From a virus: a stretch of DNA of 64,000 bases. Made by a program: the position numbers and the translations under genes. The notes under the pieces were generated by a model. It was not told the origin of the DNA. It searched no databases and saw nothing but the letters and a program-made list of their open reading frames with translations. This document shows, in pieces, positions 1 to 64,000 of the stretch; within the stretch, counting starts at the first letter, position 1, and every line of letters begins with the position of its first letter. The stretch lies in the IMG/VR virus record IMGVR_UViG_3300042430_002694, positions 186,001 to 250,000 of that record; one strand, given 5' to 3'.

Positions 1-293
1 TAGTATGGACCGTTTCAGCAAACGGCCAGCTCCGATTTGGGTTAGGCTACCCTTACGACAACAATATCCCAACCGATATTAGCAGATTAAATATCAAGCT
101 TGAGTCTACGACTATTCTTGATTACGTATCGGCTGCTAGTACTCAGGTTACGAATCAGTTATTAACTAAATTATCTCAAGCTGGACTGCAATTCATACAG
201 AAGCTTGAGTGTCCAACTGAAGAGATTGACTTGGACATGTACCCAACTATTCAAGTTAATGAAATCAAAAATATCAGAGACCAACGTCGATGA
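1..293 (+). CDS. 3' part of a CDS cut by the window start
   Basis: A frame read from base 3 stays open for 96 codons and stops at TGA 291-293, overlapping the ATG of the next gene (ATGA). The visible C-terminus ends in an Arg-rich tail (RDQRR). I do not recognise the family. The tight overlap suggests translational coupling to the tagged protein that follows, so a virion or late protein is possible, but that is inference. Confidence 0.6.
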   Translation, partial: VWTVSANGQLRFGLGYPYDNNIPTDISRLNIKLESTTILDYVSAASTQVTNQLLTKLSQAGLQFIQKLECPTEEIDLDMYPTIQVNEIKNIRDQRR

Positions 294-1726
294 AACACAT
301 ACAGCTATACGAAAGCTGGATATTTGAGAATGTCCAAGCAGCAAAAGCATACATGCTTAAGAGAGCAGCACAGTCTCTAGGAAAAGAAGTAAGTGAACTT
401 ACTCCTGAGGAACAGACTCGTGCTCTAAACAATCGTCAATACCTAGAAGTACTTGAATTACTTGGTCAAAAATACAATGGTTACTTAGGAACTTTCGTTA
501 AATTCCATTTCGAACAGAGAATTTCAGTAGACCAATTGAAACAACTATTGGACCAAATGATTAAGTACCGTCAACTAGTTAGCACTCTTCCATATACACT
601 AGATGCCTATTCAAACGGAAATCCTGAACCTGGATCTACAGTTTCAGGTTTTGAAGCGCTAATGGACCAGTTCAGAACATTTGAATTTAATTCCAAAGGT
701 AAATGGATAATTGATGCTCTTCCTAGAGAACTTAGAGATCAGGCTCGTGCTCTTGATCCGGAAAAACAAAAGGAACTTATTCGTATTGGTTGGACAATCG
801 CTGATCAGGGCGAAGCTATTCAAAAGAGAGTAATGTCCAAAGTTGCTCGCTACCGAACTATTCAAGATTTCATGAAGTATGCATTAGATATTTCAAGCTC
901 AGATGAAGGTTCTCAAAAATTAGTAGCTCAAGCTGAAAGTCTTTCTCCTGAAATTCAGGTAATGTACGATGATAATAATTACGTGGTCTTTTCAGTTAGG
1001 ACTGAAGCTGCACAGAAAGCAATATTCCGTATGGCTAACTGGTGTCTAAACACTGGAAGTTGGGACTCTTATGTAAGTCGTGGAGTTCAATTAAATATCC
1101 TTAACTTTAATGTTCCGAATAGTGATCCAATGTTTGTAACTGGAACAACAGTCCTTGCCTCAGACTCAAGTGTTAAAGCGTCACACGATGCAAACGACCG
1201 CAATATAAAGAAAGATTCTGATCCAGCTACTCATTTACAAATGAACGGCTATCCGGAAGATCTTGTTAATCAAGTAATTGCACTACTTCCGTCTGAGATA
1301 GTGGTGAAGACTGTTCTTGCAAATATTATGTCTAAAGCAGGAGTTGATGCAAAGATCCAATCACTTGCGGTTGCAGGTCATGATCTAGAAACCCTAACTG
1401 ATCCAGTCGCTAGAGAACAGGTTGAAAGAGATTTGCTAATTATTATTGATAACGAATTTGAATCAGAGAATTTCTCAACTGAAGCAATGTTGGAAGGATT
1501 CAAGAAACATGGAATACTTTCAATGTTCGCTGCTAAGCTATACCATAAACTTCTAGTAGGTAAAATCTCTCAAGAAGATGTTGATGCAATCTTTGCTAAG
1601 ACAGAAAGAGGCTTTGAACTCTTAACCAGAAATGTAAACAACTGGCCTGATCCAAAGATTAAGGCAAAGATTACTGCCGTGCTTGCCGCGAAAGATCAAA
1701 TTCTGAATTTAGCAAGAACTGTCTAA
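290..1726 (+). CDS. Unknown 478-aa protein with capsid-targeting-like N-terminus
   Basis: Starts MKHIQLYESWIFENVQ, a variant of the short amphipathic N-terminal tag shared by about ten proteins in this window (compare 3625, 25720, 48458). The body is soluble and mixed charged/hydrophobic, with no motif I recognise. The ATG overlaps the stop of the upstream gene by 4 nt. By analogy with T4 internal head proteins, whose N-terminal targeting peptide is cut by the prohead protease after an h-x-E site, this may be a head-packaged protein. That is inference; the enzymatic function, if any, is unknown. Confidence 0.7.
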   Translation: MKHIQLYESWIFENVQAAKAYMLKRAAQSLGKEVSELTPEEQTRALNNRQYLEVLELLGQKYNGYLGTFVKFHFEQRISVDQLKQLLDQMIKYRQLVSTLPYTLDAYSNGNPEPGSTVSGFEALMDQFRTFEFNSKGKWIIDALPRELRDQARALDPEKQKELIRIGWTIADQGEAIQKRVMSKVARYRTIQDFMKYALDISSSDEGSQKLVAQAESLSPEIQVMYDDNNYVVFSVRTEAAQKAIFRMANWCLNTGSWDSYVSRGVQLNILNFNVPNSDPMFVTGTTVLASDSSVKASHDANDRNIKKDSDPATHLQMNGYPEDLVNQVIALLPSEIVVKTVLANIMSKAGVDAKIQSLAVAGHDLETLTDPVAREQVERDLLIIIDNEFESENFSTEAMLEGFKKHGILSMFAAKLYHKLLVGKISQEDVDAIFAKTERGFELLTRNVNNWPDPKIKAKITAVLAAKDQILNLARTV

Positions 1727-1737
1727 GACTTATTTAG

Positions 1738-1743
1738 TATAAT
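1738..1743 (+). promoter_or_regulatory. TATAAT-type promoter box
   Basis: TAGTATAATA context; the hexamer ends 7 nt before the ATG at 1751, leaving room for almost no 5' leader. Confidence 0.5.
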
Positions 1744-1750
1744 AGTCTTA

Positions 1751-2365
1751 ATGATAGACAATTTACAACTTATTAAACCCCTTTTAAACTTTTCAGAGAA
1801 GGGAGACTTCTATATGCTGTACGTGTTTAAACGTAAGAAGGATCAGCCGGAGGGAGAGAGAGACAATCACCAGTCAGTTAGAACAATCAAAACCTATTGT
1901 ATTGAAAGCCTTGACCATTTAGATAGAAGATGGGAAGAGATCTTGCAGTTATGTGAGATGTTTAAGGCTCGTGCATACATTCATGTACAAAAACAGAATC
2001 ATTTTGACGTTAGCTTAAACATGATGGTTGCTCTTGCTCAAAGAATTCAAGACGGCAACACCAATCAAAAGGGTCTGTTCGACTCAGTCGTCGGTCAAAT
2101 CAAAACTCAAGAAAAGAGATGGATTGTTGATATCGATACTAAAGATGAGATCACAGTTCATAGGATCGTTCATATAATCGATTCAAATATAAAGCCTGAG
2201 GGCTCAAAGATTATTACATGTATTCCAACCAAGAACGGTTATCACCTGATCACCAAGCGTTTTGATGTATTGGAGTTTACAAAATACATGAAACTTCAAG
2301 GAGATGTTCCAGATATTCAAAAGAAGAACCCTACTTTATTATATTATCCAAATAGTTTAGATTAA
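1751..2365 (+). CDS. Primase-polymerase (AEP/PrimPol)-like protein
   Basis: A 204-aa protein. Around residue 128 it has DIDTKD after a hydrophobic strand, and around residue 162 KNGYHLI; an acidic DxD motif followed by a G-x-H strand is the arrangement of the archaeo-eukaryotic primase catalytic core. A third acidic motif is not clear, and the protein is short, so it could be a minimal primase or an inactive relative. It has its own promoter box and is followed 2 nt later by a small membrane protein. It would fit phage DNA replication in the cytoplasm. The assignment rests on two motifs only. Confidence 0.4.
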   Translation: MIDNLQLIKPLLNFSEKGDFYMLYVFKRKKDQPEGERDNHQSVRTIKTYCIESLDHLDRRWEEILQLCEMFKARAYIHVQKQNHFDVSLNMMVALAQRIQDGNTNQKGLFDSVVGQIKTQEKRWIVDIDTKDEITVHRIVHIIDSNIKPEGSKIITCIPTKNGYHLITKRFDVLEFTKYMKLQGDVPDIQKKNPTLLYYPNSLD

Positions 2366-2367
2366 TT

Positions 2368-2565
2368 ATGCAAAATCAAATCATTCAAGACGTATGTCTT
2401 TATTTCTTATTCGGTATTTGTTGGATGATACTCGTTGAGTACATCGACTCCAAACAACCTGAGAAACAGTTAACTGTAATTGCTAGAATAGTAATTATCG
2501 TAACGTGGCCGCTAGCCGCATTCATTGGGATCCTAACCCTAATTCGAAAATCATTAAACAATTAA
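2368..2565 (+). CDS. Small membrane protein, 65 aa
   Basis: Two hydrophobic segments (about residues 8-25 and 37-58) separated by a charged stretch (DSKQPEKQ) predict two transmembrane helices. It lies 2 nt after the primase-like gene and 2 nt before the next gene, so it is probably in one operon. Function unknown. Confidence 0.6.
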   Translation: MQNQIIQDVCLYFLFGICWMILVEYIDSKQPEKQLTVIARIVIIVTWPLAAFIGILTLIRKSLNN

Positions 2566-2567
2566 CA

Positions 2568-2777
2568 ATGGCAAAAACCGTAGTAGTAAAAGAACAGTTC
2601 AGAACAAACGAACTAAGCCTAAACCCAGGTGGGTACACAGTTACCGTAGTATATTCAAACGGCGACAAGCGAGTTTATAATAACGTAAAGAATCCCAAAG
2701 CCTACATTGGATCAATATCGAAAGCACAAGATGTTTCTCAAGCCCTAGTTGACGGAGAACTTTATTGGTCTCGATAA
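2568..2777 (+). CDS. Small unknown protein, 69 aa
   Basis: The start is placed at ATG 2568 (MAKTVVVKEQF), 2 nt after the upstream stop, rather than at an in-frame non-ATG codon at 2505 inside the previous gene. The product is beta-rich and basic (GGYTVTVVYSNGDKRVY). No family recognised. Confidence 0.6.
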   Translation: MAKTVVVKEQFRTNELSLNPGGYTVTVVYSNGDKRVYNNVKNPKAYIGSISKAQDVSQALVDGELYWSR

Positions 2778-2781
2778 ATAA
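2774..2781 (+). promoter_or_regulatory. ATAAATAA late-like promoter box
   Basis: GATAAATAAC 12 nt before the glycosyltransferase start at 2794. It resembles the T4 late promoter box TATAAATA. Confidence 0.4.
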
Positions 2782-2793
2782 CTAGAAAGCACT

Positions 2794-3600
2794 ATGCATA
2801 AATTAAGTTTCGTTTGCACGTCCTATCGTAGGTACCGTTGCGTTGAACGAATAATCGAACAGTACTTACAACAAGACTATCGAAATGCTGAGCTAATTAT
2901 CTTAAATACTGATACTGACAATCCATTTCGGTTATCTGATGGATTGCTGTATGCAAATATTACAGTAATTAATAATTCAATTGATTACGTTACTGGATTA
3001 CCGTATACTAATCGTGGAGCCATTTGTAGAGATGCAGTCTCCCATGCAACTGGCGACTACTTCATGTTAGCTGATGACGATGATGTTTACTTGCCTTGGC
3101 ATTTTAGACAAGCAGTTGAAGGTATAATTGAAATCGGGCACGATTCATGGAAACCTGAGATGAGTATGTTTGCGGCTCCTAATAAGCTAGAGCTTGTTCG
3201 TAATACAATGGAGGCATCCGTTATTGTAAAGATGCACAGAATCAGAGAGATTGGTTTCCGAACTGATGCAACCGGGTATGAAGGTTTAAGCTGGTACACC
3301 AAGCTTAGAGATGAGGGTCAATTGGACGAGCACAACCCACGATATATTCCTTCTTACTGCTTTAACTGGTCAGATCCAGCTGAATTGGCTGGCCATAAAC
3401 AGAGCGGCGATATCAACAATCCAAATAACTTTGAGAACCATAAGTTAAGTTCAAGAGATATTTCAGATAAGCCACTAGATCGCTGCGGCTCTCTAGAGAT
3501 TACTAAGTTCTATCAAAAGTACTTTGATTTCTTACGAGCAAATCAAGATAAGTTCAGTCAAGATCTTTGGGGCAGGTACGCAAAAACGTATATCGGTTAA
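2794..3600 (+). CDS. Family 2-type glycosyltransferase
   Basis: A 268-aa GT-A fold protein. The N-terminus (LSFVCTSYRRYRCVERIIEQ) is the nucleotide-sugar binding strand-helix typical of GT2, and LADDDDVYLP (about residues 90-99) carries the DxD metal/UDP-sugar motif. There is no transmembrane segment, so the enzyme is probably cytoplasmic. It is preceded by an ATAAATAA box and followed by the tagged nucleotidyltransferase. It may glycosylate DNA, a virion protein or a host surface polymer; the acceptor cannot be read from sequence. A second GT2 lies at 7749. Confidence 0.75.
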   Translation: MHKLSFVCTSYRRYRCVERIIEQYLQQDYRNAELIILNTDTDNPFRLSDGLLYANITVINNSIDYVTGLPYTNRGAICRDAVSHATGDYFMLADDDDVYLPWHFRQAVEGIIEIGHDSWKPEMSMFAAPNKLELVRNTMEASVIVKMHRIREIGFRTDATGYEGLSWYTKLRDEGQLDEHNPRYIPSYCFNWSDPAELAGHKQSGDINNPNNFENHKLSSRDISDKPLDRCGSLEITKFYQKYFDFLRANQDKFSQDLWGRYAKTYIG

Positions 3601-3611
3601 GAATTTGTCTA

Positions 3612-3619
3612 ATAAATAA
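3612..3619 (+). promoter_or_regulatory. ATAAATAA late-like promoter box
   Basis: AATAAATAAC lies 5 nt before ATG 3625 of the tagged nucleotidyltransferase. Confidence 0.4.
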
Positions 3620-3624
3620 CTTAG

Positions 3625-4770
3625 ATGAAACACTTAAAACCATACAACCAGTTCCTTAATGAGGGAGAATTCTACAAAGGAGAATTGAACTCTATATTCT
3701 GGCAGGACCAGAAGTTTAACCCAGAGGTTCGTACGAAACTTTTGCAGATTGCAACTGATTTCTATACTGACCTAAAAGTTGAAGCACCAATCATAGACAT
3801 TCATTTGACTGGATCTCTAGCTAACTTTAACTGGACAGAACACTCTGACTTGGACGTCCATGTTATTCTAGACTTTACTATTATCGGAGATGACGTTGAG
3901 CTTGTAAAGAAAGCAGTTGATGGATTACGTTTTATCTGGAATCTTAGACACCCAGTAAAGATCCAAGGTTTTGATGTTGAATTGTATGCACAAGACAAGG
4001 ACGAACCACACGTTGCATCAGGTTTATATTCCCTAATGAAAGACGAATGGATCACGGTTCCTGAACCAAGTAATCCACAGATTGACGAAAAGGATGTTTA
4101 CCGTAAAGTAGAGGCATTCATTACTGAAATTGAGGAACTTGAAAAGGAAGTAGTTAAGTCAGATTCAGATCAGGCTAGAGAAGTACAGGACAGAATCTCT
4201 GCTCTTAAACAGAAAATCATGAAGGCTCGTAAAGAGGGTCTTGCTGCAAACGGTGAGTTCTCTATCGAGAATCTAGTATTTAAACAGTTGCGTAATCAAG
4301 GTTACCTTGAGAGATTGATTGACTTAGGCGCTGATGCATATTCCCATATCTATTCTGAACCAAACGATTCACTAGACGATAAGCCATCTGATGTAAACGA
4401 AAATATCTCAATGGGAAAAGGCAGTTGCGTTCTAGTACTTGGTCCTGAAGTTCAGGGTCAAAAGAGACTATTCGCGTTTCATGCAGAATACATTAATGAA
4501 GTTGAACGAAACGGTTGGCAAGTAAAAATGGTTGGACTTGGCGCTCCAAGTCTGGTTGTTAATCAAGACGGTAGACTTGTTGCAAAGCAGGTTAACATGA
4601 ATGCTGCTAATCTAAAGAAGTTCGCAGGTCTTTCCAGCAATACAGTAGTCTTAAATTCAAAAACCAAGACCCCATACTGGCACCAAACCGTTAAGTACAC
4701 GAATCATCAAACTCTACTAAACGACATGGGTCGTACATTAATGTCAATTCCCGGAGTTTCTTTCGACTAA
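3625..4770 (+). CDS. Tagged nucleotidyltransferase-fold protein
   Basis: A 381-aa protein. Residues 1-15 (MKHLKPYNQFLNEGE) match the capsid-targeting-like tag. About residues 61-76 read GSLANFNWTEHSDLDVHV, the G-S...S-D-x-D motif of the polymerase-beta nucleotidyltransferase superfamily, with a possible third acidic residue in FDVELYAQD. A helical linker (about 150-200) and a C-terminal globular region (about 265-381) follow. It has its own ATAAATAA box. The family transfers NMP to nucleic acids, proteins or small molecules; the substrate here is unknown. The tag suggests the enzyme is packaged in the head and delivered into the host, which is inference. Confidence 0.65.
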   Translation: MKHLKPYNQFLNEGEFYKGELNSIFWQDQKFNPEVRTKLLQIATDFYTDLKVEAPIIDIHLTGSLANFNWTEHSDLDVHVILDFTIIGDDVELVKKAVDGLRFIWNLRHPVKIQGFDVELYAQDKDEPHVASGLYSLMKDEWITVPEPSNPQIDEKDVYRKVEAFITEIEELEKEVVKSDSDQAREVQDRISALKQKIMKARKEGLAANGEFSIENLVFKQLRNQGYLERLIDLGADAYSHIYSEPNDSLDDKPSDVNENISMGKGSCVLVLGPEVQGQKRLFAFHAEYINEVERNGWQVKMVGLGAPSLVVNQDGRLVAKQVNMNAANLKKFAGLSSNTVVLNSKTKTPYWHQTVKYTNHQTLLNDMGRTLMSIPGVSFD

Positions 4771-4788
4771 TCTTATCACTTACTGTAG

Positions 4789-4794
4789 TATAAT
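4789..4794 (+). promoter_or_regulatory. TATAAT-type promoter box
   Basis: GTAGTATAATAAC, 84 nt upstream of the topoisomerase large subunit; this promoter would leave a real 5' leader of about 75 nt. Confidence 0.5.
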
Positions 4795-4878
4795 AACAAC
4801 AAGCGTAAATACTATTGGGCTTGACAGAAATATCTATGTCTTAAAACTTTTAGGACTTTTACAAATACAATAGACAAT

Positions 4879-6714
4879 ATGGCATCAAACAAAGAAATCA
4901 GTAAAAAGTACCAGTTACTTGACGAGATCGAACACGTTCTGAAAAGACCGGGTATGTACATTGGCTCGACTAAACCTCACACAGGAAACGAATGGATCCT
5001 TGAAGATGATGTTTACGAAAAATACGAGCTAAGCTACAATCCAGGATTTTTGAAGTTATTCGATGAAATCATTTCAAACTCAGTGGACGAACACAAGAGA
5101 ACTGGTAAAATCAATACAATTAAAGTAAACGTTACTCTCGATACAATTACGGTATGGGATAACGGCGGAATTCCAGTAGTACAACACCCTGACCATAAAG
5201 TTTGGATTCCTGAATTAATCTTCTCTAATCTTAGAGCCGGTTCTAATTTCAATGACGATGAAGGTCGTACTGTCGCTGGAACAAATGGAGTTGGTGCATC
5301 GCTAGTAAATATCTTTTCAAAGAAGTTTATTATTGATACAGCAGACGGCAAGAATAGACTTTTACAAATCTTTACAGATAACATGTCAAAGAGAACCTCT
5401 GCTAAGATTTCAAAAACGGCTCAAGGCTTTACTGAAATAACTTACGTACCTGATCTTGCTCGTTTTGAAATGGAAGAGATTGACTCGGCTCATTGGAAAA
5501 TGATGCGTAAGCGAGTAATCGATATTGCTGCTGCAAATCCTGGACTTAAATTAGAATTCTGTGGAGAGAAATACAAGTTTAAAACATTTAAGGAGTACGT
5601 TGATCTTTACGTAAAGGATTCCATTTGGGAAAAGTCAAAGGACTGGGAGTTTGCAATGGGAGTTTCAAAGGATGGATACCAATCAATATCGTTCGTTAAC
5701 TCAATTCAAACAAAAGACGGTGGAACTCATGAGAACTATATCTTGAATCAGGTTATTGAGCATCTCAGAGTTATGATAAAGAAGAAGCATAAAGTTGATG
5801 TTAAACCTTCTGAAATCAAGAATCACATATTCCTTTTTATAAATTGTACAGTAATTAATCCAGCATTCTCTTCGCAAACTAAAGAGAAGCTTATTACTGA
5901 AGCAAAAGAATTTGGAACCAAGCATGACGTAACTGAAAAGTTCGCAAAAGCAGTCTTTACATCAGAAGTAATCCAGTCTCTACTTGATTGGATTGAACAA
6001 AAGAAAAATGCCGAGGAACGAGCAGAGCTTCGTAAACTAAACAAGTCCTTGGCGAATACAAAAGTTTTAAAATTAATTGATGCAAAAGGTAAGGATCGTA
6101 GCAAATGTGTCTTGGGAATATTTGAAGGTATGTCAGCACTATCTGCCGTTCGTAAATTCAGAGATCCTCAAAATTTTGGGGCCTTTCCATTAAAAGGTAA
6201 GTTCTTAAACGTCAGTGAGATGACAAACTCTGGAGTCATCCAGAATGATGAGGTCGTCCAGCTTATGGCATCATTAGGAATCAAATTAGGAGAGGAACCG
6301 GGTGATCTGAGATATGGAAAAGTATACATCTATACTGATGCAGATCCAGACGGAGACTCTATTGCAAGTCTACTAATCAACTTCTTTAATAAGTACTGGC
6401 CGGAACTATTTAATCAGGGCAGAATCTTTAAGGTAATGACCCCATTAGTTGTAGCTAAGAAAGGAAAAGAGGTAAAGCCATTCTATTCAAATGACGAGTA
6501 CTCTGCATGGGAAAAGAAAACCGGCGCAAGGGGCTGGGATGTTGAATACAAAAAGGGTCTTGCTGCACTAGAGGATGTAGAGTACAGAGACATTATTCAC
6601 AGCCCAGTTCTAGTTAATATACAGAATGACAAGCTGTACAAGGACAGTTTATCAAACTGGTTCGGGTCAGATTCAGAACCACGTAAAGAGAAACTACTTA
6701 AACTTTCAATATAA
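4879..6714 (+). CDS. Type II DNA topoisomerase, ATPase/TOPRIM subunit (GyrB/T4 gp39 type)
   Basis: A 611-aa protein combining the GHKL ATPase and TOPRIM modules that T4 splits between gp39 and gp60. GHKL motifs: FDEIISNSVDE (61-71, Mg/ATP-binding N box), DNGGIP (about 92) and GTNGVGA (about 132). TOPRIM motifs: EGMSA (about 416, catalytic Glu) and TDADPDGD (about 485, metal-binding acidic cluster). With the DNA-cleaving subunit at 9599 it should form a heterotetramer that relaxes DNA ahead of replication. The stop overlaps the start of the next gene (TAATG). Topoisomerase activity is well supported; whether it supercoils is not visible. Confidence 0.95.
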   Translation: MASNKEISKKYQLLDEIEHVLKRPGMYIGSTKPHTGNEWILEDDVYEKYELSYNPGFLKLFDEIISNSVDEHKRTGKINTIKVNVTLDTITVWDNGGIPVVQHPDHKVWIPELIFSNLRAGSNFNDDEGRTVAGTNGVGASLVNIFSKKFIIDTADGKNRLLQIFTDNMSKRTSAKISKTAQGFTEITYVPDLARFEMEEIDSAHWKMMRKRVIDIAAANPGLKLEFCGEKYKFKTFKEYVDLYVKDSIWEKSKDWEFAMGVSKDGYQSISFVNSIQTKDGGTHENYILNQVIEHLRVMIKKKHKVDVKPSEIKNHIFLFINCTVINPAFSSQTKEKLITEAKEFGTKHDVTEKFAKAVFTSEVIQSLLDWIEQKKNAEERAELRKLNKSLANTKVLKLIDAKGKDRSKCVLGIFEGMSALSAVRKFRDPQNFGAFPLKGKFLNVSEMTNSGVIQNDEVVQLMASLGIKLGEEPGDLRYGKVYIYTDADPDGDSIASLLINFFNKYWPELFNQGRIFKVMTPLVVAKKGKEVKPFYSNDEYSAWEKKTGARGWDVEYKKGLAALEDVEYRDIIHSPVLVNIQNDKLYKDSLSNWFGSDSEPRKEKLLKLSI

Positions 6715-7097
6715 TGACAGACAACAAAACGTTAATCCTTGCAGAGTTTGAAAAACTTAAAGGACAATTTGTAATCAATGCAAGCTGGGATATCGAAAGA
6801 TTAGTAGCAGTCGGAGAAGACGAGATGGACTATTACTGGATAACATACGATGGCCGAAAACTCAAATGGAATACTTGCGTTGGAGGTCTTATGCCACTTA
6901 AAGGCCATTTACGAGATAAAGATTATGCTGAGTTAGTTAGATTAGCTAAGCTAAACCATTTCGATCAGGCAACGGTTTGGGGAAATAGAAATCCGGAAGA
7001 GGCTGAAGCCTTTAATCAAAACCATATTGCTGAGCTTGTGCAATTACCCGAAGATCACAGGTTCCTAACGAAAGTTTGTCTAGAATTAAACTCATGA
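6714..7097 (+). CDS. Unknown 127-aa protein
   Basis: Starts in the TAATG overlap with the topoisomerase gene, so translation is probably coupled. The sequence is acidic and aromatic-rich (DEMDYYWITYDGRKLKW) with no recognised domain. It lies in the replication/phosphoesterase operon and overlaps the next start by 4 nt. Confidence 0.6.
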   Translation: MTDNKTLILAEFEKLKGQFVINASWDIERLVAVGEDEMDYYWITYDGRKLKWNTCVGGLMPLKGHLRDKDYAELVRLAKLNHFDQATVWGNRNPEEAEAFNQNHIAELVQLPEDHRFLTKVCLELNS

Positions 7098-7786
7098 AAA
7101 TAGAAGCACTATTCATATCAGACGTTCACCTTGGAAGTAAGGGCTCAAACGCGGCTGCGTTATTGGAAACGCTAAAGAAGTACGAACCTAAAAGGTTATT
7201 CATTGTGGGAGACTTCATTGACGGCTGGCTCTTGAAGAAGAGACACTATTGGACTCAAGACTACACTAACGTAATTAGAAAAATCTTGTCCTACTCAAAG
7301 AAGGGAACGATTGTAACCTACATTACTGGAAATCACGATGAGTTTCTAAGACACTATTCTCCACAGACTTTCGGTAGTAATATCGAAATCGTGGATGAAG
7401 TTATTTGGAAGGGATATTACATAACTCATGGAGACCTATACGATGGAGTCGTTAGCTTAAAATGGCTAGCTCATTTAGGATCAGCCGGTTATGAATTAGC
7501 AATTACCCTTGACCGATTCATGAAACGATTAGGATACAAAAAATCTCTGTCGAAATGGGCAAAGGATTCAGTGAAAGGTGCAGTTAAATTCATTACTTCA
7601 TTTGAAGATCAATTAGTTTATCAAGCAAAACGCCGAGGTTGCAAAGGAGTTATATGCGGACACATACATAAACCTGAAAACCGAACGATTGATTCAATCC
7701 ACTATCTTAACTGTGGAGATTGGATAGAAAATAACAGTTACATCATTTATGATAAAGGACATTTTAACCATTATAATTCCCTGTAA
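7094..7786 (+). CDS. LpxH-like metallophosphoesterase
   Basis: A calcineurin-like phosphoesterase with all metal-binding blocks: SDVHLGSKG, GDFIDGW, GNHDEF, THGD and GHIHKPE. The spacing and the GDFIDGW block resemble the UDP-2,3-diacylglucosamine hydrolase (LpxH) branch, which acts on lipid A precursors. The start is ATG 7094, overlapping the upstream stop (ATGA), rather than an upstream TTG. It overlaps the next gene by 38 nt. A role in host envelope remodelling or nucleotide hydrolysis is possible; the substrate is not proven. Confidence 0.75.
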   Translation: MKIEALFISDVHLGSKGSNAAALLETLKKYEPKRLFIVGDFIDGWLLKKRHYWTQDYTNVIRKILSYSKKGTIVTYITGNHDEFLRHYSPQTFGSNIEIVDEVIWKGYYITHGDLYDGVVSLKWLAHLGSAGYELAITLDRFMKRLGYKKSLSKWAKDSVKGAVKFITSFEDQLVYQAKRRGCKGVICGHIHKPENRTIDSIHYLNCGDWIENNSYIIYDKGHFNHYNSL

Positions 7787-8453
7787 GAACGAAGAGACTT
7801 ACATAATTAAAACACTAGAATCAATTGAAAGACAGAAATATTCAGAGGGCTTACGAGTTATAATAGCTGATGCAAACTCAACTGACTCTACTCGGAGTTT
7901 AATCGAAGACTTTGCAACTGATAGTAAACTATGTGTTGAAATAATTGATGGAGGTCCAGTTGCAGTAGGCCGAAACACTGGAGCAGATTTAGTAACTACT
8001 GATTGGCTACTTTTCATAGATGCGGATACTCAATTACTAAATCATGAAACCTTATTTAATTGCGTCTACCATACCATCTTTGGAACTTACGATATAATAA
8101 CGTGCACGGTTAAACCGGCTGAACCTAATGCTAAAGTATGGATTGCACATAAGTTATTTAGAGTGACCCAAGCTATTTTACCGGAATCATTTTGCCCAGG
8201 AGTATTCTTCTTAATTAGAAAATCAACATACCTGCAATTTGGTAAATTTGACGAGAGCGTGCAGCATTCAGAAGACTACTTATTATCTAGGAATATCAAA
8301 AAAGATAAGTTTTTAATATTACCAGACGGAGTTACTCAAGACGATAGGCGTTTTAAAAAAATGGGTTACTTTGGAATGTTTAAATTTATATTCAATAATT
8401 ACATTAATCGTAAAAACCTAGACCACTTTAGAAAAAACATAAACTATTGGTGA
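7749..8453 (+). CDS. Family 2-type glycosyltransferase
   Basis: A 234-aa GT-A enzyme. TIIIPCKNEETYI is the N-terminal nucleotide-binding strand, DANSTDST follows in the family position, and FIDADTQ (about residue 90) is the DxD motif. It resembles membrane-associated GT2 glycan synthases but lacks clear transmembrane helices. The start lies 38 nt inside the phosphoesterase gene, suggesting coupling and a shared envelope-modifying pathway. Confidence 0.7.
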   Translation: MIKDILTIIIPCKNEETYIIKTLESIERQKYSEGLRVIIADANSTDSTRSLIEDFATDSKLCVEIIDGGPVAVGRNTGADLVTTDWLLFIDADTQLLNHETLFNCVYHTIFGTYDIITCTVKPAEPNAKVWIAHKLFRVTQAILPESFCPGVFFLIRKSTYLQFGKFDESVQHSEDYLLSRNIKKDKFLILPDGVTQDDRRFKKMGYFGMFKFIFNNYINRKNLDHFRKNINYW

Positions 8454-8463
8454 TCAATTAAAG

Positions 8464-8469
8464 TACAAT
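8464..8469 (+). promoter_or_regulatory. Promoter box predicting a leaderless mRNA
   Basis: AGTACAATA; exactly 6 nt separate the hexamer from ATG 8476, so the usual initiation distance puts +1 on the A of ATG. Confidence 0.5.
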
Positions 8470-8475
8470 AACTAA

Positions 8476-9618
8476 ATGAATGTAAACCAAATAAAAACAG
8501 AAATTCTTTCAGGTTTAACTATTGCAATTGCTCTTGTACCTGAAGCAATTTCATTTGCTTTATTAGTCGGAGCTTCTCCTCAAATTGGATTATGGGCAGC
8601 AGTCTTCATGGCTCTGTCTACTGCAATATTCGGCGGAAGACCTGGTTTAATTAGTGGAGCGACTGGGGCAACTGCCGTAATTATGGCCGGCCTCGTATCA
8701 ATTGCTGGAATTGAATCGCTTTTCCTTGGAGTAGTAGTTGCTGGAATTATTCAATTGATAATTTGGGCTTCAGGTGCATGGAAAATATTTAAAAAGATTC
8801 CGCCTTCTGCTATTTCAGGTTTCTTAATTGCACTAGCGATTATGATTTTAGTAAGCCAGTTTAAATACTTAACTATCGGTAATCCATCTTCTACTGGCCT
8901 AATATTAACTATATCAACTATATTATTATGCGCAGCTGCAATGATATGGTCCTCACGGAAATTTAGTTTTCCTCCAGCGTTAGTGTCGATTACAGTTGGT
9001 TGCTTAATGGGAATTCCATTAGGCTTAGCGACAGTCGGCGATCTATCGCCAGTAACCGCAAGCTTGCCAACGCTAGCTATCCCAACCTTTAGTTGGAGTC
9101 TGCTATTGACAGTCTTACCGTATTCATTCGGGATGGCTGTGTCTGGCTTAACTGAATCTCTGTTGACTGTCGATACTGTGTCTCATAAATTAAATGAACA
9201 CGGCGATAAAGCAAAAGAGACATTTGCTCAAGGGCTTGGTAATATAGTTAGCGGATTCTTTGGAACAATGGGAGGCTGCGTCCTAGTCGGACAGACTAAT
9301 TTAAACGTAAATGCTGGAGCAAAGCATCGACTCTCTGGAATAGTTGCAGGGATTGGGCTCTCTCTAATTATTCTATTGTTTGGGAAATGGATTGAACAAC
9401 TACCGCTAGTTGGATTAATTGGAGTAATGTTGGTAGTTGTATATCAAACTGGGGATTGGCAAAGCATAAAATCAGGAAATAAACTTAACTTATTGAGTAT
9501 TATATTGACAGTTATTATTTCGTTAGCTACTCATAACTTAGCAATCGGTGTAATCATCGGGTCAATTGTATTCTATTTTAGTAAATTAATATTAAAGCAT
9601 GACACACGTAAAGAATAA
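8476..9618 (+). CDS. SulP/SLC26-family anion permease without STAS domain
   Basis: A 380-aa integral membrane protein with about ten or more hydrophobic helices. The N-terminus (LSGLTIAIALVPEAISFALL) is the SulP signature first helix, and GGRPGLISGATGATAV (about residues 54-69) matches the conserved core anion site region. The usual cytoplasmic C-terminal STAS domain is absent; the gene ends after the last helix. SulP proteins move sulfate, bicarbonate or other anions across the inner membrane. It sits between the two topoisomerase subunit genes with its own leaderless-type promoter and overlaps the next gene by 20 nt, which looks like acquired cargo. Confidence 0.85.
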   Translation: MNVNQIKTEILSGLTIAIALVPEAISFALLVGASPQIGLWAAVFMALSTAIFGGRPGLISGATGATAVIMAGLVSIAGIESLFLGVVVAGIIQLIIWASGAWKIFKKIPPSAISGFLIALAIMILVSQFKYLTIGNPSSTGLILTISTILLCAAAMIWSSRKFSFPPALVSITVGCLMGIPLGLATVGDLSPVTASLPTLAIPTFSWSLLLTVLPYSFGMAVSGLTESLLTVDTVSHKLNEHGDKAKETFAQGLGNIVSGFFGTMGGCVLVGQTNLNVNAGAKHRLSGIVAGIGLSLIILLFGKWIEQLPLVGLIGVMLVVVYQTGDWQSIKSGNKLNLLSIILTVIISLATHNLAIGVIIGSIVFYFSKLILKHDTRKE

Positions 9619-10960
9619 AACAGTAACTGAATACTTAGATCAGGACTATGCGATGTACGGAATGTACACGTTAGAAAACCGGGCAATTCCTTCTGTAATA
9701 GATGGTTTCAAACCTACTCAGCGTAAAATCATTTATATCTCAGATAAAGTCTGGAAATCAGGCAATGAAAAGCCATTAAAGATATTCCAGTTAGGTGGTA
9801 AGATCGCAGCAGATGCCCACTACCATCACGGTGACGGGTCTCTAAATGGTGCAATCATTGGGATGGCTCAGTCATTTAAGAATTCATTACCTCTTCTTGA
9901 CGAGATAGGCCAGTTCGGATCTCTAAGATCTCCTGAAGCTGGTGCGGCTCGTTATATTTCAACTAAACTTACTGGAAATTTTAGACTTCTTTACAAGGAT
10001 TTTGAATTGCTTGAGAATCAAGTCGAAGAAGGAAATACGATTGAACCTAAATTCTTCTTGCCAATTATCCCAACCGTTCTACTAAACGGAAGCTCAGGTA
10101 TTGCAGTAGGATTTGCCACTAACATATTAAATCGTAATCCATTAGACTTAGTAGACTCATGTCTTAAAGTATTAGATGGCAAGAAAATAGGCAAACTGCT
10201 TCCATGGTGGAGAGACTACATTGGCCCAGTCGAGTCAGTCGTTGGAACTAACCAGTACATTATGCGTGGAGTATACGAAGTTCTGAATACTACTACTGTC
10301 AAGATTACAGAGCTTCCGCCATCAATGACTTTTCAGAAATACGAAGTTCATTTGAATACTCTACAAGATAGAGGAATTATTGTTTCGTACGATGACAATT
10401 CTTCAAATGGAATCAACTACACTCTTAAATTTGCAAGAGCTACACTAGCTGACCTAATTGGAAAAGGCCGGCTCGACCAAACCCTTAAGATGATTGAGAC
10501 TGAAACTGAGAACTTAACCTGCTTAAATGAAAAGGGCAAGCTTGCAATCTTTGAGGACATTACTCAAGTGGTAGATTACTTTGTAAACTTTAGATTAAGT
10601 TTCTATGATAAACGCAAAGCATTCTTAATCAAGAAGTACGGTGAAGAATTAATTTACTTATCGAACCGAGCTAAATTCATTAAGCTTATTATTGATGGTA
10701 AACTTAAAGTAAATAACGTTCCACGTAAAGAGATCATTCTCTACCTGCAAACGGCAGACTTCGACGAAGTTAATGGATCGTATAACTACTTACTCAACAT
10801 GCCAATCCACTCTCTGACTAAAGAAACTTACGAGCAATTATTGAAAGAAGTTGCTGATATTAAATCGCTATTAGTCGATATTAAAAAGAAGGATCCAACT
10901 GAGATGTATCGAGAAGATTTATTTGAGCTAAAGAAAAACCTAAAGTATTCTTCAAAGTAA
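9599..10960 (+). CDS. Type II DNA topoisomerase, DNA-cleaving subunit (GyrA/T4 gp52 type)
   Basis: A 453-aa protein. RAIPSVIDGFKPTQRKI near residue 27 is the GyrA/ParC/gp52 signature. HYHHGDGSLNGAI precedes the active-site region, and GAARYIST places the catalytic tyrosine at about residue 119, which forms the transient phosphotyrosyl bond with DNA. A coiled tail follows. The length is close to T4 gp52, with no GyrA beta-pinwheel, as expected for a non-supercoiling phage enzyme. It partners the subunit at 4879 and starts 20 nt inside the permease gene. Confidence 0.95.
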   Translation: MTHVKNKTVTEYLDQDYAMYGMYTLENRAIPSVIDGFKPTQRKIIYISDKVWKSGNEKPLKIFQLGGKIAADAHYHHGDGSLNGAIIGMAQSFKNSLPLLDEIGQFGSLRSPEAGAARYISTKLTGNFRLLYKDFELLENQVEEGNTIEPKFFLPIIPTVLLNGSSGIAVGFATNILNRNPLDLVDSCLKVLDGKKIGKLLPWWRDYIGPVESVVGTNQYIMRGVYEVLNTTTVKITELPPSMTFQKYEVHLNTLQDRGIIVSYDDNSSNGINYTLKFARATLADLIGKGRLDQTLKMIETETENLTCLNEKGKLAIFEDITQVVDYFVNFRLSFYDKRKAFLIKKYGEELIYLSNRAKFIKLIIDGKLKVNNVPRKEIILYLQTADFDEVNGSYNYLLNMPIHSLTKETYEQLLKEVADIKSLLVDIKKKDPTEMYREDLFELKKNLKYSSK

Positions 10961-10982
10961 AATAAAAATAAAGTAATCAACC

Positions 10983-11534
10983 ATGTTAAAATCATTTAGC
11001 CAATTCGTAACTGGATTATTTGAAAAGAAAGGAGACGCTCATAGTTATGGATGTGCAATGGTCTATTTCAATTTTCCAACAATGCCTGAACTGCATTCAA
11101 AAATAGATGAAGCAGATATCTACACAGAAGAGGGCGATCGTTCATACGGTCTTGAGGATGAACCTCATACAACTCTTTTATATGGACTTCATTCGGCAGA
11201 TATTAATGACGCTAAGGTATTAGAGATATGTAAATCTAAACCAATCGGTCAACTGACTCTACATAATGCATCTCTATTTGAGAATGCTAAATACGATGTA
11301 CTTAAGTTTGATGTAGAAAATCCAGTGTTGGCTGAGATTAATGCAGAACTTAGTAAGTTACCTCACACTACTGATTTCCCAGACTACCATCCACATGCAA
11401 CAATCGGGTACCTAAAGCCTGGAACCGGCAAGAAATACGTTGACTTATTTAATGGTAATCGGCATGAAGTCGCTGCTCATAAAATAGTTTATTCAAAACC
11501 TGACGACAGTCGAATCGAAGAAGAATGGAATTAA
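10983..11534 (+). CDS. Tagged 2H phosphoesterase (RNA ligase/cyclic-phosphodiesterase fold)
   Basis: A 183-aa protein. Residues 1-16 (MLKSFSQFVTGLFEKK) match the capsid-targeting-like tag. Two catalytic HxT motifs are present, PHTTLLYG (about residue 60) and HPHATIGYL (about residue 140), defining the 2H superfamily, which hydrolyses cyclic phosphates or 2'-5' bonds. Phage members include Acb1, which degrades CBASS cyclic-nucleotide signals, and RNA-repair phosphodiesterases; motif reading cannot choose between them. The tag suggests delivery with the genome. It overlaps the next gene by 10 nt. Confidence 0.75.
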   Translation: MLKSFSQFVTGLFEKKGDAHSYGCAMVYFNFPTMPELHSKIDEADIYTEEGDRSYGLEDEPHTTLLYGLHSADINDAKVLEICKSKPIGQLTLHNASLFENAKYDVLKFDVENPVLAEINAELSKLPHTTDFPDYHPHATIGYLKPGTGKKYVDLFNGNRHEVAAHKIVYSKPDDSRIEEEWN

Positions 11535-11980
11535 TTAGTACATACATTTGCAAGCAAGGAGATATTGGTGTCCACAATAATATGTTTGGTGGAATTATCC
11601 TTTCTATTATTGACGATGCTGCTGCAAGTTATGCATCTCAAATATGCGACACCCAACGAGTAGTAACCCTAAAAATTGACGAGCTGGTTTTTTCAAAGCC
11701 AGTAAAGGTCGGTAATATTATAAAAATATACGGATCAGTAAAGGCGTTTGGAACAACTTCAGTTACTCTATACATTGAAGTTCGTAAGCATAATGTTTAC
11801 ACTGGAGTTCAAACAGTAGTTACTCACACAAATATAAAATTCGTTCGGATTGACGATGAGGGTAATTCCCTAGCAATTAGCGAAGGAGTCAAAGTTAGAT
11901 ACACTGATCGAGTTAAGGAATTCGGCAGAGCTCTACTTGATCCAGACGAAATGTCAACTCGTAAAAATAAAAACAAATAA
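11525..11980 (+). CDS. Hotdog-fold acyl-CoA thioesterase
   Basis: A 151-aa protein with the YciA-type acyl-CoA thioesterase pattern: HNNMFGGIILSIIDDAAA (about residues 17-34) contains the N-x-x-G-G helix and the catalytic Asp, followed by hotdog strands (VTLKIDELVFSKPVKVGN, then NIKFVRID). It would hydrolyse acyl-CoA in the cytoplasm. The phage role is unclear (lipid supply or membrane change). It overlaps the 2H phosphoesterase gene by 10 nt, so the two are probably cotranslated. Confidence 0.75.
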   Translation: MELISTYICKQGDIGVHNNMFGGIILSIIDDAAASYASQICDTQRVVTLKIDELVFSKPVKVGNIIKIYGSVKAFGTTSVTLYIEVRKHNVYTGVQTVVTHTNIKFVRIDDEGNSLAISEGVKVRYTDRVKEFGRALLDPDEMSTRKNKNK

Positions 11981-11981
11981 C

Positions 11982-12158
11982 ATGATAACTCAAGAAATCT
12001 TAGACTCATTCGTTTATGAAACGCTTTCCGGAGAGTGGAACGTAACTGACCCTACTGAATTTGATCAGGTCCTAGTGGCAGGCCCATTTAAAACCAAAGA
12101 AGCAGCTGAAGCTGCTCTTATTGAATACGTTAAAGTAAATGAAATTACTTTCGAGTAA
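11982..12158 (+). CDS. Small unknown protein, 58 aa
   Basis: ATG 11982 is chosen, 1 nt after the thioesterase stop; an in-frame TTG at 11937 would lie inside that gene. The product is acidic, with an AGPFKTKEAAEAALIEYV segment reminiscent of small SPOR-like or loop-helix domains, but too short to assign. Its stop abuts the stop of the convergent reverse-strand gene with no spacer. Confidence 0.6.
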   Translation: MITQEILDSFVYETLSGEWNVTDPTEFDQVLVAGPFKTKEAAEAALIEYVKVNEITFE

Positions 12159-12902
12159 TTAAAAGATATACTTTAAAAGAACTGACGCAGTTTCCTGAGA
12201 AGGATTAACTGAGTCTGTTATGTAATGAGGGTAACCTTGATAGCTATACGTATAAACTAATCCTATTTCTAAATTCTTTTTAATCTTAAGTGCGATTGTG
12301 TTTGTACTTCGCATGTTTAAATTATCTAGAAAAGAAACTTCTCTGCTTGAATAAATTGCTGGCTGAAATAGAGTAACTGACGAGATCTTAATCAATCCGC
12401 TTTCGTAATTTGCTCTAAGTCTAGATGATGCTCTTACTGTAAAGTTATTATTTGAAACCTTAATGCTGGACCAAAAATACTCTGGCAAAATTACTTCAGA
12501 GAAAACAATATCGAACTTCTTATTCTTGATAATTGATACGCCTAATCCCAAACCAGCTGAGCTTCGAAGATCTATTTTTCTCATGTATGATCTCTCATCT
12601 TCAGTAAATCCAATAACTTTAAACTTACCTATCTGTTTTGAAATATTTCCAGTCAAGTAGACTTCATTTTCGTACTGAGTCATTTCAGATTTTCCATACG
12701 CGGATTGCTTGCTCCAACGGTAAGTAGTATTTAGATTCCATTGATACGATCCAGTATCTCTTTTTAATTCAGCTTTCGTTGTAATACCAATTGCACTAAA
12801 GTTTCCCCTAGTTCCATCTCCTCCAACCGATATTGATTTTTTAATTTGACTAAATACAGGTAATGAGACTGTCAGTAATAGTATCGTTAATATAAACTTC
12901 AT
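12159..12902 (-). CDS. Exported beta-barrel-like protein, 247 aa
   Basis: The N-terminus MKFILTILLLTVSLPVFSQ is a typical Bacteroidota signal peptide ending SQ. The rest alternates polar and hydrophobic residues in short strands and ends in an aromatic residue (LLKYIF), as expected of an outer-membrane beta-barrel. No family recognised. It is the last gene of the reverse block and shares one base (TAATG) with the gene before it. Confidence 0.65.
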   Translation of the reverse strand: MKFILTILLLTVSLPVFSQIKKSISVGGDGTRGNFSAIGITTKAELKRDTGSYQWNLNTTYRWSKQSAYGKSEMTQYENEVYLTGNISKQIGKFKVIGFTEDERSYMRKIDLRSSAGLGLGVSIIKNKKFDIVFSEVILPEYFWSSIKVSNNNFTVRASSRLRANYESGLIKISSVTLFQPAIYSSREVSFLDNLNMRSTNTIALKIKKNLEIGLVYTYSYQGYPHYITDSVNPSQETASVLLKYIF

Positions 12903-13369
12903 TATTTGTTACGTGTATTTTTTAACTGTATTATTTGGTTAACTGCATTTAGGAATAACCAGTCCTCGACATCAGTTAACTTACATAAAAAATTATATTC
13001 ATGCATGTAACACATGAGCTCCTCTTCTCTTGCTGTAAACTTAATCAAGTTATTCCATAAGTACAGGTGATACGACTCATGCACCAATACGGCCGCTAAA
13101 TTATTAATAGACGGACTAGTTACGTCCTTTGTATTAATCACAATAGTATTGGGTGGAAGGTTAGTAGATCTATCGCCCATTATAAACTCAATTCGTTTAC
13201 AATTCGTAATCAGAGTTTGGTAACTAACTGAGTCAGTATCTTTTACAAGTAAAATAGCCCTCTCGACTCTAGCCTTCCAGCCGTCTCCGACATCGTCTAT
13301 TACTATTTGAGAAAATCCAAATACTGGAATCGTTAATATTAATACAATTAAGGCATTTTTAAAATACAT
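12902..13369 (-). CDS. Exported HExxH metallopeptidase-like protein, 155 aa
   Basis: Signal peptide (residues 1-21, ending GFSQ). LVHESYHLYLW (about residues 90-100) is a HExxH zinc motif, and a downstream acidic cluster (AREEEL) could give the third ligand, as in gluzincins. That would make it a small periplasmic or surface protease or a degenerate relative. It overlaps the upstream gene by 22 nt and the downstream gene by 1 nt. Confidence 0.55.
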   Translation of the reverse strand: MYFKNALIVLILTIPVFGFSQIVIDDVGDGWKARVERAILLVKDTDSVSYQTLITNCKRIEFIMGDRSTNLPPNTIVINTKDVTSPSINNLAAVLVHESYHLYLWNNLIKFTAREEELMCYMHEYNFLCKLTDVEDWLFLNAVNQIIQLKNTRNK

Positions 13370-13821
13370 TGTTCAAGTGCTTTTTTGATAGAATTAGATA
13401 CTGTCATTTTAGAAAACGGCATAGCACCCTCTTCCAATTCAATCATTACGGCTCTCACCTCAGTCTCAGACTCGCCAGTCCCTTCGTACTTTTGCCCGTT
13501 ATAATAAATTCGAACAGCGACTTGTGTAACCTGCTCAGTCTTTTCTATTCCAGCAATACGTATGGTACTTTTAGGAATACCGAAATAATAGATCTCAATC
13601 TTAATTGGGGATCCTGCATCAGATAGACAGTATTTAGAAGAAAGTAGGTCTTCTGCTATTTGCTTTACACCAAACCGAATATCACGGTTTCCTAATTCCC
13701 TAACCTTTGCGGTAGAATATACTGTGTCTATTTTAATACACATGTGAATTGGGCTAGTTTGCGAAAAAGCCAGCAGCTGTACCAATAGTAAAACTGCAAG
13801 CAATAAAATAAACTTCTTCAT
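13348..13821 (-). CDS. Exported unknown protein, 157 aa
   Basis: Signal peptide MKKFILLLAVLLLVQLLAFSQ, then a mature alpha/beta domain with two Cys (HMCIKID and SKYCLSD) that could form a disulfide. The pattern of strands followed by EGTGESETEVRAVMIEL resembles periplasmic assembly-factor folds such as the small partners of CsgG-type secretion systems, but I cannot name a family. Coupled by overlap to the metallopeptidase-like gene. Confidence 0.55.
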   Translation of the reverse strand: MKKFILLLAVLLLVQLLAFSQTSPIHMCIKIDTVYSTAKVRELGNRDIRFGVKQIAEDLLSSKYCLSDAGSPIKIEIYYFGIPKSTIRIAGIEKTEQVTQVAVRIYYNGQKYEGTGESETEVRAVMIELEEGAMPFSKMTVSNSIKKALEQCILKMP

Positions 13822-13834
13822 CTTATAAAATTTA

Positions 13835-14116
13835 TTATTTTTTTAGTTCAATTATTGCATCCTCAACGTATTTATCACGTTGGTCTTGTAAGTATTGTAT
13901 TCGATCGAGCATAATTTGTTTATCATCCTTTACTGTTTGCTCAGTATAGGCTTTTTGTGCTTCATATAGTTTTTGCCAATACGCTACACGCTCTTCCATC
14001 ATCACGCCTTGATACCAAATAACCGCTATCATAAGTACGATGGTAAATGATTGTTCTTTTAGTTTAGAAAAGAAGGTATCCGTAAATCCTGAAGTAGGGT
14101 TTGTTTCTTCTGCCAT
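13835..14116 (-). CDS. Membrane-anchored coiled-coil protein, 93 aa (spanin/holin-module candidate)
   Basis: One transmembrane segment (about residues 24-40, FTIVLMIAVIWYQGVMM) followed by a charged helix (about 41-93) likely to form a coiled coil. N-in/C-out with a periplasmic coiled coil is the layout of an i-spanin, and lysis genes lie in the same block, but no o-spanin partner is evident. An ATAAATAA box precedes it on the reverse strand. Confidence 0.5.
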   Translation of the reverse strand: MAEETNPTSGFTDTFFSKLKEQSFTIVLMIAVIWYQGVMMEERVAYWQKLYEAQKAYTEQTVKDDKQIMLDRIQYLQDQRDKYVEDAIIELKK

Positions 14117-14132
14117 ATTTAATTTGTTTTTT

Positions 14133-14140
14133 TTATTTAT
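14133..14140 (-). promoter_or_regulatory. ATAAATAA late-like promoter box
   Basis: Reverse-strand ATAAATAA upstream of the start at 14116, matching the boxes seen before forward-strand structural genes. Confidence 0.35.
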
Positions 14141-15315
14141 TGTGTATAGCCAGTCCGTAACAGATAAAAGCTAGTAGTTCCTCCATTAGTTGGTGTTGAA
14201 ATAATCATTGATTGAACTCCTGGTATACTGGAGCGTAGATCACTTGTCCCGGAATTAATAGTTGTCCATTGAGCTGGCGTAAATATCCGATACGACGGAT
14301 ATGCATTTATCCAATTTGGAAATCTACCTGAAATTTTACCGAATATGCAATAGGAATCCGTTACATTAAACCGAGTATCTTGATTAACGTCCATTGTATA
14401 ATACAATTTAGAGCTTGGCATCACCGAGTATAATAACATTTGAATAGGGTATTGAGCAGCAGTTGATATTGGATTACTAATAGTCAGATTTTCTAATCTA
14501 ATTTGGAAATCATGGGACGCGTCATCTAAATTAGGTACCATTGAATATAGACCCAACGAATTAGTGTAATATGTTCCCTTTATGCTGAATGTAGTTTCCG
14601 GTGAAGCTGGTGTAAATCTAACTGAATAATTAGTTGCGCTCCATTGAGATGCATTCTTTCCACCGACTGGAACAACCGTTGACGAAGAAGTTGATATTAG
14701 ACCGGCGGTCGCGTTATTACTACCACATAAAGGTTTTGAGGCATAATTTATATCTATTAAATTCGACGTTTCATATAGAATGAACTGAAATGTGTGTAGA
14801 TTTGTTCTACACCCATAATGCGGAACTGCATTAAAAGAGACAGTCAACGATCTATTGGGCGATGTTCCTGATGTTACGTATCTGATGTTAGCTGATCCAG
14901 GAAATAAGTCCTCCCAATCCGCTAAAATTGCGTTTAATGGAGACCCTGCATTTGGAATAAAGGCTGCAGTATATCCAGTTGTTTGGCCCGAGCTAAACCC
15001 GATCCATCCATTTGATCCAACGTAAAATTGAGTATACGTATTTCCAAAGTAGGTAAAACTAAATCCTATATTAAATGGTCCATGTGTAGCATCGTCCGAT
15101 GATGGAATTACGGTACCGGTTGTATAACTAGGAGAAGTCGGATAAGTAGGAAAAGTTACTTCATATTGAACAATCCTTTTGCCGTATAGCAAGACTGGTA
15201 TATTTTGTAAGCCTTGACCATTAGCTCCATAAACATATCCTGAATAAGTAAATGGTTGAGCATACACCGACCCTATAATCAATGTAGCAATTAGTGTGAT
15301 GATAAACTTTCTCAT
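14137..15315 (-). CDS. Secreted protein with dockerin-like C-terminal region, 392 aa
   Basis: Signal peptide (1-19, VYAQ), an N-terminal Ig-like segment (SGYVYGANGQGLQNIPVLLY), a beta-rich domain containing GFSFTYFGNTYTQFYVGSNG, and a C-terminal Ca-loop-like stretch (MDVNQDTRFNVTDSYCIFG). The last ~90 residues parallel the central part of the 640-aa T9SS protein at 18492 (both read F-T/x-A-Q-W/Y-T-T-I), so the two are paralogous there. No T9SS sorting tail is seen on this protein. Likely periplasmic or surface-exposed; binding to the cohesin-like domain of the 640-aa protein is a hypothesis. Confidence 0.65.
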   Translation of the reverse strand: MRKFIITLIATLIIGSVYAQPFTYSGYVYGANGQGLQNIPVLLYGKRIVQYEVTFPTYPTSPSYTTGTVIPSSDDATHGPFNIGFSFTYFGNTYTQFYVGSNGWIGFSSGQTTGYTAAFIPNAGSPLNAILADWEDLFPGSANIRYVTSGTSPNRSLTVSFNAVPHYGCRTNLHTFQFILYETSNLIDINYASKPLCGSNNATAGLISTSSSTVVPVGGKNASQWSATNYSVRFTPASPETTFSIKGTYYTNSLGLYSMVPNLDDASHDFQIRLENLTISNPISTAAQYPIQMLLYSVMPSSKLYYTMDVNQDTRFNVTDSYCIFGKISGRFPNWINAYPSYRIFTPAQWTTINSGTSDLRSSIPGVQSMIISTPTNGGTTSFYLLRTGYTQ

Positions 15316-16982
15316 AATAGCATGCGAGTTCCCAGCATGATGGTATAGTTTAATGTGGATTCATTAATCGCCCAAGCTCCACCGGCGTTTATGTTAAGCT
15401 TAAATCGTTTAGTTATCCCGATATTAGTTCCCATAATAGGTAAAACCACATGTGGTGATTTTAATAGAACATCATTATAGTAACTAACGTATGGGGCATA
15501 CACGTACAAACATAACATTTTTACTGAAATTCTCTTAGAGATTTTCCAGTCATACATTCCTCCAGCAATAGCAGCAGTTCCTATAAAAGCAGTCCCTGAT
15601 ACTTGGCCGACTGAACCGGTTAGCATATAAAGAGCTTTTAGGTTTTTCGGCTTATTTAGAGTCCACATTTGACCTACTGCTAATGTTCCATAGACAGTCA
15701 TTTGTCTTTCAAAACCAATAGTAAGCGATGTAGAGATTAAATCTATTCTTCGCTTATTCATGAATGCATAAAAGCCTGTAATATTTGGACCCTTTATAGC
15801 AGTCGTATAGTCTGCACTAATTCCGTGAGATCTCTTTCCGTCCCATCTCATTGATGAGTAACCTCCAGTGACCTTTCCTCCAACTGTAACATCTGAATTT
15901 TTAAAATTGAATCCAACGAAATCGCTGCTTGCTAAAATACTAGGTCGATTCCCATTTTTATTAGAGGCACCGGCTGCTCCTCCACCTGCGGAAGTTGATT
16001 CCTGTACTGAACCAACTGATCCGCCAATTAAGTTAGTTTTTCCACCTGCTTCTGTTTCAGAAGTTGGCGTTGACTGATTATTTGAGCCGCTTGTTCCAGA
16101 GCCAGCGGTCGTTCCAGACCCGCCTCCATTAACATTGCCGCTATTTGAAGTTGATCCGCTAGCTTGAGATCCGGTAGTTCCGTTGCCGGTTGTTGATCCG
16201 CTTCCGGTAGTTGAGCCGGTCGTTGAACCGCTTCCGGTAGTTGAGCCGGTCGTTGAACCGCTTCCAGTGGTTGATCCACCTGCTTGAGACCCAGAGGTTC
16301 CATTGCCAGCTTGAGACCCAGCTGTTCCGTTACCGGCAGTTGATCCTGGTTCTCCAGATCCTCCGCTGCTTGTCGAGCCAGTTTCGTTCGAACCTTGAGT
16401 CTGTGAGCCCTGTGTCGTAGAAGATCCACTACTGCTAGTAGAGCTCCCATTGTTACTAGTGGTCCCAGAGTTAGAGCTACCACCAGTACTTCCATTAGAT
16501 TGTGCATTTGTTGAAGTACTATTTTCTGCAGGTTTATCCGCCCCGCCTTTATTTTTGGAGTTACCCTTTGACTTGGAGGAATTTTGTACACTAGAGACAG
16601 TTCCGCCAATCATATTACTTGATCCGCCAGCCATATCAGATAGAGCCGATAATGAGTTTACTATTCCTAGAAAACTAATTGCTGTATTTTGTGCTATATT
16701 AACTGAAGTAGGCATTCCTACTAAACTTGCACATGGGTTGTTATTACCAAAGGAAGAATAAACGCCTTGAGCCCATGTCTCAAAACCTCCATTGTAAAAA
16801 TCCGTTGGTTGAAATGTATTTACTTGACCGTAATAGGTTACTGTTATTCCGTTTGATGGAACTTGTATTGTTTTGTTTATTCCAGTACATGGATCAGTGT
16901 AATTGTAGGAAAAGGTTTGAGCCATTCCCAATGACGATACTAAGATCCACGCAATAAGCAGTATAATTTTTTTAACATACAT
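15312..16982 (-). CDS. Exported Gly/Ser/Thr-rich protein with C-terminal beta-barrel-like domain, 556 aa
   Basis: Signal peptide (1-21, GMAQ), an ~85-residue N-terminal domain, then a long low-complexity linker (about residues 120-330) rich in G, S, T, N and Q with repeated TTGSGS units, then ~220 residues of alternating strands with repeated glycines that look like an outer-membrane beta-barrel. The architecture suggests a barrel-anchored surface protein with a flexible spacer. The other frames across the repeat are also open for long stretches but are compositional shadows. It overlaps the downstream gene start by 4 nt. Confidence 0.65.
   Translation of the reverse strand: MYVKKIILLIAWILVSSLGMAQTFSYNYTDPCTGINKTIQVPSNGITVTYYGQVNTFQPTDFYNGGFETWAQGVYSSFGNNNPCASLVGMPTSVNIAQNTAISFLGIVNSLSALSDMAGGSSNMIGGTVSSVQNSSKSKGNSKNKGGADKPAENSTSTNAQSNGSTGGSSNSGTTSNNGSSTSSSGSSTTQGSQTQGSNETGSTSSGGSGEPGSTAGNGTAGSQAGNGTSGSQAGGSTTGSGSTTGSTTGSGSTTGSTTGSGSTTGNGTTGSQASGSTSNSGNVNGGGSGTTAGSGTSGSNNQSTPTSETEAGGKTNLIGGSVGSVQESTSAGGGAAGASNKNGNRPSILASSDFVGFNFKNSDVTVGGKVTGGYSSMRWDGKRSHGISADYTTAIKGPNITGFYAFMNKRRIDLISTSLTIGFERQMTVYGTLAVGQMWTLNKPKNLKALYMLTGSVGQVSGTAFIGTAAIAGGMYDWKISKRISVKMLCLYVYAPYVSYYNDVLLKSPHVVLPIMGTNIGITKRFKLNINAGGAWAINESTLNYTIMLGTRMLL
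16201..16260. repeat. 30-bp perfect tandem repeat, two copies
   Basis: 16201-16230 and 16231-16260 are identical, and a third degenerate copy follows. The unit encodes ten residues of the TTGSGS linker in the 556-aa protein, so copy number can change without a frameshift. Confidence 0.9.
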
Positions 16983-16996
16983 TTGCGTTTCATATT

Positions 16997-17716
16997 TTAA
17001 TTTTTGAAGATATTCTTCTTAATCATTCTCACCACTATCCTAGACGATGCTGTCTCTAACGCCTTTTTAGTTGTAATACCAATGGTAGATTGGTTAAATT
17101 TAATTTCACTATCGTCCACTCCATCTAAAATAGAAACGGTTTTAATAGTGGAAGCTTCGCCTAATCCTGAACCAACTAGAACTTCTCCAGTCTCAGCATC
17201 AACGAATTTTACCTGTAAACCCAGTCGAGTTGTTTGAGTTGTTTTAGACTCGCCGTTTATTCTAACGACTTCATCTTCTGATACAGAGAAATCGTAAACT
17301 TCAATATAGACAAAGTATTTTGCTAACTTGATTTTACCACGGCCGTCTAGTTTATTCTCAGTGAATCCTTTATCAGACGCTTTAAATTGACTAATCATTC
17401 TCTCTTTAATTTCAAGTTTGTCTTCAGTAAATACAAAACGGTTTGTGTATTCCAAATATTCCAATACAATATTTGTTACACCAAGACCAACCCGTTTATC
17501 CTTTAACTCAGGATACATTTCGTAAAGCTCCTCATTAATTCCAATCTTTAATAATTGAATAGGAATTTTAATTGTGTCAGTATATTCCGGAACAGAGTCA
17601 ATTGACATCTTCTTTTCAAAAGAAGCTCGGTACTGCTCAGTCTTGATTGAACCAGGCTGAGCAATACATAAGCTTACTGAGAAAAGCATTATTAAGATAA
17701 GTGCTAATCTCTTCAT
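16997..17716 (-). CDS. CsgG-like curli-secretion/assembly family protein
   Basis: A 239-aa protein with signal peptide (ending CIAQ). The region KFVDAETGEVLVGSGLGEAS (about residues 170-190), preceded by a strand block (AKYFVYIEVYDFSV) and followed by a helix with basic residues (SSRIVVRMIKKNIFK), matches the layout of CsgG-family proteins, which form the outer-membrane pore for curli or adhesive fibre export. The lipobox Cys of classical CsgG is not clear: a Cys lies in the signal peptide but not directly at the cleavage site. Call is by pattern, not search. Confidence 0.5.
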   Translation of the reverse strand: MKRLALILIMLFSVSLCIAQPGSIKTEQYRASFEKKMSIDSVPEYTDTIKIPIQLLKIGINEELYEMYPELKDKRVGLGVTNIVLEYLEYTNRFVFTEDKLEIKERMISQFKASDKGFTENKLDGRGKIKLAKYFVYIEVYDFSVSEDEVVRINGESKTTQTTRLGLQVKFVDAETGEVLVGSGLGEASTIKTVSILDGVDDSEIKFNQSTIGITTKKALETASSRIVVRMIKKNIFKN

Positions 17717-17718
17717 GA

Positions 17719-18081
17719 TTATTCGGTTACGTTATTTGAAGTAGTATTAGAAAGAGATACTCCATCTTCTTCGTCAACCTTTTGAATTAACATTTTATCA
17801 CGATCTTCTGAATTGAACCAGTAGTCAACTACTTTATTTAGGTTACCAACAAAGGCTCCCAATAAAAGAAGTAGTAATTCTTTCCAATCTTCTGCGATTG
17901 TTACTCCAAAAAATACAGCTGAATTAATTCCAGCAATAATAAAGAAGAAAAGAAATAGAACGATTCCTGTAATTTTCCAACGGTTTGACTGCATTTGTTG
18001 TAGCATGTAGTAGAAGCGATTCTTGTCTTCAACCTTTACGTATGCAGATTCACCGATTAATAATTTTTTCAAATTAGACAT
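17719..18081 (-). CDS. Holin-like membrane protein, 120 aa
   Basis: Two strong hydrophobic segments (about residues 36-58 and 66-82) separated by a short polar turn, then GNLNKVVDYWFNSEDRDK. A Y/W-W-F-x-S-x-x-x-R/K tail after the last helix is seen in many phage holins. It sits in the same block as the endolysin. It would permeabilise the inner membrane to release the endolysin; other small membrane proteins in the block (13835, 18143) are alternatives. Confidence 0.5.
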   Translation of the reverse strand: MSNLKKLLIGESAYVKVEDKNRFYYMLQQMQSNRWKITGIVLFLFFFIIAGINSAVFFGVTIAEDWKELLLLLLGAFVGNLNKVVDYWFNSEDRDKMLIQKVDEEDGVSLSNTTSNNVTE

Positions 18082-18116
18082 TGTAGTAGTAGTTTATTTT
18101 TAGTTCTGAAAATAAA

Positions 18117-18138
18117 AAGGCGGACGTTAATCCGCCTT
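18117..18138 (-). terminator. Rho-independent terminator
   Basis: An 8-bp inverted repeat (AAGGCGGA/TCCGCCTT) with a 6-nt loop, followed on the reverse strand by TTTTTATTTT, just after the stop of the 113-aa gene. Confidence 0.8.
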
Positions 18139-18142
18139 CTGA

Positions 18143-18484
18143 TTACCAAGGAGCGTCTTCAGACTCGCTCTTCTTCTTTTCCGCTGGTTTTTCAGCTGGA
18201 GCTTTCTCAACAACTCTCTCACGGATTACTGTGTTAGTTCCGCCTGATTGTTTTTGTTGATTTGTATTATTGTTTTCAAGATTAACGTTGATAACTGGTT
18301 GAGCTGCTGGTGCAACCTGTTCAGTTTTCGTTTCTTCTTTTTCATGGTCACCTCCGTTAAATAGAGTAGTTGTAAGCCATGTACCTCCAGCTAAAACTGC
18401 CGTAGAGATCGTACCGATCAGGGTCTTCTTAAGACCTGACCATGTTCCATCATTTGTTTCTGCTGCGTTTGTTTCCTCAGACAT
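18143..18484 (-). CDS. Membrane-anchored Lys/Glu/Pro-rich protein, 113 aa
   Basis: One hydrophobic helix (about residues 22-41, IGTISTAVLAGGTWLTTTLF), then a hydrophilic tail (about 45-113) rich in K, E, P, N and Q (EKAPAEKPAEKKKSE). A single anchor with an extended charged periplasmic tail fits a spanin- or TonB-like spacer; with endolysin and holin-like genes nearby, a lysis role is plausible but unproven. A terminator follows its stop. Confidence 0.5.
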   Translation of the reverse strand: MSEETNAAETNDGTWSGLKKTLIGTISTAVLAGGTWLTTTLFNGGDHEKEETKTEQVAPAAQPVINVNLENNNTNQQKQSGGTNTVIRERVVEKAPAEKPAEKKKSESEDAPW

Positions 18485-18491
18485 TGTTTGT

Positions 18492-20414
18492 TTATTTTTT
18501 TATGATTTTAGTAGAGTTAATTTGATCAACTGCCTGTAAAGAAGCAACGTATAATCCGCTAGTTAACTGATTAATATTGGAAGAGTATACGTATTTTCCA
18601 GCTGGCATGTCTTGATCAAGTATAACAAATTGTTCTGATCCGTTTAGGTCAACGATTACTAACTTAACCATTCCGCTATTCTTAACTGAGAAGTCAAAGC
18701 TTATCTCTCCAGTAGTTGGATTGGGAAATGCGGTAATTTCAAAGTTATCCAATTGACCAGAAGGTCCAGCCATTTTAGCAACGATTAAGATGCCGTTTGC
18801 TGCGGTGATTGATAAATCCCTAGATTGATTGTCTCCTGAGAATTTTCTAGAAGTATACAAAGGCGATGCCTCCCAATCAATTTGAGGTTTAAGTGCGATA
18901 AATCTCAATTTAAAAACTTCATAATTATCTGGAATCATGTAGCTTTTGTTAGCTGATGGATCGTAACCGGCCCATTCGATAATTCCGCCAGTTGGATTGA
19001 ATGAAGACATCCACTGCATTGATTTAGCAGAGTTAGTAATGTCTTTAAATTCCAATAAGGTCTGATCGTATAACATTGCTAATTGAAGAGACGAAATATC
19101 CTTTCCTCCAGTTTTAACAGTAACCGGTATTTCTACTAGATTTCCTGAATTTACAGAAAGATTAGGAAGATTAACTTCAATTGAGCTCGTTGGAAAATCG
19201 TATTCAACTGTCATATCAATTACGTTTTCAGTTTGAGCTGGGGTTCCAGCCGGTGGATTGATCATTACTTCAATTGGCGTTAAACGAGCCATGTTGTAAC
19301 CCGTACCGTTTGCATCTCCTGGAACAAGTACGTAATATTGAACTGAATCAGGTTGTCCTGGTAAAATGTCGTAGTAGAAGTTTGTTACTCCAGCATAAGT
19401 TGAAGTATAGTTAGTCGATGGAGATCCTGTGATTGTTGTGTATTGGGCAGCAGTAAAGAACTTAACATCCTCAACGGCATTAGGCCATTCAGTGAATCTT
19501 CCAGCAATTCTACCAAATACTCCGTATGCATCAGTTATTGTTACGTTAGTTGAACCGTTAACATCTGCTGTATAGAAGTCGAATCCGGAAGGAGTCGCTG
19601 ACCCTAACACCCATTGATTAATTAATTGAGCATCTGCTGTTGATATAACGTTTCCTACCGTCATCGTATCACCTTTAATTGCAAGGCGTACATCATAATA
19701 AGTAGTATCAATAATTTCGCTAAATGCAAAATTTCCACTTAGGTCAGTTACGTACGTATCATGAGTTCCCCAAGTACCTCCAGCTTTTACCTTTTTCTCA
19801 AGAGCTAAAGTTAAGTTCTTTGCTCCAGTTCCAGTAACGTTTGTAAATTTACCATGGAAGTCTAAAGTAGGCTGTTCCCATACACCGCCGTAGCTATGCT
19901 TGCTTAGAGTAGTATCTAAACCTGTCTGAGATGCAGCGAGTGTAGTAAAAGAAGCTGCGCCACTAAACGTAAGAGCACTGATTGAGGGTAACGCATAAAA
20001 CGATGCAGCTGCAACGTGAGTAAAGGTTATTTCAAAGGTTTCACCGTCCGCTAGAGTATAAGTACTGCTGTTTCCAGTATACACTAATGAAAGGGTTACG
20101 TAACCGGTAGCATTACTATCTACTGACTGTAAATATAAGTTAGTAGGCGATCCAACTAGCGCAACTGATGCACTAGCAAATGCATCCTTATCGTAAAATA
20201 TTCGAGTTTGAATACCTGTGTATTTTGAGATAGTTGCATTCTTTAGCGTGATTCTGGCTTTGGACTGACCTAGCGTACTTGTACCAACTTGATATGTCGT
20301 ATCAATGATTGTCCAAATTCCTGCGCCTGGGGCAGGAGGTCCACTTTGAGCATAAACTCCAGTAGAGAGTGCGCACGTGACTAGTGCGAATAGAATAAAG
20401 ATTATTTTTTTCAT
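18492..20414 (-). CDS. Secreted cohesin/dockerin-like protein with T9SS C-terminal sorting domain, 640 aa
   Basis: Domains in order: signal peptide (1-22, VYAQ); an N-terminal cohesin-like beta domain (about 50-150); an SdrD-B/Ig-like segment (about 190-260); a dockerin-like calcium loop region (about 270-310, ADVNGSTNVTITDAYGVFG); a second cohesin-like domain (about 420-525, LQLAMLYDQTLLEFKDI); and a type A T9SS sorting domain (about 555-640, FPNPTTGEISFDF ... GLYVASL ... IIKK). The sorting domain directs export across the outer membrane and is restricted to Bacteroidota, so it identifies the host. The protein should end up outside the host cell or on its surface. Confidence 0.8.
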   Translation of the reverse strand: MKKIIFILFALVTCALSTGVYAQSGPPAPGAGIWTIIDTTYQVGTSTLGQSKARITLKNATISKYTGIQTRIFYDKDAFASASVALVGSPTNLYLQSVDSNATGYVTLSLVYTGNSSTYTLADGETFEITFTHVAAASFYALPSISALTFSGAASFTTLAASQTGLDTTLSKHSYGGVWEQPTLDFHGKFTNVTGTGAKNLTLALEKKVKAGGTWGTHDTYVTDLSGNFAFSEIIDTTYYDVRLAIKGDTMTVGNVISTADAQLINQWVLGSATPSGFDFYTADVNGSTNVTITDAYGVFGRIAGRFTEWPNAVEDVKFFTAAQYTTITGSPSTNYTSTYAGVTNFYYDILPGQPDSVQYYVLVPGDANGTGYNMARLTPIEVMINPPAGTPAQTENVIDMTVEYDFPTSSIEVNLPNLSVNSGNLVEIPVTVKTGGKDISSLQLAMLYDQTLLEFKDITNSAKSMQWMSSFNPTGGIIEWAGYDPSANKSYMIPDNYEVFKLRFIALKPQIDWEASPLYTSRKFSGDNQSRDLSITAANGILIVAKMAGPSGQLDNFEITAFPNPTTGEISFDFSVKNSGMVKLVIVDLNGSEQFVILDQDMPAGKYVYSSNINQLTSGLYVASLQAVDQINSTKIIKK

Positions 20415-20432
20415 CGAAGAACATTTGTTTTT

Positions 20433-21257
20433 TTATTTTAATAAAGCGTAATACTCGTTAAAGTGTTTAATACGGTCAGCCAAACCAATCGTTCCACCAT
20501 TAACTCTCTTAGTTACCGCAGTTACAGCAGCAGTGTCTGCTCCTTTATCACAAATCGCCCATAAGCCATTAGACTGAAAAAAGAAAGCAGCCGATGCGAG
20601 TGGGTATTTTGTAGCGACTAGATCCGGATTAGCAACAGTATCCTCGCCGATAAATTTTGCAAAGTTTGTGTAATTCGATTTACCAGTCAATTGAATGTAA
20701 CCGCGACCTCTGAATTTAAAACCTTCTTTCGAAGCTTCATCTCCATTACCCATTCTAGAAGCATACACTCTAGCAGCGATTTTTTCAGGTTGACGAGCAT
20801 AAGACTCGTTTAAGTTACCAGGAAAATACTTTCCGAAGATCTTTTTAAGACCGTCAGCTGAATAGTTTAGATTCTCGTTAACTGCTTTGAATCCTCCACT
20901 TTCGTGTCCACATTGCGCAAGGAAGTGAGCTAATCTTAAAGGATTAGTGATTCCGAATTTTGCAGCTGTGTCAGGAATTTGAGCGATTACTGCTGCTGGT
21001 ACATGTCCAGCTAGTTTTTCAAGTTTAAAACTTGATGGTGGGATTGGCGTAGCTGCTGGAGCTGCAACTGGAGCTGCACCAAACATCTTAGCCCAAGTAG
21101 CATCTCCGACGATACCGTCAGGAGTAAGCCCGTTTGCTTGCTGCCATGCTTTGACAGCGGTTTCTGTTCCAGGTCCGAAGCTTCCATCTGCGCCTACTCC
21201 TAGGAGTGCTTGCATTTTGGCAACCTCTGGGCCATTAGATCCATTCTTTAATAGCAT
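20433..21257 (-). CDS. Endolysin: peptidoglycan-binding domain plus GH19 chitinase/muramidase-like domain
   Basis: A 274-aa protein. Residues 1-62 form a PG_binding_1 repeat (GPEVAKMQALLGVGADGSFG ... DGIVGDATWAKM). After a Pro/Ala linker (about 65-78), the GH19-type domain spans about 84-274, with HFLAQCGHESGGF carrying the catalytic Glu and FRGRGYIQLTGKSNY the substrate-cleft motif. No signal peptide, so release needs a holin. It cleaves cell-wall glycan at lysis. A reverse-strand ATAAATAA box precedes it, as expected for a late gene. Confidence 0.9.
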   Translation of the reverse strand: MLLKNGSNGPEVAKMQALLGVGADGSFGPGTETAVKAWQQANGLTPDGIVGDATWAKMFGAAPVAAPAATPIPPSSFKLEKLAGHVPAAVIAQIPDTAAKFGITNPLRLAHFLAQCGHESGGFKAVNENLNYSADGLKKIFGKYFPGNLNESYARQPEKIAARVYASRMGNGDEASKEGFKFRGRGYIQLTGKSNYTNFAKFIGEDTVANPDLVATKYPLASAAFFFQSNGLWAICDKGADTAAVTAVTKRVNGGTIGLADRIKHFNEYYALLK

Positions 21258-21274
21258 TTGAAAAGGGTTTTTTG

Positions 21275-21282
21275 TTATTTAT
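21275..21282 (-). promoter_or_regulatory. ATAAATAA late-like promoter box
   Basis: Reverse strand reads GATAAATAAC 17 nt before the endolysin start at 21257. Confidence 0.4.
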
Positions 21283-21312
21283 CAATTACTGACCTAAAAA
21301 AGAGTCATTAAA

Positions 21313-21337
21313 AAACCCCCAGTTTAAGCTGGGGGTT
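21313..21337 (-). terminator. Rho-independent terminator
   Basis: AACCCCCAG/CTGGGGGTT stem with a 6-nt loop; on the reverse strand a T-run follows. It closes the 21358-21960 gene. Confidence 0.85.
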
Positions 21338-21357
21338 ACTAGTAAACTCGTAAATTC

Positions 21358-21960
21358 TTAAACAATATCAGTTGATTCCAATAGAGTGTAAGTGAATGAA
21401 TTTCCGTGGATTGCTTTAGCTAGATTTGCAAGTTTCATTAAGGCATTAAAGTCTGCAACCTTTTTAAATACTTGACAACCTTCGGACCAGTTTTCAACGT
21501 ATTCAGATTGAGTTTTTGGGTTAGAGCGGTGACCGTTAATTCCAAAGATTCCTTCTTGAATTGTTGTTTCGTCATACTTCATGTCTTTGTTTTTATCACG
21601 ATAAACTTTAACTGGCTTAACCTGTCTTAGTGCTTCGTATTTGCCCTGGTGTAATCCAATCGCCCACATTCCACGATATTGTCCTGGAACTACTCGAGCA
21701 ACTCCATTTGGATTGTGATATTCAAGCATAGCTTTCTTACCCGGATCAGTAGTTATTGGCCAGCAGTTAAATTGCCATACGCCGTTAACTTTATAAGAAG
21801 CAGTCATCCAATCGTCAAATAGATTAGTAACTTTATCTGCGATTGCCGCTGAGTTATTTCTAACCCCAACTAGATTTAGGTCATAGTCTTTGGCCCCTTC
21901 GAACCAAGCATAACCCTTTGCCTTAACTGCAGCCTCGATCATTTCTTTTGTGTAATTCAT
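21358..21960 (-). CDS. L,D-transpeptidase-like wall-active protein, 200 aa
   Basis: The segment GINGHRSNPKTQSEYVENWS ending in SEGCQVF (about residues 134-160) reproduces the YkuD spacing of a His followed ~20 residues later by S-x-G-C with catalytic Cys. The N-terminus lacks a signal peptide, unlike host enzymes, and a similar domain occurs in phage wall-modifying proteins. It starts after an AAAGGA-like sequence 7 nt upstream, rare in this window. Placed beside the endolysin, a role in peptidoglycan cleavage or remodelling is likely; direct proof is absent. Confidence 0.55.
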   Translation of the reverse strand: MNYTKEMIEAAVKAKGYAWFEGAKDYDLNLVGVRNNSAAIADKVTNLFDDWMTASYKVNGVWQFNCWPITTDPGKKAMLEYHNPNGVARVVPGQYRGMWAIGLHQGKYEALRQVKPVKVYRDKNKDMKYDETTIQEGIFGINGHRSNPKTQSEYVENWSEGCQVFKKVADFNALMKLANLAKAIHGNSFTYTLLESTDIV

Positions 21961-22001
21961 AATATTTTCCTTTGTACTTTTTATTATTTAACTAACAGGC
22001 T

Positions 22002-22403
22002 ATGCTTAAAACTATGATAAATAACCTTACCGTGAGAGAATACATTAATAAGAAGAGTGCGAATCTTCTTTTGGGATGGTGTATTGAAAAGTATGGCCCA
22101 AGTAAGTACAACAATCTCAAAACGTTGAAGATTCAGATTGATCCGAACCATATACATTTCGGAATGTATGAACCTTGTCAAAACACAATCATTTTAAATC
22201 CAAAAAGACACAGGTCGTTACTTTCTTGGTGCAGCACAGTAATCCATGAATACACCCATTTCAAACAGGACATGGAAAAATACGGAGAATACCGAACAAG
22301 TTACGAAAAACATCCATACGAGATAACGTGTAATAAGAGAGGATATCGCGATCAACTTGAGGCCAGAAGATGGCTTATTCGGAAACTCTGCACAAATTCT
22401 TAG
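22002..22403 (+). CDS. Small HExxH metallopeptidase-like protein, 133 aa
   Basis: VIHEYTHFKQDMEKY (about residues 82-96) holds HExxH, and HPYEITCNKRG ~25 residues later supplies a Glu in the third-ligand position, giving a SprT/gluzincin-like zinc site. No signal peptide, so it is cytoplasmic. ATG 22002 is used; ATG 22014 and an ATAAATAA box at 22017-22024 leave the exact start uncertain. It is divergent from the reverse block with 41 bp between starts. Confidence 0.6.
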   Translation: MLKTMINNLTVREYINKKSANLLLGWCIEKYGPSKYNNLKTLKIQIDPNHIHFGMYEPCQNTIILNPKRHRSLLSWCSTVIHEYTHFKQDMEKYGEYRTSYEKHPYEITCNKRGYRDQLEARRWLIRKLCTNS

Positions 22404-22409
22404 TATAAT
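22404..22409 (+). promoter_or_regulatory. TATAAT-type promoter box
   Basis: TTAGTATAATAAT, 35 nt before the small lipoprotein at 22445. Confidence 0.5.
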
Positions 22410-22444
22410 AATTCTCTAAATTAAAAACAAAAATAACCAGAAAC

Positions 22445-22618
22445 ATGAAGAAATCAATTTTGCTTTTCGCTTTTGCACTAGTTGCAATGATCGCTATCAC
22501 TAGCTGTTCTAACTCTGCTCCAGCTGACTCTACTGTTACTGTTGCTGACTCAACTCTAGTTGACTCAACTTCAGTAACCACTGACTCAACTCTAGTTGAC
22601 ACAGTTACTGTAAAGTAA
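22445..22618 (+). CDS. Small lipoprotein with Asp-Ser-Thr repeats, 57 aa
   Basis: ATG 22445 opens MKKSILLFAFALVAMIAIT-SCSNS, a signal peptide with a Bacteroidota-type lipobox (T-S-C-S), then repeats of (D)STLVDST. Acylation at the Cys would tether the acidic tail in the envelope. It has its own promoter and terminator, a monocistronic arrangement suggesting strong separate expression. Function unknown; superinfection exclusion is a guess from the type. Confidence 0.7.
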   Translation: MKKSILLFAFALVAMIAITSCSNSAPADSTVTVADSTLVDSTSVTTDSTLVDTVTVK

Positions 22619-22642
22619 TCAGAGAAACCTCTCGACTCTAAG

Positions 22643-22666
22643 TGCCTAGATTTCTAGGCATTTTTT
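22643..22666 (+). terminator. Rho-independent terminator
   Basis: TGCCTAGA-TT-TCTAGGCA perfect 8-bp stem followed by TTTTTTG. Confidence 0.9.
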
Positions 22667-22699
22667 GTTTAACTTGTTAAACCCTTTCGACTTTTATAG

Positions 22700-22705
22700 T
22701 AGAAT
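22700..22705 (+). promoter_or_regulatory. TATAAT-like promoter box (TAGAAT)
   Basis: ATAGTAGAATAA, 15 nt before ATG 22721. Confidence 0.4.
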
Positions 22706-22720
22706 AAATTAAACTGAAAT

Positions 22721-22966
22721 ATGGATCAAAATGTCAGAGTCGGTCTTGAAAATTCAAGCCCAATCGTTTGCGAATCTTGCGGGAACGATACGTTTAAAGA
22801 AGCGAGCTACTTACGTAGAGTTTCTAAATTATTAACAGGATCAGCTGAGGATATGATTGTCCCAGTTCCTACTTTTACCTGCTCAAAGTGCTCTCACGTA
22901 AATGAACAGTTTCAAGTAAAGGACGCTAAACCTCAATCAACTGACAAACCTAAAATTATCTCTTAA
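22721..22966 (+). CDS. Zinc-ribbon protein, 81 aa
   Basis: Two CxxC knuckles (CESCGNDTF near residue 13 and CSKCSHV near residue 57) separated by ~40 residues make a zinc ribbon of a type common as short unknown genes in T4-like phages. It could bind nucleic acid or a protein partner. It is followed 3 nt later by thioredoxin, apparently in one operon. Confidence 0.7.
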   Translation: MDQNVRVGLENSSPIVCESCGNDTFKEASYLRRVSKLLTGSAEDMIVPVPTFTCSKCSHVNEQFQVKDAKPQSTDKPKIIS

Positions 22967-22969
22967 CTT

Positions 22970-23248
22970 ATGTTAATTATAACAGACTATTGGGCTCCAT
23001 GGTGCGGTCCTTGTAAAGTAATGATGCCAGCTATTTCAGAATTATCGGAACGATTTAATGTACCTGATTCTCAAATTGAGATTAGAAAGGTAAACGTTGA
23101 CGAAAATCCTGAACTTGCCAGTAAATTTGGAATCAGGGGAATCCCTACTCTTATTTTTGTTAAAGACGATCAAGAAGTAAAGAGACTTAGTGGTCTTAGA
23201 ACAAAGAATCAGATACTTGAAGAAATCGAAACAATACAAAATTCATAA
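22970..23248 (+). CDS. Thioredoxin
   Basis: A 92-aa thioredoxin fold with active site APWCGPCKV (about residues 8-16) and the cis-Pro loop GIRGIPTLIF (about 57-66). Slightly shorter than bacterial TrxA because the first helix is trimmed. It would reduce disulfides, for example in ribonucleotide reductase, or serve as a polymerase factor as in T7. Its stop overlaps the next ATG (TAATG). Confidence 0.9.
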   Translation: MLIITDYWAPWCGPCKVMMPAISELSERFNVPDSQIEIRKVNVDENPELASKFGIRGIPTLIFVKDDQEVKRLSGLRTKNQILEEIETIQNS

Positions 23249-23931
23249 TGGAAATTACATTTATAAGTGATACACATTGGATTGTATCTGATCCAGTTAA
23301 TACAGAAGACCTAAATGATCTTCTGCCTGGAGGTCCTATCTTGGTCCACGCAGGTGATGTATCTGGGCGTGGAACTGAGCGTGAAATTAGAGTATTCCTT
23401 AAATGGTTTAGTTCACAACCCTATATGCATAAGATCCTAATTGCTGGAAACCACGACTTCTTTTTTGAGGTAGCAAAACCAGAGGAGGTTCAGGCTCTGC
23501 TTGCTGAGTATCCTGGAATTACCTACTTAAATGATAGTGGCGTAACGATTGAGGGTATTAAATTCTGGGGAAGTCCAGTAACTCCATTCTTTCATAATTG
23601 GGCATTTAATCGATATGAAAATGAAATAGGTCCACATTGGGATCTTATTCCGGAAGGAATTGATGTTCTGATAACGCACGGGCCTCCTCATGGAATCTTG
23701 GATAAAACTATCAGAGAAGGTTGGAGCGTTGGTTGTAAAAGTCTAAAGGCTAAGGTTGATCAAATTAAACCCCAAGTTCATGTATTCGGCCACATACACG
23801 AAGAGATGGGCCAAGTAGAAATAGGCGGTACTACATTTATTAATGCGTCAGTGGTCGATGAACGATATCGACTATGGCATAATCGCCCGCCAGTTATTAA
23901 CGTTGAACCAAGATCAGAAAATTTAGTATAA
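23248..23931 (+). CDS. Calcineurin-like phosphoesterase (MPPED-like)
   Basis: A 227-aa protein with metal-site blocks ISDTHW, HAGDVSGRG, AGNHDFFF, THGPPHG and FGHIHE. The THGPPHG block is typical of the MPPED/YfcE-like branch acting on phosphodiesters, including 2',3'-cyclic nucleotides. In this phage it could be part of RNA end processing. Its stop TAA lies within the next promoter box. Confidence 0.8.
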   Translation: MEITFISDTHWIVSDPVNTEDLNDLLPGGPILVHAGDVSGRGTEREIRVFLKWFSSQPYMHKILIAGNHDFFFEVAKPEEVQALLAEYPGITYLNDSGVTIEGIKFWGSPVTPFFHNWAFNRYENEIGPHWDLIPEGIDVLITHGPPHGILDKTIREGWSVGCKSLKAKVDQIKPQVHVFGHIHEEMGQVEIGGTTFINASVVDERYRLWHNRPPVINVEPRSENLV

Positions 23932-23932
23932 T
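23927..23932 (+). promoter_or_regulatory. Promoter box predicting a leaderless mRNA
   Basis: TTAGTATAATAACTCT-ATG: exactly 6 nt between the hexamer and ATG 23939. Confidence 0.5.
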
Positions 23933-23938
23933 AACTCT

Positions 23939-24157
23939 ATGGAAATAGAAACTAATAAACCACGAGTTGTTTGGAATCCTGGAATTTATTCAATCTTTGC
24001 ACTGCTAACTGCGATGATCGGTTATCAGATTCACAATAGCATTTTTTGGGCGATCATGGACTTCTTTTTCATGCCATTCGCTTGGATTAAATGGTTAATC
24101 ATGCATGAAGTAAATATCACAATCATTAAGGAAACGTTTTCCTTTTTTCTAAAATAA
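23939..24157 (+). CDS. Small membrane protein, 72 aa
   Basis: Hydrophobic segments at about residues 15-30 and 33-52 (FALLTAMIGYQI and IFWAIMDFFFMPFAWIKWLIM), probably two membrane helices. It has a leaderless-type promoter. Function unknown. Confidence 0.6.
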   Translation: MEIETNKPRVVWNPGIYSIFALLTAMIGYQIHNSIFWAIMDFFFMPFAWIKWLIMHEVNITIIKETFSFFLK

Positions 24158-24165
24158 AAATCAAT

Positions 24166-24429
24166 ATGAAAAAATTAGTAATTTTAACAGCGATCCTATT
24201 CTCATTCGCTTCATGTACTGAAAACTCGCGAGTTAAAAACTTCGGCGGTGAAGGCACTATCAATTTACCAAAGGGCAGAAAATTGGTAACTGTAACGTGG
24301 AAAGAGACTCAAATCTGGTATTTGACTCGGCCGATGGATTCAAGTGATGTTGCTCAAACCTATCAGTTCCATGAAGAATCGAGTTATGGCGTAATGGAAG
24401 GTACGTATAATATAATCGAGTCTAAGTAA
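24166..24429 (+). CDS. Lipoprotein, 87 aa
   Basis: Signal peptide MKKLVILTAILFSF-ASC with a lipobox Cys at residue 17, then a beta-rich domain (KGRKLVTVTWKETQIWYLTRP) resembling small phage-encoded lipoproteins with a W-K-E-x-x-x-W-Y motif. Envelope location is likely; the role is unknown. Confidence 0.65.
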   Translation: MKKLVILTAILFSFASCTENSRVKNFGGEGTINLPKGRKLVTVTWKETQIWYLTRPMDSSDVAQTYQFHEESSYGVMEGTYNIIESK

Positions 24430-24435
24430 CTCAAA

Positions 24436-24523
24436 GGAGGATTGGCAGAGTGGTCGATCGCGGCAGTCTTGAAAACTGTTGTACCGCAAGGTACCGTAGG
24501 TTCGAATCCTACATCCTCCGCCA
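24436..24523 (+). tRNA. tRNA-Ser(UGA)
   Basis: Class II cloverleaf: acceptor GGAGGAT/ATCCTCC, anticodon loop CTTGAAA, long variable arm, T-loop TTCGAAT, CCA encoded. It stands alone, outside the main tRNA cluster. Confidence 0.95.
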
Positions 24524-24539
24524 AAAAAATCAATAAACA

Positions 24540-24728
24540 ATGGGACTATTCGGAGCAATCGCTAATATAGCAAGCGCAACAGTAAAAACAGCATTGTCAC
24601 CAATCGCAGTCGTAAAGGATGCAGTTGACGTGGCAACCGGTGGCGAAGCTACCGCAACAAAGGATTTAATAAACTCGGTCGGCGAAGACTTATCTGACGC
24701 AGTCGATGAGGTAGTTGATCCTTATTAA
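24540..24728 (+). CDS. Small Ala/Val-rich unknown protein, 62 aa
   Basis: Begins MGLFGAIANIASATVKTALSP, an amphipathic helix-like N-terminus, and ends acidic (DAVDEVVDPY). It starts 16 nt after the tRNA-Ser. Similar short MGLFG proteins occur in phages, but no function is known to me. Confidence 0.55.
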   Translation: MGLFGAIANIASATVKTALSPIAVVKDAVDVATGGEATATKDLINSVGEDLSDAVDEVVDPY

Positions 24729-24742
24729 AAAAATAACAGTAT

Positions 24743-25441
24743 ATGTTAATTAAAAATCAAACGCCATACCTTGGCAAAATTCAGTTGAAGTTCGAGAGAT
24801 TTCCTCACTACACTGGCAAAACTAAATTAAATAAGATCCACTTGGATCTGGGATTTACTAAGTTAGTAAGCCGAATCCGACCTGAAAGAGATTTGGAAGG
24901 TTGGGCTGTAAATCCTGAATGTATTAAACAAATTGAAGCAACTACTGGGCTAAAGGTAGGAGTTCATAAGTTCGGACCAGACGATGAGTACTCATTACCC
25001 AATTCATGCATGAATCCAGACGGAGTTTACGTTGGATCAATTGAAGAAGGTTGGTGGTACTACAACAATGGCCTCAGAGCAACAAAGGGATCTCATCCTC
25101 ATACTGCATGGAGTAAGAAGGCAAAGCAGTGGATTGGTTATTCTCACCGTGCTTCTTGTGCATTCGGAAAAGGCGATAAACTATTTGATGCTAAATGGAA
25201 ACCTGCTGAACAAGACCTTCCTCAATACGAAAAGTTCTACGGCAAGCACCTGGACTCGTATTATAAAGAGTGCGAAGAATGGGCAAAGAGTACCTCTGAC
25301 CATAAAGCGTCAGAAGAAGAAATGACCCTTGCTGGTTGGGCAGTAGATCATATTCCTTTTAGACTACGTGGTGCTAAGACAATTCATTCGTATGAAGATG
25401 CTTACAAGGCAGCAGTTAACTTTGCAAAATACGTATCGTAA
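24743..25441 (+). CDS. Unknown 232-aa protein
   Basis: A soluble, aromatic-rich protein with the segment GWWYYNNGLRATKGSHPHTAW and a His-rich centre (SHRASCAFGKGDK). Conserved-looking but not a family I can name. Overlaps the next gene by one base (TAATG). Confidence 0.6.
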   Translation: MLIKNQTPYLGKIQLKFERFPHYTGKTKLNKIHLDLGFTKLVSRIRPERDLEGWAVNPECIKQIEATTGLKVGVHKFGPDDEYSLPNSCMNPDGVYVGSIEEGWWYYNNGLRATKGSHPHTAWSKKAKQWIGYSHRASCAFGKGDKLFDAKWKPAEQDLPQYEKFYGKHLDSYYKECEEWAKSTSDHKASEEEMTLAGWAVDHIPFRLRGAKTIHSYEDAYKAAVNFAKYVS

Positions 25442-25698
25442 TGGCAAAAGGCTCTATATTAAATGCACTAAAGAACGAGGCGGACATGAAACGTCTCGTT
25501 CTTGAGTTTACTGAGAAATTAGAACATGACCCGTACCAACCGGGGCTAGTTCATCCGGAAGTCTATCCGGACGATGTTCAGGAAGTACTTGAAGATCTAC
25601 TGTGGATTAGGGGATTCGATGAAGCGACTATCAGAGTTAGAAAGAATCCAGATGGAGTATCTGTATCAGTAGAAGTTTTGGGCAGAACTAAGGGATAA
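25441..25698 (+). CDS. Unknown 85-aa protein
   Basis: A short acidic alpha/beta protein (YPDDVQEVLEDLLWIRG ... VSVSVEVLGRTKG). Coupled to the 232-aa gene by TAATG. Function unknown. Confidence 0.55.
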   Translation: MAKGSILNALKNEADMKRLVLEFTEKLEHDPYQPGLVHPEVYPDDVQEVLEDLLWIRGFDEATIRVRKNPDGVSVSVEVLGRTKG

Positions 25699-25702
25699 AT
25701 AA
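25695..25702 (+). promoter_or_regulatory. ATAAATAA late-like promoter box
   Basis: GATAAATAATAAAA overlapping the stop of the previous gene, 17 nt before ATG 25720. Confidence 0.4.
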
Positions 25703-25719
25703 TAAAAATAAGATCCCTA

Positions 25720-26271
25720 ATGAAACTTAAGAGATTTTCACAATTTGTAAAAGAGAGCTTGATAACAGAATCTTCGTCAGTTATTGAAGTTGAAGAAAAT
25801 ATATTCTTAATAGACGAAATAATCTACATAATTTGGCTTGTTACACTAGACGTATCTTTCGATTATGAGCCTGACGATAGCAGTGTCGGATTCGTTGGCG
25901 GCTATTCAGTTGATGATGTTGACTTTGATGGAGTAGACGGAGTGTATAAAGTAACTGATCCTTCAGTAATTTCGCAGGTTAAAGCCATGCTAGATTCCCC
26001 TGAAGCTGAAGAGTTAAAAAGCATGGGATTTGAAGGAGCTGATGAATATGCAGCAATTGGCGATTTAATATACGATGCAGAGCAAGAAGAAATTACAGGA
26101 GAAGAGCTCAAGGACTTCATTAATAAATTCAAAGCTCTTTACGATTCAAATACTCTAGTCGATTTAACTGGTACTTTCAAAAAAAGAACTGACTCTGCTC
26201 TCGATAGAGCGGTTGAGGATTTTGAACCTGATGAGCCTGACTACGATGATTACGACGATGATCGTTATTAA
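25720..26271 (+). CDS. Tagged acidic protein, 183 aa
   Basis: N-terminus MKLKRFSQFVKESLITE is the clearest form of the capsid-targeting-like tag, with an L-I-T-E site that would suit a T4-type prohead protease. The rest is strongly acidic (DEPDYDDYDDD at the end) and contains ELKSMGFEGADEYAAIGDL, a module repeated in the 443-aa protein at 48458. Probably an internal head or scaffold-associated protein, by inference. Confidence 0.65.
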   Translation: MKLKRFSQFVKESLITESSSVIEVEENIFLIDEIIYIIWLVTLDVSFDYEPDDSSVGFVGGYSVDDVDFDGVDGVYKVTDPSVISQVKAMLDSPEAEELKSMGFEGADEYAAIGDLIYDAEQEEITGEELKDFINKFKALYDSNTLVDLTGTFKKRTDSALDRAVEDFEPDEPDYDDYDDDRY

Positions 26272-26278
26272 TAAATAA
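26271..26278 (+). promoter_or_regulatory. ATAAATAA late-like promoter box
   Basis: AATAAATAAAC, directly after the previous stop and 19 nt before ATG 26298. Confidence 0.4.
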
Positions 26279-26297
26279 ACAAAAATTACTTTTTAAA

Positions 26298-26861
26298 ATG
26301 AAACTTAAAAGATTCACACAATTTGTTAACGAAGCAAAGATTAACGAAGCTCAAATCAAAGATAAAACTATCGTTGCTAAGCTTGATAGAATTCACGAAA
26401 TCAAAACTCGATTAAAAGAATTGACAGCTGAAACAAAAGCTATCAATACTGAGCTTGGTGCATTTGATGCAACAATGAAGCCGATCTTTGATGCAATGAA
26501 AGTCCTAAATGATAAGCTTGCAACAACTGAAAAATACGTTATCAAGATTTCAAGATACGGCGGATCTTCTGAAAACCCATCTTATGCTAAAGCTGTAGAG
26601 CAGGCACTAGGGTTAGTCGATGCTGCTGCTCAAGCAATTATCAACGAATGTGTTAGACAAAACACAGCAATATCAAACGTAAAACACTCATACGATATTG
26701 AAAAACTAGATGAATCTAAATTAACTGATAAAGCTAAAGCGATCGTTGCTAGGTTGTCTGGTAAAATCACAGCAATCGTTGCCAAGTTAAAGTCTTTCTT
26801 TGAGTCTAAATTCTCTAAGATCGATCAAGCAAACGAAAAACTTGCAGCAATGATAAAGTAA
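26298..26861 (+). CDS. Tagged coiled-coil protein, 187 aa
   Basis: N-terminus MKLKRFTQFVNEAKINEAQI differs at only two of the first nine residues from the preceding gene's tag and offers V-N-E and I-N-E cleavage-like sites. The body is helical with heptad-like repeats (about 25-75 and 130-187). It contains ENPSYAKAVEQ, echoed as KNPSYAKKMES in the protein at 48458. A head-internal or scaffold-like role is inferred. Confidence 0.65.
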   Translation: MKLKRFTQFVNEAKINEAQIKDKTIVAKLDRIHEIKTRLKELTAETKAINTELGAFDATMKPIFDAMKVLNDKLATTEKYVIKISRYGGSSENPSYAKAVEQALGLVDAAAQAIINECVRQNTAISNVKHSYDIEKLDESKLTDKAKAIVARLSGKITAIVAKLKSFFESKFSKIDQANEKLAAMIK

Positions 26862-26896
26862 TTTTTAGTAAAGGGAAACCTTTTTTAAAAAGTTGG

Positions 26897-26902
26897 TATA
26901 AT
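26897..26902 (+). promoter_or_regulatory. TATAAT-type promoter box
   Basis: TTGGTATAATAAC (an extended -10, TGn) at the head of the tRNA island; an ATAAATAA box follows at 26909-26916. Confidence 0.5.
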
Positions 26903-26937
26903 AACTAGATAAATAACTAGACAAAAAAATTAAACTC

Positions 26938-27069
26938 GTGCAAATAACTACGAACATATCAAAAAATACTCAAAACTGGAATCAGTATCCGGCAGGCACA
27001 GTTAATGTGATTGCAATGGAGACGATTAAAGATTTTGGGGTATTGCGAGGTTCTAGTGGTATAAGTTAA
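26938..27069 (+). CDS. Possible 43-aa peptide with GTG start
   Basis: GTG 26938 opens a 43-codon frame (QITTNISKNTQNWNQYPAG...) ending at TAA 27069, between a promoter box and a strong terminator. The promoter-ORF-terminator layout supports a small gene, but the start codon is weak and no homolog is known to me; the transcript might instead be an RNA. Confidence 0.35.
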   Translation: MQITTNISKNTQNWNQYPAGTVNVIAMETIKDFGVLRGSSGIS

Positions 27070-27093
27070 GAAATTACATAACTAACAACAACG

Positions 27094-27125
27094 AACCTCG
27101 AACCTAAAAAATTCGAGGTTTTTTG
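27094..27125 (+). terminator. Rho-independent terminator
   Basis: AACCTCGAA/TTCGAGGTT 9-bp stem followed by TTTTGTTTT, separating the small unit from the tRNA cluster. Confidence 0.85.
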
Positions 27126-27134
27126 TTTTAGCAT

Positions 27135-27210
27135 GGTGAGGTAGCTCAGATGGTAGAGCACAGGACTGAAAATCCTGGTGTCGGCGGTTCGATCCCGCCC
27201 CTCACCACCA
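27135..27210 (+). tRNA. tRNA-Phe(GAA)
   Basis: Acceptor GGTGAGG/CCTCACC, anticodon loop CTGAAAA, T-loop TTCGATC, CCA encoded. Confidence 0.97.
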
Positions 27211-27288
27211 ACAAAAAAATGAATAAGAATATGAAACGTAAACGCTAAAGGCCCAGTGACTCCCAGAGTTACAGGTCTAAATACACAG

Positions 27289-27362
27289 GTCTTCGTAGCT
27301 CAGTTGGTTAGAGCACCTCACTTTTAATGAGGGAGTCACAGGTTCGAGTCCTGTCGGGGACA
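27289..27362 (+). tRNA. tRNA-Lys(UUU)
   Basis: Acceptor GTCTTCG/CGGGGAC, anticodon loop CTTTTAA in a CCTCA/TGAGG stem; no encoded CCA. Confidence 0.95.
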
Positions 27363-27368
27363 CTAAAC

Positions 27369-27445
27369 TGGAATATAGCTCAATTGGTTAGAGCATTCGC
27401 CTGATACGCGAAAGGTTATAGGTTCGATTCCTATTATTCCAACCA
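27369..27445 (+). tRNA. tRNA-Ile(GAU)
   Basis: Acceptor TGGAATA/TATTCCA, anticodon loop CTGATAC, CCA encoded. Confidence 0.95.
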
Positions 27446-27450
27446 AACAT

Positions 27451-27528
27451 TGCGGGATGCGTAGAAAGCGGTTATCTCGTCAGTCTCATAAGCTGAAGTT
27501 CCCGGTTCGAGTCCGGGTCCCGCAACCA
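27451..27528 (+). tRNA. tRNA-Met(CAU), elongator-like
   Basis: Acceptor TGCGGGA/TCCCGCA fully paired, loop CTCATAA, CCA encoded. Full 1:72 pairing argues against an initiator; it could also be an Ile(CAU) species. Confidence 0.85.
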
Positions 27529-27536
27529 AAAGAATA

Positions 27537-27609
27537 CACGGATGTGGTGCAATGGTAGCATGCGGGTCTCCAAAACCCTAGATGGGAGTTCGAATCTCTC
27601 CGACCGTGC
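27537..27609 (+). tRNA. tRNA-Trp(CCA)
   Basis: Anticodon loop CTCCAAA in a GGGT/ACCC stem; acceptor CACGGAT/GACCGTG has one A-A mismatch; no encoded CCA tail. Confidence 0.85.
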
Positions 27610-27650
27610 AAATCTTTCGAAAGAAAGTGACTAAATTAAACCTAATGTGG

Positions 27651-27656
27651 TATAGT
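27651..27656 (+). promoter_or_regulatory. TATAAT-like promoter box (TATAGT)
   Basis: TGGTATAGTAATC, about 50 nt before tRNA-Gln; a possible second promoter for the tRNA island. Confidence 0.4.
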
Positions 27657-27705
27657 AATCATATAAGTTTAACAAGAGTTCTTTGACTTATTGGAGATTG
27701 AAAAT

Positions 27706-27776
27706 TGTCCTGTGGTGTAATGGCAGCACGTCTGGTTTTGGTCCAGAAGATCGAGGTTCGAATCCTTGCGGGACAA
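27706..27776 (+). tRNA. tRNA-Gln(UUG)
   Basis: Acceptor TGTCCTG/CGGGACA, anticodon loop TTTTGGT in a TCTGG/CCAGA stem; no encoded CCA. Confidence 0.93.
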
Positions 27777-27781
27777 CATAT

Positions 27782-27853
<72 letters not shown>

Positions 27854-27858
27854 CTAAT

Positions 27859-27964
27859 GATTAGATGGGCGTAATGCGGGATGGTACCCAAGTCCCGAAC
27901 TCGAAAGAGGTAAGGTTGTCTACTCCGTCTTGCACGGTATCCGGTTCGAGTCCGGCTCTAATCA
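27859..27964 (+). ncRNA. tRNA-like element without a recognisable anticodon arm
   Basis: Acceptor-like GATTAGA/TCTAATC pairs perfectly, and a T-arm (CCGG-TTCGAGT-CCGG) is present. The 106-nt span has no normal anticodon stem-loop; instead it can form CGGGA/TCCCG, a GAAA-tetraloop hairpin (CTC/GAG) and CCGT/ACGG. It may be an intron-bearing or degenerate tRNA, or a tRNA-like domain of a structured RNA. Confidence 0.5.
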
Positions 27965-28073
27965 CCCGGATCCATGCACGTCGAGCGCAAACCAATCGCT
28001 CTTCAGGTAGATTTGCATGGATAAACAACCCGTCACGGTATACCCACAGGGTAGGAGTGAACTGGAGAGAAAT
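27965..28073 (+). ncRNA. Structured spacer RNA module
   Basis: A 9-bp pairing between 27970-27978 and 28014-28022 encloses a GAGCG/CGCTC hairpin, followed by a TACCC-ACA-GGGTA hairpin. No ORF of note. It lies between tRNA-like elements and would be cotranscribed with them. Confidence 0.4.
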
Positions 28074-28145
28074 GGTCCTGTAGTTAATCGGCTATAACGC
28101 CGCCCTGTCACGGCGGTATGCCGGGTTCGATTCCCGGTGGGACCG
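28074..28145 (+). tRNA. tRNA-Asp(GUC)
   Basis: Acceptor GGTCCTG/TGGGACC, anticodon loop CTGTCAC in a CCGCC/GGCGG stem; no encoded CCA. Confidence 0.95.
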
Positions 28146-28334
28146 CGAAAGTATATCAACAGAAGTCCGACTTGCACGGATGAAAGGAACCTTGGCTCCA
28201 TGGGATTAGCTACCCAACCGGAGAGATATAAATGACCCAAGGTACTCTGTTCAGGTCCCTGCTCTACTGTGCACAGTATCAGGTTATGGGGAACAAACCA
28301 TAAGTAAAAACCGGAGCACGGTATACTTTTATTT
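28146..28334 (+). ncRNA. Structured spacer RNA module
   Basis: Ends pair over 8 bp (28148-28155 with 28322-28329). Internal helices include ACCTTGG/CCAAGGT, ACAGA/TCTGT and TTATGG/CCATAA. A self-contained fold between tRNA-Asp and tRNA-Glu. Confidence 0.45.
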
Positions 28335-28406
28335 GGCCCGTTAGTCTATCGGTTAGGACACGCCCCTTTCACGGGTGAGAGACGAGTTCGATTCTCGTAC
28401 GGGCTA
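28335..28406 (+). tRNA. tRNA-Glu(UUC)
   Basis: Acceptor GGCCCGT/ACGGGCT (one G-U), anticodon loop CTTTCAC; no encoded CCA. Confidence 0.94.
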
Positions 28407-28552
28407 CTAAGAACAACGGTCTCTCCGGCCAATGTGATGTCGACAATCACGGTCGGATCAAGAGTTCACCACCCTCAGCCTGGGCCCAGAGAAAACTCTG
28501 ATGAAGCTGTTAAGATTGGAGCGAGACGGGTACTCCAACGTTGTTCTTAAAT
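28407..28552 (+). ncRNA. Structured spacer RNA module
   Basis: Ends pair over 10 bp (28409-28418 with 28539-28548). Inner helices GTGAT/ATCAC, AGAGTT/AACTCT and TTGGAG/CTCCAA give a multi-branched fold. Confidence 0.5.
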
Positions 28553-28629
28553 GGGCTGTTAGCTCAGTTGGCTAGAGCACCGCACTTGCACTGCGGGGGT
28601 CGAGAGTTCGAGTCTCTCACGGTCCACCA
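28553..28629 (+). tRNA. tRNA-Ala(UGC)
   Basis: Acceptor GGGCTGT/ACGGTCC, anticodon loop CTTGCAC in a CCGCA/TGCGG stem, CCA encoded. Confidence 0.96.
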
Positions 28630-28634
28630 ACATT

Positions 28635-28708
28635 GCCTCCTTAGCTCAGTTGGCCAGAGCGCCTCACTTGTAATGAGGATGTCGGCGGTTCGAATCCGTC
28701 AGGAGGCT
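28635..28708 (+). tRNA. tRNA-Thr(UGU)
   Basis: Acceptor GCCTCCT/AGGAGGC, anticodon loop CTTGTAA in a CCTCA/TGAGG stem; no encoded CCA. Confidence 0.96.
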
Positions 28709-28887
28709 CACATCGTATTAGGGTCGTGCCGCATTTTGCCACGATACGAAATAGACTTGAGAGGATCAGAGGCGGCCGTGACTACCTCAAGTCGAAGTTA
28801 GATAGTGTCTCGGTACGCTCTGGTTAGTCGCAAGACTTTCTAACGACGAGGTCCCGGTGGGCAGAACGCGTCTGATCCCACCCACTT
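28709..28887 (+). ncRNA. Structured spacer RNA module with GNRA hairpin
   Basis: GACTTGAG/CTCAAGTC (28754-28761 with 28786-28793), GTTAGA/TCTAAC enclosing AGTC-GCAA-GACT, and GGTGGG/CCCACC. It contains AGGCGGCCGTGACTACCT (28770-28787), closely matched at 30817-30834 in the large ncRNA candidate. Confidence 0.5.
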
Positions 28888-28963
28888 GCGGGAGTAGCTC
28901 AGTTGGTAGAGCGCAACCTTGCCAAGGTTGAGGTCGCCGGTTCGAACCCGGCCTCCCGCTCCA
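28888..28963 (+). tRNA. tRNA-Gly(GCC)
   Basis: Acceptor GCGGGAG/CTCCCGC, anticodon loop TTGCCAA in a CAACC/GGTTG stem, CCA encoded. Confidence 0.96.
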
Positions 28964-28965
28964 TA

Positions 28966-29040
28966 AGCGGATGTCGTATAATGGCTTATTACTCCAGCCT
29001 TCCAAGCTGGAGATGCGAGTTCGATTCTCGCCATCCGCTC
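28966..29040 (+). tRNA. tRNA-Gly(UCC)
   Basis: Acceptor AGCGGAT/ATCCGCT, anticodon loop CTTCCAA in a CCAGC/GCTGG stem; no encoded CCA; only 2 nt after tRNA-Gly(GCC). Confidence 0.95.
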
Positions 29041-29120
29041 GACCGGTGGCTCCCTTAATGGTTCGAGGCCGACCTCAAACATCGGTGATACGTCATACAG
29101 GGGGCGAAAGCGTATCAAAC
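29041..29120 (+). ncRNA. Structured spacer RNA module
   Basis: GAGG-CCGA-CCTC hairpin, a GATACG/CGTATC helix (29087-29092 with 29111-29116) enclosing a GC-GAAA-GC tetraloop. Confidence 0.4.
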
Positions 29121-29193
29121 AGTCCTTTAGCTCAGTTGGTAGAGCATCTGTTTTACATGCAGAGGGTCGTAGGTTCGAATCCTACAGGGACTA
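29121..29193 (+). tRNA. tRNA-Val(UAC)
   Basis: Acceptor AGTCCTT/AGGGACT, anticodon loop TTTACAT in a TCTGT/GCAGA stem; no encoded CCA. Confidence 0.95.
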
Positions 29194-29481
29194 CTATGAG
29201 CAAGAGATACTCAGTAAGATTGGTCGCATTCTTTAAAAAAGCGATGGTAGTGAAAAAGTCCTCGACCTTAATGGGGGATCGATTCGGGTAAACGTGAGCA
29301 AGACTCTGCCGCGCCGACGTAGAGAGTTGACAGGTTTTTATGTGGTAAGACACTAATGAAAAAGACTTATTGGGGGAGGACCGTATAGTCTAAGACGTCA
29401 ATAAGGGATATGGTTCTCGAAACAGTCAGAGAAACCCGTTAAAATCCAGTCTTCGTACAAGTCTCAGTATGGAGCAAATTA
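29194..29481 (+). ncRNA. Longest structured spacer, 288 nt
   Basis: Contains CTTATTG/CAATAAG (29366-29372 with 29399-29405) and several shorter helices. It also carries a reading frame of limited length running in from the tRNA-Val, which I take as chance. No protein signal seen. Confidence 0.35.
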
Positions 29482-29560
29482 TCGAGATGTTGGGGAGTCC
29501 GGTTACCCCGCCTGCTTTGGGAGCAGGAGAACTCGCAGGTTCGAATCCTGCCATCTCGAC
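29482..29560 (+). tRNA. tRNA-Pro(UGG)
   Basis: Acceptor TCGAGAT/ATCTCGA, anticodon loop TTTGGGA in a CCTGC/GCAGG stem; no encoded CCA. Confidence 0.95.
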
Positions 29561-29667
29561 AAAAGAACCTTAGTAGAGGCTGACTCCACCAGCTAGGACG
29601 TAACGTTCAAGCCTAGCTGAAAGCACGCGCTTGCGCTGAAATGGTGGTCGAGGTTCTTTTATTTTAT
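29561..29667 (+). ncRNA. Structured spacer RNA module
   Basis: Ends pair over 9 bp (29562-29570 with 29651-29659); next CCACCA/TGGTGG; inside, AGCTAGG/CCTAGCT. A clear nested fold between tRNA-Pro and tRNA-Asn. Confidence 0.5.
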
Positions 29668-29742
29668 TGGGTGTTAGCTCAGCGGTAGAGCTCTCGACTG
29701 TTAATCGAGTGGTCCCAGGTTCGAATCCTGGACACCCAGCCA
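29668..29742 (+). tRNA. tRNA-Asn(GUU)
   Basis: Acceptor TGGGTGT/ACACCCA, anticodon loop CTGTTAA in a CTCGA/TCGAG stem, CCA encoded. Confidence 0.96.
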
Positions 29743-29880
29743 AGGTTGATTAGGGAATGATTGTGTCAATAGTTCGAGAGTGAATGCTGACTGACATAAT
29801 CGGAGTTTGCAGGCATTCACCAGAGTAATGCTAATCGTAAAATGAGATGTCCACTGAACCATCTTCTCATTTCCTTACCT
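29743..29880 (+). ncRNA. Structured spacer RNA module
   Basis: GTGAATGC/GCATTCAC (29780-29787 with 29813-29820), an outer GATTAG/CTAATC and a separate AATGAGA/TCTCATT hairpin (29841-29847 with 29865-29871). Confidence 0.45.
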
Positions 29881-29967
29881 GCCGTAGCGCTGAAGTTGGA
29901 GAGTCAGGACAGACTGTAAATCTGTTGTCGTAAGGCTGAGTAGGTTCGAATCCTACCTGCGGCACCA
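29881..29967 (+). tRNA. tRNA-Tyr(GUA)
   Basis: Class II tRNA: acceptor GCCGTAG/CTGCGGC, anticodon loop CTGTAAA in an ACAGA/TCTGT stem, long variable arm, CCA encoded. Confidence 0.95.
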
Positions 29968-30018
29968 AGTAGTTTTGAGGTGGGCGAATTCTACTCTAAA
30001 AAAATAATCCCTCCACCA
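29968..30018 (+). ncRNA. Short structured spacer
   Basis: AGTAG/CTACT and GGTGG/CCACC pairings between tRNA-Tyr and the CAU tRNA. Weak evidence because it is short. Confidence 0.25.
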
Positions 30019-30092
30019 GGACCTTTAGCTCAGTTGGTTAGAGCAGCGCACTCATAATGCGAAGGTCTCAGGTTCGAGCCCTGAATGGTCCA
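30019..30092 (+). tRNA. tRNA(CAU), Met or lysidine-type Ile
   Basis: Acceptor GGACCTT/ATGGTCC with one T-T mismatch, loop CTCATAA in a CGCA/TGCG stem; no encoded CCA. The body resembles bacterial tRNA-Ile2, whose C34 is modified to read AUA, but elongator Met cannot be excluded. Confidence 0.85.
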
Positions 30093-30145
30093 CAAATTTT
30101 TTAGATTTTTTATCATCCGATTAAACCTAAATCGATTTTTAATAG

Positions 30146-30151
30146 TATAGT
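30146..30151 (+). promoter_or_regulatory. TATAAT-like promoter box (TATAGT)
   Basis: AATAGTATAGTAATAG, 25 nt before ATG 30177; this position favours that ATG over the upstream in-frame GTG. Confidence 0.45.
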
Positions 30152-30176
30152 AATAGTGTATCTTAATTTAAAACAA

Positions 30177-30566
30177 ATGACAAATACAAATTTAACTAAC
30201 ACAGTAGAACGATTAATGGAATTGCCTCAAGCAATCCAAGAATTGCAAATGGAAATTTTAGACCTAAACACTGAGTCTAACAAGAGTACCGAATTAATCT
30301 CCAATATCCAGTCAAAAATCAAGGTTGAAATTAACTCTGAAGTTGATGCAAACGGAAAGAAAACTTTCTCTAATGCAGAGGCAAGAGATGCTGAATTCAT
30401 TGAGCGTACAAAGTTCAATTCTGAATTAGCAGGCCTTCGATCAGAGCATGACGCTTTACAGAGAGAAATTCAAGAGAAGAAAATTCAAGTTGAGTGCTTA
30501 TCAAATGAGCAACGCAATAGCCGTTCAATCCTGAACTTTTTTGCAGGAGAAAACGAGACAGTTTAA
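30177..30566 (+). CDS. Coiled-coil protein, 129 aa
   Basis: Starts MTNTNLTNTVERLMELPQAI at ATG 30177; an in-frame GTG at 30156 overlaps the promoter region and is rejected. The product is almost entirely helical with heptad-like leucines and Lys/Glu repeats (about residues 10-110). It sits between the tRNA island and the large ncRNA candidate. Function unknown. Confidence 0.65.
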   Translation: MTNTNLTNTVERLMELPQAIQELQMEILDLNTESNKSTELISNIQSKIKVEINSEVDANGKKTFSNAEARDAEFIERTKFNSELAGLRSEHDALQREIQEKKIQVECLSNEQRNSRSILNFFAGENETV

Positions 30567-31056
30567 AGACATTAACTTTTAGCACTTTAGTTAATAAAGT
30601 TTCGATGAGTACTTTTCGCGAAACTCCAAAAAGGCCAACATTTGTAACGTTTATGTTGTAAAGGGTGACACTACCTGCAGAGGCAAATCATCCAATAACG
30701 ATACAAGCTATTTCATTTAGCGTCTTTATGAAGTAGTGGTTGCTGACCCCAACCAGCAAGACCAAAGCATGTAACTATGCGGGTAGAGTTTGGGACAAAG
30801 GCGTGAGGAACAGTAAAGGCAGCCATGACTACTTGATTGGAAATGTTTTACCCAGTACAATAAACCTTGCCGGGATGGTTACTACGCTGCAACGTGTCTT
30901 GCGGATATGGCAAAGGGATACTATAGACTCTGACTATATAAACATCGAATTGAAAGGTACTTAATTGCCGGAAGAGGAGATAAAAAGAGTGTAGCTGAAC
31001 AGAGCAGCGATGACACAGCACTCTTTTGATTTTAAACCACCATTCATTAATAATTA
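30567..31056 (+). ncRNA. Candidate large structured RNA, about 490 nt
   Basis: A 550-nt gap without a convincing gene that ends in a terminator. Visible helices: GTTTCG/CGAAAC (30599-30604 with 30619-30624), TTCAT/ATGAA, TTGCTG/CAGCAA (30740-30745 with 30754-30759), TTGCC/GGCAA, and AAAGAGTG/CACTCTTT (30984-30991 with 31019-31026). It lacks tmRNA end motifs. Large ornate RNAs such as GOLLD and ROOL are known beside phage tRNA genes; this may belong to such a class or be new. Confidence 0.5.
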
Positions 31057-31080
31057 AAACCGGCGTCAGCCGGTTTTTTT
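31057..31080 (+). terminator. Rho-independent terminator
   Basis: AAACCGGC-GTCA-GCCGGTTT followed by a T-run, closing the ncRNA candidate. Confidence 0.9.
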
Positions 31081-31087
31081 ATGTGAG

Positions 31088-31095
31088 ATAAATAA
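31088..31095 (+). promoter_or_regulatory. ATAAATAA late-like promoter box
   Basis: GATAAATAATAAC, 21 nt before the PA14-domain gene at 31117. Confidence 0.4.
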
Positions 31096-31116
31096 TAACA
31101 CAAAATAATTAATTGG

Positions 31117-31986
31117 ATGGCGACTACTCCATTTGCATACAACCCATCGCAAGCTACAATCTCAGGAGCTACTAATTTAGTAAATCTTGCAATAGGCGAG
31201 TCTGCTCAAGACTATTCAGCTCAGCCAGGCGGAGTTACTTGGTGGATGGGACCTGAAGATACAACCGGTTACTTAATTTGTAGACCTGTACCTGCAGGTA
31301 ATCAGCCAACTCAATTAGGCGCAATCGGAACAGTTCGATTTGCCAGAAGTGCAGCTAAAACCGATCAATCTTTTCTAGACCTGGCGAATTATTTAAAGAG
31401 GGACTTGGGAGGATCTCCTAATTTAGCTAGCGCATCGGCTGCTCTTACTTGGTTAAATTCAAATGGATTTTGGACTTCATGGGTTCAGCCTTACGTTGCA
31501 GGTTTATATAAAACTACATACTCTGGGTATTTTGCAGATAATGTCAGTTTCTTTGCAACCGCAACGCCTCAAACATTCGGAGCAAATCCAGCTACTTCAG
31601 TACAAACTACTGTAATTACTGAACCGGGAACAGACGATGGATCAGATTTTAGTTGCCAATGGTTAGGTTATTTCAAACCAGCTACTACTGAAACTTATAC
31701 ATTTTACACATCAAGTGATGATGCATCGTATATGTGGATAGGTGCAAATGCTCAGACCGGTTTCACTACAACAAATGCAACGGTTAATAATGGTGGATTA
31801 CATGGGCCGGTAGAAGCATCAGGTACAGCATCATTAACGGCCGGCGCGTATTATCCGGTCCGAATTCAATTTGGCGAACGCGGTGGAGGTGATGTACTAA
31901 CATTTAACTACTCAACTCCGACTATCACTAAAACGACTAATGTAACCGGATTAGTTTTCTATAATTCATCTACTAATAACTTCTAA
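31117..31986 (+). CDS. PA14-domain protein, probable virion or adhesion protein
   Basis: A 289-aa protein. An N-terminal region (about 1-125) without known motif contains GTVRFARSAAKTDQSFLDLAN. A C-terminal PA14/GLEYA-type carbohydrate-binding domain spans about 130-285, with TETYTFYTSSDDASYMWIG and later GGLHGP and GAYYPVRIQFGERGGGD. No signal peptide. A late-like promoter supports virion location; such domains on tail fibres bind host glycans. The host-binding role is inferred. Confidence 0.7.
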   Translation: MATTPFAYNPSQATISGATNLVNLAIGESAQDYSAQPGGVTWWMGPEDTTGYLICRPVPAGNQPTQLGAIGTVRFARSAAKTDQSFLDLANYLKRDLGGSPNLASASAALTWLNSNGFWTSWVQPYVAGLYKTTYSGYFADNVSFFATATPQTFGANPATSVQTTVITEPGTDDGSDFSCQWLGYFKPATTETYTFYTSSDDASYMWIGANAQTGFTTTNATVNNGGLHGPVEASGTASLTAGAYYPVRIQFGERGGGDVLTFNYSTPTITKTTNVTGLVFYNSSTNNF

Positions 31987-32003
31987 TTGTCTATTCATAT
32001 TGG

Positions 32004-32009
32004 TATATT
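32004..32009 (+). promoter_or_regulatory. Promoter box predicting a leaderless mRNA
   Basis: TGGTATATTA; TATATT ends exactly 6 nt before ATG 32016 (TGn extended -10). Confidence 0.5.
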
Positions 32010-32015
32010 AATACC

Positions 32016-32681
32016 ATGATGAATGAATTTCAAAAGTACGCAATGAGCGAGCACGGGGTGTCCTCATTGAAATTAGATTATTACGGTAAACAAGTTGAGT
32101 CATCGATGACTCCTTATATTTTAGAGGAACGTGAAATGCGAGTTACTCAAATGGATATTTTCTCCAGATTAATGAGGGATCGTATTCTATGGGTCGCTGG
32201 ACCAGTAAACGACTACATGTCAACTATTGTACAGGCTCAGTTAATGTTCCTAGATTCTGTTGATAATTCAGATATCACAATGCACGTTGACTCTCCAGGA
32301 GGATCGGTTAAGTCTGGTCTATCAATGGTCGACGTAATGGACTATATCAAAGCCGATATCCGAACCGTAAATACTGGCATGGCCGCATCGATGGGATCAG
32401 TGCTATTGGGCGCAGGAACAAAAGGCAAACGTAGTTCCCTAAGACACTCAACCACAATGCTGCACCAATCGTCTGGCGGTTTTAGCGGCAATATTCAGGA
32501 TGCTGAAGTTGACTGGGCTGAATGGCAAAAAGTCAATCATGAACTTTTCGTTCTACTTGGTAAATACTGTGGTAAGAAAGCTGACCAAGTAAAGAAGGAT
32601 GCAACCAGAGATTTCTGGTTAAATGCTGAAGAGGCAGTTAAGTACGGAATTATAGATCAAGTAATCACAAAGAAACCTTAA
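32016..32681 (+). CDS. clpP: ClpP-family serine protease
   Basis: A 221-aa protein. DSPGGSVKSGL forms the oxyanion-loop region, GMAASMGSVLL places the nucleophile Ser at about residue 125, and TMLHQSSGG the catalytic His at about 150. Length and order match cytoplasmic ClpP. In phages ClpP relatives may serve as prohead proteases or as proteolytic partners of Clp ATPases; a ClpC-like ATPase with a ClpP-docking loop lies at 58281. It is the best visible candidate for a protease that would process the tagged proteins, though T4 uses an unrelated one. Confidence 0.85.
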   Translation: MMNEFQKYAMSEHGVSSLKLDYYGKQVESSMTPYILEEREMRVTQMDIFSRLMRDRILWVAGPVNDYMSTIVQAQLMFLDSVDNSDITMHVDSPGGSVKSGLSMVDVMDYIKADIRTVNTGMAASMGSVLLGAGTKGKRSSLRHSTTMLHQSSGGFSGNIQDAEVDWAEWQKVNHELFVLLGKYCGKKADQVKKDATRDFWLNAEEAVKYGIIDQVITKKP

Positions 32682-32682
32682 T

Positions 32683-33099
32683 ATGAATAGAGTCTTAATT
32701 CTCCTACGTGGAGTTCCTGGTGCAGGTAAATCAACTGTTGCCAATTCAATATGGAATGAGTATGCCGTTTGCGAAGCTGACAAGTATTTTCACAACAAGG
32801 AAACTGGTGCATACGAATTTGATGTTACTAAACTGAAGGATGCACATGAATGGTGTAGATCCCAGGTCGAGACCAGAATGAAAGACAGTCTGGTGAATCC
32901 ACAATTTTACCCAGAGATTGTTGTCTCAAACACATTCACCCAAGAGTGGGAGATGCAGGCATACTTCGATCTTGCAAAACAATACGATTACCGAGTAGTT
33001 TCTCTAATCGTTGAGAACCGTCATGGTGGAGAGAACGTGCATGGAGTACCAGCAGATAAGGTACAAGCAATGAGGGATCGTTTCCAAATTAAATTATGA
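32683..33099 (+). CDS. P-loop kinase (polynucleotide/AAA_33-type)
   Basis: A 138-aa protein beginning with a Walker A motif, LRGVPGAGKSTVAN, and a DKYF strand typical of the AAA_33/T4 polynucleotide-kinase N-terminal kinase group. No phosphatase domain follows. It could 5'-phosphorylate RNA or DNA ends ahead of the ligase at 41650. It lies 1 nt after clpP and overlaps the next gene by 4 nt. Confidence 0.7.
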   Translation: MNRVLILLRGVPGAGKSTVANSIWNEYAVCEADKYFHNKETGAYEFDVTKLKDAHEWCRSQVETRMKDSLVNPQFYPEIVVSNTFTQEWEMQAYFDLAKQYDYRVVSLIVENRHGGENVHGVPADKVQAMRDRFQIKL

Positions 33100-33299
33100 T
33101 AAAAACCGAGTCCTTTCTGGAGTATAGGATTACTTACTCATGTCCGTTGACTGGCATGACTGGTGTGTGCTTCTGTAAGTGGTATGAGAAACTTAATGAG
33201 GTAATTAATATTTTTAAAATACCAAGTGAGTTTAAGCTGGAAGGATTTGACGGACTCAATTGGAAACTTATTAACAATAGCGTGCCAATTTTGGTATAA
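33096..33299 (+). CDS. Unknown 67-aa protein
   Basis: ATG overlaps the kinase stop (ATGA). The sequence has two Cys-containing hydrophobic stretches (TYSCPLTGMTGVCFCKWYE). No assigned function; its stop lies inside the next promoter region. Confidence 0.5.
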   Translation: MIKTESFLEYRITYSCPLTGMTGVCFCKWYEKLNEVINIFKIPSEFKLEGFDGLNWKLINNSVPILV

Positions 33300-33300
33300 T
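33295..33300 (+). promoter_or_regulatory. TATAAT-type promoter box
   Basis: TTTTGGTATAATAAT (TGn extended -10), 27 nt before ATG 33328. Confidence 0.5.
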
Positions 33301-33327
33301 AATATAAACCTTAAACATATAAAAGTT

Positions 33328-33663
33328 ATGGACAAAAAACAAGTAATGCAAACGATCCTAGATAAATTAGGAAAGTTGAGCAAAAAATTGGGCAACTTAA
33401 TGATTTTAGCATTAGCTCTAGTTGCAGGCTTCTTTATTGGTTATTACTACTGGATGGTAACAAATAAAACCGCAAAAACTGAATGGGAAAATATTAAACC
33501 CCTATCAGAAACATCGGTTGCAATCAATGAGCGAAATGAATTGCTTGTAATCGACCGAAAATCTGGAATCTATTCAATTTATCAGGATTCAATCGGTATC
33601 GTTATTTTTAACCTGTATGCCAATCGCATCTACAAACAAGTGGCACCAGCTGCTCAACAATAA
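33328..33663 (+). CDS. Single-pass membrane protein, 111 aa
   Basis: ATG 33328 is chosen because it follows the promoter box; an upstream in-frame ATG at 33226 lies before it. One transmembrane helix (about residues 23-42, LMILALALVAGFFIGYYYW), then a soluble domain. Precedes the transglycosylase. Confidence 0.6.
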   Translation: MDKKQVMQTILDKLGKLSKKLGNLMILALALVAGFFIGYYYWMVTNKTAKTEWENIKPLSETSVAINERNELLVIDRKSGIYSIYQDSIGIVIFNLYANRIYKQVAPAAQQ

Positions 33664-33667
33664 AATC

Positions 33668-34183
33668 ATGTTCTCCGTAAAATCTCTAGTTGTTCTAATA
33701 TGCTTAGTAGTATTTGGCGCAACATGGGCTTACGAAATGCGTGAAAGGAAATCGAATGAATTGCCGGATGGGGTAATGAATATTCAAGATGCCCCTCCGT
33801 CAATTCAATTATACGACTACTTAAAGAAATACTCTGAACAATATGGAGTTCCTTTCAATATCGCGTATGGAGTGGCTCACAAAGAAACAGGTTATGATGG
33901 TCCATTTGATTGGAAATACAATCCACAATTAACTTCATCAGCCGCAGCGTATGGTGCAATGCAGATACAGGTTCCAACTGGCCAATCTGCATGGAAAGAC
34001 GTCAAGGTAACTAAACACATGCTGTTGACTGATCTTGAATTCAATGTCGAAACATCAATGCGAGTTCTTTCTAAATTAAAGAAGAGATTTGGCAGATGGG
34101 ATATTGCTCTTGGCTGTTATAACACTGGAAGACCTTTGGTAAACTCATACGCAATCGCAATCATAAACACAAAGATAAATTAA
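33668..34183 (+). CDS. Lytic transglycosylase (SLT domain) with N-terminal anchor
   Basis: A 171-aa protein from ATG 33668 (MFSVKSLVVLICLVVFG, signal anchor). The SLT lysozyme-like fold shows GVAHKETGYDG with catalytic Glu, AAYGAMQIQ and ALGCYNTG motifs in order. It cuts peptidoglycan in the periplasm, so it may act in lysis, in entry or in wall access. The start at 33617 is rejected because it lies inside the previous gene. Confidence 0.85.
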   Translation: MFSVKSLVVLICLVVFGATWAYEMRERKSNELPDGVMNIQDAPPSIQLYDYLKKYSEQYGVPFNIAYGVAHKETGYDGPFDWKYNPQLTSSAAAYGAMQIQVPTGQSAWKDVKVTKHMLLTDLEFNVETSMRVLSKLKKRFGRWDIALGCYNTGRPLVNSYAIAIINTKIN

Positions 34184-34185
34184 TA

Positions 34186-34458
34186 ATGGCAGACTTTTGT
34201 AATAAATGCGCAGACGAAATGTTCGGCGAAGATGCTTCACCGGATATTCAAGTTGAATCAATTGCAACTGGCCTTGAACCGGGATATTACATGCCAGTTC
34301 TATGCGAAGGTTGCGTAATGAGAATGATCGTCAAAGAAGAAGACGGCACAGTTAAAATTGGATACGATCCGCTTGACGACAGTGACGAATTTGTATTTGA
34401 AACTCTTGAAGAGTACTTACGTAAAGACTCTTCCCTTAACCGTGAACCCCTCCGTTGA
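34186..34458 (+). CDS. Small Cys-motif protein, 90 aa
   Basis: CNKCADEMFG near the N-terminus and CEGC near residue 45 suggest a zinc-binding knuckle pair of the kind seen in small phage proteins. It is acidic toward the C-terminus. A terminator follows. Confidence 0.6.
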   Translation: MADFCNKCADEMFGEDASPDIQVESIATGLEPGYYMPVLCEGCVMRMIVKEEDGTVKIGYDPLDDSDEFVFETLEEYLRKDSSLNREPLR

Positions 34459-34474
34459 TAGTATCGGCGGACCG

Positions 34475-34507
34475 ACGGCCTCCGATTGGAGGCCGTTTAT
34501 TTTTTCG
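34475..34507 (+). terminator. Rho-independent terminator
   Basis: ACGGCCTCC-GATT-GGAGGCCGT followed by TTATTTTTTC. Confidence 0.9.
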
Positions 34508-34511
34508 ATAG

Positions 34512-34517
34512 TATAAT
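34512..34517 (+). promoter_or_regulatory. TATAAT-type promoter box
   Basis: GATAGTATAATAAC directly after the terminator and 15 nt before ATG 34533; starts the next operon. Confidence 0.55.
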
Positions 34518-34532
34518 AACTAAAAATATAAA

Positions 34533-34787
34533 ATGACTGAGTTAGAAAAATTTCAAATAGTAAATTCTTGCGAAACTCCTAAGGAGTTAGCTGATACGCT
34601 AATAAAATTAGCAGATCCTGAAACTGGCAGAATCCAAGGCAGACTTAAAAGCTTTGATGCAAAGAGAATGTCTATATGCATCGGCCCAGTAATCTACGAA
34701 GGAGCTCCTGCTAATTTATTAACAAGAGAGTTTGGGATTCGACAACAAGCTCTCTATATTAGGTACTGTATACAAAACGGAATATAA
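34533..34787 (+). CDS. Unknown 84-aa protein
   Basis: First gene of a five-gene operon leading to the PRPP synthetase-like gene. Soluble, helix-rich N-terminus (ELEKFQIVNSCETPKELAD). Overlaps the next start (TAATG). No family recognised. Confidence 0.55.
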   Translation: MTELEKFQIVNSCETPKELADTLIKLADPETGRIQGRLKSFDAKRMSICIGPVIYEGAPANLLTREFGIRQQALYIRYCIQNGI

Positions 34788-35041
34788 TGAAAGTATTAAG
34801 ACCTGAAGTACAAGCTTGCCTAAAATCAGTCCTACCTGGCAAGCATGGAATAACTGACCTAATGGATGACATGATGATCTCCAGCTTTAACATAACTGAC
34901 GATGAGTTTGATTTCATTTGCGAAAATGCAGAAGAGTCCGAATTAAACGCAATCGTTTTACCGGACGGCGCCTCGTTTTCTAAAAGACGAAAAGCGATCG
35001 AAATCCGAAATAAGTACCTTGAACTTTTTAACAATCAATAA
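34787..35041 (+). CDS. Unknown 84-aa protein
   Basis: Translationally coupled to the preceding gene. Contains ITDDEFDFICENAEESELNA, an acidic helical segment. Function unknown. Confidence 0.55.
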   Translation: MKVLRPEVQACLKSVLPGKHGITDLMDDMMISSFNITDDEFDFICENAEESELNAIVLPDGASFSKRRKAIEIRNKYLELFNNQ

Positions 35042-35043
35042 AA

Positions 35044-35430
35044 ATGAGAGACGTAAACATGGACGGCATTACACCAAATGAGTACATCTCAAAAGCTCTG
35101 GTGCAGTTACGTAATTTTAAACAGGCTGCTCTGCTTGAAAGATCTTTACTTACGACTAAACATGTTGTTAGTGAAGAACTTAAGTCAGCCAATCCGCAGT
35201 TAGATATTGATAAGATGGTAAGTGCTCAGCTGATGCAGAAAGTCGCAAAGCACATGATTGACGAGTTTGAAGATCAGATAACAACAGAACCTCATCCAAT
35301 CATTGGAGGCGAGACCTTATACACGTTTCAGGTAATGGTACTACCGACCGACGACTTAAAACATATTGTAGAATATTGCATTCGCCAAATCCCTGAGGAA
35401 ATCTTGAGTAAAATAAAAAAAGGAGAATAA
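35044..35430 (+). CDS. Unknown 128-aa protein
   Basis: Starts 2 nt after the previous stop; ATG 35059 is an alternative. Helical, with an amphipathic N-terminal half (SKALVQLRNFKQAALLERSL). Ends KIKKGE; the stop is followed by the next ATG within 2 nt. Confidence 0.55.
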   Translation: MRDVNMDGITPNEYISKALVQLRNFKQAALLERSLLTTKHVVSEELKSANPQLDIDKMVSAQLMQKVAKHMIDEFEDQITTEPHPIIGGETLYTFQVMVLPTDDLKHIVEYCIRQIPEEILSKIKKGE

Positions 35431-35432
35431 CT

Positions 35433-35981
35433 ATGACAACTGTAGATAAAATTAAGAGCCTAATTTCAGCAATTTCAAAAAGAGGAATTGGCCATACTGA
35501 GCTAATGAGGCAAGGAACTAATCACTACGATCGACCCTTTGCTATTGTTGCAAATACAATGGACTCCGCAAAGCGATTGGCCGGCGAGTCTGACCTCGCT
35601 ACACCAGTTACGATAAGTAATATTGATCACTTAATAGGATCAGATTTGCCAGTTGCAATAGATCATTACCAAGTTCAGCAATTACTACAGTCAGCTCTAA
35701 TTGAGATTTCCGATAGAGATTTTAAATTACAGAGAGCAATGACCATCCAGGAAAAGATGATGACACTTGTTGAATTGTATCAGAAGAGAGCTCATGAAAT
35801 TGAGTCAATTAGTTCAGATCTATTGGCATGTAATTGGTGGGACGTTAAGAAGATTATCTCTACTGAACGTAAGCTTCATAAAGCAATCTTAAAATACAAT
35901 ACTGAATACGATGGTATTGCCCAAACGTTTGACACCTTAACTAAAATAGCAAAACATACACATGAGACTACTAACTCTTAA
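35433..35981 (+). CDS. Unknown 182-aa helical protein
   Basis: Mostly helical with a probable coiled coil (about 95-150, IQEKMMTLVELYQKRAHEIE). Overlaps the PRPP synthetase-like gene by 20 nt, so it is probably coregulated with it. No known family. Confidence 0.55.
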   Translation: MTTVDKIKSLISAISKRGIGHTELMRQGTNHYDRPFAIVANTMDSAKRLAGESDLATPVTISNIDHLIGSDLPVAIDHYQVQQLLQSALIEISDRDFKLQRAMTIQEKMMTLVELYQKRAHEIESISSDLLACNWWDVKKIISTERKLHKAILKYNTEYDGIAQTFDTLTKIAKHTHETTNS

Positions 35982-36891
35982 TCTAGCAAATCCGGAAAAC
36001 GAAGGACGAGACCACTTTGAAAGAAGTGCATTCGTTGATTTCAAAGTTTCAAAGTTTGCTGACGGTCAACAGTCATTAACTCTAACTGGCGATATGCGTG
36101 GAAACTTAAGTTACCTACACGAAGCTGATGTCGTAATAAAATCTAGACTAAATAACTTCAAGGATCTTGAGTTAATTATCTGTGCAAATCAGGCTCTTCG
36201 CGAATGTGGAGTCGCGACAGTTTCCCTGTATGTTCCCTATTTCTTGGGAGCACGTAGTGACCGTAAATTCTCAGAAGGTTCTTCAAATTACCTAAAGACC
36301 GTTATTTGCCCAATCATTAATTCTCAGAAATTTGAATCTGTGCAGGTTCTGGATCCTCACTCTGATGTATTGGAAGCCTGTCTCAATAATTTCCAAAAAG
36401 TATCTAATTACTTACTCGTTAAGTACGCGCTTACTGATATTGATAACACGAATCAGGCAAGAGAGAATATTGTTCTTGTTTCTCCAGACGCAGGTGCTCT
36501 AAGGAAAATTTACAAAGTCGCTGACTGGTTTGACTTAAATGAGGTGGTGACTGCGGTAAAGCACAGAGATCCAAAAACCAGTAAAATCACTCACACCGAT
36601 ATTTCCTTAAAACCATTAGTGCATGAGTACGGCAAGAAATTCGTTATCGTGGACGATATTTGCGATAGTGCTGGAACTTCAATTGAATTAGCAAAAGCAA
36701 TCAAGGAGAGAACTCAAGATTCGAAAATATACTTGATAGCGACCCATGGAATTTTCAGTTCAGGATTATTTGATCTTTCTGCATACTTCGAAAAAGTTTA
36801 CTGTACAAATTCAGTACAGGATATTAAAGCTGACGAGTACTCTGACTACACAGTTAGCGCAGATTTCGTAAAACAATTTAACTTATTTTAG
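35962..36891 (+). CDS. Ribose-phosphate pyrophosphokinase-like enzyme
   Basis: A 309-aa protein with PRPP-synthetase motifs: VPYFLGARSDRKFSEG (catalytic flexible-loop/Mg region, about 92-107), LDPHSD (about 130), SPDAGALRK (about 174) and the PRPP-binding loop VIVDDICDSAGTS (about 230-242). It transfers pyrophosphate from ATP to ribose-5-phosphate or, in the phage Adps branch, to ADP-ribose for NAD+ rebuilding. Phage copies often pair with a NAMPT-type gene, which is not seen in this window. It ends the operon begun at 34533. Confidence 0.85.
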   Translation: MRLLTLNLANPENEGRDHFERSAFVDFKVSKFADGQQSLTLTGDMRGNLSYLHEADVVIKSRLNNFKDLELIICANQALRECGVATVSLYVPYFLGARSDRKFSEGSSNYLKTVICPIINSQKFESVQVLDPHSDVLEACLNNFQKVSNYLLVKYALTDIDNTNQARENIVLVSPDAGALRKIYKVADWFDLNEVVTAVKHRDPKTSKITHTDISLKPLVHEYGKKFVIVDDICDSAGTSIELAKAIKERTQDSKIYLIATHGIFSSGLFDLSAYFEKVYCTNSVQDIKADEYSDYTVSADFVKQFNLF

Positions 36892-36913
36892 TAACATAAA
36901 AAACCCATAAATT

Positions 36914-37180
36914 ATGATAGGTATAACTACCCTCCTTATTACAACAGTGGCAGCCTTTGTTCTATTTGTTGTGCTAGGCTTGGCACTAGGCAACAGACGC
37001 GATAGAATTGCAGCAGAGCACTATATGAAATCGCTTGACGAATTTAAAAGAGCAAACAAAGAGGCGGAAGCCAACGGCGAACCTCTATTTTGTGAGTCTA
37101 CTAAAAAGCCAAGCGAGAATCTTTATCGCGAAGTACTAACTACGACTCAGTCCCCATCGAGCACAGATGACAACGATTAG
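36914..37180 (+). CDS. Single-pass membrane protein, 88 aa
   Basis: N-terminal transmembrane helix (about residues 4-26, TTLLITTVAAFVLFVVLGLAL), then a charged cytoplasmic or periplasmic tail. TAG stop. A terminator follows. Confidence 0.6.
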   Translation: MIGITTLLITTVAAFVLFVVLGLALGNRRDRIAAEHYMKSLDEFKRANKEAEANGEPLFCESTKKPSENLYREVLTTTQSPSSTDDND

Positions 37181-37221
37181 TACGGTGCCCAGTTTAAAAC
37201 TAGTCAACTATTAAAAATAAA

Positions 37222-37246
37222 AAGGAACCGACTAGGTTCCTTTTTT
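37222..37246 (+). terminator. Rho-independent terminator
   Basis: AAGGAACC-GACTA-GGTTCCTT then TTTTGG. Confidence 0.85.
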
Positions 37247-37248
37247 GG

Positions 37249-37254
37249 TAAATT
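37249..37254 (+). promoter_or_regulatory. Promoter box predicting a leaderless mRNA
   Basis: TAAATT right after a terminator; exactly 6 nt before ATG 37261. A weaker match to the hexamer than the others. Confidence 0.35.
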
Positions 37255-37260
37255 AGATTT

Positions 37261-37929
37261 ATGAAAATTACATTACAGCCTCATCAGCGAATATGGTTCA
37301 CGTCAGATACTCACTACAAACACTCAAATATTTGTAGAGGAACGTCTAATTGGCCGGCCGAGAGTAAGACCAGAGATTTCGATACCCTGGATAAAATGAA
37401 TGATACGATTGTTAACAATATCAATCACCTAGTCAGCGAAGACGATATTCTTTTCCACTTAGGAGACTGGTCGTTCGGAGGATTTGATAACATCCAGGAG
37501 TTCAGAGACAGGTTGCTCTGTAAGAACATTCATTTGGTTCTAGGTAATCACGACCAGCACATCGAGAATGACAAGGGAGGAGTCAAGGCTCTATTTGCAT
37601 CAGTGAATCATTACGTTAGACTGGAACTTACTGTTCCAAACGTGCCGAACGAAATAAATCCAGCGAAGACTATTAAGAAAACGTTTGTGCTATGTCATTA
37701 CCCAATCGCAAGTTGGCACGATATGAACCGTGGAGTAATTCAATTACATGGTCACGTTCACTTAGGCCCACACAATAAATTACATGCAGGTAAAGCAATG
37801 GACGTTGGCATGGACGGCAACTTCATGGACCCATATTCTCTTCAAGAAATCGCAAAGATTATGAGAGACCGTCCAGTTAAGTGTTTGGTTTTACCGAACG
37901 ATCACCATGAAACAAACGAAGGAAGATGA
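37261..37929 (+). CDS. Calcineurin-like phosphoesterase
   Basis: A 222-aa protein with blocks SDTHYKHSN, HLGDWSFGG, VLGNHDQH, CHYPI and LHGHVHLG. The H-K-H-x-N opening and C-H-Y-P block are common in phage and bacterial metallophosphoesterases of unknown substrate. Third such enzyme in the window (also 7094 and 23248). Its stop overlaps the next start. Confidence 0.85.
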   Translation: MKITLQPHQRIWFTSDTHYKHSNICRGTSNWPAESKTRDFDTLDKMNDTIVNNINHLVSEDDILFHLGDWSFGGFDNIQEFRDRLLCKNIHLVLGNHDQHIENDKGGVKALFASVNHYVRLELTVPNVPNEINPAKTIKKTFVLCHYPIASWHDMNRGVIQLHGHVHLGPHNKLHAGKAMDVGMDGNFMDPYSLQEIAKIMRDRPVKCLVLPNDHHETNEGR

Positions 37930-38363
37930 TACAGAATACACACAATAAAATCGGCGAGGGTAATCGACTCCTTGCGCAATTCATGGGAGGCACAATTGTC
38001 TCTAGTGAAACCTACGAAATGCCACACGGCTCAAACGGCAAAGGCGTCTTTGAAAAATGGGGTGGACTCTCTGGAATTCCCAGTCACGATCAGGAATTGG
38101 CTGCACTTGGAATATTTAGATATGAAACCTCATGGAGCTGGATTTTTCCAGTAATCGAAAAGATCGAGAGTCTTGGTTTCTGCGTCAGCATTCACCGTAG
38201 AGGAATTCAAATTATTAAGTACGACAAGGATCGAAGATTTGAAGCGACTGACCTAATTATCGATGAAGACTTCTTAGATGATTATTCTGGAGATGTTAAG
38301 CGAATTGCTGCATGGGACTGTTGCGTTTCTTTTGTTGACTGGTACACAAAGAGGAGCCAATAA
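37926..38363 (+). CDS. Unknown 145-aa protein
   Basis: Overlaps the phosphoesterase (ATGA) and the SET gene (TAATG), so all three are probably cotranslated. Has a conserved-looking SIHRRGIQIIKYDKDRRFEA strand region. Seen widely as unknown phage ORFs; no function assigned. Confidence 0.55.
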   Translation: MIQNTHNKIGEGNRLLAQFMGGTIVSSETYEMPHGSNGKGVFEKWGGLSGIPSHDQELAALGIFRYETSWSWIFPVIEKIESLGFCVSIHRRGIQIIKYDKDRRFEATDLIIDEDFLDDYSGDVKRIAAWDCCVSFVDWYTKRSQ

Positions 38364-38749
38364 TGGAATTAACGGGACCCTCTAAACTAGTAGTCGCATC
38401 CAGTCCAATACACGGACTTGGAGTATTCGCAACGCAATCTATTAGCCCAGGCGAGATTATTGAAGAATGTCATTTCATAACATTCGATGCGACATCAGAT
38501 GATCCTATTTTTAATGATTATCGATTCATAGTCGGCCGTTCTGAGAAATTAGGCTGCGTAGAGTATGGCGTTCTTCTTGGATTCGGAGGAATCTACAATC
38601 ACAGTGAAACTCCAAATATAAATTGGAGACATGATACTGAAAAGAATTGTTTTACGTTCTTTGCACTAGTCGATATTAATCCAGGAGACGAATTGTGCTC
38701 GTATTACGGAGGGCCTGAATATTGGAAATCAATTGGTATGGAAATTTAG
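38363..38749 (+). CDS. SET-domain protein
   Basis: A compact 128-aa SET domain: HGLGVFATQSISPGEIIEE (SAM-binding N motif), GGIYNHSETPN (knot motif N-H-S with catalytic neighbourhood) and NPGDELCSYYG (second half of the SAM/active site). SET enzymes methylate protein lysines. A phage copy could modify host or phage proteins; whether it is active, and on what, cannot be read here. Confidence 0.8.
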   Translation: MELTGPSKLVVASSPIHGLGVFATQSISPGEIIEECHFITFDATSDDPIFNDYRFIVGRSEKLGCVEYGVLLGFGGIYNHSETPNINWRHDTEKNCFTFFALVDINPGDELCSYYGGPEYWKSIGMEI

Positions 38750-38755
38750 TATAAT
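38750..38755 (+). promoter_or_regulatory. TATAAT-type promoter box
   Basis: TTTAGTATAATAAC, 68 nt upstream of the flotillin-like gene; the hexamer overlaps the SET stop region. Confidence 0.5.
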
Positions 38756-38823
38756 AACAAAGTAGTTAGCTAATCGGGCTAATGTAATCTCTATATTTTA
38801 ATAATTAATAAAAACAAAAAAAA

Positions 38824-40257
38824 ATGACAGAAATCATCACATCATCACTTATGTACGGACTACCGGCCTTAATAGGGGTAATCGTATTTTTTTATGCACT
38901 ATCTCTACGTCGAATCGTGCCAACTAACGTAGTCCACATCGTTCAACGAGGAGACAAAACTGTTTCCTATGGCGTAGGTAAAGGCTCTAACGTTTATTAT
39001 GAGTGGCCGAAGTGGTTACCTAAAATCGGAGTTATGGTCAGATCATTGCCAGTATCTAACTTTGATATTGACTTAGCTAAATATTCAGCGTATGATAAGG
39101 ACCGTGTCCCTTTCGTAGTTGACGTTAAGGCATTCTTCCACATTGCTGATACAAATAAAGCTGCCGAGAAAGTAGAATCATTTGACGAGTTGAAAAAGCA
39201 GCTGGAAAATGTAGTTCAAGGAGCAGTTCGTTCTATTTTAGCAAAGTCTAAATTGGAGGAAATTATGGAAGAACGATCTATCTTTGGCGAAAAATTTACT
39301 GAAAGTGTTAAAGTTGATTTATCTAATTGGGGAGTTGAGCCTATTAAAAATATCGAGTTAATGGATGTTAGAGATACTGACGGTTCGAGCGTTATTCACC
39401 AGATTATGGCTAAGCGAATGTCTGCGATTGATATGGAATCCAGAACTGAAGTTGCTAAAAACACTAAATTGGCAGAGCAGGCGGAACTAACTGCTCAACA
39501 AGAAATTGATGTAACTAAAGCAGAAACTCAGAAAATTGCAGGAGAGGCGCAAGCTCAATCAATACAGGCAATCGGTATTGCCAAAGCAGAGGCTACAAAA
39601 AAGGCAGGTATTGCAGAACAAGAGTCAATATCAGATATCGCTCAAGCTGAACGAGCTACTGCTGAACAGCAAATGGAGGTCGTTAAAGTTAATGAGATTA
39701 AGCAGGCTGAAATTGATAAGGAAAAGGCAATTATTGCAGCTGAGCAACAAAAACGCAAAACTGAAATTGACGCAGAGGCTAATAAATTTAGAATTGAGAC
39801 TGAGGCTTCTGCTACACTTGAAGCACAGATCAAAAATGCAGAAGGTGTTAAAACTCTGGGCCAAGCAGAAGCAGATATTATTAAAGCAAAGGGTATATCG
39901 CAGGCTGAATCCAAGAAAGCAATGGAGCTTGCTGGAGTAACTGCCCAAACAACCCTAGCAAAAGAGATTGGCGAAAACAAATCTTACCAAGAATACTTGA
40001 TCAAAATTAGAGAAGTTGAAGTAACTCAAGTAGTCGGAGTTGCACAATACGAATCGATGGCAAAAGCAATGGCTGGAGCTGACTTGAAACTATTGGTAAA
40101 TAGTGGAGACGTACACTCAGGAATTGGCAAGTTAAGCGACCTATTCACAGCTAAAGGAGGTTCACAGATTAACGGGCTTCTTGAATCATTGAAACAGACA
40201 CCTGAAGGTAAAGGCTTACTGGCTATGCTTAACAAGCTTACACCAGGCGCAGAATAA
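38824..40257 (+). CDS. Flotillin/SPFH-family membrane protein
   Basis: A 477-aa protein. N-terminal transmembrane helix (about residues 11-28, GLPALIGVIVFFYALSLR), SPFH domain (about 35-205), then a long Ala/Glu/Lys/Gln-rich coiled coil (about 205-400, with repeated AEQ, KAE and IAKAEA units), and a short C-terminal domain. This is the flotillin architecture, which builds scaffolds at the inner membrane. Other frames across the repetitive coiled coil are open but are shadows. A phage could use it to organise membranes or resist defences; unproven. Confidence 0.85.
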   Translation: MTEIITSSLMYGLPALIGVIVFFYALSLRRIVPTNVVHIVQRGDKTVSYGVGKGSNVYYEWPKWLPKIGVMVRSLPVSNFDIDLAKYSAYDKDRVPFVVDVKAFFHIADTNKAAEKVESFDELKKQLENVVQGAVRSILAKSKLEEIMEERSIFGEKFTESVKVDLSNWGVEPIKNIELMDVRDTDGSSVIHQIMAKRMSAIDMESRTEVAKNTKLAEQAELTAQQEIDVTKAETQKIAGEAQAQSIQAIGIAKAEATKKAGIAEQESISDIAQAERATAEQQMEVVKVNEIKQAEIDKEKAIIAAEQQKRKTEIDAEANKFRIETEASATLEAQIKNAEGVKTLGQAEADIIKAKGISQAESKKAMELAGVTAQTTLAKEIGENKSYQEYLIKIREVEVTQVVGVAQYESMAKAMAGADLKLLVNSGDVHSGIGKLSDLFTAKGGSQINGLLESLKQTPEGKGLLAMLNKLTPGAE

Positions 40258-40276
40258 TTTTTAATAAATTTAAGAC

Positions 40277-40310
40277 AAAAAGTCTCTAGATTTGTCTAGA
40301 GACTTTTTTA
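40277..40310 (+). terminator. Rho-independent terminator
   Basis: AAAAGTCTCTAGA-TTTG-TCTAGAGACTTTTTT, 13-bp stem followed by TTA. Confidence 0.9.
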
Positions 40311-40316
40311 TTTTGG

Positions 40317-40322
40317 TATAAT
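40317..40322 (+). promoter_or_regulatory. TATAAT-type promoter box
   Basis: TTTTGGTATAATAG (TGn), just after a terminator and 16 nt before the CCA-adding enzyme. Confidence 0.55.
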
Positions 40323-40338
40323 AGTAAAAAGAAATAAC

Positions 40339-41076
40339 ATGACAGCACCATTTGAATTTTACGAAGTAGGCGGAAAGGTAAGAGACGAGATCTTGGGACT
40401 TCAGTCCAAAGACGTTGATTACGTAGCCGTGCCGAAAGCAACTCTGCTTGAGGAATTTCCTGAGGCGGCTGATATGTTTGACTTGCTAGTTGACTACTTA
40501 ACTCGTGAAAAATTCCAGATATTCCTGATCACCAAAGAATGTTACACAATCAGAGCAAAATTTCCAGACGGACATAAGTACCAAGGAGTTGCTGATTTTG
40601 TAATGTCTAGAAAAGAGACTGGATACGTGCCGTTTACCAGAACTCCGATCATTAAGCCTGGAACCCTATTCGACGATTTACAGAGAAGAGACTTTACTCT
40701 TAATGCCCTGGCAAGAGAAGCGGACGGCTCGATCATTGACTACTTTGATGGGCTGACTCACTTGAAGCTTGGGCTATTAGTAACGCCATTACCTTGCGAG
40801 GAAACGTTTCACGATGATCCTTTGAGAATCTTGAGAGCTATTAGATTTTCAATCACTAAAGGATTTACTATCCCTGAGGAAATGTCTCAAGTAATAAAGC
40901 ACTACGATTACGAAGTTAAGATGTGTGTAGTATCAGCTGAGAGAATCAGGGAAGAGCTCTTTAAGTGTTTCAAACATGACACTCATGCAACGATACTTAA
41001 GTTATCAGAGTACCCTTTCCTTATGGAATACATTTTTAGAACACAAATCTGGTTAAAACCAACAATGGAAGAATAA
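40339..41076 (+). CDS. tRNA CCA-adding enzyme / poly(A) polymerase family nucleotidyltransferase
   Basis: A 245-aa class II nucleotidyltransferase: VGGKVRDEILG (about residues 10-20), the catalytic DVDYVAV, QRRDFTLNALA (about 115-125, nucleotide-binding motif) and DDPLRILRAIRF. It ends after the neck region, shorter than bacterial CCA enzymes. It would repair or add CCA on tRNAs; 17 of the 28 clear tRNA genes here lack an encoded CCA. It overlaps the next gene (TAATG). Confidence 0.85.
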   Translation: MTAPFEFYEVGGKVRDEILGLQSKDVDYVAVPKATLLEEFPEAADMFDLLVDYLTREKFQIFLITKECYTIRAKFPDGHKYQGVADFVMSRKETGYVPFTRTPIIKPGTLFDDLQRRDFTLNALAREADGSIIDYFDGLTHLKLGLLVTPLPCEETFHDDPLRILRAIRFSITKGFTIPEEMSQVIKHYDYEVKMCVVSAERIREELFKCFKHDTHATILKLSEYPFLMEYIFRTQIWLKPTMEE

Positions 41077-41118
41077 TGGAAGCAACAATAAATGGAAGAA
41101 TAATGGAAGCAAAAATAA
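41065..41118. repeat. 27-bp tandem duplication at a gene junction
   Basis: 41065-41091 and 41092-41118 are identical except for one base. The unit contains the end of the CCA-enzyme gene and the start of the next gene, so it creates two in-frame ATG starts (41076 and 41103). Looks like a recent duplication. Confidence 0.9.
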
Positions 41119-41630
41119 ACTGGGTTCTAGACCAACATAGAGACACGAATCACATGTACGATAAGTACTTGCCTTATGAATTTCATTTACGTATGGTCGT
41201 TGAAGTTGCAAAGAAATTTCAATCTTTAATTACGTATGAGAAAGATTTTGAGCATGTACTACTTGGAGCATGGGGCCATGATCTTATTGAAGACACCAGA
41301 GTTTCATACAATGATGTTAAGCAGGCGCTTGGAGAAATGGCAGCAGATATTGTCTATGCGTGCTCAAACGAGAAAGGCAAGAGTCGTAATGATCGGGCTA
41401 ACTACCGATACTACGATGGAATCAGAACAACGCCGTATGCGATATTCGTTAAGTTATGCGACCGAATTGCAAACGTGCAGTACTCAAAAATGTCTGGCAG
41501 CAGAATGTTCGAGATGTACAGAAAAGAAAATCCCGAATTCATGCAGCAATTAGGCTGGACGGCTGAAGAAAAATATCTTCATGAGTATGCCAATATGTTT
41601 GTATACTTAAGTAAATTATTCGAAGACTGA
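41076..41630 (+). CDS. HD-domain (p)ppGpp hydrolase-like protein
   Basis: About 184 aa from ATG 41076, or 175 from ATG 41103. The HD motif GAWGHDLIEDTRVS (about residue 70) followed by FVKLCDRIANVQ (metal-binding Asp and nucleotide pocket) matches the SpoT/RSH hydrolase and small MESH1-type proteins. It would cleave ppGpp and blunt the host stringent response. No synthetase domain. Start uncertain because of the duplication. Confidence 0.8.
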   Translation: MEATINGRIMEAKINWVLDQHRDTNHMYDKYLPYEFHLRMVVEVAKKFQSLITYEKDFEHVLLGAWGHDLIEDTRVSYNDVKQALGEMAADIVYACSNEKGKSRNDRANYRYYDGIRTTPYAIFVKLCDRIANVQYSKMSGSRMFEMYRKENPEFMQQLGWTAEEKYLHEYANMFVYLSKLFED

Positions 41631-41649
41631 AAATAAAAAAATTAATATA

Positions 41650-42852
41650 ATGGAAAATCAAAACAGCGTATGTTACATTGGAAAAGTAACAGAAATCAAG
41701 GCAATCGAAGGAGCTGACAATATTGAGTTAGCGATCATCGGTGGATGGAATTGTATTACTAAAAAAGGACTACACAAGGCGGACGAATTTGTTATCATTG
41801 CAACAACTGATGCAGTTATTCCGGAAGAGTTATCCGAAAAATTGGGAGTAACCGGTTACCTGCGTAAGGGCAATCGAGTTAGAACAGTTAAGTTGAGAGG
41901 AGTTTACAGTGAGTGTCTAATCATTCCGCTTAATGTGCTTGAAGGTTCAGAAGAAATGAAGATCGGAGTTAGTAAACAGCCTTGGGGCGATCAATTACAG
42001 TTGGGCCCTTATGACGATGCACTCGTTATTGAAGAAGGAGTTGACGTTAGTGAGATGCTTGGAATTTTCAAGTACGAACCGCCAGTTAGACAGGTCCAAC
42101 TTGCTTCAGGTAAAAAGGTTCGTTATCAAGACAATCCAAACTTTCATGTCTACTACAAGTTTCCTAACTTGAAAAATGTTAGTGGAATGTTTACTGAAGA
42201 GGATATTGTGCAAATCACGCGTAAGATCCACGGTACGAATGCACGATACGGTATAGTTAAGAAGAATCGCTTGTCCTTCATGGATAGGATTAAAAAATTC
42301 TTTGGATTCGCCGGAGAGCTCTTTGAGTACGAGTACGTTTATGGATCTCATAATGTCGAGAAGGGTTCTGATTCTCAAGGGTTCTATTCAACTGATGTCT
42401 GGAGAACAATTGCCGAGAAGTACGATATCAAGAACAGGTTGCTTACCTTAGCAAAAACTAAAAATAGGATTGGTGAACTTGGAGCTGGTATTGTAATTTA
42501 CGGAGAAATTTACGGTGCAGGTATTCAAAAGAATTACGAGTACGGTCTGACTGATATTGAATTCGTTGGATTCGATGCCACAGTAAACGGCAAATACGAG
42601 TCCACTATTTACACTGAATTCCTTTTCAAAGAAGCGCTAGAGTTACCTCACGTTGGAGTCCTATACACAGGACCGTGGTCACAAGAGACACAAGACCAGT
42701 TCGTCTTTGGTAATATGATCAAAGGAACTAAGGTGCCGCATGAAGGCATTGTTATTAAGCACATAAGCGGTGAGCGTAATCGAGTAGCAAAGGTAATTAA
42801 TCCAGACTATTTGATTTACGGAGAAAAGCACGATATTGGAGACTCACATTAA
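41650..42852 (+). CDS. RNA ligase (Rnl2/Rnl5-like)
   Basis: A 400-aa ATP-dependent ligase. An N-terminal domain (about 1-150, GWNCITKKGLHKADEFVIIA) resembles an OB or tRNA-binding fold; motif I ITRKIHGTNARY carries the adenylated Lys at about residue 192; IVIYGEIYG is motif IIIa, HEGIVIK motif IV and RVAKVINPDY motif V. KxHGTN rather than KxDG places it with RNA-end ligases. It would seal nicked tRNA or RNA, alongside the kinase (32683), cyclic-phosphate receiver (next gene) and 2H phosphoesterase (10983). Confidence 0.8.
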   Translation: MENQNSVCYIGKVTEIKAIEGADNIELAIIGGWNCITKKGLHKADEFVIIATTDAVIPEELSEKLGVTGYLRKGNRVRTVKLRGVYSECLIIPLNVLEGSEEMKIGVSKQPWGDQLQLGPYDDALVIEEGVDVSEMLGIFKYEPPVRQVQLASGKKVRYQDNPNFHVYYKFPNLKNVSGMFTEEDIVQITRKIHGTNARYGIVKKNRLSFMDRIKKFFGFAGELFEYEYVYGSHNVEKGSDSQGFYSTDVWRTIAEKYDIKNRLLTLAKTKNRIGELGAGIVIYGEIYGAGIQKNYEYGLTDIEFVGFDATVNGKYESTIYTEFLFKEALELPHVGVLYTGPWSQETQDQFVFGNMIKGTKVPHEGIVIKHISGERNRVAKVINPDYLIYGEKHDIGDSH

Positions 42853-42866
42853 TAAAACAAATACAA

Positions 42867-43340
42867 ATGGAAGAAGAAAAATTACCGATCAGAATCTATT
42901 TAGATGACGTTCGAACACCAATTGAACAGGACTGGATAGTTGTTAGATCATACCAGGAGTTCAAGGACAAGGTGATGGAAATTGGATTAAAGAACATTCA
43001 CATGATCTCATTGGATCACGACTTGGGTGACTCAGCTATGTCAGAGTACTTCACGAATGTAAGTCCTAACTATAAGCTAGACTACACGAACATTACTGAA
43101 AAAACTGGAATGGATTGCACTAAGTGGTTGGTGAATCAGTTCTACGACGAGAATCCAAAGAGAATTGAGATGAGTCGTTTCGATAAGCGTAATGTGCCGA
43201 TTCGGTTTCCAGCAGTCTACGTACACTCAGCGAATCCAATTGGATCAGCGAACATGATGGGTTACATTAATAACTTCTTCATGAATGAGGGAGAACCTCA
43301 AAACTGCGTGAGAGTTCAGATACCTCACACGGTAATGTAA
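42867..43340 (+). CDS. Cyclic-phosphate processing receiver-like (cREC) protein
   Basis: A 157-aa protein with RIYLDDVRTP (N-terminal acidic pair) and MISLDHDLGDS, the LDDxRxP and DHDLG signatures of the receiver-like cREC family. These occur in RNA-repair loci and are proposed to act on cyclic phosphate RNA ends. Its location directly after the RNA ligase supports that role. The catalytic mechanism is not established from sequence alone. Confidence 0.75.
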   Translation: MEEEKLPIRIYLDDVRTPIEQDWIVVRSYQEFKDKVMEIGLKNIHMISLDHDLGDSAMSEYFTNVSPNYKLDYTNITEKTGMDCTKWLVNQFYDENPKRIEMSRFDKRNVPIRFPAVYVHSANPIGSANMMGYINNFFMNEGEPQNCVRVQIPHTVM

Positions 43341-43361
43341 TTATTAAAAATAGATTAACTA

Positions 43362-43904
43362 ATGAAAGTTGTACAAGAATTTCCTAACGGGCTTATATCA
43401 GTTTATCCATCCGTGTTTGGCGATGAAAGAGGATTTTTTCTAGAATCGTTTAATCAGCTGAAATATTCTGAATTTCTTAATGAGCATTCATTTGTTCAGG
43501 ATAATTTATCTAGATCCAAAAAAGGAGTCCTTCGTGGATTGCATTTTCAAGCTCCACCGTTTGATCAAGGAAAATTGGTTCAGGTAATTACAGGAAGCGT
43601 GTTGGATGTTGCGGTAGATATTCGTCGAGACTCTCCAAGCTACGGTAAATCCTTTCAAGTTGTATTAAATACGACTGATCGCAATCAACTTTGGATTCCA
43701 CCAGGCTTTGCGCATGGCTTCGTTAGCCTAGAAGACGACACTATTTTTTCCTATAAATGCACAAACGGTTATTCAAAAGAACATGAAGGCTGTATATTAT
43801 GGAATGATGCGGACTTAGCGATTGATTGGGAAATTGAAAATCCTATCATTTCGGATAAAGATCAATTGGGAACCCCGTTTAAAGAGTTAATCAGCCCATT
43901 CTAA
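43362..43904 (+). CDS. rfbC: dTDP-4-dehydrorhamnose 3,5-epimerase
   Basis: A 180-aa cupin with the RfbC signatures FGDERGFFLESFN, KGVLRGLHFQ (catalytic His), GSVLDVAVDIRRDSP and PPGFAHGF. It epimerises dTDP-4-keto-6-deoxyglucose on the way to dTDP-rhamnose. With the epimerase at 63121 and two GT2 genes it may help build or alter a surface polysaccharide, but the other rhamnose genes are not in the window. Confidence 0.92.
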   Translation: MKVVQEFPNGLISVYPSVFGDERGFFLESFNQLKYSEFLNEHSFVQDNLSRSKKGVLRGLHFQAPPFDQGKLVQVITGSVLDVAVDIRRDSPSYGKSFQVVLNTTDRNQLWIPPGFAHGFVSLEDDTIFSYKCTNGYSKEHEGCILWNDADLAIDWEIENPIISDKDQLGTPFKELISPF

Positions 43905-43958
43905 CGAGAATTGCTGAAAATAAAAAATGACCTCAGGAAATTATTAATAGTTATTGGG

Positions 43959-43964
43959 TATAAT
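43959..43964 (+). promoter_or_regulatory. TATAAT-type promoter box
   Basis: TTGGGTATAATAAC, 32 nt upstream of tRNA-Leu. Confidence 0.5.
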
Positions 43965-43996
43965 AACTTTATAACAAAACAAACGTTCTTTAAGTT

Positions 43997-44077
43997 GCCC
44001 TCTTGGCGGAATTGGTAGACGCGCTAGACTTAGGATCTAGTCTTAGGGTGAGAGTTCGAGTCTCTCAGAGGGTACCA
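43997..44077 (+). tRNA. tRNA-Leu(UAG)
   Basis: Class II: acceptor GCCCTCT/AGAGGGT, anticodon loop CTTAGGA in a CTAGA/TCTAG stem, short variable arm, CCA encoded. Confidence 0.93.
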
Positions 44078-44229
44078 AACACATATCACAAATAAAAATG
44101 TGAGTTACTTTGAAATAGCCAATTATAAGCCAACATAAAGCCGTTGGGTACAGAAGGAGTAATTAACCGGAGTATAGGCAACAATTGTGACACTGTAACA
44201 AATACCCATTTGAGTGGTATGTTTTAAAT
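44078..44229 (+). ncRNA. Structured spacer RNA module
   Basis: CACAT/ATGTG hairpin and a TGGGTA/TACCCA helix (44155-44160 with 44203-44208). Lies between two Leu-type tRNAs, echoing the 28-30 kb arrangement. Confidence 0.4.
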
Positions 44230-44350
44230 AGTCAGGTGGCGGAATTGGTAGACGCTATGTGGTGCGGAACTCGCTTCGTTCACCACTCCCTTAGCGGGGA
44301 AAACAAAGGTAAGAGATGTGACCATGCAGGTTCGAATCCTGTCCTGACTA
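44230..44350 (+). tRNA. Anomalous tRNA-Leu-like gene with long internal insert
   Basis: Acceptor AGTCAGG/CCTGACT, Leu-type D-arm (GCGGAATTGGTAGACGC) and T-arm (GCAGG-TTCGAAT-CCTGT) are normal, but the 121-nt length exceeds a class II tRNA by about 35 nt. The central region folds as GTGGTG/CACCAC plus TCCC/GGGA, not as a standard anticodon arm. Possibly intron-containing or a decayed gene. Confidence 0.55.
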
Positions 44351-44513
44351 CGATTGTTAACACGCTTGCTTCGTGTTGAAATTGTCAGATAACGTGCAAC
44401 GATAGTTTAAAGACTGTAGAAAAAGAAACACTGACTGGAAGGATTCTTATGGACGCATAAGAAGTAAAAGTCCACAACTAAACCTACTTACAATTGGCAA
44501 GGTAAATTGAATT
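44351..44513 (+). ncRNA. Structured RNA before terminator
   Basis: AACACG-CTTGCTT-CGTGTT hairpin (44359-44377) and TTCTTATG/CATAAGAA (44444-44451 with 44456-44463), followed by a terminator. No ORF. Possibly the 3' trailer of the tRNA transcript. Confidence 0.4.
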
Positions 44514-44543
44514 AAGGCGATCGATCTAACGGTCGCCTTTTTT
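44514..44543 (+). terminator. Rho-independent terminator
   Basis: AAGGCGATCG/CGGTCGCCTT 10-bp stem with 6-nt loop, then TTTT. Confidence 0.88.
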
Positions 44544-44545
44544 AG

Positions 44546-44551
44546 TATATT
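44546..44551 (+). promoter_or_regulatory. Promoter box predicting a leaderless mRNA
   Basis: TTAGTATATTAGACTT-ATG: 6 nt between the hexamer and ATG 44558, immediately after a terminator. Confidence 0.5.
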
Positions 44552-44557
44552 AGACTT

Positions 44558-45301
44558 ATGAAAGTACTACACAAACAGGAGAATTCAAAGCTTATTAATT
44601 ATGAGTTGTATGAAATCGCTCCAAAGATTTATGCAGTCTTGGCAAAGGACTCTTTTGAGAGAGCGATGCTCTTTCTTAGAGCACAAGAGTATTATGAATC
44701 CCCTTTTCCTGAATTTAGAGGACAGGACTTTGATATTTTTGTCTACATGAATCGTTACCGAAAAGAGAGATCAGCTAACTATTTTAGTTACACAGCGGAC
44801 TGGAGCGGATACAATGTTCCTAGCGAATCTCTTGAAGCCTGTATGCGAGGAGTTTATCAGTATCATACTGACATAACTTCGTACGATCATGAAATGACAG
44901 AGGTTGTGTCTATTATTAGACAGTACCAGAAAAAAGGTAAGTTCTATCTACTTGGAGTCGATTCATTGGAATCAAGAGTAATGGATCATGAATTTGCTCA
45001 CGGGCTATTCTATACAAATAAGGCGTATAAAACCGAGATGATGGAGTTAGTATTATCTTTAAAGCGAGATCTATACGAACAGCTTGAAAGCTACTTGATT
45101 CAAATCGGCTACACAAGCCACGTAATCGCGGATGAGATTCAGGCTTATATGGCGACAGGATTAACGGCAACGATGGCAAAGACCAGAGGCTCAGTTACGG
45201 CAGCTAAGAAATTCGAAAAGATATTTAAGAAATACAAGAAACAATATGGCAAACACGATAATATCAATAACCCTAAACGACAAGCAGCAGAAAAAGTTTG
45301 A
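44558..45301 (+). CDS. HExxH-containing unknown protein, 247 aa
   Basis: VMDHEFAHGLFY (about residues 143-154) is a HExxH motif, and DEIQAYMATG ~45 residues later supplies a Glu, so a cytoplasmic zinc metallopeptidase-like site is likely. The rest is helical and basic at the C-terminus (KKFEKIFKKYKKQYGKH). No family named. It overlaps the next gene by 56 nt. Confidence 0.55.
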   Translation: MKVLHKQENSKLINYELYEIAPKIYAVLAKDSFERAMLFLRAQEYYESPFPEFRGQDFDIFVYMNRYRKERSANYFSYTADWSGYNVPSESLEACMRGVYQYHTDITSYDHEMTEVVSIIRQYQKKGKFYLLGVDSLESRVMDHEFAHGLFYTNKAYKTEMMELVLSLKRDLYEQLESYLIQIGYTSHVIADEIQAYMATGLTATMAKTRGSVTAAKKFEKIFKKYKKQYGKHDNINNPKRQAAEKV

Positions 45302-45452
45302 TGCTTGGGGTAAGCACCTAAAAGCCCTGTTTGGCGAATGGGGAAACTTAACCTGGACAGTATCATCATGTGGAATCGGAGACACAATCACTGTCACTAG
45401 CAGCAATGCACCAAAACATCCATTAGACTTAACTGATGTCGGTAGCTGGTAA
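45246..45452 (+). CDS. Unknown 68-aa protein
   Basis: Starts MANTIISITLNDKQQKK within the end of the preceding gene and overlaps the following gene by 17 nt. The long double overlap and an A-rich start make it plausible but not certain. Confidence 0.45.
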   Translation: MANTIISITLNDKQQKKFDAWGKHLKALFGEWGNLTWTVSSCGIGDTITVTSSNAPKHPLDLTDVGSW

Positions 45453-45744
45453 GGAACGTTGCGACTGCGGAAAGATCGCAACTTGGTGTTACGGGCCAGG
45501 TTATAGAGATGGAGGTAATCCAAATTCATGTGATGATTGTGTCTCTCGTGGATGTGATTGTAATCACAATTACGTTAGTGTAAACTCGTATCATCCACCA
45601 CTAGACTCACCTAATTTACCGGAAGGCGAAGAGGGAGTTGACTGGAAGTGGATTAAAGCTGATAAAGTTTGGTGCTGGATTGATGAGCGCGGTAGAGAAT
45701 ATCCATGCTGTGAGTACGACTACATAATAGGATCAGAAGATTAA
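45436..45744 (+). CDS. Cys-rich protein, 102 aa
   Basis: Nine Cys including ERCDCGKIATWCYGPG and CDDCVSRGCDCNHNY, suggesting a metal-binding or disulfide-knotted domain, followed by an acidic/aromatic tail. No signal peptide. Family not recognised. Confidence 0.55.
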   Translation: MSVAGKERCDCGKIATWCYGPGYRDGGNPNSCDDCVSRGCDCNHNYVSVNSYHPPLDSPNLPEGEEGVDWKWIKADKVWCWIDERGREYPCCEYDYIIGSED

Positions 45745-45755
45745 TTAAACGAAAT

Positions 45756-46136
45756 ATGAGAATAGCAGTAATTGCACACGATAATAAAAAGGCGGACATG
45801 GTGGCATTCATCATGAAGCGTCTTGATTTTTTTAAGCAGCACGAGGTTGTTGCAACTGGTACGACCGGTACTCACATTGAGCATGCAGGTCTTGAGGTCG
45901 ACCGAATGAAGTCTGGACCGCAAGGCGGAGACGCTCAGATCGCAGCAGAGTTAGTCAACGGTAAAATAGATGGAGTTATCTTCTTTATTGATCCATTAAC
46001 TGCACATCCGCATGAAGTTGACGTTCAAATGTTACTTAGATTGTGTAATGTGTATAATATTCCTATTGCAACGAACTATTCGACTGCAAGCTTGTTGATA
46101 CAGGCAGTTTCTTCTAAAAATAACAACGATAAATGA
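45756..46136 (+). CDS. mgsA: Methylglyoxal synthase
   Basis: A 126-aa protein with family motifs in order: AVIAHDNKK, VATGTTG, KSGPQGGDAQIA (catalytic Asp) and FFIDPLTAHPHEVDV. The family converts dihydroxyacetone phosphate to toxic methylglyoxal, bypassing lower glycolysis. Length is slightly below bacterial MgsA (about 150). A phage copy is unusual; it may divert host carbon flow. Overlaps the helicase start by 4 nt. Confidence 0.88.
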   Translation: MRIAVIAHDNKKADMVAFIMKRLDFFKQHEVVATGTTGTHIEHAGLEVDRMKSGPQGGDAQIAAELVNGKIDGVIFFIDPLTAHPHEVDVQMLLRLCNVYNIPIATNYSTASLLIQAVSSKNNNDK

Positions 46137-47869
46137 GTAAACTCACACGGGACTTTGAAGAGTTCATAAAAGGTAAACATCCGAGCATTGAGTTTAGACC
46201 TCAGCAAAAAGAAGCGATAATCGATATTATTTCAGCATACGAAGAAGACCATAATGGAATTTATCTACTTGATGCGCCGACTGGATCAGGCAAGTCAGTT
46301 ATCGCAATGTTATTTGCTGATTTTCTTGCATTTAAGGGAAATCGCGGCTATATCTTAGCATCTGACCTCTCTCTTCATGAACAATACGTCAAAGATTTTA
46401 AAAAGTTGCAGGTATGGAATTGGGGTAATATAAAAGGTGTTGATAACTACCGATGCGTTGTGAACGACGAGAAATTTTCAGTCGGTGAGTGCAAGAGTAA
46501 AGGAACCTCTTATGAAAAGGCTGAATCTCTTCCGTGTTTCAAACAATGTGGCTACTTGACCTCAAGAAAAAAGGCAATCAAGTCGCCAGTCTCTCTGTTA
46601 ACCTATCCATACGCCCTGATTCAACGAAATTACGTTGAGCAAAATCAGCAAGGCAACGGTAAGGGCTCCCCATTTCCACAAAGAGATTTTGTAGTATGCG
46701 ATGAGGCCCATAAGCTACTTGATATTGTACAGAGCCATTTCAGTCCAATCGTTTCGCATGAAATTGTTAAAAAGACTGAGAGCTTAATTGAAAGCACCGG
46801 CGATATTGGCCAAAAGATACCACAAGTGGACACTGAACGATTAGCAAAAGTGATTGATATGATTTACGAACAGGAGGATCATGGCAACTTGCTTAAATTA
46901 CTTAAGGAGGTTACTAGACTCTTGAGCATTGCAGTTCAGGCAACCTCTTCGCTTAGAGAAAATGCATCAATTGAATTTTTAGAGGGCAGCATTCCATCCG
47001 AATGGTTGGCTGTCTTTGGCATGGCGGACTGGTGTAAGGACGTTCACTGTAAACTAGAAGACTATTGTAAAATCATTGAACAAGTAGGTCTTGAGAAGCT
47101 CGTAAAGAATCCTGGCGAAAAGTCAATCACATTCAACTGTATCGATGAGTACTACCTATTACAGAAACACTTCTTTACGAAATTTGGATTCAAGTTACTG
47201 ATGACTGCTACAATGGGCAGTCCCAGCGATTTCATGAGAAATCACGGAATCAAGAAGGCTAAGTACTTTAAGATTGAAAGTCATTTCAATTGGGAGAAGT
47301 CACCTATCATTTTCTATCCAGGTAAAAAAATGTCAACCAGATTCCTACAAGAGAATCTACAATGGGCAATTGATTCAGTAACCAGAATAGTCAGGGAGAA
47401 CTCTGAGCACTCCGGAATCATTCATTCAGGTTCTTATGAATTGAATACTAAGATCTGGACAGGTCTTCCCAAAGATGTTAAGAAACGCATTGTTCTCTAT
47501 AAAGGATCTGAAGAGAAAGAGATCGCGCTAAAGATAATGAAGAAGAAGAAGGCAATGGTACTGATGGGTCCATCTATTCTTGAAGGCTTGAACATGGTTG
47601 ACGACCAGAGTAGATTCCAAATCTTCTTAAAGGTTCCGTACCCTCATCTCGGCGACAAGTACGTTGCTGCTAAATTGGAATACAGCCAGCAATGGTACAA
47701 TTGGAAGACCTCAATCGCTGTCCTGCAAGGAGTAGGCCGCTCAATACGTACACCTGAGGATTGGGCGGTGACTCATCTACTTGATGGATGTTTCGCAGAC
47801 CTAATGAAATCCGCAGGTGATCAATTCCCACCTGACTTCAAAGCGAGATTGCGAATAGAGTATAAATAA
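46133..47869 (+). CDS. DinG/XPD-type superfamily 2 helicase
   Basis: A 578-aa protein. Walker A DAPTGSGKSVIAM (about residue 46), four cysteines within CVVNDE...GECKSKG...LPCFKQCG (about 105-145) placed where XPD/DinG hold an Fe-S cluster, DEAH box VVCDEAHKLLD (about 188), and C-terminal helicase motifs GPSILEGLNM and LQGVGRSIR (motif VI). This family unwinds DNA 5'-3' in repair and R-loop removal. Coupled to mgsA by overlap. Confidence 0.85.
   Translation: MSKLTRDFEEFIKGKHPSIEFRPQQKEAIIDIISAYEEDHNGIYLLDAPTGSGKSVIAMLFADFLAFKGNRGYILASDLSLHEQYVKDFKKLQVWNWGNIKGVDNYRCVVNDEKFSVGECKSKGTSYEKAESLPCFKQCGYLTSRKKAIKSPVSLLTYPYALIQRNYVEQNQQGNGKGSPFPQRDFVVCDEAHKLLDIVQSHFSPIVSHEIVKKTESLIESTGDIGQKIPQVDTERLAKVIDMIYEQEDHGNLLKLLKEVTRLLSIAVQATSSLRENASIEFLEGSIPSEWLAVFGMADWCKDVHCKLEDYCKIIEQVGLEKLVKNPGEKSITFNCIDEYYLLQKHFFTKFGFKLLMTATMGSPSDFMRNHGIKKAKYFKIESHFNWEKSPIIFYPGKKMSTRFLQENLQWAIDSVTRIVRENSEHSGIIHSGSYELNTKIWTGLPKDVKKRIVLYKGSEEKEIALKIMKKKKAMVLMGPSILEGLNMVDDQSRFQIFLKVPYPHLGDKYVAAKLEYSQQWYNWKTSIAVLQGVGRSIRTPEDWAVTHLLDGCFADLMKSAGDQFPPDFKARLRIEYK
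47861..47869 (+). promoter_or_regulatory. TATAAATAA late-like promoter box
   Basis: GTATAAATAACTCT 4 nt before ATG 47874; an exact match to the T4 late box, inside the helicase stop region. Confidence 0.45.
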
Positions 47870-47873
47870 CTCT

Positions 47874-48458
47874 ATGAAACACCTTAAACTATACGAAGAA
47901 TTTGATCTTGACAGATTCCTAGACAATCCAGAAAAGGAATTAGCTGATGACAATTCACCAGAGATCAATGTAGGAAATTACGTTGACTCATACCGAGGTA
48001 AAGGCCAAGTGCTTGATATCGATAGCGATTTTGCAAAAGTTGAATTACATAACTCAAAAGGCAATATTGTTAAAGTTCCAGTTTTTGCTCTAACTAAAAT
48101 ATCTCACGAAGACCTAACTTCAGCCAAGGTCGGAGATTCTCAAGCTGAACTTGCGGAGCTAGTGAGTCAGGCCAGACAGTACAATGATTACCTTGACTCA
48201 ACTGAAGATTATGATAACGAAGATGAAGAGGATGGAGTTTACTCAGCAAGTCAGGTAAATTTCGATACCCTACTAGCATATATTCAAGATACAACGATCG
48301 ATGTTATCTCTATTAAAAATAACGATAGTGCATACGATACCTATTCAGAATATCACGAACTGATTAATTTAGTCGGCTCAATCGCTGGAGCAATTCAGAG
48401 AGCAAGACCGGACTTAATGGATGAAGTTGATGCAGCACTAGACAATTTCCCAGGATAA
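47874..48458 (+). CDS. Tagged acidic protein, 194 aa
   Basis: Residues 1-12 (MKHLKLYEEFDL) match the tag; a strongly acidic linker (TEDYDNEDEEDG, about 103-115) follows a small beta domain (GNYVDSYRGKGQVLDIDSDF, KOW/SH3-like). Ends with a helical segment. Overlaps the next tagged gene by 1 nt. Likely a head-internal protein, by the tag analogy. Confidence 0.6.
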   Translation: MKHLKLYEEFDLDRFLDNPEKELADDNSPEINVGNYVDSYRGKGQVLDIDSDFAKVELHNSKGNIVKVPVFALTKISHEDLTSAKVGDSQAELAELVSQARQYNDYLDSTEDYDNEDEEDGVYSASQVNFDTLLAYIQDTTIDVISIKNNDSAYDTYSEYHELINLVGSIAGAIQRARPDLMDEVDAALDNFPG

Positions 48459-49789
48459 TGAGACTTAAACGATTTACACAATTCGTTAATGAAAATACTG
48501 ATGATGCTGAAGAATTAGCAGCATTAGGTTTTAATTCAAAGATTGACACGGATGAAATTCAAGGATTAATGGCCGAATACAACCCAGAGGAGAAGACCGA
48601 CACGACATTAGGTTTCGATTTGGGATTTGATATGACAGCTGATGATTTAGGACTTGATCCAGAAAGAGCAGAGGCTGCTGAATTAGATAGCGTGTTCCTT
48701 GTTCAGTACTATGTTGATTTCGACTTTGAGACAATGAAATCTAAAGTACAAGTGGCAGTCTTAAATTCTGGGATTGATTTTGACGGTGCAGGTAATGCGT
48801 ATGAAGTTGATTTTAAACTGGATTCAGAAAATCACGATTCTCAAGGAATCGCTGATGAGTTAACTCAGATTTTGCAGCGAATTGAATACGAAGGCATGTT
48901 TGTAGACATGGCAGTCGATATAGTAAATGACATAATCGATAGACGTCTTGGAGAAGTATCAGAAAAGAAGAAACTTAAATGGCATGATTCTGATGAGCCT
49001 AACACAAAAGGAAAATTCATAATTGAGAACTTATCTGATGAAGAAGCTGCAGAACTAAGAGCAATGGGTTTTGGTGGAGTTGACACTGATGCAATCGCAG
49101 AACTAGTCAATGGAGCAACTGCAGAAGATCAAATCGTTATTGTTTCAGGCCAGTTCAATCAATCTATAGATGATTACGGAATAGATTCATCCGAATATCC
49201 GGATATAGAAAGAGACGTATGGACTGATTTTGAAGTCAGAATAAACTTTATCGATGAAACTGTTAAGTCGTCAGTTAGTGTCGCACAAAAAGATATCGGA
49301 CTTTACGAAGATGCTGAACTTGAAGACTATGAATGGTCTGACCTATTCCAAAATGGAGATCCAGTTTCAATGAAGTCTAATGAGATAGCTGAAGATATTG
49401 AACTCTTTATGAGTGCCGTAACTGGTTTCGAAGACTCGCTTGGAATGTACGACAAAATTCAAGATCTTTTAAATAAGGCAATTGAGGAACAGTATCACAG
49501 ATGGGATGACGAAGAAGATGATGAAGCTGATGAAGATGAAATTTCAGAAAAGAAAAAACTTAAATGGCACGATTCTGATGCACCTGATGCAAATGGAAAA
49601 TTCAGAGACCTTGGAGTTAATAAATTAGCGGATTGGTTAATCAGAACAAGAGGTGGTAACATGCAAAAGATTACTGGATCGCTAAATCAACAAATTAATT
49701 TTAACAAGCGAAAAAATCCAAGTTATGCCAAGAAAATGGAGTCGACTCGGGAAGCAGTTAAAAGAAAATTAGCAAAAAGAAAAGAATAA
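48458..49789 (+). CDS. Tagged acidic repeat protein, 443 aa
   Basis: Residues 1-11 MRLKRFTQFVN-E are nearly identical to the tags at 25720 and 26298. The body repeats modules: EELAALGF/AAELRAMGFGGVDTDAI, and SEKKKLKWHDSD occurs twice (about residues 168 and 364). The C-terminus is basic (RKLAKRKE) and holds KNPSYAKKMES, seen also at 26298. Acidic modules with a basic tail and a packaging-type tag suggest an internal head or DNA-condensing protein. Confidence 0.6.
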   Translation: MRLKRFTQFVNENTDDAEELAALGFNSKIDTDEIQGLMAEYNPEEKTDTTLGFDLGFDMTADDLGLDPERAEAAELDSVFLVQYYVDFDFETMKSKVQVAVLNSGIDFDGAGNAYEVDFKLDSENHDSQGIADELTQILQRIEYEGMFVDMAVDIVNDIIDRRLGEVSEKKKLKWHDSDEPNTKGKFIIENLSDEEAAELRAMGFGGVDTDAIAELVNGATAEDQIVIVSGQFNQSIDDYGIDSSEYPDIERDVWTDFEVRINFIDETVKSSVSVAQKDIGLYEDAELEDYEWSDLFQNGDPVSMKSNEIAEDIELFMSAVTGFEDSLGMYDKIQDLLNKAIEEQYHRWDDEEDDEADEDEISEKKKLKWHDSDAPDANGKFRDLGVNKLADWLIRTRGGNMQKITGSLNQQINFNKRKNPSYAKKMESTREAVKRKLAKRKE

Positions 49790-49814
49790 ATAAAACCAAT
49801 TAGAAATATTGTAG

Positions 49815-49820
49815 TATATT
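49815..49820 (+). promoter_or_regulatory. Promoter box predicting a leaderless mRNA
   Basis: TGTAGTATATTATTAAC-ATG: 6 nt between hexamer and ATG 49827, placing +1 on a short Leu-rich ORF. Confidence 0.5.
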
Positions 49821-49826
49821 ATTAAC

Positions 49827-49898
49827 ATGAAAACATTATCCTTACATTCACTTTGTTTACGTTCGTTGAGATTAAGTCTCGATGTGTCTAGGCCGTGA
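49827..49898 (+). CDS. Candidate Leu-rich leader peptide, 23 aa
   Basis: MKTLSLHSLCLRSLRLSLDV... has 7 Leu in 23 codons (TTA, CTT, TTG, CTC). It starts at the predicted transcription start, ends at TGA 49898, and is followed by a terminator hairpin (49924) and a tRNA group with two Leu tRNAs. This is the layout of a transcription-attenuation leader; no protein function is expected. Confidence 0.45.
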   Translation: MKTLSLHSLCLRSLRLSLDVSRP

Positions 49899-49923
49899 TG
49901 TAAGATAAGAAAACTTCTACTGA

Positions 49924-49955
49924 AAAGGCTTAGACTAACGTTTAAGCCTTTTTTG
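49924..49955 (+). terminator. Terminator/attenuator hairpin
   Basis: AAGGCTTA/TAAGCCTT with a 10-nt loop followed by TTTTTG, between the leader ORF and the tRNA group. Confidence 0.75.
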
Positions 49956-49960
49956 TTTTT

Positions 49961-50030
49961 GGTCAGTTTGGTCGTGGAGGCCGTCAGGTCTGCAAAATCT
50001 GAGGAGTTGGTTCGATTCCAACATTGACCT
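49961..50030 (+). tRNA. tRNA-Cys(GCA)
   Basis: Acceptor GGTCAGT/ATTGACC, anticodon loop CTGCAAA in a CAGGT/ATCTG stem; starts immediately after the hairpin; no encoded CCA. Confidence 0.93.
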
Positions 50031-50038
50031 CAAAAACT

Positions 50039-50122
50039 GGAAGAGTAATTCAGCTGGCGCTGGACCTAGTCTTGAAAACTAGTGGTACCTTCGGGTATGG
50101 GGATCGATACCTCACTCTTCCG
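50039..50122 (+). tRNA. tRNA-Ser(UGA), second copy
   Basis: Class II: acceptor GGAAGAG/CTCTTCC, anticodon loop CTTGAAA in CTAGT/ACTAG, variable arm TACC-TTCG-GGTA; no encoded CCA. Different body from the copy at 24436. Confidence 0.93.
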
Positions 50123-50137
50123 CTCGTTCTTTTACAT

Positions 50138-50215
50138 GGTAGACGTAGCTCAGTTGGTTAGAGCGCCTGATTGTGGTTCAGGAGGTCGTCGGTTCGATCC
50201 CGATCGTTTACCCCA
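50138..50215 (+). tRNA. tRNA-His(GUG)
   Basis: Anticodon loop TTGTGGT in CCTGA/TCAGG. With acceptor GTAGACG/CGTTTAC the gene encodes the His-specific G(-1) opposite C73 and the CCA end. Confidence 0.94.
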
Positions 50216-50218
50216 ACT

Positions 50219-50294
50219 GCCTCTGTGGGTAAACTGGTAAAGCCGCTTGACTTAGGATCAAGAGATTTTGTGGGTTCGAATCCCACCAGAGGTA
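50219..50294 (+). tRNA. tRNA-Leu(UAG), second copy
   Basis: Acceptor GCCTCTG/CAGAGGT, anticodon loop CTTAGGA; no encoded CCA. Confidence 0.92.
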
Positions 50295-50301
50295 CAAAAA
50301 T

Positions 50302-50382
50302 GCTCCCGTGGTGAAACTGGTAAACACGCTCGGCTTAAGATCGAGTGCGCAATGCTTGTGGGTTCGAGTCCCACCGGGAGTA
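50302..50382 (+). tRNA. tRNA-Leu(UAA)
   Basis: Acceptor GCTCCCG/CGGGAGT, anticodon loop CTTAAGA in CTCGG/TCGAG; no encoded CCA. Confidence 0.93.
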
Positions 50383-50387
50383 CTAAT

Positions 50388-50475
50388 GGAGAGTGAAGCA
50401 ACAAGGTGTTGTCGCCGCCTGCTAAGCGAGCGGTTCCCGAAAGGGAATGGGGATCGAGACCTCCACTCTCCGCCA
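50388..50475 (+). tRNA. tRNA-Ser(GCU)
   Basis: Class II: acceptor GGAGAGT/ACTCTCC, anticodon loop CTGCTAA with a weak stem, variable arm TTCCCGAAAGGGAA, CCA encoded. Confidence 0.88.
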
Positions 50476-50476
50476 T

Positions 50477-50550
50477 AGTCCAGTAGCTCAGTGGAATAGA
50501 GCAACCGCCTTCTAAGCGGTAGGTCGCAGGTTCGAGTCCTGCCTGGATTA
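50477..50550 (+). tRNA. tRNA-Arg(UCU)
   Basis: Acceptor AGTCCAG/CTGGATT, anticodon loop CTTCTAA in ACCGC/GCGGT; no encoded CCA; 1 nt after tRNA-Ser. Confidence 0.94.
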
Positions 50551-50562
50551 CAAATTATTTAG

Positions 50563-50568
50563 TACAAT
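50563..50568 (+). promoter_or_regulatory. Promoter box predicting a leaderless mRNA
   Basis: TTAGTACAATATAGCT-ATG: 6 nt between the hexamer and ATG 50575. Confidence 0.5.
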
Positions 50569-50574
50569 ATAGCT

Positions 50575-50805
50575 ATGGAAGAAATAACAAACGCAGAAAG
50601 AGAATTCATGTTCTATAAGATTGGAACAGCTGGATCGTTTCACACAGCCTTGATTCAGACAATTATGAAGGCTGATATTCGTAATCAGGCTAAGCTTGCA
50701 CTAGGTTTTCCCGAAGATGTTCAAGTGGTTCAACGTTTTCAAAACGAAAGTGGCTACTGGGAAGGTCTGCAAGAGCGCTGGAAAGCTGCACATAACCGAA
50801 ACTAA
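50575..50805 (+). CDS. Unknown 76-aa protein
   Basis: Lies between tRNA-Arg(UCU) and tRNA-Arg(ACG) with its own leaderless-type promoter. Helical, with EVQ/RFQNESGYWEGLQERWKAA at the C-terminus. Similar short proteins are common in T4-like phages; function unknown. Confidence 0.6.
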   Translation: MEEITNAEREFMFYKIGTAGSFHTALIQTIMKADIRNQAKLALGFPEDVQVVQRFQNESGYWEGLQERWKAAHNRN

Positions 50806-50814
50806 TTAGTACCT

Positions 50815-50887
50815 GCCCCGGTAGTTCAATGGATCAGAACACACGGCTACGGACCGTGAGATGGGGGTTCGAATCCCTCCTGGGGTA
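50815..50887 (+). tRNA. tRNA-Arg(ACG)
   Basis: Acceptor GCCCCGG/CTGGGGT, anticodon loop CTACGGA in CACGG/CCGTG; A34 would need deamination to inosine; no encoded CCA. Confidence 0.93.
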
Positions 50888-50902
50888 CTTAACTTAATCA
50901 AC

Positions 50903-51115
50903 ATGGCAAATTTAAAAAAGGGTAATATCATAGTCTTTTCTAGAAAGGACAAACCTAATGAAACTATAATTAAGGGCTCAAGCGATCCAATTAATGGAAT
51001 GGTCACTACCGACAAGCAGGAATACTCAGTAGATTTCCTTAATCGATGGGTCCATTTTGGTTTCTGTAGAGTATTTAAACCTGCAGATCTGCCTTCAGAA
51101 TACGTAGGGAAGTAG
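50903..51115 (+). CDS. Unknown 70-aa protein
   Basis: ATG 50903 (MANLKKGNIIVFSRKDKP) is chosen; the longer frame from 50861 would run through the tRNA-Arg. The fold looks like a small beta-barrel (KGNIIVFSRK ... VDFLNRWVHFG). Function unknown. Confidence 0.55.
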   Translation: MANLKKGNIIVFSRKDKPNETIIKGSSDPINGMVTTDKQEYSVDFLNRWVHFGFCRVFKPADLPSEYVGK

Positions 51116-51124
51116 TCGAGTCGT

Positions 51125-51132
51125 ATAAATAA
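51125..51132 (+). promoter_or_regulatory. ATAAATAA late-like promoter box
   Basis: GTATAAATAAAC (contains TATAAATA), 22 nt before the TTG start at 51155. Confidence 0.45.
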
Positions 51133-51154
51133 ACTTCAAATAGAATGATTAATT

Positions 51155-52051
51155 TTGAAGTTACTTAAATTTACACAATTCATAACTGAAGCCCGAATCT
51201 CTTCTCACGGAGAGGGTCGTATAGATCAACGAATCTATAATCTAGAGTCAATTAACTTACCTAAGCCAGCGAGACAATTTATTCGAGAAGCTGGATTTGA
51301 AATAAACGAAGTCTACTCTCAACTCATTGATGCTATTAAATCTGAATTTAAAAAGAGCCAAGACCATATTGAGAGAACTCAATTTCCATCAGGCCATAAA
51401 GCCCTACCAGTAGTTGCACCATTCTTAAAGATAGAGGGTACCTCTTATCCAGTAACAATGTCTGTAAAATCATTTAGTGGAGAGATTGAAAAAATTCACA
51501 TCGGCGAGCGAGTTTTCGCCTATATTTCAGATGATGTTCTTACAACAATCAAGGTGCTCCCTCACAGAATGTCTCATAAAGATATTCAAATGGATTTGGA
51601 AAATCATCTTTCTAGAAAGGGTAAAACTGGATCAGTTACCGTATATGAATTACCAGAAGAGACAGTAAATAGCGTATTTGAACTTACAGAAGACGGTCAA
51701 GTAATCCCAGAAAGAAGAGCTGCCTATACTCCAGCAGTTATTAGCGGAGAACAACAATACTCAGTCGCAGCTGGTAGAAAAATTAAGGTGTTTATTCCAT
51801 TCCTAAAAGAGTTCACTGAATGCACAATTGATGGTGTCCTAAACCGTGATTCTTTTAGAGAAGACCGATTCTTGAAATTGGGAATTATTTTACCGGATGG
51901 CAGAAAGATTGCCAAAACTCTAAATCCTGGAGATACAGTCGAGCTCCCAATTGGAGAAAATGGGGACTGGGTAAAGACAAAAATCGCAGATTCACTTTAC
52001 GTATACGATAAGAGAACTGCTGAACCTATTTCACTTAAAGCAATCGCTTAA
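51155..52051 (+). CDS. Tagged protein with TTG start, 298 aa
   Basis: The TTG at 51155 gives MKLLKFTQFITEARISSHGEG, a full match to the shared tag with an I-T-E site, which decides the start despite the rare codon. Body: alpha/beta with LPHRMSHKDIQMDLENHL (about 145-165) and a beta-rich C-terminal part. A late-like box precedes it. Possible injected or head-internal protein; no enzymatic motif recognised. Confidence 0.65.
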   Translation: MKLLKFTQFITEARISSHGEGRIDQRIYNLESINLPKPARQFIREAGFEINEVYSQLIDAIKSEFKKSQDHIERTQFPSGHKALPVVAPFLKIEGTSYPVTMSVKSFSGEIEKIHIGERVFAYISDDVLTTIKVLPHRMSHKDIQMDLENHLSRKGKTGSVTVYELPEETVNSVFELTEDGQVIPERRAAYTPAVISGEQQYSVAAGRKIKVFIPFLKEFTECTIDGVLNRDSFREDRFLKLGIILPDGRKIAKTLNPGDTVELPIGENGDWVKTKIADSLYVYDKRTAEPISLKAIA

Positions 52052-52091
52052 TCTTCTCGAGAAACTTTCTAAATTTTCTGAGTTAAATATT

Positions 52092-52112
52092 ACTGGAACA
52101 TAGAGCCTCGCT
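52092..52112. repeat. Left arm of an inverted repeat flanking one gene
   Basis: ACTGGAACATAGAGCCTCGCT; its reverse complement recurs at 53009-53031 with one extra T pair and one substitution. The two arms flank the 52191-52997 gene. Confidence 0.8.
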
Positions 52113-52190
52113 CTGTTCGTCTAGGGTTTACGAGCCCTTGAGTAATCGCGAAAGGTTACAAATAGATGAGCAAAAAATAACATAACTACT

Positions 52191-52997
52191 ATGTACCAAC
52201 AAACAATCACAACTGGTGGTTCAACTGCAGTATTTAATACTTTCAGCAGCCAACCCCAACCTACTGCCCACATAACAAAGGGCAGGGGAAGACTAAAGAC
52301 CTACGGTCAGTCAGTCTATCTAAAAGACAGTTCACATTTTGAAATTGAACTGCACAATCCAAAAACAACACCAGTTCTTGCAAAAATCTGGATAAATGGG
52401 AAACTGTTATCGAATGCAGGAATTATCGTGAAACCAGGCCAGAGAGTCTATCTTGAAAGATTTATGGATGTTGCTAAAAAATTCAAGTTTGAAACTTACG
52501 ACGTTGATACGTCAACTGGAACTGTTCGAGCAATCGCCGATAACGGCAAGGTCGAAGTACAGTTCTATGATGAATCGTCTTATCAGCTAAACGGCAATTC
52601 AGGTACGAATATTTGGCAACAGCCATTTACGTACACGACTCACCAGTGGCCAGGTCATACGCTAACTTCTAATATTGGAGGTTCAGCTAATGCATTTTAC
52701 TGCGCAAGTTCGCTAGGTCCACAAGGTTCAAACGGCCCTCAAGGTCCAGCCGGAATACCGGGGTCGATGGAAACGGGTCGAATTGAAAAGGGCGAAAGCT
52801 CTAGTCAAAACTTCGAATATGCAGACGGCCAATACAATTCATGGAGCTGTACAACCGTCAGGTGGCAGATTCTACCGGAAAGTAAAAAACCTGTTGAAAT
52901 GGGAGAAATTCGCTCTTATTGCACAGGTTGCGGTACTCGCCACAAAAAATCAAGTTGGAAATTCTGCCCTAATTGCGGAACCTCCATAACTGAGTAA
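52191..52997 (+). CDS. Collagen-like/zinc-ribbon protein inside an inverted repeat, 268 aa
   Basis: A beta-rich N-terminal domain (about 1-150), a short collagen-like Gly-x-x run (GPQGSNGPQGPAGIPGS, about 180-196), and a C-terminal zinc ribbon (CTGCGTRHKKSSWKFCPNCG, about 240-262). Collagen-like segments occur in phage fibres; the zinc ribbon is unusual with them. The gene is bracketed by inverted repeats and has no obvious promoter box of either class. Possibly a virion protein or a small acquired cassette. Confidence 0.6.
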   Translation: MYQQTITTGGSTAVFNTFSSQPQPTAHITKGRGRLKTYGQSVYLKDSSHFEIELHNPKTTPVLAKIWINGKLLSNAGIIVKPGQRVYLERFMDVAKKFKFETYDVDTSTGTVRAIADNGKVEVQFYDESSYQLNGNSGTNIWQQPFTYTTHQWPGHTLTSNIGGSANAFYCASSLGPQGSNGPQGPAGIPGSMETGRIEKGESSSQNFEYADGQYNSWSCTTVRWQILPESKKPVEMGEIRSYCTGCGTRHKKSSWKFCPNCGTSITE

Positions 52998-53008
52998 CAT
53001 TAGTCCTG

Positions 53009-53031
53009 AGCGGGGCTCTAAATGTTCCAGT
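53009..53031. repeat. Right arm of the inverted repeat
   Basis: AGCGGGGCTCTAAATGTTCCAGT pairs with 52092-52112. It could form a long-range RNA stem or mark a cassette boundary. Confidence 0.8.
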
Positions 53032-53038
53032 TATACAG

Positions 53039-53046
53039 ATAAATAA
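53039..53046 (+). promoter_or_regulatory. ATAAATAA late-like promoter box
   Basis: GATAAATAAAC, 19 nt before ATG 53066. Confidence 0.4.
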
Positions 53047-53065
53047 ACTCAAATTATTCAAACAA

Positions 53066-53362
53066 ATGCATAATAATAAAATTTTAAGTTTCGAAGAATT
53101 CGTTCAACAAGGAACAGGCGAAATGGGTCAGGAAATGGGCCACGAAATGGACCATACTGCTGAAATGCCACAGGGCGGAGAAGATCAAGCACTATTACCA
53201 GCACCAGCTGAAGAAGTAGAAGGCGGAGAAACTGAACACAACGTTCCAAACCACATGCAAGATGATTCAGAAGAAGGAACTTCTGACAATGAACCTAATA
53301 TTGAAGTTGAAACATCAGCTAACGATATTGAAGCACACACCGACGAAAACGGCGGATTCTAA
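53066..53362 (+). CDS. Tagged very acidic protein, 98 aa
   Basis: MHNNKILSFEEFVQQGTGE is a longer tag variant shared with 61623 (KILxFxxF). The remainder is Met/Gly/Glu-rich (GQEMGHEMDHTAEMPQ) and highly acidic. It looks like a small internal head protein or scaffold piece. No enzymatic motif. Confidence 0.55.
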   Translation: MHNNKILSFEEFVQQGTGEMGQEMGHEMDHTAEMPQGGEDQALLPAPAEEVEGGETEHNVPNHMQDDSEEGTSDNEPNIEVETSANDIEAHTDENGGF

Positions 53363-53383
53363 AAAACTTTTCTTGCTAATCAA

Positions 53384-53776
53384 ATGAGCGGTAGAACTAG
53401 AAATAACCAAGATGTCGATACTATGATGAACGACATACTTGATGCGCTCGACGTAATCAAGGCCAAATTGCCAAATGGCGAACTTAAGATAATTCAAGAG
53501 AGAATGGAAGGTTTAGAATCTTCCCAAGAGGACATGCACGAAGATCTGAGACAGATCAAAAAGCAGCTGCTTGATCCTGAAGACGGTATTGTCGTTAGAG
53601 TAAATAAGAACACTGAATTTCGTAAAAGGAAGGAAGAGGAGGCTAGAATTTATCAAGTAATATTGGATGAACATAAGGAGCTTATGTCATGGAAATCTAC
53701 TGTAACTAAAATACTATGGATTATAGTAACGGCAGTTGTCGGAATTGCAGTGGGTATGATTTTTAAGTCAAATTAA
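53384..53776 (+). CDS. Coiled-coil protein with C-terminal membrane helix, 130 aa
   Basis: A long helix (about 20-105) with heptads (ALDVIKAKLPNGELKIIQERMEG), then a C-terminal transmembrane segment (about 109-126, ILWIIVTAVVGIAVGMIF). Tail-anchored topology. Similar small hemolysin XhlA-like or spanin-like phage proteins exist, but identity is unproven. Confidence 0.6.
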   Translation: MSGRTRNNQDVDTMMNDILDALDVIKAKLPNGELKIIQERMEGLESSQEDMHEDLRQIKKQLLDPEDGIVVRVNKNTEFRKRKEEEARIYQVILDEHKELMSWKSTVTKILWIIVTAVVGIAVGMIFKSN

Positions 53777-53799
53777 CGATTCATCATTTTTTTTTTTTG

Positions 53800-53827
53800 A
53801 AGTCTCACTTTTGTGGGACTTTTTTTG
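53800..53827 (+). terminator. Rho-independent terminator
   Basis: AAGTCTCAC-TTTT-GTGGGACTT followed by T-run; a T12 tract also precedes it. Confidence 0.85.
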
Positions 53828-53837
53828 TTTTTATTAG

Positions 53838-53843
53838 TATATT
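53838..53843 (+). promoter_or_regulatory. TATAAT-like promoter box (TATATT)
   Basis: TTAGTATATTATAAG, 26 nt before ATG 53870, right after the terminator; heads the small-gene operon. Confidence 0.45.
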
Positions 53844-53869
53844 ATAAGTAATAAACAAAAAATATACTT

Positions 53870-54142
53870 ATGGCAACATTCGAAGTAGACGTAGACGTTT
53901 CTGATATCTTATCGGAATTATCATCTCGTGAAAAGCGAGAAATGTACGAAGATTTAAAAGAAGAACTTGAAGAGGACGATGTTTCAAAAAATCCTGAGGA
54001 TCTATTTAACAGCGGCACCTCCTACATGGAACAGGAAATTGGAAAGGCTTTGGCTTGGATGTGGGAATACCGCAATATGCTGACGACCTCTCAAAGAAAC
54101 CGAATCCTAGCAATCACAAAAGAAAACTTCGTTGAGCAATGA
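53870..54142 (+). CDS. Acidic helical protein, 90 aa
   Basis: VDVDVSDILSELSSREKREM then EEL/EED-rich helix, then a short aromatic C-terminal helix. First gene of a run of about ten small genes with overlaps. Function unknown. Confidence 0.55.
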   Translation: MATFEVDVDVSDILSELSSREKREMYEDLKEELEEDDVSKNPEDLFNSGTSYMEQEIGKALAWMWEYRNMLTTSQRNRILAITKENFVEQ

Positions 54143-54384
54143 AATACTACACTAGTCTCTTAATCGTGGCTTTGTTGGTAACAAGCTGCGGTTATAACAA
54201 ACCGGAACCAATTCGAATTGAAAAGTACAAGGTGGTACGTACCTTTAAAAAGACCCCAATATCAATTCACGATGAAATGTCTCCACGATATAGAGCAGTA
54301 TTGACGAATGGAGATACGGTTGCATGCAGAGAACACTGCAAGGCTGGAGACACAATAACATTTGAATATTATGGGACTAGATAA
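54139..54384 (+). CDS. Lipoprotein, 81 aa
   Basis: Signal peptide MKYYTSLLIVALLVTSCGY with a lipobox Cys at residue 17; the mature part is basic and beta-rich and contains two further Cys (ACREHCKAGD). Overlaps both neighbours. Envelope function unknown. Confidence 0.65.
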   Translation: MKYYTSLLIVALLVTSCGYNKPEPIRIEKYKVVRTFKKTPISIHDEMSPRYRAVLTNGDTVACREHCKAGDTITFEYYGTR

Positions 54385-54583
54385 AATAGACTACAAAGAA
54401 GACTTGTATGAGGCAGTGCTTATTAAGCAAGCATACGACTTCATGAGTTCAGGCAAAGAAAATATAATAGTCTTTTTTGAAGAGAATTGCAACGGCCCAA
54501 TTTTCCAGGAAATGGTAAGATTAAATGGAGCAAAGAGCGTTATCAACGACTTAGTAGACACAATTAACAATTTAAACTCGTAA
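54371..54583 (+). CDS. Unknown 70-aa protein
   Basis: ATG 54371 (MGLDKIDYKEDLYEAVLIK) is preferred to an in-frame TTG at 54362. Overlaps the lipoprotein gene by 14 nt. Acidic, helical; no family. Confidence 0.5.
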   Translation: MGLDKIDYKEDLYEAVLIKQAYDFMSSGKENIIVFFEENCNGPIFQEMVRLNGAKSVINDLVDTINNLNS

Positions 54584-54585
54584 AC

Positions 54586-54927
54586 ATGAAAAATTTATTT
54601 TTATCGATGGTATGTGCAATTATCACCATCTCAGCAAGTGCACAAATGCCGATAATAACGGCAGAAAATTCAAAGACCGTATTTGTTGATAAACCTGGAA
54701 AATGGTTAATCTATCAAACTGGAGAAATTGTAGAATTACCTGAATCAGCGGATGCTCGCAAAATATTGGTAGAGTGCGCAGATCAAGGCTGTTTTGGCTG
54801 GGTTGTTGAAAACTTGGAAGGTCAACAGTGCTACGTAACGATTACTGACGAAGGTGTTAAATTTCGCCACTCAAGAAAACCTATCGCTTCAAAGAAGGCT
54901 GACGGTTTAACGACCTCAGTTAATTAA
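54586..54927 (+). CDS. Exported protein, 113 aa
   Basis: Signal peptide MKNLFLSMVCAIITISASAQ; mature beta-rich domain with a CADQGCFGWV pair of Cys likely oxidised in the periplasm. No lipobox. Function unknown. Confidence 0.6.
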   Translation: MKNLFLSMVCAIITISASAQMPIITAENSKTVFVDKPGKWLIYQTGEIVELPESADARKILVECADQGCFGWVVENLEGQQCYVTITDEGVKFRHSRKPIASKKADGLTTSVN

Positions 54928-54945
54928 AAAAAAAATCCATTAATT

Positions 54946-55194
54946 ATGGCCGCAAGAAGTAACCAACCTGGGGATATTATTGTCTGGATAGAAAATATTA
55001 TTGCATCATGCACGCATCCCATGCAGGAAAGTGTTGCTAGAAAGTTAATTGATCTATTTGACAAAAAGCTCGAAAGAACAAAGTATCCAACCAGTTTAAG
55101 AATACTTATTTACCGTAACCTTAGAGATAAGATTGACGATAAAATGTACGACCGAATACAAAAAAATCTAGAAAACAATGCCGACTTTAATTAA
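54946..55194 (+). CDS. Unknown 82-aa protein
   Basis: Helical protein (EDIIVWIENIIASC..., RNLRDKIDDKMYDRIQKNL). Overlaps the next gene by 17 nt. No recognised domain. Confidence 0.5.
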   Translation: MAARSNQPGDIIVWIENIIASCTHPMQESVARKLIDLFDKKLERTKYPTSLRILIYRNLRDKIDDKMYDRIQKNLENNADFN

Positions 55195-55474
55195 AATACA
55201 CCCAGACGGACGAGAAGAGTTCAAAGAACGAGGAGCTCGAGTTGAAGCAATCGCATGGAACGAAGATCGTACCTACAAAGAGGTAGTTGACTCAATTCCA
55301 GTAGTTGGATGCTCTCTCCTAGTTGGATCAGTTACTGCCAGATCCTATTCAGCTCAAGACTATTGGTTGACTACTGTAGTAACTGAAATTCTAGAAGAGC
55401 GCAAAGACTCGGACGGCAGGTTTGAGTTTGTAAAATTTAAAACAGAAAATTCAGTATATGAGCTCAGAGGATAA
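55178..55474 (+). CDS. Unknown 98-aa protein
   Basis: Starts within the previous gene (MPTLIKIHPDGREEF). Beta-rich, resembling a small immunoglobulin-like or barrel domain. Overlaps the next gene by 17 nt. Confidence 0.5.
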   Translation: MPTLIKIHPDGREEFKERGARVEAIAWNEDRTYKEVVDSIPVVGCSLLVGSVTARSYSAQDYWLTTVVTEILEERKDSDGRFEFVKFKTENSVYELRG

Positions 55475-55715
55475 AACCGTCCAGGACATTACTCACGGAA
55501 TAGTTGCAGTAAGACGAGACGATAAAAAGAATGAAATGTACGTTCTGCATTTTTGTGGGTTCTTTGAAGAGCCTAGCGCTGCAGACTACGACCACCTACG
55601 AAAAGAATTAGAAGAGGATCCTGAATTTGGATTAACTGATCAGGAATTTGAATTAATCGCAGCGACTCCTCAAATGCTGGAGTACGTCAAAAATGATGCA
55701 AATCAAGGTAACTAA
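55458..55715 (+). CDS. Unknown 85-aa protein
   Basis: MSSEDKTVQDITHGIVAVRR start; ends with an acidic helical segment. Coupled to the HAD gene by a one-base overlap (TAATG). Confidence 0.5.
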   Translation: MSSEDKTVQDITHGIVAVRRDDKKNEMYVLHFCGFFEEPSAADYDHLRKELEEDPEFGLTDQEFELIAATPQMLEYVKNDANQGN

Positions 55716-56287
55716 TGAAGGTAATTTTTTTAGACCATGATGGAGTTATTTGCCTAGCTACTGAATGGGGAAGTCGATTTAAGAAGACTAAAAGGTCTAA
55801 GACTGCGATGCAAATTAATACTAAAGACAATCCAGTTGAGTTTAGATTTGACAACTTTAATCAGAAAGCAGTTTCAATACTTAACGATATTATAAAGCAG
55901 ACTGATGCTGAAATTGTAGTAAGTTCAGATTGGACACGTTGGGCGACCGTTGAAGAAATGGGCGAGTATTATGAATCAAAGGGCATCTGTAAAAAGCCGA
56001 TCGCATTTACCCCAGACCTAAAGGACTGTACTGTGCATGGAAGTATTTTTATCTGGTCACCGGATTGGGATCTTGAACAAGTAAGATCTATTGAAATTAA
56101 GCAGTACTTACACGATCATCCTGAAATAACTCATTGGGTTGCAATTGACGACTTAAACATGGGTAAAAGCGGCGAGAGTTGGAAAGATGTGTGGGCCTTA
56201 GATAATTTCGTACTTACACCAAAGCGAATGGAAGGCATTAAGCAGTCTGGAATAAAGGATAAAATCTTAAAATTTTTAAAGGATTAA
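55715..56287 (+). CDS. HAD-fold phosphatase of the RNA-repair (Swiss-army-knife) type
   Basis: A 190-aa HAD protein: FLDHDGVICL (motif I, nucleophile Asp about residue 7), VVSSDWTRW (motif II), and HWVAIDDLNMGK (motif III/IV, acidic pair). These short HAD modules without the usual large cap resemble the HAD domains of RNA-repair proteins. It could remove 2' or 3' phosphates; substrate unproven. Confidence 0.65.
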   Translation: MKVIFLDHDGVICLATEWGSRFKKTKRSKTAMQINTKDNPVEFRFDNFNQKAVSILNDIIKQTDAEIVVSSDWTRWATVEEMGEYYESKGICKKPIAFTPDLKDCTVHGSIFIWSPDWDLEQVRSIEIKQYLHDHPEITHWVAIDDLNMGKSGESWKDVWALDNFVLTPKRMEGIKQSGIKDKILKFLKD

Positions 56288-56290
56288 GAG

Positions 56291-56296
56291 TACAAT
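56291..56296 (+). promoter_or_regulatory. TATAAT-like promoter box (TACAAT)
   Basis: GAGTACAATATAA, 16 nt before ATG 56313. Confidence 0.4.
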
Positions 56297-56312
56297 ATAA
56301 AAAACAAATACT

Positions 56313-56561
56313 ATGTCAGAAAACACAAATGCCGAACTTGGATTAATCCAAACAATAGCTAGAACTGGTGCAATCGAAACAGTTCAAGCCCTAGCACTTG
56401 CTCAACAAATGGGAATGGTCAATTCACAAGAAGAATTAACTGAATTAATTGCAGCAGGAATGGAGACGATCCTTGAAGAATACGTTCAACAAATAGAAAA
56501 CCAATCTAAAATTATCCTAAATGAAGCTGGAAGTATTCGAGAAGGTAATAAACCAAATTAA
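56313..56561 (+). CDS. Unknown helical protein, 82 aa
   Basis: Mostly helical, with LAQQMGMVNSQEELTELIAAG. The next gene starts 41 nt inside it. Function unknown. Confidence 0.5.
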   Translation: MSENTNAELGLIQTIARTGAIETVQALALAQQMGMVNSQEELTELIAAGMETILEEYVQQIENQSKIILNEAGSIREGNKPN

Positions 56562-56904
56562 AGAACAAGACGAAAAAATCAGTGCCCTGTACAAAATGGG
56601 AGTTGATTTAATCGAGTTTAGCGATTCATATTCGTCATTACGGTCTCTACTGCTTAGAGCCTATTATGGAGAAGAAGGCGAAGACTGGATTTCGTGGTTT
56701 CTTTATGAAAGAGACAGTTCAGTAGGAGCCGATCCTAATCAAGCATGGGACAAAGATGGAACACCTATTTGTTACGATATTCCAAGTTTATGGAAATGTG
56801 TTGAGGAGAGTCGATGTTCAACTGATTTTGTTGAATATGAGCTTCCTAAATCAAGAGCGACCGCTGATGATTTGTTAAATCATATAGTAAACGGACTAGG
56901 TTAA
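56521..56904 (+). CDS. Unknown 127-aa protein
   Basis: Starts MKLEVFEKVINQIKEQDEK in overlap with the previous gene. Contains YYGEEGEDWISWFLYERDSS and ends in a short helix. This domain occurs in phage and host unknown proteins; no function assigned. Confidence 0.6.
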   Translation: MKLEVFEKVINQIKEQDEKISALYKMGVDLIEFSDSYSSLRSLLLRAYYGEEGEDWISWFLYERDSSVGADPNQAWDKDGTPICYDIPSLWKCVEESRCSTDFVEYELPKSRATADDLLNHIVNGLG

Positions 56905-56915
56905 TAAATTAGTAG

Positions 56916-56921
56916 TATAAT
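56916..56921 (+). promoter_or_regulatory. Promoter box predicting a leaderless mRNA
   Basis: TAGTAGTATAATAATCTT-ATG: 6 nt between the hexamer and ATG 56928. Confidence 0.5.
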
Positions 56922-56927
56922 AATCTT

Positions 56928-57371
56928 ATGAAAACACACAATTCAGATAGAGTCGGTGCTATTAAACATAGAGCTAAGCGCATTTTTCAAAGAGTCGGTA
57001 TTAAAATGACCCGATTATTTAATCCACTTGATGTAATAAGAGCTGAAGAAAATTCATCGGATCGAGATGCCTCAATTCTTTTTAGAAAGATGATTTTACA
57101 AAAGGACAGCGAATTACTAATAAGTCCAATTAGCAACCGATACTTTGTAAAAAATGATGCAAATAACATCCTATTAATCTTAGAAGAATACGAATTAGTT
57201 ATTATTAATCATGTATTTGGATACAACATTAAACTTTCACAAAAGGCTTACCGTCAATTATACACAGCTTTCGTAAATGAAGTGGAGGACCGTAGAAAGC
57301 AGATGGAAAGAACTTTTAGTAAAAATGTAAAGCACTCATTACAAACGTTAATTCAAAGATTAGATGACTAA
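56928..57371 (+). CDS. Unknown basic protein, 147 aa
   Basis: Basic N-terminus (HRAKRIFQRVGIKMTR), mixed alpha/beta core. Stop overlaps the next gene by 8 nt. No family recognised. Confidence 0.55.
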   Translation: MKTHNSDRVGAIKHRAKRIFQRVGIKMTRLFNPLDVIRAEENSSDRDASILFRKMILQKDSELLISPISNRYFVKNDANNILLILEEYELVIINHVFGYNIKLSQKAYRQLYTAFVNEVEDRRKQMERTFSKNVKHSLQTLIQRLDD

Positions 57372-57630
57372 ATACACAAAACTATCACTACTTGGACTAT
57401 CTCCAGTTATTACGATCATACTAATGGTTGCTATTGGAACTGTATTAGCTAGATCAAGAAACTCTAAAGAAGTTCCATTCGCGAGCTCTTCTAAAATTGA
57501 CACAGTTTACGTTGAAAAGCGAGTTGAGGTTGAAGTAAAGCCTGACACCGTATATTTTATTAAACCTTGTAAAAAATCACATTGCGATACAGAATCAGTT
57601 AAACCCCCAAAAATAGACTCAATACAATAA
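57364..57630 (+). CDS. Single-pass membrane protein, 88 aa
   Basis: One transmembrane helix (about residues 11-29, LSPVITIILMVAIGTVLA), then a periplasmic-type tail containing two Cys (KPCKKSHCD). Coupled to neighbours by overlaps on both sides (TAATG with the next gene). Confidence 0.55.
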   Translation: MTKYTKLSLLGLSPVITIILMVAIGTVLARSRNSKEVPFASSSKIDTVYVEKRVEVEVKPDTVYFIKPCKKSHCDTESVKPPKIDSIQ

Positions 57631-58253
57631 TGGAAGTAAAATTCGCAGATACATTCGGAGATAGCTTAAAGCGTCTCAGGTGGCATGAAAGTAAAATTTA
57701 TAAATTCTACTCGTTTTTTCGGTACGATATCGGGCGTTTCGTTAAAAACGTTTGGCGTTTTAAAAAGGCACTAAACGGTCATTACTGGTGGGACCATCAT
57801 GGCTCTCTACAGTTCATGGAGATTGCGTTAACTCACATAGCTGACAATCTTGAGAAGCGAGGTCTTGAAGTAGACGGGCCTAGGCTAAAGAAGGTTGCTA
57901 AGATGCGTAGAGCAGTTGAACTTATTAAGAATTACAATCAAGATAATTATATTGAAATGGCTGAGGCTGAACTGGGCGAAATTATTCATCATGAATGGGA
58001 GTTCGAAGCGGTTCCAGACAAACCTGGATATTCTCAATTAGTCGACAACGATACTCCAGAGGAAAAAGAGCACAATCGTAAAGTTTTCAATAGAGCACGT
58101 GAAATCGAAGATACTGAATGGTCTGAACTATGGGCCATCTTACAAGGGCAAAACCGAACTCAATTTACCATGTTTGCAGACAAGTCAACTGACAAAGATT
58201 CAGCTTGGGACAATTGGTTTGATGGATCAGGTATGAAAGGTTGGTGGGATTAA
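57630..58253 (+). CDS. Conserved-looking phage protein, 207 aa
   Basis: Trp- and His-rich helical protein (KALNGHYWWDHHGSLQFME, HHEWEFEAV, WDNWFDGSGMKGWWD). This pattern is familiar from unknown genes of T4-like and other large phages, but I know no function. Precedes the ClpC-like gene. Confidence 0.6.
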   Translation: MEVKFADTFGDSLKRLRWHESKIYKFYSFFRYDIGRFVKNVWRFKKALNGHYWWDHHGSLQFMEIALTHIADNLEKRGLEVDGPRLKKVAKMRRAVELIKNYNQDNYIEMAEAELGEIIHHEWEFEAVPDKPGYSQLVDNDTPEEKEHNRKVFNRAREIEDTEWSELWAILQGQNRTQFTMFADKSTDKDSAWDNWFDGSGMKGWWD

Positions 58254-58266
58254 CACTTAAAAAGAG

Positions 58267-58272
58267 TATAAT
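58267..58272 (+). promoter_or_regulatory. TATAAT-type promoter box
   Basis: AAGAGTATAATAACTG; 8 nt before ATG 58281, so the leader would be at most a few nt. Confidence 0.45.
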
Positions 58273-58280
58273 AACTGTAT

Positions 58281-60263
58281 ATGGCAAAACAAAACAACAA
58301 AACCGGAAAAACTCCAATGCTCGATTCGTTCGGGAAAGATCTTACTCAATTAGCTATTGAGGGAAAGTTAGATCCAGTCGTTGGTAGGGAAAAAGAAATA
58401 AAGCGTTGCAGTCAAATACTCGCACGTAGAAAAAAGAACAATCCTCTCTTGATTGGAGAGCCTGGAGTTGGTAAAACTGCCATCGTCGAAGGTCTTGCAA
58501 AAATGATCATTGACAAAACTTGTCCACGAGTTCTATTCGATAAAAAGATCGTTACTCTTGAGCTTGCGAATTTAGTAGCAGGTACAAAGTACAGAGGTCA
58601 ATTCGAAGAGCGAATGGAACAAATAATTGACGAAGTTCAACAAAATCCGCATGTTATCCTATTCATAGATGAGATTCATACCCTAATTGGAGCTGGCTCA
58701 GCTAGCGGATCATTGGATGCGGCGAATATCCTGAAACCTGCACTTTCTCGTGGACAGATTCAGTGTATTGGTGCAACAACGCTTGACGAATTTAGAGGAT
58801 CTATTGAAAAAGATGGTGCCCTGAATCGTAGATTTCAGCAAGTGATGGTAGATCCATCTACGCCAGAACAAGCTCGCCAGATCATCCAGAATATACGCCA
58901 GAAGTACGAAGACCATCACTCAGTAAGATACACTGACGAAGCACTTGATGCTTGCGTTACCTACAGTGATCGATACTTACAGGACAGATTTCTACCGGAT
59001 AAAGCGATTGACTTAATGGACGAAGCTGGCTCAGCAGTTCACATAAACGGAGTAGTTGTACCTGAAGAAATTAAGTCACTTGAGGTAAAATTAGTTGAGG
59101 TAAGCGAACGCAAACAAAAGGCAGTAGATGGACAACAGTACGAAGCGGCTGCTAAATTGAGAGACGAAGCACTTAAGGTAATGTCAGAAATTGACGAAGA
59201 AAAATCAAAATGGGAAGAATCATTAAAGGTGAATCGCCTAAATGTTTCAGAAGAAGATATCGCATCAGTAGTTGCCGCAATTACTGGAATTCCAATTACT
59301 AGACTCAAAGGTTCTGAGCTTGAAAGACTTGCTAATATGGCAAGCTGGTTAAAGGATCGAGTAATCGGTCAGCCTGAAGCAGTGGTCAAATTAACAAAAG
59401 CAATCCAGCGATCAAGAGCAGGGCTTAAGTCTAAAAATAGACCAATTGGGACTTTCATGTTCCTCGGCCCAACTGGTGTTGGTAAAACCGAATTGGCAAA
59501 GCAGCTTGCAAAATTCATGTTCGACTCAGAGGACTCGTTAATCAGAATAGACATGACTGAGTTTGGAGAAAAATTTACGTCGACTAAATTAATAGGAGCT
59601 CCTCCAGGATACGTTGGATACGATGAAGGTGGTCAGCTTACTGAGAGAGTTAAGCGTAAACCCTATTCAGTAGTTCTATTGGACGAGGTCGAAAAAGCTC
59701 ATCCTGATATTTTTCACACTCTACTTCAAGTATTGGATGAAGGCCATTTAACTGATGGGCTTGGTCGTAAAATAGATTTTAAAAATACTGTGATTATTAT
59801 GACTTCTAATTTGGGAGTTAAGGAATTGCAAGATTTTGGAGGAGGTATTGGATTCTCGTCAGCTGTTGATCAATTTGAAAAGCAGAAAGAGATCGCAGCA
59901 AGCGTTCTAAAGAAGGCTGTTAGTAAGCAGTTTGCACCAGAGTTTATCAATCGACTAGATGATATTATTATCTTCGAGACTCTTAAGAAAGAAGATATTA
60001 CTAAGATCGTTGAAATTGAACTTTTAGACCTGTATGCTAGAGTTAAGGAAAATGGATACACTGTTGAGTTGACTAAACAGGCAAAAGAATTCTTAATTGA
60101 AAATGGCTATGACCCTAAATTTGGAGCTCGTCCACTAAAGAGAGTTATTCAAAATCACGTAGAAGATCTTATAGCAGAGGCCTTTATCGACGGAAAGATT
60201 AAAGATGGTGATAAATTGGTGATTACTCATAAAGCCAAAGAAGAAAACTTATCATTTAAGTAA
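58281..60263 (+). CDS. ClpA/B/C-family AAA+ unfoldase, ClpC-like without N-domain
   Basis: A 660-aa protein. D1 Walker A GEPGVGKT (about residue 59) and Walker B LFIDEIHTLIG; a UVR-like middle motif (KQKAVDGQQYEAAAKLRDE, about 272-290) as in ClpC; D2 Walker A GPTGVGKT (about 396) and VVLLDEVEKAH; C-terminal Clp lid. The N-terminal ClpN repeats are absent. An IGF tripeptide (about 523) stands where ClpC/ClpX carry the loop that docks on ClpP. It would unfold substrates and could feed the phage ClpP at 32016. Confidence 0.88.
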   Translation: MAKQNNKTGKTPMLDSFGKDLTQLAIEGKLDPVVGREKEIKRCSQILARRKKNNPLLIGEPGVGKTAIVEGLAKMIIDKTCPRVLFDKKIVTLELANLVAGTKYRGQFEERMEQIIDEVQQNPHVILFIDEIHTLIGAGSASGSLDAANILKPALSRGQIQCIGATTLDEFRGSIEKDGALNRRFQQVMVDPSTPEQARQIIQNIRQKYEDHHSVRYTDEALDACVTYSDRYLQDRFLPDKAIDLMDEAGSAVHINGVVVPEEIKSLEVKLVEVSERKQKAVDGQQYEAAAKLRDEALKVMSEIDEEKSKWEESLKVNRLNVSEEDIASVVAAITGIPITRLKGSELERLANMASWLKDRVIGQPEAVVKLTKAIQRSRAGLKSKNRPIGTFMFLGPTGVGKTELAKQLAKFMFDSEDSLIRIDMTEFGEKFTSTKLIGAPPGYVGYDEGGQLTERVKRKPYSVVLLDEVEKAHPDIFHTLLQVLDEGHLTDGLGRKIDFKNTVIIMTSNLGVKELQDFGGGIGFSSAVDQFEKQKEIAASVLKKAVSKQFAPEFINRLDDIIIFETLKKEDITKIVEIELLDLYARVKENGYTVELTKQAKEFLIENGYDPKFGARPLKRVIQNHVEDLIAEAFIDGKIKDGDKLVITHKAKEENLSFK

Positions 60264-60274
60264 ACGTCTGCAGA

Positions 60275-60282
60275 TAAATAAT
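60275..60282 (+). promoter_or_regulatory. ATAAATAA late-like promoter box
   Basis: AGATAAATAATC, 18 nt before ATG 60301. Confidence 0.4.
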
Positions 60283-60300
60283 CAAAAATAACCATACATA

Positions 60301-61269
60301 ATGGGAAGATTTGGTAAAAACAGAGTGCCTAATTTCATGAAAGGTAAAGAAGATGCAATTGGCGCTAATCCAAGAGTAGCTGATGAAAATTTGGATGAAA
60401 TGCATCCAGTAGAAATAGTTTCATTGGGAGATCATGGAGACGACCATGCAATGATCGTTATTAGAAGTAAATCAGGTGAAGAGCTTGAGCTTAGATTCGA
60501 CTATGACGGTAACGGCATGCTAACGGCAATGCACGGAGATCATGAGTACTCTATTCCAGTAGAACTTGAAGTTGTATCTGATGAAATTGACGAAAAACTT
60601 AAAGGTAAACAAAAGAACTTAGATAAGAATCGAAATGGAAAAATTGATTCAGGCGATTTTAAATTACTTAATAAGTCGAAAGAGGATACTGAAGGTAAAG
60701 CTTCTAACACATTTGAAAATTTCGTTAATGAGTGTTGGTCACCAATGACCGAAGGCTACAGCCCAGCAATGTCAGAAGAAGCACAGAATGCAGTTAAATC
60801 AGTATGCGAAGAAATTCTAATTAAAGAGGCTCAAATGTGCGATGAAGACGCAGATCCTAACCATACATACGAGAATTACTTAAATGAAGTTGGCTCGTAC
60901 ATGAGTAAGTGTATGATGGAAGCAGCGGCTGAGGTTGATGTGGAAGAGCCGATTAACGAAAGAGCTATTCAATATCCAAAGGCTGGAGGAAAATGGGTAA
61001 CACCAGATGCGAGTAAATACGTAGTATATGTAGGAAAAACCCCATATAAAGTAACGGTGAAGTCTCCGATCTACAGCGGCCCTATCATTATTCAACACAT
61101 AGACGGTCCAAAAGAAGGTTGGATGGGAAATTACTATACGGTAACTGATAGTAAAGGACAAACTAAAGACTTTGATGAAAGCGAAATTGCTGCACTTGTT
61201 AAAAAAGAAGGAAGTAATGTTATTGAACTAGGCGGAGCATTAGGCAAAGCTATTTTTACTAAAGCTTAA
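60301..61269 (+). CDS. EF-hand-motif protein with internal tag-like repeats, 322 aa
   Basis: An acidic N-terminal half with an EF-hand-like loop, DKNRNGKIDSGDF (about residues 106-118). Two tag-like segments lie inside, NTFENFVNECW (about 138) and HTYENYLNEVGS (about 187). A beta-rich C-terminal domain (about 220-322, ASKYVVYVGKTPYKVTVKS) follows. Late-like promoter. Likely a virion or scaffold protein; internal tags could be processing sites. Confidence 0.55.
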   Translation: MGRFGKNRVPNFMKGKEDAIGANPRVADENLDEMHPVEIVSLGDHGDDHAMIVIRSKSGEELELRFDYDGNGMLTAMHGDHEYSIPVELEVVSDEIDEKLKGKQKNLDKNRNGKIDSGDFKLLNKSKEDTEGKASNTFENFVNECWSPMTEGYSPAMSEEAQNAVKSVCEEILIKEAQMCDEDADPNHTYENYLNEVGSYMSKCMMEAAAEVDVEEPINERAIQYPKAGGKWVTPDASKYVVYVGKTPYKVTVKSPIYSGPIIIQHIDGPKEGWMGNYYTVTDSKGQTKDFDESEIAALVKKEGSNVIELGGALGKAIFTKA

Positions 61270-61292
61270 ATTCATAATTAAATATAAAACTA

Positions 61293-61319
61293 AAGCTCGG
61301 AACATTCCGAGCTTTTTTA
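61293..61319 (+). terminator. Rho-independent terminator
   Basis: AAGCTCGGA-ACAT-TCCGAGCTT then TTTTA. Confidence 0.9.
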
Positions 61320-61336
61320 TTTAGGTTAGGCCGTGA

Positions 61337-61344
61337 ATAAATAA
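61337..61344 (+). promoter_or_regulatory. ATAAATAA late-like promoter box
   Basis: GAATAAATAATC directly after the terminator, 5 nt before ATG 61350. Confidence 0.4.
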
Positions 61345-61349
61345 TCAAT

Positions 61350-61607
61350 ATGGACAATCCACATAATAATAAAATGTCATCTGGTGAAATTACTGTACCA
61401 GCCAGTTCATTTCAACAAAGAACTGATATGAATATTCAACCTACTCCAGTAAATGTGGCTGTGGGTGGGCTTCCTCAGCACTGGTTGAATACAGCGCCGT
61501 ATTCTAAGCGAGATATGACAACTAATTCGACTCCATCCAGAATCGGCTCAAATCCTAGAGTTTATAAAGTCCTACGATTTAACGAGTATATGGAATCTAA
61601 TAAATAA
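61350..61607 (+). CDS. Small protein with C-terminal tag-like segment, 85 aa
   Basis: Pro/Asn/Gln-rich with little predicted structure; the C-terminus VLRFNEYMESNK mirrors the tag consensus (hydrophobic-x-x-F-x-x-Y-h-x-E) at the opposite end of the chain. Possibly a structural peptide. Late-like promoter. Stop TAA is embedded in the next ATAAATAA box. Confidence 0.55.
   Translation: MDNPHNNKMSSGEITVPASSFQQRTDMNIQPTPVNVAVGGLPQHWLNTAPYSKRDMTTNSTPSRIGSNPRVYKVLRFNEYMESNK
61600..61607 (+). promoter_or_regulatory. ATAAATAA late-like promoter box
   Basis: TAATAAATAATAA, overlapping the previous stop and 15 nt before ATG 61623. Confidence 0.35.
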
Positions 61608-61622
61608 TAAAAAGTAACTACT

Positions 61623-61988
61623 ATGAGTAACAAAATTTTAAACTTCGACGATTTTCATAAAGGGTCTAACTTAAGCGATCCCAAGAAACATGCAACGGCC
61701 TCAAAACCTGATCAAGTTAAGAAAGAAAAAACAATTGATCAAGTTAAGAGTGCTGATCTATCTCAAGTTAAGGTAACTGAGCCTGATTACACGAAAGTAT
61801 CTAAAACTCCTATTCAAGAGAGCTCAGCTGATACTCAAGCACAGATCGATATAATTAATCAGACCAAAGCACTTAGGGACCAAGTCGCAGCTGCTGCAAC
61901 TGATGCAGAAAAGATTCAGCTATTGACTAAAATCAAGCAGATTGAACAACAAGCTGAGCAGAAAGCAAAGGCTACTAAGACTGCATAA
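61623..61988 (+). CDS. Tagged Lys/Gln-rich helical protein, 121 aa
   Basis: MSNKILNFDDFHKGSN is the same long tag variant as at 53066. The body is Lys/Gln/Asp-rich with SADTQAQIDI and a C-terminal coiled coil (about 68-115). It sits between structural-looking genes. Internal head or scaffold-type role inferred. Confidence 0.55.
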   Translation: MSNKILNFDDFHKGSNLSDPKKHATASKPDQVKKEKTIDQVKSADLSQVKVTEPDYTKVSKTPIQESSADTQAQIDIINQTKALRDQVAAAATDAEKIQLLTKIKQIEQQAEQKAKATKTA

Positions 61989-62002
61989 AATTACTTAACG
62001 AA

Positions 62003-62743
62003 ATGACGTTAGACGAGTTAATATTAGACATCCAGGATGAATTAACGTTTGCAAAAGCGCTACCTTATTCTATTCCAGAACCAGAGATTAAACGTATCAT
62101 CACTAATTCTGAGAGATATTTTTATGATAACTGGAAACATGCAGTTGAACCGCGATATTTACTGATTCCTCAAGAAGTTTTTACGTCTACTGGATTTAAG
62201 CAGCACAGAACGATTCAGTTACCTGAGTGCGTAGGTTTCGTTCATGATGTTAAGCAGCCCAATTCTTCAGGCTCAATGTTTGGAACAATGGATGCGGATT
62301 TTGCGGATAATAAGTTCATTGGGTCAGAGGTATTTTTAACACCATTCATTGGGGAATCTATTATGTACAGAACGATTATCTTCTCGTTTCTTGACCTAGT
62401 TAAAGGCTTTACCATTGACACTTTTGCATACGACTACAATAAGAATACTCGAAAACTAACAATACTCGGAAGAACCCCTAGACAAAACGGTATTGTTCTA
62501 ACGATCGCTAAGAAAATCCCAGCTGATGATCTGTATAATGATGAATTGTTTCAAAGATACGTAAGAGCAAAGGCTAAATTGAGACTTGGTGATCTGTTAA
62601 CGACATTCGATTATAATCTTCCAGGCGGAATCAAACCTAACTACACAAATCTAGTCACTAAAGCTGAAAATGAGCTTACTCAAGTACTTGAAATGATGAA
62701 AGGCGAAAATACTCCAGACTTCTTGTACTTTGCAAGATGGTAA
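62003..62743 (+). CDS. Probable neck/head-completion structural protein, 246 aa
   Basis: DELILDIQDELTFAKALPYSIPE at the start and the C-terminal stretch RYVRAKAKLRLGDLLTTFDY with NLPGGIKPNY resemble neck/connector proteins of large myoviruses. Directly upstream of the gp25-like gene, which supports a virion role. Called from pattern and context only. Confidence 0.45.
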   Translation: MTLDELILDIQDELTFAKALPYSIPEPEIKRIITNSERYFYDNWKHAVEPRYLLIPQEVFTSTGFKQHRTIQLPECVGFVHDVKQPNSSGSMFGTMDADFADNKFIGSEVFLTPFIGESIMYRTIIFSFLDLVKGFTIDTFAYDYNKNTRKLTILGRTPRQNGIVLTIAKKIPADDLYNDELFQRYVRAKAKLRLGDLLTTFDYNLPGGIKPNYTNLVTKAENELTQVLEMMKGENTPDFLYFARW

Positions 62744-62750
62744 TTAAGAC

Positions 62751-63140
62751 ATGGCAACACAACCAGTAGGAAAAGACCTATACTTACGAGCACCAGGCGA
62801 TCCAAACTACCAAGAAGGTATTTATGAATCAAATGACTCAATTGAAAATGCTCTTCAACAAATTAGAATGACGCTACTTACTAGAGCAGGTGAAGTTCTT
62901 GGGGAAGATATTGGATTCAATGCCGAAAAGTATCTTTTTGAATTTGAGCAATCAGACATTAGCGCTATGGAAAAGGAGGCAAACGATCAAATTAATGAAT
63001 ATGTTTTATTCAGTCGACCTTACTCAATTGCAGCTAATGCATTTAAAATGGACGATATATCTGATCCATATAAAGTAGGATTAGGCTTGGACATTAAGAT
63101 AGACGGACAGTCTGCGTTTGCTACAATGTTTGACCTTTAA
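62751..63140 (+). CDS. gp25-like baseplate wedge protein (GPW/gp25 family)
   Basis: A 129-aa protein with YESNDSIENALQQIRMTLLTRAGEVLGEDIGFNAEKYLFE, the gp25 pattern of an N-terminal strand, helix and G-E-x-x-x-x-x-x-G-F turn. T4 gp25 is a baseplate wedge component needed for sheath polymerisation. The C-terminal part is longer than the usual ~100-120-aa form. It overlaps convergently by 20 nt with the reverse-strand epimerase. Confidence 0.65.
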   Translation: MATQPVGKDLYLRAPGDPNYQEGIYESNDSIENALQQIRMTLLTRAGEVLGEDIGFNAEKYLFEFEQSDISAMEKEANDQINEYVLFSRPYSIAANAFKMDDISDPYKVGLGLDIKIDGQSAFATMFDL

Positions 63141-64000
63141 GCCAATCTTCTAATTTAATTAACGGGTTCCAATCAAGATACGATTTAGCGGCAGTGACGT
63201 CAGCTAAACTAATCTTCGGCTCTAATCTAAAACCTACATTTACCGTTTTTCCGCCAACCATTTCAGCGATTTGATTTACGCTGATATTTTCTCCACTTCC
63301 TATATTAATAATTCGGTGATACTTATCTGAAGCGTTAGCGAGCGCATTGTATGCTGGTGAGTGTAATGCAGCAATATTTGCTCTAACTACATCTGATACG
63401 TGAATAAAATCTCTTCGCTGTTCTCCGTCATTTGTGATTGGTAAAGGTTTGCCAGCCTTAGCTTTTTCTAAAAATATTGGAATGACTGAGCGGTATGAAC
63501 TGTCAGGATTTGAATTTGGACCGTAAACATTGAAATATCTAAGGCACGTCGTTTTTATTCTGTAAATTGAAGAATATAATTTGCAATAATTTTCCCCAAT
63601 CTGTTTAGTTAACGCATAGGTTGAAATTGGATCAAGCGGTACAGATTCATTAGTTGGAAATAACTCAGTGTTTCCGTATACTGCACTAGTTGAGCTAAAC
63701 ACTAATTCCGATACACCAGCGATTCGACACGCTTCAAGCACGTTTGAGGTTCCTATTACATTTACTAAATTATATAGAGTAGGTGATTCTAATGACTCCT
63801 GGACAGAAGTTAATGCGGCTAAATGGAATACGCATTCTGAACCTTTAATGATGGCGGCGATCTTCTTGGGATCCCCTGTAATATCGTAGACTCTTAGGTC
63901 AATCGCTAAGTTTTTAATGTTGCTTTTCTTACCGGTCGATAGATTATCGATTACGGTTACTCGGAACCCTTGCTCTACGAGTGATTTAACAAGGTGAGAT
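63121..64000 (-). CDS. NAD-dependent sugar-nucleotide epimerase/dehydratase, 5' end cut by window
   Basis: The frame is open to the window end on the reverse strand (about 293 residues seen), so the true start lies beyond 64000; only the first ~10 residues with the N-terminal GxxGxxG are missing. Visible: HLVKSLVEQGFRVTVIDNLS, SSTSAVYGN (catalytic Ser/Thr region), YALTKQIGE (YxxxK) and a C-terminal substrate domain. This is an extended SDR of the UDP-glucose 4-epimerase/dehydratase group. It would make a sugar nucleotide for surface polymers. Confidence 0.88.
   Translation of the reverse strand, partial: SHLVKSLVEQGFRVTVIDNLSTGKKSNIKNLAIDLRVYDITGDPKKIAAIIKGSECVFHLAALTSVQESLESPTLYNLVNVIGTSNVLEACRIAGVSELVFSSTSAVYGNTELFPTNESVPLDPISTYALTKQIGENYCKLYSSIYRIKTTCLRYFNVYGPNSNPDSSYRSVIPIFLEKAKAGKPLPITNDGEQRRDFIHVSDVVRANIAALHSPAYNALANASDKYHRIINIGSGENISVNQIAEMVGGKTVNVGFRLEPKISLADVTAAKSYLDWNPLIKLEDWLKGQTL

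What the first reader, a model, noticed from the sequence alone, without database searches (positions are those of the whole stretch)
290..61988. A shared N-terminal capsid-targeting-like tag on about ten unrelated proteins
Genes at 290, 3625, 10983, 25720, 26298, 47874, 48458, 51155, 53066 and 61623 begin with variants of MK-L/H-K/L-x-F/Y-x-x-F-V-x-E (for example MKLKRFTQFVNE, MKLLKFTQFITE, MKHLKPYNQFLNE). The bodies are unrelated, including a nucleotidyltransferase and a 2H phosphoesterase. T4 internal proteins IPI-IPIII carry a very similar N-terminal peptide (MKTYQEFIAEA) that targets them into the prohead and is cut by gp21 after an h-x-E. The parallel is direct in sequence; that these proteins are packaged is inference. 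If right, this phage injects a suite of effector enzymes with its DNA. Tag-like segments also occur internally at 60301 and C-terminally at 61350.
Basis: partly seen in the sequence, partly recalled or inferred. Interest (0 to 1): 0.93.

Follow-up and report, generated by a model that had tools for sequence, protein, structure and literature searches.

The report
Capsid-entry tags on many phage proteins
A giant phage of the huge-phage group puts the same short address label on the front of about twenty largely unrelated proteins, several of them enzymes, and the evidence suggests the label loads them into the virus head, probably so that they enter the next host cell together with the DNA.

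Summary
The tag core [FY]-x-x-F-[VIL]-x-E, complete in 15 of 20 (F or W at the second aromatic), falls on the four positions known in T4's capsid-targeting sequence: residues 4 and 7 (targeting), 8 and 10 (cleavage). T4 IPIII scores 10.8 bits.

New evidence for the head reading: (1) the genome encodes a T4 gp21-type prohead protease (S77) fused to nine 14-residue repeats Y-x-x-[YH]-[VIL]-x-E; (2) tagged genes carry a T4-type late-promoter motif more often than untagged ones, 11/20 against 16/167, and a gp55 late sigma factor is present; (3) Nudix homologues keep the tag in 24 of 24 loci; (4) in a 2H phosphoesterase model the tag lies outside the fold.

Not shown: packaging, cleavage, injection. 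Tagged proteins include 2H phosphoesterase, nucleotidyltransferase, Nudix, lysozyme-domain and deoxyribonucleotidase-like proteins. It looks like a much enlarged variant of T4's internal-protein system.

The parts
290..331 (+). tag MKHIQLYESWIFEN on a 478-aa protein of unknown function
   Evidence: 13.3 bits with the cross-phage profile, 6.3 bits
3625..3663 (+). tag MKHLKPYNQFLNE on a nucleotidyltransferase-like protein (phrog_36119 E 3e-39)
   Evidence: 22.8 bits
3612..3619 (+). late-promoter-like ATAAATAA, 5 nt before the ATG of 3625
10983..11024 (+). tag MLKSFSQFVTGLFE on a 2H phosphoesterase (HxT dyads H62/T64 and H138/T140); no E at the usual place
   Evidence: 10.4 bits; residues 1-19 of the model pLDDT under 50
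25720..25755 (+). tag MKLKRFSQFVKE, followed by a second h-x-E (LITE)
   Evidence: 18.6 bits
25695..25702 (+). ATAAATAA, 17 nt before 25720
26298..26333 (+). tag MKLKRFTQFVNE, followed by a second h-x-E (KINE)
   Evidence: 22.2 bits
26271..26278 (+). ATAAATAA, 19 nt before 26298
47874..47903 (+). tag MKHLKLYEEF (no h-x-E at the usual place)
   Evidence: 9.0 bits
47862..47869 (+). ATAAATAA (within TATAAATAA), 4 nt before 47874; may also serve 48458
   Evidence: shared transcript inferred from the overlap of the two genes
48458..48493 (+). tag MRLKRFTQFVNE on a 443-aa acidic protein
   Evidence: 20.4 bits
51155..51190 (+). tag MKLLKFTQFITE, TTG start
   Evidence: 19.1 bits (gene put in by a special rule)
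51125..51132 (+). ATAAATAA, 22 nt before 51155
53066..53104 (+). tag MHNNKILSFEEFV on a 98-aa very acidic protein (K+R 1, D+E 26); no E at the usual place
   Evidence: 11.0 bits
53039..53046 (+). ATAAATAA, 19 nt before 53066
60712..60732 (+). internal core FENFVNE in the 322-aa protein of 60301
   Evidence: 10.2 bits
60868..60888 (+). second internal core YENYLNE in the same protein
   Evidence: 6.9 bits
60274..60281 (+). ATAAATAA, 19 nt before 60301
61578..61595 (+). C-terminal tag-like FNEYME in the 85-aa protein of 61350
   Evidence: not among the top profile matches
61337..61344 (+). ATAAATAA, 5 nt before 61350
61623..61655 (+). tag MSNKILNFDDF, no h-x-E
   Evidence: 9.3 bits, 4.3 bits
61600..61607 (+). 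ATAAATAA, 15 nt before 61623

Best explanation
The shared leader is a capsid-targeting tag that works like T4's. Late in infection the tagged proteins are made, about half of them from their own gp55-type late promoter. The leader docks on the prohead core through its two aromatic residues; the core is most likely the repeat-bearing part of the protease-scaffold fusion. The protein is thus trapped inside when the Gp23-type shell closes. The S77 protease then cuts the scaffold repeats, the capsid protein and most tags after h-x-E, which frees the cargo. At least part of it, above all the enzymes, leaves with the DNA at the next infection. Shown: the motif and its statistics, the protease, the repeats, the late-motif link, conservation in relatives, separateness of tag and fold in one model. 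Inferred: docking, packaging, cutting, injection.
For: The cross-phage profile hits the ten genes and T4 IPIII at 10.8 bits. The tag residues match the T4 positions found by mutation to govern targeting (4, 7) and processing (8, 10) (PMC9026906 section 2.6, passages). The full core with E is in 15 of 20 tagged proteins, followed by S, N, G or A in 12 of the 15. S77 protease in the genome, E 1.2e-10, 0 of 14 control genomes, next to the major capsid gene, E 1.5e-41. Nine repeats Y-x-x-[YH]-[VIL]-x-E at exact 14-residue spacing (shuffle mean 0.34, max 4), 7-14 matches in five other huge phages, none in PTm1. Behind the capsid gene lie 14572 (13.8 bits), 14958 (tagged by eye, 3.2 bits) and 16918 with an internal core at 25.3 bits. 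Late motif on 11 of 20 tagged against 16 of 167 untagged genes, Fisher p 5e-6; window alone 7 of 10 against 6 of 86, p 1e-5. gp55 homologue E 2.2e-17. Nudix homologues keep a leader of 8 bits or more in 24 of 24 loci with an intact start, 10 distinct sequences. AlphaFold model of 10983: tag disordered, body folded. 2H relatives also sit inside long multidomain proteins, one with an ADP-ribosyltransferase domain of polyvalent proteins; polyvalent proteins are predicted to be injected (PMC5512222, passages).
Against: I saw no virion proteomics for this clade. The tag profile scores the scaffold repeats low (best repeat 3.8 bits), so 'tag equals scaffold repeat' rests on the reduced motif only, and both may just be substrates of one protease. 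Only 8 of 22 loci with 2H homologues (4 of 17 distinct leaders) carry a leader of 8 bits or more. 5 of 20 tagged proteins lack the full core with E, 10983, 47874, 53066 and 61623 among them. 14 of 20 tagged proteins are net acidic, unlike T4 internal proteins. 9 of 20 tagged genes have no late motif of their own within 60 nt. A looser DNA pattern was about twofold over control in the tagged clade and in the other ten phages alike. One of 55 PTm1 N-termini also fits the core.
Confidence: 0.75

Rival explanations
1. The tag does bring proteins to the prohead, but most tagged proteins are core or assembly factors (like T4 gp67, gp68) that are digested or stay in the head; there is little or no effector injection.
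For: Many tagged proteins are acidic, some short, like T4 gp67 (gp67 sequence); 14572 and 14958 sit right behind the capsid gene.
Against: Several tagged proteins have enzyme domains with no evident assembly role: Nudix, 2H phosphoesterase, nucleotidyltransferase, phage lysozyme, deoxyribonucleotidase-like, and in relatives an RNA ligase and a PNK3P phosphatase.
Confidence: 0.25
2. The leader is a short docking motif for something outside the head (for example a phage compartment, the membrane or a host protein); likeness to T4 is convergence on F-x-x-F-h-x-E.
For: Packaging has not been measured; the motif is short and simple; the tag is on enzymes that could act elsewhere. I did not test for a phage nucleus or other compartment.
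Against: The late-motif link, tags around the capsid gene, the internal core at 25.3 bits in a protein of the head region, and the h-x-E ending in 15 of 20, which fits the cleavage rule of T4-type proteases.
Confidence: 0.12
3. Chance or shared DNA: an AT-rich start region or a duplicated 5' segment gives similar N-termini without function.
For: Three tags are near identical in protein; 25720 and 48458 also share a weakly similar 34-aa stretch in the body.
Against: 20 of 187 against 0.5 expected; 4-5 synonymous changes among the near-identical tags; no other related pair of bodies among 20.
Confidence: 0.01

Closest known systems
T4 capsid-targeting sequence and internal proteins IPI, IPII, IPIII
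   Same: Short N-terminal leader on unrelated bodies; aromatic-x-x-F-h-x-E with the same four key positions; gp21/S77 protease and Gp23 capsid in the genome; IPIII leader recognised by the huge-phage profile at 10.8 bits.
   Different: About 20 tagged proteins in half of one genome instead of three; enzymes among them and most net acidic; usually 12-14 residues up to the E instead of 10; tag cores also internal or C-terminal; protease fused to a repeat region. T4 IPI itself scores only 3.3 bits.
T4 gp21 protease and gp22 scaffold
   Same: S77 protease beside the major capsid gene.
   Different: Here one polypeptide with nine 14-residue repeats bearing h-x-E; T4 gp22 has no match to that motif; a protease-scaffold fusion is annotated in Tenacibaculum phage PTm1 but with other repeats.
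Inner-body and ejection proteins of phiKZ-like and SPN3US phages
   Same: Head proteins cut after an x-x-E site by a related protease and ejected; SPN3US cuts after A-X-E with Ser preferred next (PMC10052503, passages).
   Different: In SPN3US most propeptides are long (111-254 aa, two of 20 and 24) and no short common tag on enzymes is described in the passages I read.
Polyvalent proteins (Iyer et al. 2017)
   Same: 2H phosphoesterase and ADP-ribosyltransferase domains predicted to be injected (PMC5512222, passages); 2H relatives of 10983 occur in such long proteins.
   Different: There the domains are fused in one giant protein; here each protein is separate and carries the tag.

Membership tests
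T4-type capsid-targeting sequence (CTS) proteins | short N-terminal leader shared by otherwise unrelated proteins | tested here: met
   (one weak pair of bodies among 20)
T4-type capsid-targeting sequence (CTS) proteins | aromatic at CTS position 4 and F at 7 (targeting), hydrophobic at 8 and E at 10 (processing) | tested here: met
   full core with E in 15 of 20 tagged proteins; five lack part of it; positions from PMC9026906
T4-type capsid-targeting sequence (CTS) proteins | S77/gp21 prohead protease in the same phage | tested here: met
T4-type capsid-targeting sequence (CTS) proteins | late expression with the head genes | tested here: inconclusive
   late motif directly upstream of 11 of 20 tagged against 16 of 167 untagged genes; gp55 homologue; expression itself not measured
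T4-type capsid-targeting sequence (CTS) proteins | leader directs the protein into the prohead | not testable with these tools
   needs virion proteomics or a packaging assay
T4-type capsid-targeting sequence (CTS) proteins | leader removed by the protease after E | not testable with these tools
   needs mass spectrometry or an in vitro digest
T4-type capsid-targeting sequence (CTS) proteins | protein injected with the DNA | not testable with these tools
   needs infection experiments
Acb1 anti-CBASS nuclease (for the 10983 protein) | 2H fold with two HxT dyads | tested here: met
   H62, T64, H138, T140 invariant in 13 sequences; fold search
Acb1 anti-CBASS nuclease (for the 10983 protein) | match to the Acb1 family rather than to 2H enzymes in general | tested here: inconclusive
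   PF23474 25.0 bits, cut-off 27; relatives L088 and L094 above it, L089 at it, L090, L076 and the LR745206 protein below it; Acb1 7t26 Z 12.8 tied with Usb1, CPDase and others
Acb1 anti-CBASS nuclease (for the 10983 protein) | cleaves cyclic oligonucleotides of CBASS | not testable with these tools
   needs an assay

The most novel reading that the evidence does not exclude
Huge phages run a general protein-delivery system: a modular tag, possibly derived from the repeat of their own scaffold, loads dozens of separate proteins (2H phosphoesterase, RNA ligase, PNK-type phosphatase, nucleotidyltransferase, Nudix, lysozyme, metallopeptidase-like, leucine-rich-repeat proteins) into the head, so the virion brings its counter-defence and RNA-repair kit before any gene is expressed; other lineages, such as Lak phages, use their own tag variants.
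Probability: 0.4. Interest if true: 0.92.

Novelty: new variant of a known kind. Interest (0 to 1): 0.78.

Why it matters
It would give a sequence-only way to read the packaged and perhaps injected proteome of uncultured giant phages, where most genes have no known function. It would extend the T4 internal-protein idea from three small inhibitors to a large set that includes enzymes, and it makes the question 'what does a huge phage bring in with its DNA?' directly testable by looking for tag-cleaved N-termini in metaproteomes. The tag would also be a handle for loading proteins into very large heads.

Tried and rejected
Chance and DNA-level origin were tested and rejected. The idea that the tag is simply one scaffold repeat is only half supported: the reduced motif is shared and precisely periodic, but the tag profile gives the repeats low scores (the training pattern demanded F where the repeats have Y or H, which lowers them). 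The AlphaFold model of the protease-scaffold protein was of no use (mean pLDDT 44, pTM 0.26). A looser DNA pattern over 15 phages was about twofold over control in both groups (324 against 139 in five records with the repeats, 141 against 70 in ten others), so I rely on the strict pattern (51 against 4 in six records with the repeats, 7 against 1 in ten others); that contrast is confounded by common descent, the protease frame of only some of the ten others was looked at, and the strict pattern by design does not cover T4's spacing. PADLOC gave one weak match for 3625 and none for the other six proteins. Pfam and PHROGs gave no function for 290, 25720, 26298, 47874, 48458, 51155, 53066 and 61623, only weak matches or none. 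tblastn of 48458 found no phage relative. Acb1 identity of 10983 is undecided. Literature: no paper held both 'huge phage' and 'capsid targeting' (0 papers); the listings (4 papers; 11; 12 of 32 shown) showed no title or abstract start that reports such tags in huge phages, and one search found 0; in the 2026 jumbo-phage review the term 'targeting sequence' did not occur. I read listings and passages only.
Full report
What it is in. The window is bases 186001-250000 of a 271,160-base virus record. Its relatives by neck, nucleotidyltransferase and protease genes are foremost the uncultured huge phages LR756500-LR756504 and LR745206 (462-735 kb), and also Lak, Tenacibaculum, Chryseobacterium and Sphingomonas phages. 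The paper that described the Mahaphage clade puts its largest genomes and the Lak phages in it and predicts Bacteroidetes hosts for the five above 634 kb (PMC7162821, passages only); that LR756500-504 and LR745206 are from that study is my recollection and a match of sizes.

The observation. A matrix from 14 leaders outside the window finds 7 of 98 window genes at 12 bits or more; 0.13 expected. A stronger test uses sequences of other phages only: 39 in-frame leaders taken by a strict DNA pattern from five other huge phages (39 of 47 matches; 8 left out as out of frame, near-duplicates or judged unlike; the pattern itself was modelled on the motif seen here) give a profile whose hits at 8 bits or more among 96 window genes are exactly the ten listed genes; among all 187 genes of the 142 kb held there are 20, with 0.50 expected (15 of 5573 internal 25-mers pass). 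The gene list contains 51155 by a special rule for its TTG start, and part of the stretches outside the window were fetched because a pattern had hit there, so 20 of 187 is not an unbiased rate; 10 of 96 in the window does not suffer from that. At 4 bits or more the held set has 26 of 187, 3.19 expected. T4 IPIII scores 10.8 bits; T4 IPI 3.3 and the gp23 cut site 4.5. The full core with E (F, Y or W at the second aromatic) is in 15 of the 20; the next residue is S 6, N 2, G 2, A 2, K 1, R 1, F 1. The bodies are unrelated but for one weak pair (25720 and 48458).

More tagged genes outside the window. Scoring 8 bits or more: a deoxyribonucleotidase-like protein (32875, phrog_2643 E 2e-23), a protein with an HELEH motif (36620; no family match), 14572 just behind the capsid gene, a Nudix hydrolase (129501, PF00293 E 9e-15), 150299, 150781, 181418, a phage-lysozyme-domain protein (182991, PF00959 E 1e-9), 184310 and 256614. 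Others look tagged by eye but score lower, among them 14958, 180391, 266956 and 267395; 181629 (MKSFKTFLNE) did not enter the list of best scores. A core also lies inside 16918 (KIKRFEQFVNEN, 25.3 bits, the best internal match) and at the C-terminus of 265397 (9.2 bits). Internal matches of similar strength also occur in proteins with no known link to the head (for example 229362 at 19.5 bits), so single internal hits prove little.

The machinery. The genome has a Peptidase_S77 gene (E 1.2e-10, none in 14 control genomes) directly before a Gp23-type major capsid gene (E 1.5e-41; order). The protease open frame continues into a region with nine copies of Y-x-x-[YH]-[VIL]-x-E at exact 14-residue spacing; shuffles give 0.34 on average and 4 at most. 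Five other huge phages have 7, 11, 12, 14 and 13 such matches (counted with a slightly wider motif), mostly 14 apart; PTm1 has a protease-scaffold fusion with 16/32-residue periodicity and none of this motif, and 1 of its 55 N-termini examined fits the tag core. Its annotation calls the gene 'prohead core scaffolding protein and protease'. The start of our open frame is uncertain: no ATG upstream of the part I used, GTG or TTG possible. The capsid protein has SINE|SAVAPG at residue 53, a plausible cut site; relatives have INEN-type sites near the same place by eye. T4 gp22 has no match to the repeat motif.

Late expression. ATAAATAA, close to the T4 late promoter (TATAAATA, recalled), lies within 60 nt upstream of 11 of 20 profile-tagged genes and 16 of 167 others (Fisher p 5.4e-6); in the window 7 of 10 against 6 of 86 (p 1.4e-5). 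With a by-eye list it was 13 of 26 against 14 of 161 (one by-eye gene, 32875, fell out there because of its start). Among the untagged genes with the motif are the 60301 and 61350 genes that carry internal or C-terminal tags, and genes that look like tail tube (16312) and tail sheath (29737); those two names are my reading of size and place. A gp55 late sigma homologue is in the genome (phrog_234, E 2.2e-17, 0 of 14 controls).

Conservation. Strict pattern over 16 records: the six whose protease frame has the repeats hold 51 matches against 4 for the reversed pattern; the other ten hold 7 against 1. Held genes of LR756500: 11 of 93 N-termini have the core against 12 of 1204 internal 22-mers; LR745206 10 of 173 against 20 of 1416; Lak-A1 3 of 96 against 17 of 1352; Molly 0 of 106 against 4 of 860; Cr30 0 of 80 against 1 of 386. 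Nudix homologues in IMG/VR: 26 loci, two truncated at the start; 24 of 24 scored at 8 bits or more, 8.1-21.0, in 10 distinct sequences, one of them (L116) without the E. 2H homologues: 22 loci, 8 at 8 bits or more (4 of 17 distinct leaders, three loci identical to ours); the rest have other leaders, some ending in h-x-E (FINEKK, FITEKK, LLLEKK by eye), or are inside long proteins. The LR745206 2H protein carries MKLKKYKQFIKES and is fused to an exonuclease domain.

Cargo. 10983 is a 2H phosphoesterase: H62, T64, H138 and T140 invariant in 13 sequences, model mean pLDDT 87.8 with residues 1-19 under 50; Foldseek top hits are a poxvirus cGAMP phosphodiesterase, a phage phosphodiesterase and Acb1, but in VIA-align Acb1 (Z 12.8, rmsd 2.5, 131 aligned) ties with Usb1 and other 2H enzymes. 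Four homologues lie in proteins of 491-1101 aa, one with ART-PolyVal, one with a poly(A) polymerase head. In other huge phages tagged proteins include a T4 Rnl1-type RNA ligase (E 8e-21), a PNK3P phosphatase (E 2e-21), a DUF2201 metallopeptidase/VWA protein and a leucine-rich-repeat protein (10 proteins scanned, 4 with a match). Together these suggest counter-signalling and RNA repair at the moment of entry; that is inference.

Fit with T4. In T4 the first ten residues of IPIII suffice for packaging; residues 4 and 7 matter for targeting, 8 and 10 for processing (PMC9026906, passages). T4 internal proteins 1-3 are injected and block GmrSD variants, and related phages have many more, at least ten reported (PMC12373910, passages). 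The tag described here has the same four positions. What differs is number, kind of cargo, leader length, the fused repeat region, and charge: 14 of 20 tagged proteins are net acidic.

Verdict. Observation confirmed; a head-targeting, protease-cleaved tag is the best reading (0.75), injection of the enzymes less sure (about 0.55). A new variant of the T4 internal-protein kind; I found no report of it in huge phages in the listings, which cover only the open-licence library.

Noticed in passing
L045, L055-L059 (Lak-A1): Several Lak-A1 proteins begin with another shared leader, x-L-[LIMY]-E-S-L-F-D-[DE] (for example MNKLIKRLIESLFDDIDD, MKHFGFDSAYKKLYESLFDDTDD, MNKNIKILMESLFDEE); a lineage-specific tag of the same kind is possible. 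Seen by eye, not scored.
   Followed up: no
L006 2896 and 6087 (Maribacter phage Molly_1): Two nearby genes begin MNLKTLVET and MNLKSLVES; the first is the homologue of the tagged nucleotidyltransferase.
   Followed up: no
L047 (T4), ipI and 57B: T4 gene 57B (annotated RNA ligase; that it is T4 Acb1 is recalled) is next to ipI and begins MMEFKDFSTG, a little like the IPI leader MKTFKEFTST; it scores only -0.3 bits with the profile.
   Followed up: partly
L013 15397-16953 (G000 265397-266953) and L011 12785: The C-terminal part of the 265397 protein (VAPG..Q.PGSI..MGAI..PT) resembles the stretch of the major capsid protein right after its predicted cut site.
   Followed up: no
window 24436-50888: 26 tRNA genes, most in one cluster at 27.1-30.1 kb; short ORFs called there were left out of the gene counts.
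   Followed up: no
window 12159-21257, - strand: A block of reverse-strand genes, several with signal-peptide-like starts, and a peptidoglycan-binding-like protein (20433), in an otherwise mostly forward-strand region; naming is by eye.
   Followed up: no
L032 770-1294 (G000 180770-181294): An ECF-type sigma-factor-like protein lies among the tagged genes; naming is by eye.
   Followed up: no
L060-L063 (LR756500): Eleven genes with almost the same leader MK[YF]IxxYxxFhxE in 80 kb, at least four of them leucine-rich-repeat proteins by eye, one of these confirmed by Pfam.
   Followed up: partly
L011 4922-9719, - strand: A block of opposite-strand genes, glycosyltransferase-like by eye, lies just before the head genes.
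   Followed up: no
window 43362-43904: The 180-aa protein there has an internal match to the tag core (NQLKYSEFLNEHSF, 19.5 bits) with no evident link to the head.
   Followed up: no
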